Shown: piece after piece, positions 1-35,673 of the stretch | Position numbering within the stretch: position 1 is the first letter of the stretch | Layout of the letters: every line of letters begins with the position of its first letter | Assembly (NCBI RefSeq): GCF_016862995.1 | Contig: NZ_BOOA01000082.1 | Location: 1 to 35,673, forward strand | Reading direction: 5' to 3' | DNA: 35,673 nucleotides | DNA from: Acrocarpospora phusangensis | GTDB taxonomy: Bacteria > Actinomycetota > Actinomycetes > Streptosporangiales > Streptosporangiaceae | Position numbers and translations under genes: made by a program | The notes under the pieces: model-generated | The model's input: only the letters and a program-made list of their open reading frames with translations | Told to the model about the DNA's origin: nothing | Database searches by the model: none

Positions 1-562
<562 letters not shown>

Positions 563-792
563 TCAGCAGATGAGCCGCATTCCGGCCGTCACGGCGGCCC
601 GGTACGGCGCTGGGAGTCTTGACGACACGGCACCGTCTCGTATTTGCTCCGCCTCACCACCACCTCCGGCCACGATGGAGAAAAGGAGACACACTCGGCG
701 GCGCGACCGACCTCGCGCCCTTCCCCACGACGTGCCAGACAGCGGTGAAAGCGGGCAGAACACCACGTCCGTTTTTCTCCGGAGTGGTCGTT

Positions 793-827
793 ATGACGGC
801 CCCGCTTATGGCGAGCAGGGCCGTCAT
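793..827 (-). terminator. Hairpin terminator of the FnIII gene
   Basis: Perfect 10-bp stem (ATGACGGCCC at 793-802 pairing with 818-827) around a 15-nt loop that can form a further 3-bp stem. It begins 13 nt beyond the FnIII stop codon. It lacks a U-tract, which is common for actinomycete terminators. Confidence 0.6.
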
Positions 828-840
828 CCACGTGATGCGG

Positions 841-1854
841 CTACTGGTTGCCGCAGGGCGTACCCCAGTTGACGGACGTGTTGACGACGTTGCTGGGCGC
901 CGACGCGTTACCCGCGGGGTCCACCGCCACGATGGTCACCGCGTTGGTTCCGAAGATCTCCGTGTACGCGATGGTGCGCGTCCCGCCGGTGATCACTTCG
1001 AGGATGGTGCCGTTGGAACGGAGTTCGTACTCCAGAGCCGAGGCCGGGGCCTGGTCGTCGGTCGAGGCTGTCCAGCGGGCCCAGATCTCGTCGGGGCAGT
1101 AGCCGGTGCCGCCCCCGGACGCCGAGGTCAGGGTCGGCGTGCTGGGAGCGAGGACGTCGCCGGACGCGTCCGTGGTCACGGTCAGCGGGGCGCTGGGCGC
1201 AGACAGGTTGCCGCCGCTGTCGACGGCGCGTACGGACAGGCTGTAGGTGGTTCCGGGTTCGAGTTGGCGGACCCACATCCTGGACGAGGACAGGATCGGG
1301 CTGCCGGCCGGCCGGACGTCGTACACGTTGGGGCTGGGCACCCCGTTGACCAGGACCTCGTACCTGATCGGCCCGAAGTCGTCGGTCGAGTTCGACCAGT
1401 TCAGCAGAGCGGTGGACGCGGTGACGCTGTCGACGGGGGTCCCGTGCACGTTGTTCGCCAGCGTGAGCGCGCTCGGCGCGGAGGGCGCGAGGACGTCCGG
1501 CTGCGTGGTGACGTTGACGATGTTGCTCGGCAGCGACCAGTTCCTCCCATCCCAGGCCTGTACGCGGAACGGATACGTCACGCCGGGACGCAGCCCGGTG
1601 AAGGACGCCGTCGTCGTCGGATGGTCGACGTAGACGACGGGGGTCAGCCCGGGAGCCCACGCGGCGTACCAGACGACCTTGACGTTGTCGGTCGAGCGGT
1701 TCCACGCGAGGGTCACGCCGGTCTGCGTCACGGCGGTCGAGCGGAGGTTGCCGGGAGCCGACGGAGGCCGGGTGTCCACCGCGGCGATCGCCGGACTTCC
1801 GGTCAGCAGGACCACGCCTGCTGCGATCGTGAGGAGCTTGAGGGCTGTGCGCAC
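841..1854 (-). CDS. Secreted protein with three fibronectin type III domains
   Basis: A 337-aa exported protein of unknown partner. Residues 1-25 form a signal peptide (VRTALKLL, hydrophobic core, then PAIAA). Three FnIII-like repeats follow at about residues 28-118, 119-228 and 229-337. Each opens with a PSAP/PSTP-type proline segment and contains a buried-tryptophan strand (LAWNRSTD, LNWSNSTD, ARWTASTD) and a late YxFRV/YSLSVRAVD strand. The third has two cysteines (in GYCPDE and near the C-terminus) that may pair. FnIII modules usually act as spacers or binding modules in actinobacterial glycoside hydrolases, but no catalytic domain is present here. GTG at 1854 is chosen for its GAGAGGTGG ribosome site and because the longer start would add 12 residues before the signal peptide. 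It lies 92 nt downstream of the GH9-like gene on the same strand. Confidence 0.8.
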   Translation of the reverse strand: MRTALKLLTIAAGVVLLTGSPAIAAVDTRPPSAPGNLRSTAVTQTGVTLAWNRSTDNVKVVWYAAWAPGLTPVVYVDHPTTTASFTGLRPGVTYPFRVQAWDGRNWSLPSNIVNVTTQPDVLAPSAPSALTLANNVHGTPVDSVTASTALLNWSNSTDDFGPIRYEVLVNGVPSPNVYDVRPAGSPILSSSRMWVRQLEPGTTYSLSVRAVDSGGNLSAPSAPLTVTTDASGDVLAPSTPTLTSASGGGTGYCPDEIWARWTASTDDQAPASALEYELRSNGTILEVITGGTRTIAYTEIFGTNAVTIVAVDPAGNASAPSNVVNTSVNWGTPCGNQ

Positions 1855-1912
1855 GAGACCACCTCTCAACTGATGTTGGTGAAGTGGCATACCGGCGCCG
1901 AAGCCCAGCGGG

Positions 1913-1928
1913 ATTCACCCGTGTGAAT
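1913..1928. promoter_or_regulatory. ATTCAC/GTGAAT inverted repeat between two minus genes
   Basis: Six-base arms ATTCAC and GTGAAT separated by 4 nt, 18 nt beyond the GH9-like stop and about 60 nt upstream of the FnIII start. It could be an operator for the FnIII gene or a weak terminator of the GH9-like gene; the short stem favours a protein-binding site. Confidence 0.3.
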
Positions 1929-1946
1929 AACGCATTGATAACAGCC

Positions 1947-3647
1947 TCACCGGGCGTACGCGACCGCGAGCAGGAACCAGCCCGTATGCGGAATCCACTG
2001 CTCGGCCCAGCGCCACGAGTCCCCTTCCGGCGCATCGGCCGGCAGAAACGCGACATCCTCCTCGTCGCTCCACCCGGACGTGATCCCGTTCACGATCCCC
2101 CCGGGGATATTCGGAAAATCCGACGTGTAGTCCGGGTTGTTGCGCCCACGCCCTTGAATCATCGACACGTCGAAAGGATTGCGTCCCGTGATCCAGGCGA
2201 GCTGGTCGTCCGCGAATACGTGCAACCGCCGCCGGTCCTCCTCGCCGACCCGATCGAGCGCGGCACACGCCGACGCGGCCACCGCGAGCGAGGCGATCGT
2301 CGCATTCTCGCCCTGCCACCAATACCCGGTCTCGTTGGCATGCGGAAAGAAGAAGGCGTCCCTGGCCTCCCCACCCGCCGGCTGCACCCGCTGCCGTGGA
2401 TAACCGAACGGATTGGCCACCGCGTACGTCCGCTCCAACGTGTCCAGCATCGCCCGCACCGCCACCTCCTCCGCCCGTACGGCCTCCGGCGCGTCCCCCA
2501 TGACCTCGGCGAACCTCAGCAGCGCCAGCACCGGCAACCCCGCCTCGGCGGCATGAAAGAACGGCCGCCCCTCGACGTCGGCCACGAACCAGCCCGGACT
2601 TTCCCCGTCGCCGGTGTAGCGCGCCACGAGTGCGCGGGCCCGCCTCCTGGCCGCCTCCCGCGCACCGTTGAACGACGCCGCCACCAGCTCGGAAGCGGCC
2701 AGCAACGCGGCATAGTCATCGACGATGGACTCGGTTCCGTCATCGAGATATTCGAGATTGTGTTTCTCTAGGTGCTCGAATCCGACCCGCGCCGCCTCCA
2801 GGTATTCAGCCCGGCTGAACTCCCCGTCGTCGTCCTGCCTGGCCGCCCGCGCGAGCGCCGCGATGGCCAGCCCGCCGCCCTGCCGATAGGCGGCCTGATA
2901 ACGGTCGGTGCGTACGCACTCGGGCAGCGGCGCGGTCACCACCCGCTCGTCCAGACGCTTGGTCAGCGCGTCGAATATCCCGGTGTAGAAGTACCCCTCA
3001 GCCGACCGGAACCTGACCAGGAAGTCAGCTCCCCACAACGCCTCGTCACGCAGCCGCGCACTCAGCGACTTCACCAAACCCGGATGACGCTCGGCAATCG
3101 CGTCCCGCGCCGCCAGCATCGCCCAGGCACACAACGGAATCTGCTGCGGACTCATCGTCCGCGTATAAGTCAGATGGCTGAGAAACTTACTCGTATCCCC
3201 ACTCGCATCAAGCCACCCCCCACGCGCATCGACAGTGGCCCCGGACTCGTCCCCCCAGAACGCCGCCCGGCGATCCTTACGATCAATCTCCCCACTGGAC
3301 CGCATGGCCTTGAAATAAGCGAGCACATCCGACATCGTCTGCCGCTGCAACCGATCCTCCGCCACCACGAAGGTCTCGCCCCGCACACCCCCCACCCGTA
3401 CGGCATAACGCCCCGCTGCCAACCCCTCCGGAAGCTCCACCCGCACGTACGGCCCGACACTCCACCCAGGCACCTTCTCAACCGCCCCCACCACCAGCGG
3501 AACGGCCGCCGAACCATCCTCCGGCACCAGCGACACCCGCCCAGGCGGCACCCCATCCGGCAACCGCACCACTACGGCCTTCGAGGCACCCAAGCCATAA
3601 CCGAGGTGGCCACCGTGAACAACAGGAGTGTCATCGTTTGAGCGCAT
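1947..3647 (-). CDS. GH9-family glycoside hydrolase, apparently cytoplasmic
   Basis: A 566-aa protein with an N-terminal beta-sandwich (about residues 8-98, like the Ig-like domain before many GH9 catalytic domains) and an (alpha/alpha)6-type domain. The GH9 landmark is GGWLDASGDTSKF at residues 143-155. It corresponds to the DAGD block holding the nucleophile-activating aspartates, with one extra residue. WITGRNPFDVSMIQGRG matches the GH9 LGxNP...S...G block. Near the C-terminus AEQWIPHTGWFLLAVAYAR aligns with the NE...D...AGF segment, making E549 the likely acid. There is no signal peptide, so it may act on imported oligosaccharides. The exact substrate cannot be read; some GH9 enzymes are exo-glucosidases or glucosaminidases rather than cellulases. 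ATG at 3647 has a weak AAGGGG site; the frame stays open further upstream, but that extension runs antisense to the NACHT gene and looks like noise. Confidence 0.78.
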   Translation of the reverse strand: MRSNDDTPVVHGGHLGYGLGASKAVVVRLPDGVPPGRVSLVPEDGSAAVPLVVGAVEKVPGWSVGPYVRVELPEGLAAGRYAVRVGGVRGETFVVAEDRLQRQTMSDVLAYFKAMRSSGEIDRKDRRAAFWGDESGATVDARGGWLDASGDTSKFLSHLTYTRTMSPQQIPLCAWAMLAARDAIAERHPGLVKSLSARLRDEALWGADFLVRFRSAEGYFYTGIFDALTKRLDERVVTAPLPECVRTDRYQAAYRQGGGLAIAALARAARQDDDGEFSRAEYLEAARVGFEHLEKHNLEYLDDGTESIVDDYAALLAASELVAASFNGAREAARRRARALVARYTGDGESPGWFVADVEGRPFFHAAEAGLPVLALLRFAEVMGDAPEAVRAEEVAVRAMLDTLERTYAVANPFGYPRQRVQPAGGEARDAFFFPHANETGYWWQGENATIASLAVAASACAALDRVGEEDRRRLHVFADDQLAWITGRNPFDVSMIQGRGRNNPDYTSDFPNIPGGIVNGITSGWSDEEDVAFLPADAPEGDSWRWAEQWIPHTGWFLLAVAYAR

Positions 3648-3737
3648 CTGCGAGTACCGCCCCTTACCGTCCCGTCTGAGAAGATCATGTCGAGGATATC
3701 CATCGTTCGGCGGGCGGAACTCTGAGATCCTGCAGAG

Positions 3738-6700
3738 GTGAGTGATCCGTTCCTCGGTCTCGCCATGGGAATCGTGAAAGCCGCCTGCAAAGTCTGGCTC
3801 AAAGATCACGAATTCGCCGCCGAGGCCAGTGGGTCGGTTGTCGACCTGGTCCAGTCGAGAGTCACGGACGTGCGCGAGCAGCGCCGGCTCAAGAGGCTCT
3901 TCGAGCAGTTCGAAGAGCGCATCGCCGACCAGTTCGTGGACGCGCTCTCCGCCGAGTTCGCCACCGTGCCGGAAAACGAGCGCACCGCGGCCGTTCTCGC
4001 CGCGTCGGACGTTCTGGACCGGGCGCGGTTGCTCGACGAGGACGTCTTCGCCGCCGACCTCGATCCTCTCTACTTGGAGCGGAACCTCCGCCGGGACGAG
4101 GAGAGTTTCGTCAGGGATCTGTCGCCCAACGCGCTCCCCATCTACGAGCGGATCCTCAGCGAGGGCAGTGCCTACATCATCGAGGTCGCGGCCACGCTGC
4201 CACAGTTTCAGACCGGAGCGTTCCGGGCCATTCTGCAACGCCAGGAGGCTCTTCTCACCGCGATCGACACCCTCACTGAACGCATTCCCCGGACGACCCC
4301 CGGAGATCCCGACGCCGACTTCGAGGTGGCCTACCGTCGCCAGGTGGTCAACCGCCTCGACCGGATCGAATTGTTCGGGGCCACGCTTTCCGCCGGTGTG
4401 CACCGGTATCCCCTGAGTGTCGCCTACATCAGCTTGAGCGCGTTGAACGAGCGCCCACAGATCCAGCGCCACGAGCAGCCTGTTCGCCCCGAGCAGAGAA
4501 GAGAGCCTCTCCCCGGCTCCGACGAACCATCGGAACTCCCACTGGCATTATCTATTCTCAAATCCCATGGATCTATCTTTGATTTGTGGCCGAAATTGTC
4601 CCCCGACGAGTCGTGGGCTGCGGCCATCTATTTCTCTTATGTGAATAGTATCGGCTTCGAAGAGAGCGCCTTCGACGCGGAAGAGGTCCCGGTCTCGCTC
4701 GCCGATTCCGGTGCGGTCCACCGAGTCGACGACGTCCTCGCGGGTGCGACACGCCTCTTCTTCCGCGGCGAGGCCGGTTCCGGGAAGACCACGCTGCTGC
4801 AGTGGCTGGCGGTGCGCAGCGCCAAACGGGATTTCGCCCAACGCCTCTGGGAGTGGAACGACCTGGTTCCGTTCTTCATCCCGCTCAGGAAGTTCGTGGG
4901 CCAGGAGCTGCCGCCGCCCGAGGCGATGGTCCTGCACGTGGGGCGGCACATCGCCGACGAGATGCCGTCCGGCTGGGTCCACCGGATTCTCCGGGACGGC
5001 CGCGCGCTCGTCCTGGTCGACGGCATCGACGAGCTGCCGGAGGACGAGCGCACCAATGCGAAGGACTGGCTGGAGACGCTGACGACGGAGTATCCGTACG
5101 CGCGCTATGTGGTCACCTCCCGGCCGGCCGCCGCCGGCGCGGACTGGTTGCGACGCGAGGACTTCGGCGCGGCGTCCCTGCAGACCATGGGCTGGACGGA
5201 CATCAAGGAGTTCATCGAGCACTGGCATCGCGCCTGCGGGGCCGACCTGGAGGGCACGCCGGAGGAGCGGGACCTGGTCGTCCACCAGAACTCTCTGCTC
5301 GCGGCCATCCGCGCCCGCCGCCACCTGCGCCAGCTCGCGACGAATCCGCTGCTCTGCGCGCTCATGTGCGCCCTGTACTTCGACCGCCGGATGCAGCTTC
5401 CCCATGACCGGATGGAGCTGTACCGGGTCGCGCTCGAAATGCTGCTGGAACGCCGGGAGCGCGAGCGCGGCAGCCTCGCGGGACGGCACCTGTCGAAGAC
5501 CGACCAGATCATCCTGCTCCAGGATCTGGCCTACTGGCTGATCCGGAACGGCTGGTCCGACGCTCCGACGGATCGCGTCGTCGAACGGCTCGGCAAGCGC
5601 CTGGAGTTCATGCCGAGATCGCTGGGCGATCCGGCGGAGGTCCTCGACACGCTGCTGCTCCGGAGCGGTGTGATCAGGGAGCCGGTGGCCGGGCGGATCG
5701 ACTTCATCCACCGCACGTTCGAGGAGTATCTCGCGGCGAAAGCGGCGATCGAGGCCGATGACATGGGTCTTCTGGTGGAGCAGGCCCACAACGATCAGTG
5801 GCGGGAGGTCGTCATCATGGCGGCCGGTCACGCCCAGCCGCGCCAGCGGACCGAGCTGTTCCGGCTGCTCCTCGCGCGGGCGGAAGGCGACGAGACGTCT
5901 GCGAGGACGCTCCGGCTGCTGGCCGTCGCGTGCTTCGAGACCTCCGCCGAGCTGGAACCGCCGATCCGCGACCGGATCCAGTCGATGGCCGCGGAACTGC
6001 TGCCGCCCAACGATGTGGACGACGCCGAGTCATTGGCGATGGCCGGGGATTTCGTCATCGACCTGCTGACGGTGCGGACGATCGAGACGCCGCGGCAGGC
6101 CGCGGCCGTCGTCCGTACGGCTTCGCTGATCGGGGGCGAGGCGGCGGTCAGGGTGATCGGGGATGTGGCGGCGCGCTACAGCGACACCATGGTCAGTGCG
6201 GAACTGCTGCTCGCATGGCGCAGCTTCGACCCCGACGAGTACGCGGAGAACGTGTTGCGCCACGCCTCCGGCGTCACCGAAGTCAGCCTCGACGACCCCA
6301 CCCGAGTCAGGGCCATCCGCCATCTGAACGCGTTGACCTCGGTCAAGTGGCGGCTGCACAAGGGCTCCGGAGACCTCTCGGGCATCGCGGAGATCCATGG
6401 TCTGACCGCGCTCGATGTCGAGATGGATCCGCAGCTCACCGACCTGTCCCCGCTGGCGAGTCATCCAGGGCTGGAGGTGCTGCGGCTGAATGAGACGGGA
6501 ACCTGCGACCTGACCCCGTTGGCGAGCATGCCCCGGTTGAAGGTTCTGGACCTGAACGCGGGCGCTGCCAAGGACATCAAGGTGCTTCACCAGCTCCGGG
6601 AGGTCCAGGCGCTGACCCTGCGGGGTCTCCGCCGAAGCCCGAGCGGGAACATGTTGCCGAGGTCGCCGCTCACGGTGCTACGGCTCGCGCAGTGTTCGGG

Positions 6701-7166
6701 GTTCACGGATCTCCAGCAGCTCGCGAACTGCGACCAGCTGAAGGATCTGGAAGGGCTGGAGCTCCTGGAAAGGGTCGGGCTGCGGAGTCTGGCGGGGATC
6801 GAGAAGTGGAGCCGGACGCTGACCACGCTGACTCTCGGCGATGCCGTGGTCCGGGATCTGTTCCGGATCGCCGCGCTGCGCAATCTCGTCTTTCTCGATC
6901 TGGGCCGATTCCCGGCCAACCTCGATCTTCTCGCTCCGACGCTTCCCGTCAAGATTCTGCGCGTCGCCACCCAGCCTGACGTCAACTCACTTGAGGGGGT
7001 CGCCCGCCTGCCCGGCCTCACCCAGCTCATCATTACCGGGAGCGGACTGCTGGACCTGTCGCCTTTCACCGGTGTGACAGGTCTCACGATTCATGTCTCA
7101 CCTCAGCACGAGGTGAGAGGAGATCACGCCCTGGGCGAAGGGTCGAGTGTGATGGGCAGGCTCTGA
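3738..7166 (+). CDS. NACHT-LRR STAND NTPase, bacterial NLR-like
   Basis: A 1142-aa signal-transducing ATPase. Residues 1-235 match the helical domain (NNH1-type) that precedes NACHT in many actinobacterial proteins, including the segment RLDRIELFGATLSAGVHRYP. After a linker (about 236-340) comes the NACHT core. Walker A is GEAGSGKTTLL (344-354, K350), extended Walker B is LVLVDGIDEL (424-433, D428 and E432), and a sensor-like VVTSRP lies at 458-463. Near 535 is NPLLCALMCALYF, and near 657 HRTFEEYLAA, the usual winged-helix signature. Residues 860-1130 are leucine-rich repeats of the LxxLxxLxL...DLSPLA type. Known relatives sense phage components through the C-terminus, oligomerise and trigger cell death or dormancy. 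No nuclease, TIR or protease effector is visible, so the N-terminal helices may be the effector or a partner is needed. GTG start; weak ribosome site. Codon 271 is TTA, inside an AT-rich patch. Confidence 0.9.
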   Translation: MSDPFLGLAMGIVKAACKVWLKDHEFAAEASGSVVDLVQSRVTDVREQRRLKRLFEQFEERIADQFVDALSAEFATVPENERTAAVLAASDVLDRARLLDEDVFAADLDPLYLERNLRRDEESFVRDLSPNALPIYERILSEGSAYIIEVAATLPQFQTGAFRAILQRQEALLTAIDTLTERIPRTTPGDPDADFEVAYRRQVVNRLDRIELFGATLSAGVHRYPLSVAYISLSALNERPQIQRHEQPVRPEQRREPLPGSDEPSELPLALSILKSHGSIFDLWPKLSPDESWAAAIYFSYVNSIGFEESAFDAEEVPVSLADSGAVHRVDDVLAGATRLFFRGEAGSGKTTLLQWLAVRSAKRDFAQRLWEWNDLVPFFIPLRKFVGQELPPPEAMVLHVGRHIADEMPSGWVHRILRDGRALVLVDGIDELPEDERTNAKDWLETLTTEYPYARYVVTSRPAAAGADWLRREDFGAASLQTMGWTDIKEFIEHWHRACGADLEGTPEERDLVVHQNSLLAAIRARRHLRQLATNPLLCALMCALYFDRRMQLPHDRMELYRVALEMLLERRERERGSLAGRHLSKTDQIILLQDLAYWLIRNGWSDAPTDRVVERLGKRLEFMPRSLGDPAEVLDTLLLRSGVIREPVAGRIDFIHRTFEEYLAAKAAIEADDMGLLVEQAHNDQWREVVIMAAGHAQPRQRTELFRLLLARAEGDETSARTLRLLAVACFETSAELEPPIRDRIQSMAAELLPPNDVDDAESLAMAGDFVIDLLTVRTIETPRQAAAVVRTASLIGGEAAVRVIGDVAARYSDTMVSAELLLAWRSFDPDEYAENVLRHASGVTEVSLDDPTRVRAIRHLNALTSVKWRLHKGSGDLSGIAEIHGLTALDVEMDPQLTDLSPLASHPGLEVLRLNETGTCDLTPLASMPRLKVLDLNAGAAKDIKVLHQLREVQALTLRGLRRSPSGNMLPRSPLTVLRLAQCSGFTDLQQLANCDQLKDLEGLELLERVGLRSLAGIEKWSRTLTTLTLGDAVVRDLFRIAALRNLVFLDLGRFPANLDLLAPTLPVKILRVATQPDVNSLEGVARLPGLTQLIITGSGLLDLSPFTGVTGLTIHVSPQHEVRGDHALGEGSSVMGRL
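7096..7118 (+). repeat. 9-bp hairpin inside the end of the NACHT gene
   Basis: Perfect 9-bp stem TCTCACCTC / GAGGTGAGA with a 5-nt loop, about 46 nt before the NACHT stop codon. It may act as an early terminator or an RNA-stability element between this gene and the secreted pair downstream. The 138 nt that follow to the next start show no other hairpin I can support. Confidence 0.35.
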
Positions 7167-7304
7167 CCATGTCCGCACACGTCTGCGAGATCGACGGGCT
7201 GCACGGCCGCTGCCTGCCGAAATACGCGGCGTGTACCCCCCTTATACGCCCCTCCCGTATCCAGGCTTCGCCATCCATTCGCGAGCTGGTACGGGAGGCC
7301 ACAC

Positions 7305-9350
7305 GTGGCTCGTCGTTTAGCAGGGGTTGCGATCACCGCGTTGATGACGGGAGGTGCGATCTTCGGAGGCCTGACCGGGGGGCAGGCGTCAGCGCAGACC
7401 CGGGAGAGAGTAGAGCTCCTGTCGGAACGCGGCGAGACCACGGAGATCTTCGCCAACCCCGACGGATCGTTCACCCGGTACGAATACCTCCGCCCGGTCT
7501 GGGCGAAGTCGCAGAACGGCGCCTGGGTACGCCCCGACGCCACCCTGCGGGAACGCCCCGACGGCACGATCGCCCCGATCGCGCCCACGTTCCCGATCGT
7601 GTTCAGCGGCGGCGGCGACGCCCCGATGGCCAAGGCGAGCCGGGGCGGCACCGAACTGACCCTCGGCTGGCCGGGCCCGCTGCCCGAACCGGTCATCAAG
7701 GGCAACGTCGCGCTCTACCCCGAGGTGCTCAAGGGCGTCGACCTGGAGGTCGAGGCCGAACTCGACGGATTCACCCACTACCTGGTGGTGAAGAACCGCG
7801 AAGCCGCCGCCAACCCGGCGCTGCGCAAGCTGTCCCTGAAGACCACGACCAAGGGCCTGTCCCTGGGCGTCGACGCCAGGACCGGCGCGGTCAGCGCCAA
7901 GGACGCCGGCGGCAACCTGGTCCTGGGCGGCGCGACCCCCACCATGTGGGACGGCGACACCGAGAAGCCCGTCAAGGCCGAGGTACGCGCGGGCGCCCTC
8001 GACCTCGTCCCCGACCCCGCCCTGCTGGACGACCCCGGCGCCCAGTTCCCCATCAAGATCGACCCGTCGTTCAGCGGCCGCCGCAACCACTGGACGGTGG
8101 TCCGCGAACTCGCCCCCACCACGTCGTACTACGACCGGCTGACGATCAACAGTGACGACGGCACCGCGGGCGTGCTGCGCGCCGGCATCTCCGACGGCAA
8201 GAAGGCGCGCTCGTTCGTCCAGCTGAACATCGCCGGGGTGTCCGGGACCGTGGTCAGCAAGGCCACGTTCCGCGTGTGGCACTCCTGGTCGGCCAAGGAC
8301 TGCGGCAACGGCAACAACAGCGGCGGTTCCGTCGCGGCCTGGCACACCGGCACGATCAGCGGCTCCACCACCTGGAACGCGCAGCCGTCCTGGATCGCCT
8401 CGCAAGGCCACGACAACAAGGTCGTGCGCCGCTACGACGGCGGTTACAACGACAAGTGCCCGGCCGGCGCTCAGGAGTACAACGTCACCACCGTCGTGAA
8501 GAACGCGGCCGCGGCCGGCGCCACGAACATGACGCTGGGGCTGCGCGCCGTCAGCGAGACCGACCAGTGGGCGTGGAAGCGCTACAAGGTCACCAGTGAC
8601 GCCAACCACGCGCACAACCCGGTGCTGGCCATCGACTACAACTCCTACCCGGCGGCGCCCGACCAGCTCACCGTCTCGTCCCAGCCCTGCGTGACCGGCG
8701 CCGCGCGGCCGTGGATCTCGTCCCACACGGTCACGCTGAAGGCGCGGCTGTCGGACCCGGACCCCGAGACCGACATGAAGGCCACCTTCGAGTGGGCCCG
8801 CGTCAACGCCGACGGCACCTACAGCGCCGCCGTGGGCTCGGCGACCACGCCCGGCAACACCTCCACCGGCACGACCACCCAGGTCACCACCCCGGCGCTC
8901 GACGAGGGCGGCCTGTACGCCTTCCGCGCCCTCGCCAACGACGGAAGCCTCAACAGCAAGGCGTACAGCGCCTGGTGCGAGTTCGGCGTGGACACCGTCG
9001 GCCTGGACACCGAGCCGGCCGTGACCTCGGCCGACTACCCGTCCGACGGCGAGTACCACGGCGCGCCCGGCCAGACCGGCACGTTCACCTTCAGCGGCGG
9101 CGGCTCCGACGTCACCGGCTTCAAGTACGGCTGGGCCGAACCGCCCACCACGTACGTCGCCGGCGCGCCGGCCACCCTTCAGCTCACACCGCCGCCGCCG
9201 AACCCGGCCAGCCCCACCCGCCCCGGCCAGCTCACCCTGTACGTGCGCGCCGTGGACCGGGCCGGCCACGAGGGCCCGATCAAGCCGTACGTCTTCCTCG
9301 TGGGTTCCGCCGCCGGCCAGGCCGTCGTGTCCTTCGGAGGCCGACGGTGA
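7305..9350 (+). CDS. Secreted DNRLRE-domain protein, partner of the RHS protein
   Basis: A 681-aa exported protein. Residues 1-31 form a signal peptide (MARRLAGVAITALMTGG..., cleavage after QASAQ or nearby). About 35-260 is the beta-rich region typical of actinobacterial proteins that sit before RHS genes (ERVELLSERGETTEIFANPDG, later PIKIDPSF). About 265-445 resembles a DNRLRE domain: a DRL segment, SFVQLNIAGVSGTVVSKATFRVW, then TTWNAQPSW and a final HNPVLAIDY strand. Two Ig-like beta modules complete it (about 450-680). Related genes are commonly found directly upstream of secreted RHS proteins, and here the stop overlaps the RHS start by 4 nt (GTGA), so translational coupling and joint function at the cell surface are likely. 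GTG at 7305 has GGGAGG 6 nt upstream. Codon 5 is TTA. Confidence 0.82.
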   Translation: MARRLAGVAITALMTGGAIFGGLTGGQASAQTRERVELLSERGETTEIFANPDGSFTRYEYLRPVWAKSQNGAWVRPDATLRERPDGTIAPIAPTFPIVFSGGGDAPMAKASRGGTELTLGWPGPLPEPVIKGNVALYPEVLKGVDLEVEAELDGFTHYLVVKNREAAANPALRKLSLKTTTKGLSLGVDARTGAVSAKDAGGNLVLGGATPTMWDGDTEKPVKAEVRAGALDLVPDPALLDDPGAQFPIKIDPSFSGRRNHWTVVRELAPTTSYYDRLTINSDDGTAGVLRAGISDGKKARSFVQLNIAGVSGTVVSKATFRVWHSWSAKDCGNGNNSGGSVAAWHTGTISGSTTWNAQPSWIASQGHDNKVVRRYDGGYNDKCPAGAQEYNVTTVVKNAAAAGATNMTLGLRAVSETDQWAWKRYKVTSDANHAHNPVLAIDYNSYPAAPDQLTVSSQPCVTGAARPWISSHTVTLKARLSDPDPETDMKATFEWARVNADGTYSAAVGSATTPGNTSTGTTTQVTTPALDEGGLYAFRALANDGSLNSKAYSAWCEFGVDTVGLDTEPAVTSADYPSDGEYHGAPGQTGTFTFSGGGSDVTGFKYGWAEPPTTYVAGAPATLQLTPPPPNPASPTRPGQLTLYVRAVDRAGHEGPIKPYVFLVGSAAGQAVVSFGGRR

Positions 9351-12300
9351 GAAAGAGCCTGTCGTTACTGATCGGGGCGGCTCTGCTGCTGCCCTCCGCC
9401 GTTCCCTTACCCGCCGCCGCGGCGGCGCCCGAGCGGTTGAGCGCCCAGGACGACACGTCCGTCCCGGGCAGCGCCCTGCCGCCGGTGGAGATCCTCGAAC
9501 CGAAGACCGGCAAGCCCTTCGTCGGCACCACGCCCGTGTGGCCGCGGGCCGGGCTCACTGTGACCACGAACCTGGTGGCCGGGCAGTCCGCGCGTCCCGA
9601 GGGCATGCCGGTGGCGATCAGGTCGGCCAGCGCCGGCCGGGTCAAGCTGGAGGTGCTCGACTCGCCCGGCCTGACGCTGCGGGTCACCTCCGACACGTTG
9701 GCGAACGGCAAGGCGCTCGTGCCGTCGGCGACCGTGAGCGTGGACTACACGGCGTTCCGCGACGCGTACGGCGCGGACTGGGCCTCCCGCCTGGTGCTGG
9801 CCGCCGCGCCCGAGTGCGAGGGATGCGCGCCCACGCCGCTGACCTCCAAGAACGAGGCGGGCGCGGTGTCGGCGCTGGTCGGGCTGCCGGCCACGCTGAT
9901 GGTGCAGGCGGCGTCCGCCGGGCCGTCCGGCGACTACAGCGCGACCTCGTTGCAGCCGTCGGCCACGTGGACGGCGGGCGGCTCGGCGGGTGACTTCTCC
10001 TGGAGTTACCCGTTCCGGGTGCCGCCGGCGGTGGGCGGGCCTTCGCCGGGCCTGACGCTGGCGTACTCCTCCTCGTCGGTGGACGGCAGGATGGCCGCCT
10101 CCAACAACCAGCCGTCGTGGGCCGGTGAGGGCTTCGAACTGTCCACCGGGTTCATCGAGCGCCGCTACAAGTCGTGCGGGGACGACACCAAGGACGGCAA
10201 CAACGCCGACCGCAAGACCGGCGACCAGTGCTGGGCGACCGACAACGCGACCCTGTCGCTCAACGGGCGGGGCGGCGACCTCGTCTTCCAGACCGGCAAG
10301 GGCTGGAAGGTACGCAACGACGAGGCCTCCCGCATCGAGCGCAAGACCGGCGCGGCCAACGGCGACAACGACGGCGAGCACTGGGTGGTGACCACGGCCG
10401 ACGGCGTGCAGTACTGGTTCGGCAAGAGCGGCGCCACCGAGAGCGTGCTCACCTCGCCCGTGTACGGCAACCACACCGGCGAGCCCTGCCACGAGGACGC
10501 CTTCGCCGACTCCGACTGCACGCAGGCGTACCGGTGGAACCTCGACTATGTCGTGGATCCGTCCGGCAACACGATGACGTACACGTACAAGCGGGAGAAG
10601 AACAAGTACGCGCGCAACATCACCACCACCGACCTGGCCGAGTACGACCGGGCCGGTTACCTGACCAGGATCGACTACGGAACCCGGGACGGCTCGTCGC
10701 TGGTGCCCGCGCGGGTGGTGTTCCAGACGGCCGACCGCTGCCTGGCCAACTGCACCACCAAGAACGCCACCACCTGGCCGGACACACCGTGGGACCAGGA
10801 GTGCACCAAGTCGCCCTGCCAGACGACCGCGCCCACGTTCTGGACGGGCAAACGCCTGGCCGGGATCGTGACCCAGGTGTGGGACGCCGCGGCCGGCAAG
10901 CACGTGGACGTGGAGTCGTGGACGTTCACCCACTCCTTCCCCGACCCCGGCGACGGCACCCGCGCCGGGCTCTGGCTGGCCAAGATCTCCCACGCCGGCC
11001 GTGACGGCGTCAAGGTGCCGGACGTGATGTTCCAGGGCGTGCAGATGCCCAACCGGGTGGACACCATCGACCACTCGCCCGCCATGAACTGGTGGCGCGT
11101 CGCCGGCATCACCACCGAGACCGGCGGCAAGATCGGCGTCACCTACTCCGGCGCCGACTGCGTCGACGGCACCCGGATGCCGTCGGCGCCGGAGACCAAC
11201 ACCTACCGTTGCTACCCGGTCAAATGGACCCCGCCGGGCGCGGCCAATCCGCTCACCGACTACTTCCACAAGTACGTGGTGACCGCCGTCACCGAGAACG
11301 ACCTGACCACCGGCGCGCCCCGCGCCATCACCAAGTACGCCTACGAGGGCACCCCCGCCTGGCACTACACCGACGACGACGGCCTGGTGAAGGCCGAGTA
11401 CAAGACGTGGTCGGTGTGGCGCGGCTACGGCCTGGTCCGCACCGCCAAGGGCGACCCCGGCGACGAGCAGATCACCGAGACGTCCTTCTTCCGCGGCATG
11501 CACGGCGACAAACTGCCCTCCGGCACCCGCGCCGTCACCCTGCCGGCGGCCGGCGGCGCGCCGGCCGTCAACGACGAGGACGCGTACGCCGGCATGACCC
11601 GGCAGACCGTCACCTACAACGGCGCGGCGGCCATCGGCTCGCAGACGTTCGAGCCGTGGCAGTCGGCGGCCACCGCGACCCGCACGCTCAACGGCGTCAC
11701 CGTCTCGGCCCGGTACACCGGCACTTCGGTCACCCGCGGCACCACCGTCCTGGACGGCGGCCGGCCCGCGCGCACCACGACGACGCGCAACACCTTCGAC
11801 GCGTACGGCATGGTCGTCCAGGTCGAGGAGTCGGGGGACAACGCGGTCACCGGGGACGAGAAGTGCGTGAAGACCACGTACGAGCCGAGGGACACGACCG
11901 CGTGGCTGCTGTCCCTCACCCGGCGCGTCGAGCAGTACGCGGTGCCGTGCGGCACCACCCCGACGGGCAACGAGGACGTCATCGGCGACGTGCTCAACAC
12001 CTACGACGCGCAGGGCCGCGTCACCAAGGTGGACACGCTGGCCACGTGGTCGCCCAAGACGTACACGACGACCTCGCGCTCGGCCTACGACGCGCAGGGC
12101 CGGATCATCGACGCCTGGGACGCTAAGGGCGGGCACGGCACCACCGCGTACACGCCCGCGGTCGGCGGGCCGCTCACCAAGACGGAGCAGACCAACGTCA
12201 AGGAGTGGACGACCACGACCGAGCACGACCCGGCGTGGGGCACCGCCACCAAGGTCACCGACCAGAACGGCCGCGTCACCGTGATGAGCTACGACGGCCT

Positions 12301-15292
12301 CGGCCGCCTCAGCAAGGTGTGGGGACCCGGCCGGGCGACCACCGCGAGCCCGACGGCGCAGTTCTCCTACCTGATCCGCAACGACGGCCCGGTGGCGGTG
12401 ACGACGTCGCGGCTCAACGCCAACGGCGGCCAGACCACCTTCCACACGCTGTACGACGGACTGTTGCGCGTCCGCCAGTCGCAGGCCCCCGAGGCGGGCG
12501 ACAAGGGCGGCCGGGTCGTGACCGACTCCTTCTACGACACGGCGGGCCGCCTCTGGAAGACCAACGACGCGTACGTGGCCGACGGCGCGCCCGTCACCTC
12601 CCTGTACGTGCCGATCGGCGACCACGTCATCCCGTCCCAGACCCGCAAGGTCTTCGACGGCGCGGGCCGGGAGACCGCCTCGGTCTTCTACTCCAAGAAC
12701 GTGGAGAAGTGGCGCACCACGACCGCGCACTTCGGCGACCGCACCGAGACGACCCCGCCCCAGGGCGGCACCCCGTCGACGACGTTCACCGACGTGGCGG
12801 GCCGTACCACGCTCATGCGGCTGGCCGGGGACGACACCGCGTACGAGTACACCAGGCGCGGCCACCTCAAGAAGATCACCGACCCGGCCGGCAGCGTCTG
12901 GGAGTACCAGTACGACCTGCGCGGCAACAAGACCGTCGACAAGGACCCCGACAAGGGCACCACGACCAGCGGCTACAACGAGTACAACGAGCTGGTCTCG
13001 CTCCGGGACACCACCGGCAAGATCCTGACGTTCGGGTACGACGAGCTCGGCCGCAAGACGAACATCTCCGAGAACGGCGTCAAGCGGGCGGAGTGGATCT
13101 ACGACACGCTGGTGCCCGGCCATCTCACCAAGGCCGTCCGGTACGAGGGCGGCAACGCGTACAGCCGGGAGATCACCGACTACTCCACCGACTACAGGCC
13201 GGAGACGGAGGTGTACACGGTCCCGCCGGCCGAGGGGGCGTTGGCGGGCTCCTACACCTACACCACCGCCTACTCGCCCAACGGCCTGCCGGTCTCCACC
13301 CAGCTGCCGGACGTCGACGGCACCGGCGGCCTGGCCGCCGAGACGCTCACCACCGGGTACACCGACTTCGACAAGCCGGAGACCCTGTCGGGCTACGTGG
13401 ACTTGACCGCGTACACCCGGTACGGCGAGCTCGCCGTCATCGGCCGCCGCAACGGCACCGGACGGATCATGGACACCGGCTACTCCTACGAGGAGGGCAC
13501 CCGACGGCTGTCCCGCCTGCTCACCACCCGCGAGGTGGCGCCGGCGACCGTCCAGGACGTGAGGTACAGCTTCGACCACGCCGGCAACCTGACCAGGGCG
13601 GCGTCGCCGGACGACACGCAGTGCTTCCGCTACGACTCACAGCGGCGGCTGACCGAGGCGTGGACACCCGGCAACGGCGACTGCGCTCCCAACCCGACGG
13701 CGACGGCGCTCGGCGGGGCCTCCAAGTACTGGCTGAGCTGGCGCTTCAACAAGGTCGGCAACCGGCTGGAGCAGATCTCCCACACCACGAGCGGCGACAC
13801 CGCCACGTCGTACGGCTACTCGCCGGCGCAGCCGCACGCGGTCACCAGCACCACCACGGGCGGGACGACGGCGACCTACGCCTACGACCCGACCGGCAAC
13901 ACCATCCGGCGACCGTCGGCCAACGGCACCCAGACGCTCACCTGGGACAGCGAAGGCCACCTGGCCACCACATCCGACAACTCGGGCACCACCTCCTTCC
14001 TGTACGACGCCGAGGGCCAGCGGATGATCCGCCGCGACCCCGCCGGTGCCACGCTCTACCTGCCGGGGCAGGAACTGCGCGTCACCGGCGGCACTAAGGC
14101 CACCACCCGCTACTACGCCCACGCGGGCGCCACCGTCGCCGTCCGCACCCCGGCCGGGCTGACCTGGCTGGCCAGCGACCACCACGGCACCTCCTCGGTG
14201 TCGGTCCGCGCGAGCGACCAGGCCCTCGCCGTACGGAGGCAGACGCCGTACGGCACCACGCGCAGCGGGGCGGGGACCTGGCCGGCGGGCATGGACAAGG
14301 GCTTCGTCGGCGGCGTCAACGACAACACGGGCATGGTCCACCTGGGCGCCCGCGAGTACGACGCCGCCCTGGGCCGGTTCATCAGCGTGGACCCGGTGAT
14401 CGACTACATGGACCCCCAGCAGATGCAGGGGTACGGGTACGCCGCCGCGAACCCGATGACGATGTCGGACGCCGACGGCCGGTGGCCCAAGATGCCGGGG
14501 TGGGTGTCGAAGGCGGGCAGCGCGCTGAAGCAGGTGGTCGACAACAACATCCAGGCGGCCTCGAAAGCGGTCTCCACGGTGGCGTCGTCGGCCGTCGCGA
14601 CGTACAACAGCGCCAAGTCCGGGCTGCAGAAGATCGGCTCGGAGTTGGTCGAGCACGCCGGGGACATTTCGGCCTGGGCGGGCACGGCGTCGCTGCTGCT
14701 GTCCTTCGGGCCGCCGCCCTGCCAGGCGCTGGCCGCCGTGGCGGGTGTGGTGTCCTTCGGCTTCGGCGTCGTCGACGCGGTCAAGCAGTGCTCCGACCGC
14801 AAGCCGATCGACTGCGCGGTGGCGTCGGTGAGCCTGATCCCGGGCGCGGCGGGCCTGAAGTCGAGCATCAAGGCCGGGCGCGCGTCGATCAACATCCTCA
14901 AGGCGCGCAACGCGCTGAAGACCGCCCAGGGGGACCTGAAGGACGCCGCCGATATCGCCGACAACCTGTACAGCCAGCCGCTGCCCGGCCTGACCAACCC
15001 CAACCGGGCGGCCGCGCTGCACGACCGCAGCAACGCCATGAACGATCTGATCGCGGCACGCGAAAAGCTGAACCGGGCCAATCAGTGGTTCAACAAGTGG
15101 GACACCCGGCTGAAGGCGCCGGACCCCTGGCGGGGCACCAACATGATGTTCGCCGGCTGGAACCAGGCGTACACGAGCTGTAAGACCTGGGGCAACTGCC
15201 CGGACGACCAGCAGACGTACTTCCCGGCGGCGGTGCAGAAGGTCTCCAACATGCTCGGGATCAAGCGGCAGGGAGGGTGGATGCTCTTCTGA
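9347..15292 (+). CDS. Secreted SpvB/RHS YD-repeat protein with unknown C-terminal tip
   Basis: A 1981-aa exported shell-forming protein of the polymorphic-toxin class. Residues 1-26 are a signal peptide ending in an alanine run. About 180-330 resembles the SpvB/TcB N-terminal module (SYPFRVPPAVGGPSPGLTLA, then WAGEGFELSTGFIERRY). Tandem YD repeats (GRVTKVD, YDAQGR, YDGLGRLSKVWGP and similar) run to about residue 1600. The RHS core closes with REYDAALGRFISVDPVIDY and ANPMTMSDADG near residue 1711. Beyond it lie about 270 residues: a helical part, a hydrophobic glycine/alanine-rich part (about 1778-1815) and a final region with four cysteines, ending GIKRQGGWMLF. In this class the tip after the core is normally the toxin, but this one matches nothing I recognise, and no same-strand immunity gene follows. 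GTG at 9347 overlaps the previous stop. Codons 7 and 21 are TTA. Confidence 0.88.
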   Translation: MRKSLSLLIGAALLLPSAVPLPAAAAAPERLSAQDDTSVPGSALPPVEILEPKTGKPFVGTTPVWPRAGLTVTTNLVAGQSARPEGMPVAIRSASAGRVKLEVLDSPGLTLRVTSDTLANGKALVPSATVSVDYTAFRDAYGADWASRLVLAAAPECEGCAPTPLTSKNEAGAVSALVGLPATLMVQAASAGPSGDYSATSLQPSATWTAGGSAGDFSWSYPFRVPPAVGGPSPGLTLAYSSSSVDGRMAASNNQPSWAGEGFELSTGFIERRYKSCGDDTKDGNNADRKTGDQCWATDNATLSLNGRGGDLVFQTGKGWKVRNDEASRIERKTGAANGDNDGEHWVVTTADGVQYWFGKSGATESVLTSPVYGNHTGEPCHEDAFADSDCTQAYRWNLDYVVDPSGNTMTYTYKREKNKYARNITTTDLAEYDRAGYLTRIDYGTRDGSSLVPARVVFQTADRCLANCTTKNATTWPDTPWDQECTKSPCQTTAPTFWTGKRLAGIVTQVWDAAAGKHVDVESWTFTHSFPDPGDGTRAGLWLAKISHAGRDGVKVPDVMFQGVQMPNRVDTIDHSPAMNWWRVAGITTETGGKIGVTYSGADCVDGTRMPSAPETNTYRCYPVKWTPPGAANPLTDYFHKYVVTAVTENDLTTGAPRAITKYAYEGTPAWHYTDDDGLVKAEYKTWSVWRGYGLVRTAKGDPGDEQITETSFFRGMHGDKLPSGTRAVTLPAAGGAPAVNDEDAYAGMTRQTVTYNGAAAIGSQTFEPWQSAATATRTLNGVTVSARYTGTSVTRGTTVLDGGRPARTTTTRNTFDAYGMVVQVEESGDNAVTGDEKCVKTTYEPRDTTAWLLSLTRRVEQYAVPCGTTPTGNEDVIGDVLNTYDAQGRVTKVDTLATWSPKTYTTTSRSAYDAQGRIIDAWDAKGGHGTTAYTPAVGGPLTKTEQTNVKEWTTTTEHDPAWGTATKVTDQNGRVTVMSYDGLGRLSKVWGPGRATTASPTAQFSYLIRNDGPVAVTTSRLNANGGQTTFHTLYDGLLRVRQSQAPEAGDKGGRVVTDSFYDTAGRLWKTNDAYVADGAPVTSLYVPIGDHVIPSQTRKVFDGAGRETASVFYSKNVEKWRTTTAHFGDRTETTPPQGGTPSTTFTDVAGRTTLMRLAGDDTAYEYTRRGHLKKITDPAGSVWEYQYDLRGNKTVDKDPDKGTTTSGYNEYNELVSLRDTTGKILTFGYDELGRKTNISENGVKRAEWIYDTLVPGHLTKAVRYEGGNAYSREITDYSTDYRPETEVYTVPPAEGALAGSYTYTTAYSPNGLPVSTQLPDVDGTGGLAAETLTTGYTDFDKPETLSGYVDLTAYTRYGELAVIGRRNGTGRIMDTGYSYEEGTRRLSRLLTTREVAPATVQDVRYSFDHAGNLTRAASPDDTQCFRYDSQRRLTEAWTPGNGDCAPNPTATALGGASKYWLSWRFNKVGNRLEQISHTTSGDTATSYGYSPAQPHAVTSTTTGGTTATYAYDPTGNTIRRPSANGTQTLTWDSEGHLATTSDNSGTTSFLYDAEGQRMIRRDPAGATLYLPGQELRVTGGTKATTRYYAHAGATVAVRTPAGLTWLASDHHGTSSVSVRASDQALAVRRQTPYGTTRSGAGTWPAGMDKGFVGGVNDNTGMVHLGAREYDAALGRFISVDPVIDYMDPQQMQGYGYAAANPMTMSDADGRWPKMPGWVSKAGSALKQVVDNNIQAASKAVSTVASSAVATYNSAKSGLQKIGSELVEHAGDISAWAGTASLLLSFGPPPCQALAAVAGVVSFGFGVVDAVKQCSDRKPIDCAVASVSLIPGAAGLKSSIKAGRASINILKARNALKTAQGDLKDAADIADNLYSQPLPGLTNPNRAAALHDRSNAMNDLIAAREKLNRANQWFNKWDTRLKAPDPWRGTNMMFAGWNQAYTSCKTWGNCPDDQQTYFPAAVQKVSNMLGIKRQGGWMLF

Positions 15293-15306
15293 TCTCTGAT
15301 TGAGAA

Positions 15307-15339
15307 AGTGCCCCCGGCCGGAATCCGGCCGGGGGCACT
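15307..15339. terminator. Bidirectional terminator between convergent genes
   Basis: Perfect 15-bp stem (AGTGCCCCCGGCCGG at 15307-15321 with its complement at 15325-15339) and a 3-nt AAT loop. It starts 15 nt beyond the RHS stop and ends 10 nt beyond the stop of the convergent small secreted gene. The stem is strong on both strands. Confidence 0.88.
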
Positions 15340-15349
15340 CACCTTCGGT

Positions 15350-15772
15350 CTAGCGGACCCAGTCCTGCTTGATGGAGCTGCAGAGCTCCTGCGAGGCGGC
15401 GGTCGCCTTGATGCACAGTTTGTAGTAGATCTTGATGGCCGGATTGCGTGCCGTCTTGTAGGCGCTGAAGCTCTTCTCCGCCGCGCTCGTGGGAGTCGGG
15501 AAGACGATCTCGTAGTCCCAGATGTCGTCAGGGCTGAAGAACGCCCAGTGGACACTGGCGTAGATGATGCCCTTGTCTCCACGCAGCGTGAAGGAGTTCC
15601 GCCCCTTCGACGGGTTGTGGGTGCCGGAGTTGTACCAGGCCCACGCCACGTCCTTCTGGTTCCACTTGTAGACGATCAAGCTCGTGTGGGCGTTGGCCGG
15701 CGTGACGGCGCCGGCCACGAGACCACACGTGACGGCCAGGGTGATCAACATTCGGCGGGTGATTCGTCGCAT
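15350..15772 (-). CDS. Small secreted protein of unknown function
   Basis: A 140-aa protein with a clear signal peptide (MRRITRRMLITLAVTCGLVAGAVTPANA, cleavage about residue 28). The mature part of about 112 residues is rich in Trp, Tyr and Lys, with two cysteines (in KLCIKA and ELCSSI, about ten residues apart) that could form a disulfide. I do not recognise the family. ATG at 15772 has GGGAG 5 nt upstream. It converges on the RHS gene. An immunity role toward the RHS tip is possible but not supported by orientation, since immunity genes normally follow on the same strand. A secreted binding or inhibitor protein is equally possible. An 8-bp inverted repeat lies upstream. Confidence 0.7.
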   Translation of the reverse strand: MRRITRRMLITLAVTCGLVAGAVTPANAHTSLIVYKWNQKDVAWAWYNSGTHNPSKGRNSFTLRGDKGIIYASVHWAFFSPDDIWDYEIVFPTPTSAAEKSFSAYKTARNPAIKIYYKLCIKATAASQELCSSIKQDWVR

Positions 15773-15809
15773 AGGTGCTCCCTTGACGCTTTGGTGTCCG
15801 AGGGAACGT

Positions 15810-15835
15810 TACGGATCACCCGTATAAGATCCGTA
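15810..15835. promoter_or_regulatory. TACGGATC inverted repeat upstream of the small secreted gene
   Basis: Arms TACGGATC (15810-15817) and GATCCGTA (15828-15835) with a 10-nt spacer, 38 nt upstream of the ATG at 15772. The surrounding bases are AT-rich (GTATAAGATCCGTATATCC), so this is likely the promoter area, with the repeat as operator or activator site. Confidence 0.4.
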
Positions 15836-15901
15836 TATCCGCTTTATTAGGTAGTGGGTATCCAAGAACGCCCATGTCACGATAGGGCTGACTCCAACCC
15901 G

Positions 15902-17542
15902 TTAGATCGTGACCGCACCGTCGGACGCGGAGCCGACCGTGGCCACGTACTTGGCCAGGACGCCGCGTTCGACCGGCCGTTCCGGGCGGGACCACGCCCG
16001 GGCCCGCAGGTCCAGTTCGGCCGGGTCGACGCGCAGGTCGAGGGTGCGCGCCGCCGAGTCGACGACCACGGTGTCGCCGTTCTGGACCAGCGCGAGCGGC
16101 CCGCCCCGGTACGCCTCCGGAGCCACGTGGCCGATGACGAGTCCGTGGGACACGCCGGAGAAGCGGCCGTCGGTGACGAGGGCGACGTCCAGGCCCTGTC
16201 CGACGAGGGCGCCGGTGATCGACAGCATCTCCCGCATGCCGGGGCCGCCCGCGGGGCCCTCGTACCGGACGATGACGACGTCGCCGTCGATGATCTGCCG
16301 AGCCTGGATGGCGGCGAAGCAGGCTTCCTCACCGTCGAACACCCTGGCCGGGCCGCTGAATACGAAATCGGGCTTTCCGCCGAGCTTGAGCACGCACCCG
16401 TCGGGCGCGAGCGACCCGCGCAGCACGGCGAGCGCGCCGGGACCCTTCACCGGCGCGGCCACGGTTCGCACGACCTCCTGGCCGGGTTCCTCCCGCGCCT
16501 CCCCGGCGACCTCGGCGAGGGTACGGCCGTCCACGAGGACGACGTCCTCGCGCAGCAGCCCGGCGTCCAGCAGTCGCCGTACGACCAGCGAGGTTCCGCC
16601 CGCCCGCCACAGGTCGGCGGCACTGTGCGGCCCCGCCGGCTTGACCCCGGCGACGATCGGCACCTGGTGGCAGATCCGGTCGATGTCGTCGATCGCCAGC
16701 GGCACGCCCGCCTCGCGCGCGATGGCCAGCAGATGCAGCACCGAGTTCGTGGAGCCGCCCATCGCGGCCACCGACACGATCGCGTTGTGCAGCGACGCTT
16801 CGGTGATCACGCGGGACGGGCGGGCGTCGCGGGCGAGCGCGTCCATCACGATCTCGCCGACCAGCCGGGCGGCGTCGTTCTTGGCCGGCGCCACCGCCGG
16901 GATGTCGCCCACGCCGAACGGCGCCAGGCCGAGGAAGTCGCAGATGCCGCTCATCGTGTTGGCCGTGTACTGGGCCGCGCACGTGCCCGCGCCGGGGCAG
17001 GCGTGCCGGGCCAGGTCGTCCACGTCGTCCTGGGTGAGCTTGCCCACGCTGCGCTCGCCGAGGGCCTCCCACATGTCCTGGATCGTCACGTCGCGGTCGC
17101 GCCACCGGCCGGGCATCATGCTGCCGCTGTAGAGGACCACCGACGGCACGTCCAGGCGGCTCAGCGCCATGATCGCGCCGGGGGCGGTCTTGTCGCAGCC
17201 GACGATCGCGACGATGGCGTCGAACTGGTGGGCGCGGCCCATCAGCTCGATCGAGTCGGCGATGACCTCCCGGCTGACCAGCGAGGCGCGCATGCCGGGC
17301 GTGCCCATGGTGAGGTTGTCCGACACGGCGATCGTGTTGAACTCCATCGGCGTTCCGCCCGCCTGCCGTACGCCTTCGGCGACGTGGGCGGCGAGTTCGC
17401 GGTGGGTGAGGTTGCAGGGCATGGTGCCGGTCCACGTGGAGGCGATGCCGATCTTGGGGCGGCGCATGTCCTCGTCGGTCAGGCCCATCGCGTACAGGTG
17501 GGAGCGCGCGGGTGCGCGGTCGGGGTCGTCGGCGATGCTCAT
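15902..17542 (-). CDS. IlvD/Edd-family dehydratase, probably for a sugar acid
   Basis: A 546-aa Fe-S dehydratase that removes water from a 2,3-dihydroxy acid to give a 2-keto-3-deoxy acid. Likely cluster cysteines are C43 (TMPCN), C116 (GCDKTAPG) and C188 (ACPGAGTC, residues 181-188). Other family blocks are [21 protein letters not shown] and [20 protein letters not shown]. The family contains both branched-chain biosynthetic IlvD and sugar-acid dehydratases (arabonate, xylonate, gluconate). The setting, last gene after an amidohydrolase and an FAH-type hydrolase in a sugar locus, favours a sugar-acid role, though sequence alone does not exclude IlvD. ATG at 17542 has GGGAG 5 nt upstream and overlaps the amidohydrolase stop (ATGA). 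The 129 bases beyond its stop contain no clear terminator. Confidence 0.85.
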
Positions 17543-18489
17543 GCGGTCTCCCTCGTGGTGGCGACGGGCAGGTCGAGGCCGAGCAGCCGGGCCGCGTTGC
17601 CCGCGAAGATCAGTTCGCGGTCGCGGGCCGAGAGGTTGAGCTCGTCCGCGATCCTGACCTGTTCTTCGGCGTACCTGCGGATATATCCCCACGGGAAGTC
17701 GCATGAGTCGGTCCCGAACAGGATGCGCTCAGGCCCGAACGTCTCGTGGAACTTGCGCAACAGCGCCTTCTGGTCCAGCTCGTACGGCATCCAGCGGGTC
17801 CACTCGTGGTTGCTGGAGCTGTCCACGTGCACGTTGGCGTTGGACCAGCCCAGGCGGAGCAGCTCCGCGGGGTAGCCGCAGCCGTAGTGCGCCACGACGA
17901 AGTTCACCGTGGGGAAGGCCTTGGCGACGTCGTGCAGGGCGAGCGGGTCCATGTTGGGCGCCCAGCCGAGGCCGCCGCCGCCGTTGACCGGGCCGAAGTG
18001 GAGCACGACGGGCAGCGCGTGCGCCTCGACGACCTCCCACACGGGCCACAGCGACCGGTCGGCCAGTGGCACGGTCACCCAGGGCGCGATGACCTTGTAG
18101 CCGCGCAGGCCGATCTCCACGGCGCGGCGCAGTTCGGTGGCGGCGCCGGGGGAGCAGGGCTGGTGGTTGGCGAATCCGACGAACCGGTCCGGGTGGGCGG
18201 CCACGACCTTCGCCAGCCGGTCGTTGCCGCCGCCCGACATGAACACCACGCGCTCCAGCCCGAAATCATCGGCCTCGGCCCGCCACGCCTTCGCCAGTTC
18301 CTCCGTCGTACGCGTCTCCGGGGTGGTGGGCGGCAGGCTTCGGGCTCTGCGTACCCGGTCGGCGTACTTGGCGGAGTTCTCCCGCAGGACGGCGAGTTTG
18401 GCGGGGCCGCAGACGTGCTCGTATTCGGCGTCGAGCCGGTCCTGGGTGGGTTCCTCGCCGGGGAAGTGGCAGTGAAAGTCGATGATCAC
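17539..18489 (-). CDS. Amidohydrolase-family (TIM-barrel) hydrolase, candidate lactonase
   Basis: A 316-aa metal-dependent hydrolase of the amidohydrolase-2 type. The N-terminal HxH metal pair is H6/H8 (DFHCHFPG). Further expected ligands are H164 (VVLHFGP), H201 (VAHYGCG) and D261 ([10 protein letters not shown]). The family includes sugar lactonases (rhamnono-, galactarolactonases) and decarboxylases. Sitting between an FAH-type hydrolase and an IlvD/Edd dehydratase, ring opening of a sugar lactone is the most economical role. GTG at 18489 overlaps the upstream stop by 4 nt (GTGA) and places the start right at the barrel's first strand, as usual for the family; an in-frame extension of 16 arginine-rich residues was rejected. 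Confidence 0.8.
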
Positions 18490-19325
18490 TTGACGCGCAC
18501 CCGGTTCCGCAGCACGCCCACGCCCTCTACCTCGCACTCGACGACGTCGCCGTCCTTCAGCCAGAGTTGAGGGTTGCGGCCCATGCCGACGCCGTGCGGG
18601 GTGCCGGTGGCGATGACGTCGCCGGGGTTGAGCGTCATGTACTGGGACAGATAGGAGATGATCTCGGGAATCCGGAAGATCATCTCGCTGGTGCTGCTGT
18701 CCTGGACGGTCTCCCCGTTGACGCGGGCACTGATGGCCAGCGCGTGCGGGTCCGCGATCTCGTCAGCGGTCACGATCCATGGCCCAAGCGGACAGAACCC
18801 ATCGAAGTTCTTCCCCCGGAACCACTGCCCATCCGCGAACTGCGCATCCCGCGCCGACACGTCATCCGCGACCGTGTACCCGAAGACGTGCGCCCCCGCC
18901 TCTTCCGGGCTGACGTTCCTGGCCGGAGCCCCGATGACAACGGCCAACTCGGCCTCCCAGTCAAGCTGCCCGGTACTCCCGGCAGCGACCACGATGTCGT
19001 CCACAGGCCCAGCCAACGTCTGCGCCGTCTTGACGAAGGCAAGCACCTTCGACGGAGTCTCCAGACCGGTCTCCCGGATGTGATCGGCATAGTTGAGCCC
19101 GATACAGATGATCTTCTGCGGATTGGCCAGCGGACTGAGCAGGCTGACATCGGCGAGCGGCACCGCAGCCCCGGCAGGAACGAATGACCCACCGGCAGCG
19201 ATAAGGTCTCGCACGGCATCGGCCATGAAGCCCCCGGCCTCCTCAGCAACCGGGACAACGACATCGCCTTCAACGAGCCCGCCCCAAACGCGACCGTCTG
19301 ACGCGCGATAACGAACAATACGCAT
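18486..19325 (-). CDS. Fumarylacetoacetate hydrolase (FAH) family protein
   Basis: A 279-aa protein with a short N-terminal domain (about 1-68) and the FAH catalytic domain. Signature blocks are KIICIGLNYADHIRETG (71-87), DWEAELAVVIG with metal-binding E124 and E126, GYTVADDVSARD (D154/D155), KNFDGFCPLGPWIV and MTLNPGDVIATGTPHGVG. Relatives hydrolyse or decarboxylate acylpyruvates; in oxidative sugar pathways they cleave 2,4-diketo-3-deoxy acids. The order FAH, amidohydrolase, dehydratase with 4-nt overlaps is a complete hydrolytic set apart from a dehydrogenase. ATG at 19325 has GGAG 8 nt upstream. The gap of 52 nt to the GH4 gene contains a LacI-like half palindrome, so these three genes may have their own promoter. 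Confidence 0.87.
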   Translation of the reverse strand: MRIVRYRASDGRVWGGLVEGDVVVPVAEEAGGFMADAVRDLIAAGGSFVPAGAAVPLADVSLLSPLANPQKIICIGLNYADHIRETGLETPSKVLAFVKTAQTLAGPVDDIVVAAGSTGQLDWEAELAVVIGAPARNVSPEEAGAHVFGYTVADDVSARDAQFADGQWFRGKNFDGFCPLGPWIVTADEIADPHALAISARVNGETVQDSSTSEMIFRIPEIISYLSQYMTLNPGDVIATGTPHGVGMGRNPQLWLKDGDVVECEVEGVGVLRNRVRVK

Positions 19326-19350
19326 GATCGAAACTCCGGAGATAGAAGAT

Positions 19351-19364
19351 TGTGAGCGCTTCTC
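19351..19364 (-). promoter_or_regulatory. Possible LacI-type operator before the FAH gene
   Basis: TGTGAGCGCTTCTC shares the TGTGAGCGCT half of the LacI-family consensus, but only the AGCGCT core is palindromic. It sits 26 nt upstream of the FAH start in the only sizeable gap of the lower minus arm. Confidence 0.3.
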
Positions 19365-19377
19365 GGCGAGGACCCGG

Positions 19378-20730
19378 CTAGTCGAAGGCGGGTAGGAAGC
19401 GTTTCTGTTCGGTGAGGAGGGCGTCGGTTAGTTTGGTGGCGGCGGTTGGGTCGGTGACGGCGCCGTCGGCGATGACGGCTTCGATGGCGAGGTCGCGGGA
19501 GCCGGTCATCGCGGCCTCGATGGCCAGGTACACCGAGGTAAGGCGGCGGGCCAAGATCGCGGTGAGTGGGGCAGGCAGGTCGGGGACCGCGATGGGGCGG
19601 AGGCCGCGGGCGGTGGCGACGCCGGGGATCTCCAGGGCCGCGTCGCCGGGCAGACCAGGGACGGCTCCGTTGTTGGGCACGTTGACCGAGAACATCGCCC
19701 GCTCGTCCCTCATGATCGAGCGAATGACGGCGATCAGCTGCTCCTGCTCGCCGGTAGACCGATCGAAGATCGTTTCATCCAGCGGGGCCTGCCCGAGCGC
19801 CTGGGCGCGCATCCCCTGGTAGCGGTTCTCGCCCCACTCCAGGATCTCCGGCACCGAGAACGCATCCACCCCGAGCGTCTTGCCGTAGTACGCACCCCCC
19901 GGCCAGCGCTCAGGAAAGAACTCCACCACGTGCCGGTCGTTGGCCGCCGGATAAGCCCCGTACCGCTGGAAGATCTCCCACGAGAACGGGTTGTGCCACG
20001 CCTTGCCGTTCTCCCAGATCGAGCCGATGTCCCCAGGCTCAGGGGCCTGCGCCAGCTCGCGCGCCACCTTCTCGCGTACCACGGGCCACGCGGACTCGCC
20101 GTTGTGCCGGAAGTCGTAGATGAACGTCAGGTGGTTGATGCCGGCATACAGCGTGGAGGTCTCCTCGAACGGGAGCCCGGCGAACGCGGCCAGCTCGCGC
20201 TGCACGTGGTGCATGCCGTGACACAGCCCGACGACCCCAACGCCCGCATAGCGTGTCATCGCCTGCACATTGGCGGTCATCGGATTGCTGTAGTTGAAGA
20301 AGAAAGCCTGAGGGGCCAGCGCCTTGACGTCCTGAGCGATCTCCACCATGACCGGGACCGTACGCAGCAACCGCGAGATTCCACCAGGCATCACCGAGTC
20401 CCCGACCGGCTGGTAGACCCCGTGCTCCATGCAGACCTCATGGTCGGCCTGCCACGCGGGCCGCCCACCCACCCCGACACAGGTGACGACATAGTCGGCC
20501 CCCGGCAGCAGCTCCCGCCGATCCGTCGAGGACCGCACGGTGATCCGGTCGCCCGCCCCCTGGGCCTCGACCATCAGCGCGGCCAGCCGGGCCGCCACCT
20601 CCAGCGCCTCCTCGTTGACGTCGACGAGGCGGATCTCCCACGCCCCGAGGTCGCCGGCCGAGATCAGGTCCGCCAGCAGGCCCCTGGTGAATACGGCCGA
20701 ACCGGCTCCGATGAGGACCAGGACGTTCAT
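19378..20730 (-). CDS. GH4-family NAD- and metal-dependent glycosidase
   Basis: A 450-aa cytoplasmic glycosidase that works by transient oxidation at C3 rather than by acid catalysis. Residues 7-18 (IGAGSAVFTRGL) form the NAD-binding loop. Further marks are NYSNPM (146-151), metal-ligand C170 in CHGMH and metal-ligand H200 in GINHLTF. In GH4 the four residues starting at this cysteine track specificity: from memory CHS is alpha-galactosidase, CHE alpha-glucosidase, CHG alpha-glucuronidase, and CN/CD types prefer 6-phospho sugars. CHGM points away from phospho-sugars and toward an acid-sugar or plain alpha-glycoside, which fits ABC rather than PTS import. ATG at 20730 has AAGGA 5 nt upstream. 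It lies 20 nt after the DeoR gene and probably belongs to the importer operon. Confidence 0.86.
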   Translation of the reverse strand: MNVLVLIGAGSAVFTRGLLADLISAGDLGAWEIRLVDVNEEALEVAARLAALMVEAQGAGDRITVRSSTDRRELLPGADYVVTCVGVGGRPAWQADHEVCMEHGVYQPVGDSVMPGGISRLLRTVPVMVEIAQDVKALAPQAFFFNYSNPMTANVQAMTRYAGVGVVGLCHGMHHVQRELAAFAGLPFEETSTLYAGINHLTFIYDFRHNGESAWPVVREKVARELAQAPEPGDIGSIWENGKAWHNPFSWEIFQRYGAYPAANDRHVVEFFPERWPGGAYYGKTLGVDAFSVPEILEWGENRYQGMRAQALGQAPLDETIFDRSTGEQEQLIAVIRSIMRDERAMFSVNVPNNGAVPGLPGDAALEIPGVATARGLRPIAVPDLPAPLTAILARRLTSVYLAIEAAMTGSRDLAIEAVIADGAVTDPTAATKLTDALLTEQKRFLPAFD

Positions 20731-20750
20731 ACGTTTCCTTCGTTAAAAGA

Positions 20751-21521
20751 TCAGGTGGAGAGGACGGTGACACCGGCGCCTTCGAGCGCGGCCACCGCCT
20801 CGACGGGCGTGCCCGTGTCGGTCACGACCGTGTCGATGCGCGAGAGTGGCGCGATCCGTACCGCGCTGCGCTGGCTGAACTTGCTGTGGTCGGCCAGGAT
20901 GACGAGCCGCTTCGCCGCCGCGATCATGTTGCGGTCGGTCTCGGCCTCGGCCAGGTGCGCGCCCAGCATCCCGTAACCCGGGTCCAGCCCGTACGCGCTG
21001 AAGAAGCCCACGTCGATGTGCACGTCCGCGAGCGCCTGCGTGGTGAGGTGCCCGAGCAGGGACAGTTCGGCGTTGCGCATGAGCCCGCCCAGCACGAGCA
21101 CCTGCGCCGTCTCCGACGAGGTCCCGATGGCGTACGCGATGGCGACGGAGTTCGTCACCACGGTGATGTCGGGCACCGCGACCAGGTGCGGGACCATCTG
21201 CGCGGTGGTCGAGCCGCCGGTCAGCAGCACGGCGCTGCCGGGGGTGACGAGCTGGGCCGCGCGGGCGGCGATGCGCCGCTTCTCGTCCAGGTTGCGCACC
21301 GACCGTTCCACCATCGGCGTCTCGGCGACCTCGGGGCCGCCCTCGACGCTGACGGCGCCGCCGTGGACGCGGCGCAGCAGTCCGCGCTCGTCCATCTCGT
21401 CGAGGTCGCGCCGCACGGTCGAGACGCTCACGTTGAGCAGCGCCGCGAGGTCGTCCACGCTCACCGACCCGCGGCTGCGCACGTGGGCGAGGAGTTCGCC
21501 CCTGCGCCTCTCACTCAGCAT
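20751..21521 (-). CDS. DeoR-family transcriptional regulator
   Basis: A 256-aa sugar-locus repressor. The N-terminal winged helix-turn-helix contains VSVDDLAALLNVSVSTVRRD and the signature DEMDERGLLRRVHGGA. The C-terminal sugar-phosphate sensor domain shows LLTGGSTTAQMV, TVVTNSVAIAYAI and GGLMRNAELSLLGHLT. DeoR proteins usually respond to a phosphorylated intermediate of the pathway they control, which suits the kinases and isomerase of the plus arm. Its ATG overlaps the preceding stop (TGATG). TGAGAG repeats upstream of the importer gene (25665-25747) are its most likely target. Confidence 0.92.
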   Translation of the reverse strand: MLSERRRGELLAHVRSRGSVSVDDLAALLNVSVSTVRRDLDEMDERGLLRRVHGGAVSVEGGPEVAETPMVERSVRNLDEKRRIAARAAQLVTPGSAVLLTGGSTTAQMVPHLVAVPDITVVTNSVAIAYAIGTSSETAQVLVLGGLMRNAELSLLGHLTTQALADVHIDVGFFSAYGLDPGYGMLGAHLAEAETDRNMIAAAKRLVILADHSKFSQRSAVRIAPLSRIDTVVTDTGTPVEAVAALEGAGVTVLST

Positions 21522-22516
21522 CAGTAACCGGCCTTTCTGTCCACCAGGTTCAGCAGGGGGCGGCCCTCGACCAGCCGGCGCAGGTTCTCGGTGAACAGGA
21601 CGCGGACATGATCGTGGTAGCCGGGCGCGAATCCTGCCACGTGCGGGGTGATCAGAACATTGCTTTCCGACCAGAAAGGGCTGCTTTCCGGCAACGGTTC
21701 CTGCGCGAAGACATCCGAGATGAGATGACCGACCTGACCGTTTCTGAGCGCGGCCAGCAGCGCGTCCTCGTCGACGACCCCGCCGCGTGCCCCGTTGATG
21801 ACCACGGCGCCCGGTTTGACGTGGCCGAACGCCGCCGCGTCGAGCAGGTGGTGGGTCTCGTCGGTGTGCGGGACCGTCAGCACCACGTAGTCGGAGCGCG
21901 CGAGCAGGTCGTGCAGGCCGTCGGGGCCGACGACGGTCGCGGGAGTCGCGTCGTCGGCCTCGCTGAAGCGTTCACCCGTCCGTACGCCGCCGCGGCGCAT
22001 GCCGATGACGTTCATGCCGAACGCGTGCGCCAAACGGCCGATCTCCTGGCCGATGCGGCCGTACCCGACGATGCCCACGGTGGAGCCGGGGAGCATGCGC
22101 GGCATCAGCCGGTTCCACCGGTAGTCCAGGTCGGGCCAGTGCCGGCGGCCGTGCAGGTCGATGAGGTGCGGCAGGTGGTGGGCGTGGGCGAGGATCATCA
22201 TCAGCACCCACTCGGCGAGCGGCTTGGGCGACACCCCGCCGATGGTGGTCACGGGCACGTCGGAGGCCCACAGGTCGGTGCCCTTCAGGTGGTCGCAGCC
22301 GCTCGTGTCGAGCTGCACCCAGCGCAGCCGGGGCGCGGCCCCGGCCGCGGGGAACGCGGTGTTCGTGTAGAGCACGTCGGTCTCGGCCAGCATGCCCGCC
22401 GGGATCTCCCCGGCGTCCTTCGCCGAATACCTGCGGACCTGTACGTCGGCCGAGACCGACGCCACCGAGGCGAGCCACGCGTCGTCGAAGTCCAGCGTCA
22501 CCAGCACGTTGATCAT
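21521..22516 (-). CDS. D-2-hydroxyacid dehydrogenase, NAD(P)-dependent
   Basis: A 331-aa oxidoreductase interconverting a 2-hydroxy acid and a 2-keto acid. The Rossmann loop is GIVGYGRIGQEIG (148-160). The catalytic set is R244 (INGARGG), E273 (AQEPLPE) and H292 (ITPHVAG). The order and spacing match glyoxylate/hydroxypyruvate reductase-like members, but the substrate is not readable. It is the only clear dehydrogenase in the minus arm, so it may reduce or oxidise a keto-acid intermediate. ATG at 22516 has GAGG 6 nt upstream and lies 8 nt after the permease stop; an in-frame upstream extension antisense-like to the permease was rejected. Confidence 0.92.
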   Translation of the reverse strand: MINVLVTLDFDDAWLASVASVSADVQVRRYSAKDAGEIPAGMLAETDVLYTNTAFPAAGAAPRLRWVQLDTSGCDHLKGTDLWASDVPVTTIGGVSPKPLAEWVLMMILAHAHHLPHLIDLHGRRHWPDLDYRWNRLMPRMLPGSTVGIVGYGRIGQEIGRLAHAFGMNVIGMRRGGVRTGERFSEADDATPATVVGPDGLHDLLARSDYVVLTVPHTDETHHLLDAAAFGHVKPGAVVINGARGGVVDEDALLAALRNGQVGHLISDVFAQEPLPESSPFWSESNVLITPHVAGFAPGYHDHVRVLFTENLRRLVEGRPLLNLVDRKAGY

Positions 22517-22524
22517 GGTTTTCC

Positions 22525-23340
22525 TCACTTGATGCCCGACCGGGCCATGCCTTCGACGAAGTGCCGCTGGAAGAGCGCGAACACCACGAGCATCGGGATC
22601 ATGGACAGCAGCGACATCGCCATCAGCGAGCCGTAGTCCTGGCCGTACTGGTTCTTCAGGAACAGCAGGCCGACCTGGAGGGTGTAGCTCTCCGGGTCCT
22701 TCAGCACGATGAGCGGCCAGGCGAACTCGTTCCACCGCCACATGAACGTGAAGATCACCAGTACGGCGATCAGCGGCCTGCACAGCGGCAGCACCACCGT
22801 ACGGAAGATGCGGAACTGCCCCGAACCGTCGCACTGGGCGGCCTCGATCAGCTCGTCCGGGATCGCCATCATGAACTGGCGGGCCATGAACAGGCCGAAC
22901 GCCTCGGCCAGCCGCGGGATGATCACGCCCCAGTCGCTGCCGATCAGCCCGAAGTCCACCACCAGGTGGAACTGCGGCACCATCACGACCTGCACCGGCA
23001 CCATCAGCGTGCTGATGATGAGGATGAACAGCACGTTCCTGCCGGGGAAGCGCAACTTGGCGAAGGCGTACCCGGCCATCAGGTTGATGACGACGGTGAG
23101 GGCCACCGCGACCACGGCGATGAACACCGAGTTGACCGCCCAGGTGCCGTACGGGAACTTGGCCAGCGGGTCGGTGAGGTTCTCCCAGCGCACGCGGGCC
23201 GGCCACAGGTGCAGGCCGGGGCCGCGCATGTCGGCCGAGGAGGAGATCGCGGTGACGACCATCCAGTAGACGGGGAACAGCATCGCGACCGCGCCGGTGA
23301 CGGCGAAGGCCAGGCGGTAGCGGGCGGAGTAGCGGGTCAC
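22525..23340 (-). CDS. Carbohydrate ABC transporter permease (MalG type)
   Basis: A 271-aa inner-membrane permease of the CUT1 class with about six hydrophobic segments, the first being YRLAFAVTGAVAMLFPVYWM. The EAA loop that docks the ATPase reads IPDELIEAAQCDGSGQFRIF. The C-terminus ends VEGMARSGIK, typical of MalG-like proteins. GTG at 23340 overlaps the partner permease stop by 4 nt. No ATP-binding subunit is in the window; actinomycetes commonly use a shared MsiK-type ATPase encoded elsewhere. Confidence 0.93.
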   Translation of the reverse strand: MTRYSARYRLAFAVTGAVAMLFPVYWMVVTAISSSADMRGPGLHLWPARVRWENLTDPLAKFPYGTWAVNSVFIAVVAVALTVVINLMAGYAFAKLRFPGRNVLFILIISTLMVPVQVVMVPQFHLVVDFGLIGSDWGVIIPRLAEAFGLFMARQFMMAIPDELIEAAQCDGSGQFRIFRTVVLPLCRPLIAVLVIFTFMWRWNEFAWPLIVLKDPESYTLQVGLLFLKNQYGQDYGSLMAMSLLSMIPMLVVFALFQRHFVEGMARSGIK

Positions 23341-24257
23341 GCCACATCCCTCCTGGAGTTGACGCGCCACTGCACGATCGTCATCACCAGCACGATCAGA
23401 TAGAGCACGACGCCGATGGCCGAGGCGTAACCCTGCTGCCGCTGCTCGAACCCGGCCGAGTACGCGTACGTGACGAGCATCGTGGTCGAGTTGCCGGGCC
23501 CGCCGCCGGTCATGACGTAGACGATGTCGAAGACCTGGAAGCTGTTGATGACGCCGATCACGATCAGGAAGAACGTGGTCGGGCCGAGCTGGGGGATCGT
23601 GATGCGGCGCAGCGTCGCCCACCGGGAGGCGCCGTCGCAGCGGGCCGCCTCGAACACCTCGCGCGGGATGCCCTGCAGGGCGGCCAGGTAGACGACCATG
23701 TTGAAGCCCAGGCCGATCCACAGGCTGATCGCGACCAGCGACAGCATCGCCGGCGCGCCCTCGGACTGCCAGGGCACCGGGCCCAGCCCGACGGCCTCCA
23801 GGACCCGGTTGACCAGGCCGATGTCCTCGTTGAACAGCCACGCGCCGATGAGCGCGCTGCTCACGCCGGAGATGACCGCGGGCAGATAGTAGATCGCCCG
23901 GATCAGCCCGCGCGCGGGCATGCGCTTGTTCAGTAGCAGCGCCGCCGCCAGGCCCGCGACCAGGCACAGCGGCACCGACACGGCCGTGTAGACGGCCGTG
24001 TTCAGCAGCGCCGTCCAGAAGATCTTGTCGCTCAGGATCTCCTGGTAGTTCCCCAGGCCGACCCACTTGGCGATGCCGAAACCGCGGGTCTGCTGGAGGC
24101 TGATCCAGAAGACCTGGATCAGCGGCCAGAACATGAAGACCGCGAAGACCGCCACCGCGGGCGCGGCGAAGGCCAGGCCGGTCAGCGCCTCGCGCGCCCG
24201 CCGGGACCTGAGCCGGCCCGGCGGCCCGGCGTTCACCGTGCTCGTCACGGGTGCCAT
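23337..24257 (-). CDS. Carbohydrate ABC transporter permease (MalF type)
   Basis: A 306-aa inner-membrane permease, partner of the MalG-type protein. After a basic cytoplasmic head (about 1-28) it has about six membrane segments, starting LTGLAFAAPAVAVFAVFMFW. The EAA loop is IPREVFEAARCDGASRWATL, followed by RITIPQLGPTTFF. The GGGPGNSTTMLV loop is common in MalF-like subunits. ATG at 24257 has GGAGG 7 nt upstream, 11 nt after the binding-protein stop. Confidence 0.93.
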   Translation of the reverse strand: MAPVTSTVNAGPPGRLRSRRAREALTGLAFAAPAVAVFAVFMFWPLIQVFWISLQQTRGFGIAKWVGLGNYQEILSDKIFWTALLNTAVYTAVSVPLCLVAGLAAALLLNKRMPARGLIRAIYYLPAVISGVSSALIGAWLFNEDIGLVNRVLEAVGLGPVPWQSEGAPAMLSLVAISLWIGLGFNMVVYLAALQGIPREVFEAARCDGASRWATLRRITIPQLGPTTFFLIVIGVINSFQVFDIVYVMTGGGPGNSTTMLVTYAYSAGFEQRQQGYASAIGVVLYLIVLVMTIVQWRVNSRRDVA

Positions 24258-24268
24258 CGGGCCCTCCT

Positions 24269-25597
24269 CTACGCGGACAGCGCCTTCTCGATGGACGTGC
24301 TGATCGCCGCGACCGTGTCGTCCGCGGACTGGCTGCCGACGAAGTAGCCCTCCAGGTTCTGCACGAGCGCGTCGTTCACGCCGGAGAAGCCGGGCAGCGT
24401 CACGAACCTGACCAGGTCGGCCGGCATGGTGGTGGCCTGCTGCTGGAAGACCGGCATCAGGTCGGGCGAGACGGCGTAGTCCAGGGTGGCGCCGGCCAGG
24501 TCCTTGCGGGCCGGCAGCACCGTCGTCTGCTCGCAGAACAGCTGCATGTTGGCGGGTTCGGCGAGGAACTTGGCGAACGCGGCGGCCGCCTCGGGCGCCT
24601 TGCTCTGGGTGGTCACCGCGACCGCGTTGCCGCCGAGGTCGGCGGCGGCGCCGCCGGGGCCCTTGGGCAGGAAGGTCGCGCCGATCTCGATGCCCTTGGC
24701 GGTGGTGCCGATGTCGGGCAGCAGGAAGTCGCCGACGAAGGCCATCGAGATCTTGCCGGAGCCGAACACCTGGTCGGGGCTGTTGGCCGTCTTGACCATC
24801 ATGTTCTTGGGCATCAGGCCCTTGTCGTAGAACGACTTGGTGAACTCCAGCGTCTGGCGCGCCTGCGGCGAGTCGAACACGACGCTGCTGCCGTCGGGGC
24901 CCAGGGCCTTGCCGCCGGCCTGCCAGAGCCAGTTGAACCAGCGGTACGCGCCGTACTGCTGCCAGTTGACGCCGAAGGGGGCGGCGCCGGTGCCGGCGGC
25001 CTTGAGCTTCTCGGCGACCTCCAGGAACTGCTCCCACGTCCACGCGGTGTCCAGCGTGGTCGGCACGTCGGTGATGCCGGCCTTGGCGAAATGGGCCTTG
25101 TTGTAGAGGATCGCGCTGGTGTCGGTGTGGTGCGGCACGCCGTACGGCTTGCCCTGGTACTGCACGCCCGCCCAGAGCGCGTCGATGAACTGCGCGGAGT
25201 CCGCGCCGACGGTGGCCGACAGGTCGGCGAGCACGCCCTGCGAGCTGTAGATCCCGATGTCGTTGTACGTCACGCGGAACAGGTCGGGCCCCTGCCCGGA
25301 CTGGAGCCGGGCGTCCAGGGTGGTGCGCATCTGGTCGTACGGCAGCTGCTCGACCTTGACCTTCACGCCGGAGTTGGCCTTCTCGAAGGCGCGGGCGATC
25401 GTGTTGAACGCGGCCATCTCGGCGTCGGAGCCCCAGACGGAGAACGTCAGGTTTCCGGTGGCGGCTCCGGCGCTCGCGGCGGCGGCCGGAGCACTGGCGG
25501 TGCCGTCGTCGCCGCAGGCGGCGAGGGCGCTCATCGCGGCGGCGCCGGCCGCGGTCATGCCGGCCGCGCGAAGGAACTGGCGGCGGTTGAAATTCAT
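24269..25597 (-). CDS. Sugar-binding lipoprotein of the ABC transporter
   Basis: A 442-aa extracellular solute-binding protein. The head NFNRRQFLRAAG carries a twin-arginine motif, followed by a hydrophobic stretch and a lipobox LAAC with C28 as the lipidated residue, so it is probably Tat-exported and membrane-anchored. A low-complexity Ala/Ser spacer follows. The mature fold shows the family-1 pattern: NLTFSVWGSDAEMAAFNTIA, YDQMRTTLDARLQSGQGPDLF, YGVPHHTDTSAILYNKAHF and a late PAEPANMQLF-like helix region. Ligand is unknown. ATG at 25597 has AGGAGG 6 nt upstream. It is the first gene of the minus operon, with a visible promoter upstream. Confidence 0.93.
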   Translation of the reverse strand: MNFNRRQFLRAAGMTAAGAAAMSALAACGDDGTASAPAAAASAGAATGNLTFSVWGSDAEMAAFNTIARAFEKANSGVKVKVEQLPYDQMRTTLDARLQSGQGPDLFRVTYNDIGIYSSQGVLADLSATVGADSAQFIDALWAGVQYQGKPYGVPHHTDTSAILYNKAHFAKAGITDVPTTLDTAWTWEQFLEVAEKLKAAGTGAAPFGVNWQQYGAYRWFNWLWQAGGKALGPDGSSVVFDSPQARQTLEFTKSFYDKGLMPKNMMVKTANSPDQVFGSGKISMAFVGDFLLPDIGTTAKGIEIGATFLPKGPGGAAADLGGNAVAVTTQSKAPEAAAAFAKFLAEPANMQLFCEQTTVLPARKDLAGATLDYAVSPDLMPVFQQQATTMPADLVRFVTLPGFSGVNDALVQNLEGYFVGSQSADDTVAAISTSIEKALSA

Positions 25598-25632
25598 GGG
25601 GGGCCTCCTAAGGGCGCCGACCTGGTGTGCCG

Positions 25633-25662
25633 TTCCTATCAACTTCACGCAGAAAGCGTCAA
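25633..25662 (-). promoter_or_regulatory. Promoter of the importer operon
   Basis: Minus-strand TTGACG (25662-25657) and TAGGAA (25638-25633) are separated by 18 nt and lie about 35 nt upstream of the binding-protein start. The -35 is near-consensus. A TTTTGAGAGC copy sits directly upstream of it. Confidence 0.55.
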
Positions 25663-25664
25663 TA

Positions 25665-25747
25665 GCTCTCAAAATGGTTGCTTGACAGTCATCTGGGGCG
25701 TGCGTACGGTCCTGTCCTGAGAGTTCTGCGCGTTTTTGAGAGTTTTG
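25665..25747. promoter_or_regulatory. Three TGAGAG repeats, candidate DeoR operators
   Basis: TTTTGAGAGC on the minus strand at 25674-25665, TGAGAGTTCTG on the plus strand at 25718-25728 and TGAGAGTTTTG at 25737-25747. The two plus-strand copies are direct repeats starting 19 bp apart. Direct repeats on both sides of a promoter are typical of DeoR-family sites, and a DeoR gene is in the operon. The motif-to-regulator link is inference. Confidence 0.45.
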
Positions 25748-25765
25748 GGGGTGTGGGGTGCGCGG

Positions 25766-26242
25766 TCAGGCAGGGCGGTCGTCCCAGGGGCGGGTCACGC
25801 CCAGCACGTCGGCGTCCCCATGCCCGGTGAGGCGCAGGGCGGCCGCGGAGATCTCCTCCGGGGTGTGCCACCGCTTCGACGGATGCCAGCCGAGTAACAG
25901 CCTCGGCTGGTCCGCCAGTGGCGCGGGCGGCGCGTCCGGGGCCGCGTACGCGCTGGTCAGCACCTGCACGACGCGTCCGGCACGGGCCCGCACGGCCTCC
26001 CAGGCCGCCTGGTCGCCGAACGGCATGTACACCAGGGCCAGGTCGAATCGCCGGTCCCCCAGTGCCGCTACGAAATTGGGAACGTTTGTAACGTCGGACC
26101 ACACTATGTCGGCAATGTCTGAAGTGCGACCTTTATGGCGAGAAACGACTGTAACGACCATTCCTTGGGCGGCCAGCTCCGCGACGGCCGGCGCGAGGAC
26201 TCCCGTCCCACCGATCACGAGGACCTGAGCAGTGCCTGACAT
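25766..26242 (-). CDS. Small NAD(P)-binding Rossmann protein
   Basis: A 158-aa protein beginning MSGTAQVLVIGGTGVLAP, a beta-strand followed by a GxxGxL nucleotide loop (11-16), then VVTVVSRH (second strand) and a DLALVYMPFGD segment. It is far shorter than normal SDR or NmrA proteins and has no YxxxK catalytic pair, so it could be a sensor or a minimal reductase. ATG at 26242 has AGGAG 10 nt upstream. Its first codons overlap head-to-head with the divergent PfkB gene. Codons 27-60 use many A/T-ending codons (GTT, ACA, AAA, TCA, ATA), unlike every neighbour, as expected if a promoter for the plus arm is embedded here. Confidence 0.72.
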   Translation of the reverse strand: MSGTAQVLVIGGTGVLAPAVAELAAQGMVVTVVSRHKGRTSDIADIVWSDVTNVPNFVAALGDRRFDLALVYMPFGDQAAWEAVRARAGRVVQVLTSAYAAPDAPPAPLADQPRLLLGWHPSKRWHTPEEISAAALRLTGHGDADVLGVTRPWDDRPA

Positions 26243-27167
26243 GGAATTCGATCTCCTGGTGGTGGGGGAGCTGAACGCCGACGTCATCGTCGAGTGCGGC
26301 GACGTGCGGCCCTCCTTCGGGCAGGTCGAGGAGATCGTGGAGGACGCCACGATCGTCCTCGGCAGCTCCGGGGCGATCACCGCCTGCGGGGCGGCCCGCC
26401 TCGGCGCCCGCGTCGCCATGGCCGGCGTGGTCGGCGACGACTGGCTCGGCGCGTTCGTGCTCGACCGGATGCGCGAGCGGGGGGTCGACACACGGTACTG
26501 CCTGCGCAGACCCGGCCGTCGCACCGGCATGACGGTCGTGCTCGGCGCCCGCGGCGACCGGGCCATGCTGACCTTCCCCGGCGAGATCGGCCGCCTGGCC
26601 GCCGCCGACGTGCCCGCCGCCGCCCTCGCCTCCGCGCGCCACCTGCACGTCAGCTCCTACTTCCTCCAGTACGACCTCTGGGACGGCCTGCCCACCCTCC
26701 TCAAGGACTTCCCGGGCACCACCTCGATCGACCCCGGCTGGGACCCGTCCCGCTCCTTCGACCACGGGCTGCCCGCGCTCCTGCCGCAGGTGCACTACCT
26801 GCTGCCCAACGAGCAGGAGGCCGAGCGGATCGCGCGGGCCGCCGGCGGCGCCCCCGCCTGCGGCCTGGTCGTCAAACGCGGCGGCGAGGGCGCGACCCTG
26901 AACCTGCCCGACGGCACCGCGCTGCGCGTGGACGCGCCCGTGATCACCCCGGTCGAGACGACCGGCGCGGGCGACTCCTTCGACGCCGGCTTCCTGGCCA
27001 CGCTCCTACGCGGCGGCACCTACGCCGACGCCCTGCGCGTCGCCTCCGCGTGCGGCGCCCTCGCCACCCGGAGGCCGGGCGGCACGGCCGCGCAGCCGGA
27101 CCTCGCCGAGGCCCTCGAACTCGCCAACTCCCTCACCGTCACCGACCTCCAGGAGACCCCGCAGTGA
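26232..27167 (+). CDS. PfkB-family carbohydrate kinase
   Basis: A 311-aa sugar kinase of the ribokinase fold. N-terminal strand FDLLVVGELNADVIVE, glycine-rich substrate lid ATIVLGSSGAITACGAARLGA, and the C-terminal ATP/catalytic block TTGAGDSFDAGFLATLL with the base aspartate near residue 247. The sequence LLPNEQEAERI is the usual PN.E motif. As first gene of the plus arm it probably phosphorylates the incoming sugar. GTG at 26232 is preferred because GAGG lies 9 nt upstream; an ATG at 26241 is the alternative and has no good site. Either start overlaps the divergent Rossmann gene. Its stop overlaps the SIS gene start (GTGA). Confidence 0.88.
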   Translation: MPDMEFDLLVVGELNADVIVECGDVRPSFGQVEEIVEDATIVLGSSGAITACGAARLGARVAMAGVVGDDWLGAFVLDRMRERGVDTRYCLRRPGRRTGMTVVLGARGDRAMLTFPGEIGRLAAADVPAAALASARHLHVSSYFLQYDLWDGLPTLLKDFPGTTSIDPGWDPSRSFDHGLPALLPQVHYLLPNEQEAERIARAAGGAPACGLVVKRGGEGATLNLPDGTALRVDAPVITPVETTGAGDSFDAGFLATLLRGGTYADALRVASACGALATRRPGGTAAQPDLAEALELANSLTVTDLQETPQ

Positions 27168-28075
27168 CCGCAACGACCGCCCCCGAGCTGGCCCGGCGTA
27201 CGCAGGCCGAAGTCGAGAGCCAGCCGGACACCTGGCGCCGCGCCATCGAGCTGGCCGCCCGCACCGGGGCCCTGCCCGCCGCCGGCGCGAACGTGCTCGG
27301 CGTCGGCTGCGGCACCTCCTACTACATCCTGGACAGCTACGCCCGCCGCCGGCGGCAGCTCGGCCAGGGCCGTACGCGCGCCGTCATCGCCACCGAGCTC
27401 GACGCCGTCGATCTCGCGGAGCCCGGTGACGCGGTCATCCTGCTGTCGCGTTCTGGCACCACCAGCGATCTCGTGCGCGTCGGCCGGGAGCTGTCGGAAC
27501 GCACGCGCACGATCGCGATCACCGGTACGCCCGGCTCGCCGATCACCGAGGTCGCGCACGAGACCATCGTCATGGACTTCGCCGACGAGCAGTCGGTCGT
27601 GCAGACCCGGTACGCGACCACCGCGCTGACCCTGCTGCGCGCCTCCATCGGCGACGACGTGGCCGGGCTGCCGGATCTCGCCGAAGCCGCGCTGGCCGAG
27701 CCGCTGGTCGCCGATCCGGCCGACTTCGACCGGGTCGTCTTCCTCGGCACCGGCTGGACGCTGGGGCTGGCGGAGGAGGCGGCGCTCAAGTGCCGGGAGG
27801 CGGCCAAGCTGTGGACGGAGGCGTACGCCAGCCTGGAGTACCGGCATGGGCCGATCGCGTGCGCGTCCAAGGAGAGCCTGGTCTGGGCGTTGAGCCCGCT
27901 GCCCGACGACGTCGTCGAGGCCGTCGCCGCCACGGGGGCCACGCTCCGCGTCGCGACCGGCGACCCGCAGGCCGAGCTGGTTCGTGTGCACCGCCTGGCC
28001 ATCGCGTACGCGCGGCACCGGGGGCTGGAATGCGACACCCCGGAGCATCTGTCCCGTTCGGTCGTCGTGGCGTAG
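27164..28075 (+). CDS. SIS-domain phosphosugar isomerase (AgaS/GlmS-like)
   Basis: A 303-aa protein with two SIS domains and no glutaminase domain. The first contains NVLGVGCGTSYYI and phosphate-binding SRSGTTSD (95-102). The second contains VVFLGTGWTLGLAEEAALKCREAAKLW and SLEYRHGPIA, matching the EGALKxKE...HGP pattern of the GlmS isomerase half. Such free-standing proteins (AgaS, FrlB type) isomerise or deaminate amino-sugar or related 6-phosphates to ketose phosphates. With a LacC-like kinase and class II aldolase next to it, a route through tagatose- or fructose-6-phosphate is likely. GTG at 27164 overlaps the kinase stop. Confidence 0.88.
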   Translation: MTATTAPELARRTQAEVESQPDTWRRAIELAARTGALPAAGANVLGVGCGTSYYILDSYARRRRQLGQGRTRAVIATELDAVDLAEPGDAVILLSRSGTTSDLVRVGRELSERTRTIAITGTPGSPITEVAHETIVMDFADEQSVVQTRYATTALTLLRASIGDDVAGLPDLAEAALAEPLVADPADFDRVVFLGTGWTLGLAEEAALKCREAAKLWTEAYASLEYRHGPIACASKESLVWALSPLPDDVVEAVAATGATLRVATGDPQAELVRVHRLAIAYARHRGLECDTPEHLSRSVVVA

Positions 28076-28077
28076 TC

Positions 28078-28365
28078 ATGCCGTTCGTCCAGTACGTCAC
28101 CGCGCATTCCGTGCCCGCGGGCCTGTCCGAGAGGCTGGCCGCCGAGGTGGCCGACGCGCTCGGGCTGCCCGGTGACGCGGTGATCGCGCAGCGGCTGGCC
28201 GCCCTCGACGGTGTCGGCGTGACGGCGGTCGTGCGTGGCAGGCTCCGCGATCCGGAGGCCATGCGTGCGGCCGTCGGGCGGGCGGGCGCGCTGCTGGCCG
28301 CGTGCCTGGAGCTCGACCCGGACTTCGTCTTCGTGTCCTGGCCCGATCCGGGGGTGCTCGGATGA
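28078..28365 (+). CDS. Small MP-start protein, possibly tautomerase-like
   Basis: A 95-aa protein beginning MPFVQYVTAHSV, then an amphipathic helix (LSERLAAEVADALGL) and a second strand/helix set. A proline directly after the initiator Met and a following beta strand recall 4-oxalocrotonate tautomerases, where Pro1 is the catalytic base, but the rest does not clearly match. A tautomerase or mutarotase-like activity on a sugar-phosphate or keto-acid would fit the operon. It starts 2 nt after the SIS stop and its stop overlaps the next ATG (ATGA), so it is translationally coupled. Confidence 0.7.
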   Translation: MPFVQYVTAHSVPAGLSERLAAEVADALGLPGDAVIAQRLAALDGVGVTAVVRGRLRDPEAMRAAVGRAGALLAACLELDPDFVFVSWPDPGVLG

Positions 28366-29273
28366 TCCTCACCGTCACCCTCAATCCGGCCCTGGACGTC
28401 ACCTACCGGGTGCCCGGCCTGACGCTCGAAGCCGTCAACCGTGTCGCCGGTGTGTCGGTACGCGCCGGGGGCAAAGGGCTGAACGTGGCCAGGGTGTTGC
28501 ACGCGCTCGGGCACGAGGTGACGGCGCTCGGCCTGGCCGGAGGCCCCGACGGCGATCGTCTGGTGGCGTCGGCCGGCATTCCCGCCGCGTTCACCCGGGT
28601 GTCCGGCGAGACCCGCAGGACCATCGCGGTCGTCGCGGACAGCGGGGTGACCATGCTGAACGAGGCCGGTCCGCGGATCAGTCTCGCGGAGTGGTCCGCG
28701 TTCCAGGCCGACTTCGCGCGCCGGGCGCCGCGCGCCTCGGCCGTCGTCCTGTCGGGCAGCCTGCCGCCCGGCCTGCCCGCCGACGCGTACGCGGTGCTCG
28801 CCGCGCTCGCCGGTGACGTGCCCACGGTCGTGGACACCGAAGGCGACGCCCTGATCAACGCGCTGGCCGCCCGCCCGCATGTGGTCAAACCCAACACGGA
28901 CGAGCTGAATCGCACGTTAGGCGTCACGTCGGTGCGGGACGGCGCGATGCGGCTGCGCGAACTGGGCGCCCGCGCCGTCGTCGTGTCCGACGGGCCGCGC
29001 GGCCTGCACGCCGACACCCCCGAAGGGTTGTGGCGGGCCGTCCCGCCGTACGCCGAGGGCAATCCCACCGGAGCCGGCGACGCGGCCGTGGCGGCGATCG
29101 CGATGGGCGTGGTCGCCCGCTGGGACTGGGCCGAGACGTTACGGCACGCCGCCGCCCTGTCGGCCGCGGCCGTACGCGCGCCGCTGGCCGGGCAGGCCGA
29201 CCACACCGCCTACCGGGCCAACCTCGCGGTCATCGCCGCGGAGCCACTGGAGAGAGAGGGCACGCAGTGCTGA
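28362..29273 (+). CDS. LacC/FruK-type phosphosugar kinase
   Basis: A 303-aa PfkB-family kinase that adds a second phosphate to a ketose phosphate (fructose-1-P or tagatose-6-P). The opening MILTVTLNPALDVTY is characteristic of the 1-phosphofructokinase/tagatose-6-phosphate kinase group, followed by the glycine motif AGGKGLNVARVLHALG and the C-terminal NPTGAGDAAVAAIAMG (catalytic Asp near 240). VVKPNTDELN is the PN.E motif. Its product feeds the class II aldolase, whose start lies inside the last 7 nt of this gene. Codons 186 and 260 are TTA. Confidence 0.9.
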   Translation: MILTVTLNPALDVTYRVPGLTLEAVNRVAGVSVRAGGKGLNVARVLHALGHEVTALGLAGGPDGDRLVASAGIPAAFTRVSGETRRTIAVVADSGVTMLNEAGPRISLAEWSAFQADFARRAPRASAVVLSGSLPPGLPADAYAVLAALAGDVPTVVDTEGDALINALAARPHVVKPNTDELNRTLGVTSVRDGAMRLRELGARAVVVSDGPRGLHADTPEGLWRAVPPYAEGNPTGAGDAAVAAIAMGVVARWDWAETLRHAAALSAAAVRAPLAGQADHTAYRANLAVIAAEPLEREGTQC

Positions 29274-30082
29274 CCCCAACCGCCGAGATCATCGCCGCCG
29301 CGTACGCCGCCGGGACCGGAGCGGGCGCGTTCAACGTGATCCAGGTCGAGCATGCGCAGGGCATCGTGGCCGGTGCGGAGCAGGCCGGGCTACCGGTGAT
29401 TCTGCAGGTCAGCGAGAACACCGTGGGCTACCACGGCGGGCTGGCGGCCATCGGGGCGGCCTGCCTGGAGATCGCGAATACGGCGTCGGTGCCGGTCGCG
29501 GTGCACCTCGACCATGCGACCCGCGGTGACCTCGTGGATCAGGCGGTGGCGCTCGGGTTCGGTTCGGTGATGTTCGACGCGTCGGCTCTGCCCTACGAGG
29601 CGAACGTGGCCGCCACCGCCGAGGTGGTGCGGCGGACGGGTGTCTTCGTGGAGGCCGAACTGGGGGAGGTCGGCGGCAAGGACGGGGTGCACGCTCCGGG
29701 CGCGCGGACTGATCCCGCCGAAGCCGCCGCGTATGTCGCCGCCACCGGGGTCGGCGCGCTCGCCGTCGCCGTGGGCACGTCGCACGCGATGCTCACCCGC
29801 GATGCCGCGCTGGACTTCGACCTGATCACCGCCCTGCGGGCGGCCGTGCCGGTGCCGCTGGTGCTGCACGGCTCCTCGGGCGTCGCCGACGACGGCCTCA
29901 CCAAGGCCGTACGCAACGGCATGACGAAGATCAATATCGCTACCCAGCTGAACAAGGCGTTCACGGCGGAGGTGCGCCGCGCCCTGGCCGACGAGCGGAT
30001 CGTCGACCCGCGCAAGTACCTCGGGCCGGCCAGGGACGCCGTCGCCGCGCAGGTCGCCCACCTGCTGCGCGTCCTGCACTAG
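29267..30082 (+). CDS. Class II (zinc) ketose-bisphosphate aldolase
   Basis: A 271-aa aldolase splitting a ketose-1,6-bisphosphate into dihydroxyacetone phosphate and glyceraldehyde-3-phosphate. Zinc ligands expected are H83 (VHLDH, with D82 as catalytic base), H173 (GTSHAM) and H201 (LVLHGSSGV). E134 lies in the ELGEVGG block, and KINIATQLNKAF is the usual phosphate-binding area. Length and motifs fit GatY/KbaY/AgaY-type tagatose- or fructose-bisphosphate aldolases. GTG at 29267 overlaps the kinase gene by 7 nt and has GAGGG 6 nt upstream. Confidence 0.92.
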   Translation: MLTPTAEIIAAAYAAGTGAGAFNVIQVEHAQGIVAGAEQAGLPVILQVSENTVGYHGGLAAIGAACLEIANTASVPVAVHLDHATRGDLVDQAVALGFGSVMFDASALPYEANVAATAEVVRRTGVFVEAELGEVGGKDGVHAPGARTDPAEAAAYVAATGVGALAVAVGTSHAMLTRDAALDFDLITALRAAVPVPLVLHGSSGVADDGLTKAVRNGMTKINIATQLNKAFTAEVRRALADERIVDPRKYLGPARDAVAAQVAHLLRVLH

Positions 30083-30107
30083 TCCGTACAGGTTCCAGGA
30101 GATGACC

Positions 30108-30389
30108 ATGAGCCTCACCCCGCACCCGGACCCGGGCGCGATCCTCGCCGAGAACGAGCGGCGCGCGCTCGAACGGGAGGGCATCCCGATGTTCCTCGCC
30201 CTGGAGGACCTCCGAGGGCCGATCCCGCCCGTCGCCGACCGCGCGGAAGGCCCGGCTCTGGCCGAGCTGACCGGCACGTACGCGGCGGCGGTGCGTCCCG
30301 AGGCCGAGGACGGCGACCTGGCGGCCCTGGCCTCCGTCGTCACCGTGCTGGCCCGCGTCCACTTCTTCCCCGAGAACGGAACCGCATGA
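30108..30389 (+). CDS. Small protein of unknown function, coupled to the NodB-like gene
   Basis: A 93-aa soluble acidic protein (MSLTPHPDPGAILAENERRAL...), helical in appearance, with no signal or membrane segment and no motif I recognise. ATG at 30108 is preferred over one 6 nt earlier because AGGAG then sits 7-8 nt upstream instead of touching the start. Its stop overlaps the following ATG (ATGA), which suggests the two products are made in equal amount and may work together. Confidence 0.7.
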   Translation: MSLTPHPDPGAILAENERRALEREGIPMFLALEDLRGPIPPVADRAEGPALAELTGTYAAAVRPEAEDGDLAALASVVTVLARVHFFPENGTA

Positions 30390-31063
30390 CCACGGGCTTC
30401 ACCCAGCACCGTACGGCTCTCGCCGAGGGCCGCTACCTGCGGGTCGTCAACTACCACAACACGCCGGAATCCATGGCCCCCCAACTCCGCGAGGAACTCG
30501 CCGCGTACGCCGAGTCCTTCGCCGGCGTCACGATCGCCGACCTCGACCGGTTCTACGCCACCGGCGTCTGGCCCCTCGACCGGCCCGGCTTCATCCCGGT
30601 CTTCTACGAGGGCTACCGCAACAACCACACCGTCGCCGCCCCCATCTGCGACGCCCTCGGCCTCACCGCCTGGTTCCCGATCATCACGCGTTTCGTCGAC
30701 TGCCCTCCGGCCGACCAGCGCGCCTTCGCCGACGCCCACAACATCGACTTGGTGGAAGAGGAACTCTCCTCCGACCGCCTGGCCCTGACCTGGGACGAAG
30801 TCGCCGAAATCGCCGAACGACACATCGTCGTCCCCCACACCGGCAGCCACGAGCAGATCACCAACATCCGCACCCCCGCCGACATCGACCGCGAACTCAT
30901 CACCCCCCGCCGCAAGATCCAGGAGGTCACCGGCCAGGAAGCCCCCGCCACCGTCTACCTCTACGGCACCCCCTTCGGCACCCACCCCCTCCAGGACCAG
31001 GCCGTCCTCAACGCCGGCTACCGCTACCAGATAAGCAACACCATGCTCCAAAGAATCGCCTGA
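30386..31063 (+). CDS. NodB-like (polysaccharide deacetylase family) protein with altered catalytic motif
   Basis: A 225-aa cytoplasmic protein with the layout of carbohydrate esterase family 4: strand RVVNYHNTPE, strand FIPVFYEGYRNN then AAPICDALGLTAWFPIIT, and VPHTGSHEQI (H151, H155) matching the metal-binding H(S/T)xxH block. In active deacetylases the first motif is TFDDG. Here it is FYEG, so the base aspartate is Tyr74 and the metal aspartate is Glu75. It could be a deacetylase with changed metal site, or an enzyme of different function on the same barrel. A late YLYGTPFGTHPLQDQ segment stands where motif 4 would be. Last gene of the plus arm. Confidence 0.72.
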   Translation: MTTGFTQHRTALAEGRYLRVVNYHNTPESMAPQLREELAAYAESFAGVTIADLDRFYATGVWPLDRPGFIPVFYEGYRNNHTVAAPICDALGLTAWFPIITRFVDCPPADQRAFADAHNIDLVEEELSSDRLALTWDEVAEIAERHIVVPHTGSHEQITNIRTPADIDRELITPRRKIQEVTGQEAPATVYLYGTPFGTHPLQDQAVLNAGYRYQISNTMLQRIA

Positions 31064-31075
31064 CCTGCCGCGTCT

Positions 31076-31101
31076 CGCCGTTCCGGCGCCGGATAACGGC
31101 G
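31076..31101. terminator. Hairpin between convergent genes
   Basis: CGCCGTT (31076-31082) pairs with AACGGCG (31095-31101) around a 12-nt loop that itself contains the palindrome CCGGCGCCGG. It starts 13 nt beyond the plus-arm stop and lies 50 nt from the stop of the convergent gene, so it could serve both directions. Confidence 0.45.
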
Positions 31102-31151
31102 CGAAGTCGCGACCTTGGTCGTGCCGGTGGGCGCTTGGGCCGTGAGGAACG

Positions 31152-32414
31152 TCAGCTTCTGCGGGCGTTGCGTTCCGCGTGGAGGGCTTCGAGCTTTTCG
31201 CGGGCGAGGGCGTCGAGGGAGGCGCGGCGGGCCGGGTCCTCTTCCCAGGTGGCTTCGGAGCAGAGGACGCGGGCGGCTTCGTGGGGTTCGGCGTCGCGGA
31301 CGACGTACCAGGTGACGTCGCCGTAGCCGCTGCGGTCGGGGTCGTGGCGGAGGATCGTGACGATGCCGGAGACGAAGATCTGGCGGGTGCGGGGGTTCTT
31401 GGCGAGGATCTGGCGGTCGACGGTGAGGCCGCGGTCGGGGGACGCGCCGCCGAGGATGTCGTCCTCCCAGCGCCACAGGCGGAGACTGATCCCGGGGGAC
31501 AGGTAATGGGAGCCGCGGCCGTCGACGGGCATGGAGAAGGTGCGCGCCCGGCCGCGGGTCAGTTCGGCCGCGATGCGTTCGGCGTCGGACTGCTCGCGCA
31601 GCCGTTCCTCCAGTTCGTGCTCCTCCAGGTCGCGGAAGCGCCGGTCCAGGCGGTGCGTCTGCTGCTGCTCGGCGTAGTAGCGGTCGATGAGCGGGTCGCG
31701 GAAGCGGCCGGGGCGCTGCCGGGGCAGGGCGGTGGACTCGGGAGTGAGTTCCGCGCCGTCCTCGATGGCGACTCCCCTTTCCCGCAGCCAGTCGTAGACG
31801 GAGATGTTCTTCCTGCCCAGGCGCTCCCGCAGATTCATGAGCCAGCTGTCGAAGGTCCGGCGGTCCGGGTCGAGGTGCATGGACACCCAGTCCTCGGCGA
31901 TGGAGACGGGCACCGGAACGTCACGATCGGCGGGCACCGGGGTGTACTGCTCGGGTTTGAGCGGGATCGAGTGGCCCACGACCTCGGGGACGATGTAGTG
32001 GAACGGGACCGCGTGGGTGAGCGGGTCGAAGGCGTCGCCGATGGGCCAGAAGCGCAGGAGCCACTTCTCCTCGCCGGCCTCCTCGTCCTCGCCGCCGCCG
32101 AACTCGCACAGCTGGAAGTAGATGCTCACGCCGTACTCGAAAAGAGGGGGGCCGATCAGGAAGTCGTGGCCGCGGTTGTCCATCATCGAGGCCAGGTGGA
32201 CGACACCGCTCGTCGCCACGAAGGACTCCGTTTTGAGCAGCGTCCAGGAGGTGTCCGGGATGGCGGGCTCGGCGTCCCACGATTCAAGACGGACGTCCGC
32301 CATGAAGTGGTAGCCCTCGGGGCTCTGCCAAGAGGTCAGATCCGTGTCCGCCAACCCGAACGTTCCGTACTCGACGTAGAGCTTGTCGTCGATCTTCCGG
32401 AGCAGCTGTGCCAT
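31152..32414 (-). CDS. Conserved-looking protein of unknown function
   Basis: A 420-aa protein with no signal peptide, membrane segment or motif I recognise. The first half (1-190) is beta-rich with many Trp/Tyr and reads like a folded enzyme or binding domain (VYGTFGLADTDLTSW-like start, later FWPIGDAF). Residues about 240-290 are a highly charged helical stretch (RRFRDLEEHELEERLREQSD), possibly coiled coil. About 295-395 is another beta-rich part (SPGISLRLWRWEDDILGG). The end is again a charged helix. ATG at 32414 has GAAGG 7 nt upstream. It follows the subtilase gene by 74 nt on the same strand, but shared transcription is uncertain. Confidence 0.7.
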   Translation of the reverse strand: MAQLLRKIDDKLYVEYGTFGLADTDLTSWQSPEGYHFMADVRLESWDAEPAIPDTSWTLLKTESFVATSGVVHLASMMDNRGHDFLIGPPLFEYGVSIYFQLCEFGGGEDEEAGEEKWLLRFWPIGDAFDPLTHAVPFHYIVPEVVGHSIPLKPEQYTPVPADRDVPVPVSIAEDWVSMHLDPDRRTFDSWLMNLRERLGRKNISVYDWLRERGVAIEDGAELTPESTALPRQRPGRFRDPLIDRYYAEQQQTHRLDRRFRDLEEHELEERLREQSDAERIAAELTRGRARTFSMPVDGRGSHYLSPGISLRLWRWEDDILGGASPDRGLTVDRQILAKNPRTRQIFVSGIVTILRHDPDRSGYGDVTWYVVRDAEPHEAARVLCSEATWEEDPARRASLDALAREKLEALHAERNARRS

Positions 32415-32488
32415 CTCAACGCCTTCGACTGGGTTTGATCACCGACGGGCGAGTATGGCGTAGAGCACCGACATTTTCGGCAAGCCCG

Positions 32489-34846
32489 TCAGCAGATCAT
32501 GGAGACCATGACCTGAACGGTGTCCTGGCGGCTGTTGCCCGCGGCGTCGGTGGCCGTCAGCGTCAGCTGGTGGGTGGAGTCGCCGCATCCGCCGGCCAGC
32601 CGCGCCGGCAGGCTCGTCCCGTTGCCGATCACCGTGGCGCCGTCCTTCCAGGTCAGGGTGACGGCGCCGCCTTCGGGGTCGGACGCCGTGCCGGTCAGGG
32701 TGAGCTCGTGGAAGAACTGGCCGTTCGCGTTGCCGTTCACCCAGAGTTTGGCGCCGTTGGCCGGGTTGGTGATGCGTACCTGGGGTGGCTGGTTGGCCGA
32801 GTCCGGGATGACGGTGATCGTCACGGTGTCGCTGCCGCACTGCGCGAACGTGTCGCAGCCCCGTACGGTGACGGTGTGCTGGCCGGGGGCGGCGCCGAGC
32901 GCGGCCACGGGGTTGTGGCCGGAGGCGAAGCTGTTCTGGCTGCCGTCCAGGTACCAGCGGACCATGCCCTCCGGGAGCTGCCCGACGTCGTCCAGGCTGG
33001 TGGCGTGGAACGGGATGGACTCGGTGCTGCCGAAGACGCCGCCGGCCGGGCCGGTGATCTGCATCTGCGGCGTGAAGTTCTGCACGGTCACGGTGATCAT
33101 GTCACTGGCCGTTCGGCCGCCGGGGAAGGCCGCGGTGGCCCTGATCTTGTGGGTGCCGGGCGGCGGCATCGCGACGATCGACGTGCCGTGGCCGAGCACG
33201 CTGGTGCCGTTGAGGGTCCAGGTCACGACCGGGGTGCCGAGCGCGTCGTCGAAGACGTTGGCCTTGAACTCGGTGGGGACGACCGCCGAGATGGTCTGCC
33301 CGTTGTGCGGCGTGGTGATGCGTACCAGCGGGGGAAGCACGTCGCGGACGGAGGCCAGCGCCTGGATGACGCGGTTGCCCACGGTGGCGTCGCCGCTGGC
33401 GCCGAGGTGGCTCATCACCGCGTCGTCCACCCGGTCGGCGCTCATGGTGGGGTCGGCCGACCAGACCAGCGTCGCGACGCCCGCCACGAACGGCGCGCTG
33501 AAGCTGGTTCCCTTGATCGAGACCAGCGTGCTCTGGTCGGGGAGGCTGGGGTCGCCGGTGTACATCACGTTGAAGGGCCCGAAGATGTCCACGTCCTCGT
33601 GGCCGTGGTTGGACTCCGGGTGCCGGGCCCGGCTCTGCACGTCCAGACCGCCGACGCAGCGCACCCCGCCGAGCTCGCACGGCGTGTACCAGTGCCGCTC
33701 CCAGCAGCCGATGAAGCACGTCTCGGCGTCCACGTCGTCGCCTTCGTTCCCGGCGCTGGAGTAGATCAGGACGCCGAGCGACCGGACGTAACGGAAGAAG
33801 CCATCCATCGGCAGCAGCGACCAGGCGAGTGACCAGTGCACGGGCGTCGCCGCGCTCAGGTTGACGACCTTGCTGCCCTTCACCTTGGCGGCGCCCAGGC
33901 CGGTGATCGAACCGTAGGAGCTGGTGTCGCCGTACACCAGGTTCAGGCGGGCGACCGGCCCCGCCGGTCCCGCCACCCCGATGAAATTGCCGGGTACGGC
34001 CGCCGCCGCGCTGGCCACCTGGGTCCCGTGCCAGCGGAACCCCGGCATGCCCGGATCGTCGGCGTCGGTGAATGGCATGACGGTCGTCAGGCTCGGGTTG
34101 GGCGGTAGGTCGCCGTTGACCGCGGGGGCGTACCCCATGTCGACGATGCCCAGTTCGACGGTGTTGTCCAGGCGGCCGACCGAGTCGAGCACGGTCCACG
34201 CCTCGGCCACGCCGATCGCCTGCGCCCCTCCCGCGGCCAGGTACGACCACCGGTACGCGTTCCGGTGGTAGCCCGGCCCGCCGACGTCGAAGGCGGGCAC
34301 CCCGTGGCCGGCCTCCAGCATGGTGCGGTCGGCGAAGTCGTTGGGGGAGCCGACCCAGTTGACCCCGACGTTCAGCTTTCCGGTGGCCTCGGCGGCGGCC
34401 GCGGCCAGCAGCCGGACCCCTTGCTCGCTGGAGACGGCGAGTTCGGTCGCCTTCCGCCGGTCGCCGTTGAGCTCCGCCAGGTGATCGCTCAGTTTGGCGG
34501 GCTCCGCCAGGTCGGTCGTGATCCGTACGAGGTAGATCGGTTCGGGTCCTTCGTCGGTCTTGTGGAGGATCTTGCCGTTCCAGCGGGCGACGAAGGCGTC
34601 CAGTTCCGCCTCGTCCCCGGAGGAGAGGATCAGCTCGTTGGCGACGAACTCCGTGCGCCGTCCGTACTCGTCCACCAGCGCCGCGACCGGGCGCGGGACG
34701 CCCTGCTCGTAGCCGGGGAGTGGTCCGCCCGGCTTGATCCTGGAGTCGGCGTGCACGCTGATCTCCTGGTCGCTCATGGAGTCGGGCACGTGGGCCGGTA
34801 CGAGCATGCCGCCCACCAGCATCAGAGTCATCGCCAGCCGTACCAT
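32489..34846 (-). CDS. Secreted subtilisin-family (S8) protease with C-terminal Ig-like repeats
   Basis: A 785-aa exported serine protease. Signal peptide at residues 1-20 (MVRLAMTLMLVGGMLVPAHV), then a propeptide-like region to about 215. Catalytic residues in subtilisin order are D236 (ELGIVDMGY), H273 (FRWHGTQVAS), oxyanion N367 (YSSAGNEGD) and S448 (KGTSFSAPF), all intact. Six cysteines between 377 and 397 and later pairs suggest disulfides. From about residue 515 three Ig/PKD-like modules follow (each opening with VRITTP, QITGPAG, RITNPANG), probably for binding or spacing. ATG at 34846 is chosen for its AAGGA/AGGG site and because the signal peptide starts exactly there; the longer frame would add 90 residues before it. 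Likely role is extracellular protein digestion or processing. Confidence 0.9.
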   Translation of the reverse strand: MVRLAMTLMLVGGMLVPAHVPDSMSDQEISVHADSRIKPGGPLPGYEQGVPRPVAALVDEYGRRTEFVANELILSSGDEAELDAFVARWNGKILHKTDEGPEPIYLVRITTDLAEPAKLSDHLAELNGDRRKATELAVSSEQGVRLLAAAAAEATGKLNVGVNWVGSPNDFADRTMLEAGHGVPAFDVGGPGYHRNAYRWSYLAAGGAQAIGVAEAWTVLDSVGRLDNTVELGIVDMGYAPAVNGDLPPNPSLTTVMPFTDADDPGMPGFRWHGTQVASAAAAVPGNFIGVAGPAGPVARLNLVYGDTSSYGSITGLGAAKVKGSKVVNLSAATPVHWSLAWSLLPMDGFFRYVRSLGVLIYSSAGNEGDDVDAETCFIGCWERHWYTPCELGGVRCVGGLDVQSRARHPESNHGHEDVDIFGPFNVMYTGDPSLPDQSTLVSIKGTSFSAPFVAGVATLVWSADPTMSADRVDDAVMSHLGASGDATVGNRVIQALASVRDVLPPLVRITTPHNGQTISAVVPTEFKANVFDDALGTPVVTWTLNGTSVLGHGTSIVAMPPPGTHKIRATAAFPGGRTASDMITVTVQNFTPQMQITGPAGGVFGSTESIPFHATSLDDVGQLPEGMVRWYLDGSQNSFASGHNPVAALGAAPGQHTVTVRGCDTFAQCGSDTVTITVIPDSANQPPQVRITNPANGAKLWVNGNANGQFFHELTLTGTASDPEGGAVTLTWKDGATVIGNGTSLPARLAGGCGDSTHQLTLTATDAAGNSRQDTVQVMVSMIC

Positions 34847-34944
34847 TCCCTGTCCTTCCGCCAGAGGTCCCCTGATGGAAGGCGTGCCATCCCGTTCCAT
34901 GCCGGGACACGACCTAATTTTCGGGCAGGTAACCAGTAGGTTTC

Positions 34945-34955
34945 TGAAAATTTCA
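34945..34955. promoter_or_regulatory. Third GAAA-N-TTTC palindrome
   Basis: TGAAAATTTCA is a perfect 11-bp palindrome about 100 nt upstream of the protease start. It has the same core as the two sites upstream of the xylanase at the other end of the window. Confidence 0.35.
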
Positions 34956-35122
34956 TTCATCCGATCATTAACGTTCGGGTGAATGACGGGAAATGCCAGG
35001 CGAAACGCATCGGAGCGCACGCGCCTCGTTCGCATCGTCGAGGGCCCGTTGACGGCCCTTCGTCGGCTGGGATGTACTCCGCGCGATCCAGTCAGCCGAA
35101 ACGAGACCGCCGGCAAGGAGAA

Positions 35123-35138
35123 ATGTTAGCGCAAACAT
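35123..35138 (+). promoter_or_regulatory. LacI-family operator upstream of the lectin-domain gene
   Basis: ATGTTAGCGCAAACAT is palindromic in 7 of 8 base pairs with a central GCGC, the form typical of LacI/GalR-family sites in actinomycete polysaccharide-degradation genes. It lies 57 nt upstream of the start codon, where it would overlap the transcription start or early leader. Confidence 0.65.
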
Positions 35139-35194
35139 TACGGATGGCTAAGTTCCGGCGGGGGCCGGTCACCGCAACGACAAGGAGCACCCTG

Positions 35195-35673
35195 ATGTTC
35201 ACCTCCGGCAAGACCCGGCCCTTACGCCGACGGCGTGGCCTGGGCACGTTCGTCGCGATCGTCGTGACGGCCATCCTCACCGGCGCCACCCTCACCGTCA
35301 GCGCGACCACGGCATCGGCCGCGACCGTCGACACCAGCGCCTGGTACGTCCTGGTCAACCGCACCAGCGGCAAGGCCCTGGACGTCTACAACCTCTCCAC
35401 CGCCGACGGTGGCCGCATCACGCAGTGGACCCGCAACGACGGCAACCAGCAGCAGTGGCAGTTCGTCGACTCCGGAAGCGGCTACTACCGCGTCAAGTCC
35501 CGCCATTCCGGCAAGGTTCTGGATGTCTACAACTTCTCCACGGCCAACGGCGGCGCGATCGTCCAGTGGGCCGACGGCAACGGCACCAACCAGCAGTGGC
35601 GGCTGGCCGACTCCTCTGGCGGTTACGTGAGGTTCATCAGCCGGCACAGCAACAAGGCCCTGGAAGTCCAGAA
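35195..35673 (+). CDS. Secreted ricin-type (CBM13-like) carbohydrate-binding protein, N-terminal fragment
   Basis: The first 159 codons of an exported protein cut by the window end. Residues 1-43 are a signal peptide with an unusually basic head (TRPLRRRRG) and an ASA-type cleavage area. A beta-trefoil lectin domain follows, with repeats WYVLVNRTSGKALDVYN, YYRVKSRHSGKVLDVYN and YVRFISRHSNKALEVQ and the QxW marks QQQWQF and NQQWRL. In actinomycetes this module often precedes an arabinofuranosidase, xylosidase, galactanase or pectate lyase domain, so a catalytic domain beyond the window is likely but not seen. ATG at 35195 has AAGGAG 7 nt upstream. An in-frame ATG at 35123 falls in the operator and was rejected. 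Codon 10 is TTA. Confidence 0.87.
   Translation, partial: MFTSGKTRPLRRRRGLGTFVAIVVTAILTGATLTVSATTASAATVDTSAWYVLVNRTSGKALDVYNLSTADGGRITQWTRNDGNQQQWQFVDSGSGYYRVKSRHSGKVLDVYNFSTANGGAIVQWADGNGTNQQWRLADSSGGYVRFISRHSNKALEVQ

What the first reader, a model, noticed from the sequence alone, without database searches (positions are those of the whole stretch)
15902..31063. Two-arm sugar locus combining ketose-bisphosphate and acid-sugar enzyme sets
One importer, one DeoR regulator and a GH4 glycosidase are linked to two chemically different branches. One is isomerase, kinases and class II aldolase; the other is lactonase-like amidohydrolase, IlvD/Edd dehydratase and FAH hydrolase. Known sugar operons usually carry one of these. 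The set, with two small coupled proteins and a NodB-like protein of altered active site, does not match any pathway I can name. A glycoside of two different sugars, or an acid plus amino sugar unit, would explain both branches.
Basis: partly seen in the sequence, partly recalled or inferred. Interest (0 to 1): 0.75.

Follow-up and report, generated by a model that had tools for sequence, protein, structure and literature searches.

The report
Two-armed amino-sugar and acid-sugar locus
A conserved 17-gene block in soil actinomycetes joins an importer and a sugar-splitting enzyme to one set of enzymes for an amino sugar and another set for a sugar acid, and looser versions in gut and marine bacteria suggest an undescribed way of eating a mixed sugar compound.

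Summary
Window 15902-31063 carries 17 genes: importer (three genes), 2-hydroxyacid dehydrogenase, DeoR regulator, GH4, FAH, amidohydrolase-2 and IlvD on one strand; PfkB, SIS, a tautomerase-like protein, a LacC-type kinase, class II aldolase, a 95-aa protein and a NodB-like protein on the other; and a small Rossmann-like protein between. The proposed refutation (arms rarely co-occur) fails: in 297 genomes of the order, close relatives of the amidohydrolase and of the NodB protein occur in the same 10, 10.7-13.4 kb apart, with the set in the same order; one lacks the second kinase and aldolase.

The plus arm looks like the galactosamine (Aga) route; distant versions add GatZ or use a BadF-type kinase. 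The other arm looks like a non-phosphorylative sugar-acid route with an FAH hydrolase. Distant clusters in three phyla mostly keep importer, GH4, 2-hydroxyacid dehydrogenase, SIS and the small-protein/NodB pair. That pair is fused in some Streptomyces, has a CE4-like fold and has lost the catalytic-base aspartate. Best reading: catabolism of an imported hexosamine-plus-acid-sugar glycoside. The substrate is unproven.

The parts
24269..25597 (-). solute-binding protein of a sugar ABC importer (SBP_bac_1/8; twin-arginine and lipobox N-terminus read from the sequence)
   Evidence: orthologs 73-94% in 9 genomes
23337..24257 (-). ABC permease 1
   Evidence: Pfam BPD_transp_1 (in a longer frame)
22525..23340 (-). 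ABC permease 2
   Evidence: NCBIfam UgpE/MalG-like, below equivalog cut-offs
21521..22516 (-). D-2-hydroxyacid dehydrogenase
   Evidence: Pfam 2-Hacid_dh_C; NCBIfam best D-2-hydroxyacid dehydrogenase, below cut-off; a relative in 17 of 17 distant GH4-type clusters
20751..21521 (-). DeoR-family regulator, best NCBIfam model AgaR (187.7 bits, cut-off 260)
   Evidence: 73-75% relatives sit beside SIS-kinase-aldolase modules in L022, L025, L028
19378..20730 (-). GH4 NAD-dependent glycosidase with a CHG motif
   Evidence: relatives at 46-82% in 16 of 19 distant genomes
18486..19325 (-). FAH-family hydrolase with the HxxE pair of acylpyruvate hydrolases
   Evidence: motif in 10 of 10
17539..18489 (-). 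Amidohydro_2 protein, possible lactonase (GTG start overlaps the FAH stop)
15902..17542 (-). IlvD/Edd dehydratase of the dihydroxy-acid dehydratase type
25598..25765 (.). control region of the minus-strand operon: two ACTCTCA boxes 19 bp apart and a sigma-70-like promoter, conserved to differing degrees in the 10 genomes
25766..26242 (-). 158-aa Rossmann-like protein; its ATG overlaps the PfkB1 ATG on the other strand
26241..27167 (+). PfkB1, ribokinase-type kinase, proposed hexosamine kinase
   Evidence: GAGD in 10 of 10
27164..28075 (+). SIS protein, proposed hexosamine-6-phosphate deaminase/isomerase (EYRHGP motif)
28078..28365 (+). 95-aa tautomerase-like protein with a proline right after the start codon
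   Evidence: 8 of 9 aligned sequences as called; the ninth, L036, has a GTG right before its proline; weak MIF match, 14.5 bits, cut-off 22
28362..29273 (+). PfkB2, LacC/FruK-type ketose-phosphate kinase
   Evidence: hexose kinase subfamily model over cut-off, 265.9 vs 216.4
29267..30082 (+). class II ketose-bisphosphate aldolase (FbaA/GatY type)
   Evidence: HLDH motif in 9 of 9
30102..30389 (+). 95-aa partner protein (sm2) of the NodB-like protein
   Evidence: fused to NodB in Streptomyces L055, L056, L072
30386..31063 (+). NodB-like protein, motif 1 VFYEG in place of TFDDG, HTGSH kept

Best explanation
The block is a catabolic unit for an imported glycoside that joins a 2-amino sugar (most likely galactose-configured) to a sugar that is broken down as its acid. 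Proposed steps: (1) the binding protein and two permeases import it (shown by family only; the ATPase must come from elsewhere); (2) the sm2-NodB pair prepares it, perhaps by removing an N-acyl group (inferred); (3) GH4 splits it with NAD inside the cell (family shown, linkage inferred); (4) PfkB1 phosphorylates the amino sugar, the SIS protein deaminates and isomerises it to a ketose-6-phosphate, PfkB2 makes the bisphosphate, and the class II aldolase gives two triose phosphates (inferred from families and the known Aga pathway); (5) the other half is oxidised and its lactone opened (Amidohydro_2, a guess), IlvD dehydrates the acid to a 2-keto-3-deoxy acid, a dehydrogenase (perhaps the 2-hydroxyacid dehydrogenase) oxidises it, and FAH cleaves the 2,4-diketo acid to pyruvate and a small acid (inferred). 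The DeoR protein controls at least the minus-strand operon (inferred).
For: All 17 genes in the same order in 8 of 9 further genomes (two of the eight with a 1.4-kb insertion); in the ninth the second kinase and aldolase are missing inside a contig without N, and its IlvD is cut by the contig start. One marker of each arm in the same 10 of 297 genomes. DeoR, SIS, LacC-type kinase and GatY-type aldolase are the families of the steps printed for galactosamine use. DeoR-SIS-kinase-aldolase modules stand without the rest of the block in L022, L025, L028. Six of 17 distant clusters (YIM130001, KL109B, C51, E01, B95, Lapin) have a BadF-type kinase and no PfkB1, and 4 of 17 have GatZ/KbaZ. FAH carries the HxxE pair reported for the Route III hydrolase. 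Six distant clusters (five Bacillota, one Rhodobacteraceae) carry a DmpG aldolase and DmpF dehydrogenase, which would be the aldol-cleavage alternative for the same kind of intermediate.
Against: No SDR-type sugar dehydrogenase or 2-keto-3-deoxy-acid 4-dehydrogenase lies in the window block, although 8 of 17 distant clusters (all eight Bacillota or Rhodobacteraceae) have an SDR. SIS, PfkB1, PfkB2, aldolase, DeoR, FAH, GH4 and the 2-hydroxyacid dehydrogenase all score below equivalog cut-offs, so no single substrate is fixed. IlvD is closest to dihydroxy-acid dehydratases. The amidohydrolase has no full-length relative in 19 distant genomes; 3 of 19 have a weak partial match on another contig. 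Several distant SIS proteins (L065, L080, L085, L089) lack the EYRHGP motif in the form searched. The NodB motif lacks the catalytic base. The 10 genomes fall in only three genera of the tool's grouping, so they are not independent.
Confidence: 0.5

Rival explanations
1. Two pathways for two separate sugars that share an importer and a regulator and have been inherited together; no single glycoside joins them.
For: The SIS-PfkB2-aldolase module exists without the rest, and the own genome has a second SIS protein, 72% identical, elsewhere; a same-genus relative keeps only SIS, PfkB2, aldolase and a fragment of the Rossmann-like gene (L016); the two arms sit on opposite strands and the operator-like boxes were found only before the minus operon.
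Against: One importer only; joint presence of both markers in 10 of 10 genomes; GH4, SIS, 2-hydroxyacid dehydrogenase and often IlvD stay together in other phyla with other kinases and aldolases.
Confidence: 0.2
2. One linear pathway: both arms act in turn on one carbon skeleton, such as an amino-sugar acid, and the acid-arm enzymes prepare or finish what the kinase arm starts.
For: The core kept in distant clusters mixes both arms (GH4, 2-hydroxyacid dehydrogenase, IlvD, SIS, kinase); no SDR-type sugar 1-dehydrogenase lies in the block to make a second acid from a second sugar.
Against: FAH or DmpG on one side and kinase plus class II aldolase on the other are two complete endings, each yielding central metabolites.
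Confidence: 0.18
3. The acid comes from an N-acyl group: sm2-NodB hydrolyses an amide on an acylated amino sugar, perhaps a natural product, and the acid arm consumes the acyl part.
For: NodB travels with the importer in most clusters, including four of five that have a YcaO protein (an amide-activating family, recalled) and no GH4; nearest folds are N-deacetylases; IlvD is of the short branched-acid type.
Against: Catalytic-base position is tyrosine or phenylalanine in 24 of 24 aligned sequences; an amidohydrolase/lactonase would have no clear role.
Confidence: 0.12

Closest known systems
GalN/GalNAc (Aga) catabolic pathway with AgaR, AgaS, LacC or AgaZ, AgaY
   Same: DeoR-family regulator, SIS protein, ketose-phosphate kinase, class II aldolase; some distant clusters add GatZ/KbaZ
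   Different: no PTS and no AgaA deacetylase among the 17 genes; a PfkB or BadF-type kinase and an ABC importer take their place; linked to GH4 and an acid arm; SIS scores far below the AgaS-family cut-off (35 vs 529 bits)
Non-phosphorylative sugar pathways, Route III (L-fucose, L-rhamnose, pentoses; PMC6336799)
   Same: dehydratase giving a 2-keto-3-deoxy acid, FAH hydrolase with HxxE; ABC importer and regulator in the cluster
   Different: dehydratase is of the dihydroxy-acid type, SDR dehydrogenases are missing from the block, and the amidohydrolase is not clearly a lactonase
GH4 glycosidases (LplD alpha-galacturonidase, AglA alpha-glucosidase)
   Same: two-domain GH4 protein, Cys-His motif (CHG)
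   Different: relatives at 46-82% in three phyla lie on the NodB contig in 14 of 16 genomes; below NCBIfam cut-offs for described subfamilies; no tree was made, and one 38% relative (G411) was found in a genome without the NodB protein
CE4 (NodB) deacetylases such as PplD and PgaB
   Different: motif 1 aspartates replaced (Y/F and E/N), no signal peptide apparent in the window protein, paired with a small partner protein

Membership tests
Galactosamine (Aga) pathway | DeoR-family regulator with SIS protein, LacC-type kinase and class II aldolase in one locus | tested here: met
   pathway steps
Galactosamine (Aga) pathway | SIS protein acts on galactosamine-6-phosphate | not testable with these tools
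   nearest solved relatives are GlcN6P deaminase and GlmS SIS domains; agaS_fam 35.4 bits, cut-off 529
Non-phosphorylative Route III | FAH hydrolase with HxxE pair | tested here: met
   but NF053535 235.5 bits, cut-off 500
Non-phosphorylative Route III | SDR 4-dehydrogenase for the 2-keto-3-deoxy acid in the cluster | tested here: not met
   no full-length SDR among the 17 genes; an SDR is present in 8 of 17 distant clusters
Non-phosphorylative Route III | sugar-acid dehydratase | tested here: inconclusive
   IlvD/Edd family, but scores as dihydroxy-acid dehydratase
GH4 | GH4 N- and C-terminal domains with Cys-His motif | tested here: met
   Pfam PF02056 and PF11975 over cut-off; CHG in 10 of 10
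CE4 deacetylase | motif 1 TFDDG with catalytic base and metal aspartates | tested here: not met
   Y/F at the base position in 24 of 24 aligned sequences, E or N at the metal position; the roles of the two aspartates are recalled, FDDG is seen in PgaB
CE4 deacetylase | NodB-like fold | tested here: met
Tautomerase superfamily | amino-terminal proline and tautomerase fold | tested here: inconclusive
   Pro right after the start in 8 of 9 as called, ninth possible; MIF 14.5 bits, below cut-off 22; fold not tested
Amidohydrolase lactonase (COG3618) | lactonase rather than decarboxylase subtype | tested here: inconclusive

The most novel reading that the evidence does not exclude
The locus is one local version of an undescribed catabolic pathway found in three phyla, whose signature is a two-protein enzyme (sm2 with a NodB-fold protein lacking the CE4 catalytic base) that acts on an imported amino-sugar compound by a chemistry not known for CE4, with GH4 and either FAH or DmpG/DmpF downstream.
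Probability: 0.4. Interest if true: 0.7.

Novelty: new variant of a known kind. Interest (0 to 1): 0.52.

Why it matters
If right, it names a whole route for a mixed amino-sugar and acid-sugar compound in soil, gut and marine bacteria, and gives function to two protein families: sm2, which matched no Pfam or NCBIfam model, and its NodB partner, which matched Pfam's deacetylase model just under the cut-off. It gives concrete assays: binding-protein ligand, GH4 linkage, and the reaction of the NodB pair.

Tried and rejected
Housekeeping IlvD: rejected as the main reading because the genome holds other IlvD/Edd proteins, none close (33-51% over the matched parts), and because it is fixed in the block; its natural substrate is still open. 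Sulfoquinovose, inositol, fructosamine and uronate (KduI/KduD) routes were considered from memory; none fits all genes, though a KduI/IolB-like protein lies in the three Rhodobacteraceae clusters. PuuE-type allantoinase for the NodB protein: considered because it too is an altered NodB fold (passages of PMC10967932); it was not among the rows listed, which excludes nothing. The DmpG/DmpF pair near Streptomyces KL109B (L057) lies beside a LigB-type aromatic cluster and was not counted for this pathway. Literature: ten searches; no title or abstract start that they listed describes this gene set, and searches returned zero papers. Listings were short and the library is partial, so this is weak evidence of absence. 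Of papers, I saw search listings, and passages of PMC4694137, PMC10967932, PMC6336799 and PMC12118421; nothing else was read. The table uses bit-score thresholds of my choice, so some absences are weak relatives (for example SIS in Aliiruegeria and sm2 in Roseisalinus, seen by blastp) or contig edges. My gene caller made antisense errors in some loci (for example L096, L097 and parts of L067); the table therefore uses tblastn.
Full report
WHAT IS THERE. The region 15902-31063 holds two divergent runs of genes. Minus strand, from 25597 down: solute-binding protein, two ABC permeases, D-2-hydroxyacid dehydrogenase, DeoR regulator, GH4, FAH-family hydrolase, Amidohydro_2 protein, IlvD/Edd dehydratase. 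Plus strand, from 26241 up: PfkB1, SIS protein, 95-aa tautomerase-like protein, PfkB2, class II aldolase, 95-aa protein (here sm2), NodB-like protein. A 158-aa Rossmann-like protein (25766-26242, minus) lies between them, and its ATG overlaps that of PfkB1. That makes 17 genes. Pfam and NCBIfam confirm the families of the larger ones. Most genes overlap or abut their neighbours, as in operons.

ONE UNIT OR TWO. Among 297 genomes of the order, a close relative (82% or more) of the amidohydrolase is found in 10, and the NodB-like protein in 10; they are the same 10, each time on one contig and 10.7-13.4 kb apart. By random draw such overlap has odds of about 10^-18, but the genomes fall in three genera of the tool's grouping, so this overstates the evidence. 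Three more genomes have a 41-42% amidohydrolase without NodB; there it follows a PfkB gene in all three, and in the one looked at (L040) another ABC transporter lies beside it. Eight carry all 17 genes in the same order; two of these (L019, L038) have an N-free insertion of about 1.4 kb between the binding-protein and permease genes, with a frame that looks like a TnpB/OrfB transposon protein (my reading of the sequence, no family search). In the ninth, Nonomuraea deserti L021, PfkB2 and aldolase are missing in an N-free stretch and IlvD is cut by the contig start. No flanking gene of the window was found beside the block in the others: NodB side tested in six records (L043, L044, L046, L049, L050, L051), IlvD side in eight loci with 1.1-2.7 kb each; shared flanks were seen only between Herbidospora loci (L043 with L044; L018 with L039) apart from one 28-base match between L036 and L037. 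The block is patchy: three same-genus genomes listed have neither marker, and one of them (G027, L016) keeps only SIS, PfkB2, aldolase and a fragment of the Rossmann-like gene.

THE AMINO-SUGAR ARM. The SIS protein is nearest to glucosamine-6-phosphate deaminases and GlmS SIS domains and has the EYRHGP motif in 10 of 10 close orthologs; some distant SIS proteins lack it in that form. PfkB2 passes the hexose-kinase subfamily cut-off; the aldolase lies between FbaA and GatY models, just under the cut-off of the general one. The DeoR protein is best matched by AgaR, below cut-off. Three loci (L022, L025, L028) carry DeoR-SIS-kinase-aldolase without the other genes, with 64-80% relatives of DeoR, SIS and aldolase and 40-52% of the kinase. 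These are the families of the galactosamine route as printed: AgaR of the DeoR family, AgaS, LacC or AgaZ, AgaY (passages).

DISTANT CLUSTERS. A named scan with the NodB alignment gave 30 loci, 9 of them the close set and 21 distant. In a table of 32 clusters, 17 distant ones are of the GH4 type (16 from that scan, and G581). Of these 17: 2-hydroxyacid dehydrogenase 17, GH4 15 in the DNA held (the other two genomes have it elsewhere), SIS 14, IlvD 12, PfkB1 or BadF-type kinase 12, SDR 8, FAH 7, GatZ 4, amidohydrolase 0. In whole-genome searches GH4 was found in 16 of 19 distant genomes; in 14 it lies on the NodB contig within about 13 kb, in the other two on another contig (read from contig numbers and coordinates). 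In Streptomyces KL109B GH4-FAH-IlvD (80, 68, 78%) lie beside a BadF-type kinase and another SIS protein. Six clusters add DmpG and DmpF. Some absences are contig or window edges. In a draw of 396 genomes of the phylum, NodB was found in 5 and GH4 (E up to 1e-80) in 3; the window's genome and G581 have both, 1.7 kb apart in G581; three genomes have NodB only (two of them seen with YcaO) and one has a 38% GH4 only.

THE ACID ARM. FAH carries HxxE in 10 of 10, aligned with the L-2,4-diketo-3-deoxyrhamnonate hydrolase chain 8gsr; PMC6336799 describes this pair and three fates of 2-keto-3-deoxy acids: aldol cleavage, dehydration, or dehydrogenation and hydrolysis (passages). FAH here and DmpG/DmpF in others would be two such fates; three Bacillota clusters have both. 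Against a neat fit: IlvD is of the dihydroxy-acid type, no SDR is in the block, and the amidohydrolase cannot be told from decarboxylases by fold (model pLDDT 81).

CONTROL. The stretch before the binding-protein gene has two ACTCTCA boxes 19 bp apart in the window and a TTGACG/GATAGG-like promoter. The promoter is conserved across the ten genomes; the first box is close to the window's in the Herbidospora loci, the second reads TCTGTCA there, and both vary more in L036, L037 and L021. The exact CTCTCAAAA string, either way round, occurs in the window only in this stretch. That the DeoR protein binds there is a guess.

VERDICT. Both arms follow known chemistry at the level of families; their union with GH4, the 2-hydroxyacid dehydrogenase and the sm2-NodB pair was not met in the literature listings seen. 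The substrate is the open question.

Noticed in passing
L054:4729-6246; L070:14734-16239; L072:8148-9662; L098:1-1494; L099:11037-12539: A YcaO-domain protein sits with the NodB-like protein (and in four of five with importer genes) in place of GH4 and the sugar enzymes; a second, unexplained use of the NodB module. Pfam was run on L070 and L072 only; the others by similarity.
   Followed up: partly
L060:6987-8774: One open frame in Faecalicatena orotica joins a MATE-like transporter to an sm2-like domain; in L059 the two are separate neighbouring genes.
   Followed up: no
L019:9688-11106; L038:9584-11001: Insertion of about 1.4 kb between binding-protein and permease genes in two Herbidospora, with a TnpB/OrfB-like frame.
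   Followed up: no
window 26240-26243: The start codons of the Rossmann-like gene and PfkB1 overlap on opposite strands (CATG), kept in six Herbidospora loci; in L036, L037 and L021 the two starts are further apart.
   Followed up: partly
window 3738-7166: NNH1-NACHT-LRR protein, an architecture seen in bacterial anti-phage proteins (recalled).
   Followed up: no
window 8711-15292: Large RHS-repeat/SpvB-like protein next to the block.
   Followed up: no
window 32489-35116: Subtilase-family protein with bacterial Ig and PKD-like domains.
   Followed up: no
L040:9438-11368: PfkB and a 41% relative of the amidohydrolase form a pair beside another ABC importer and a Lyase_1 protein in a different genus.
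   Followed up: partly
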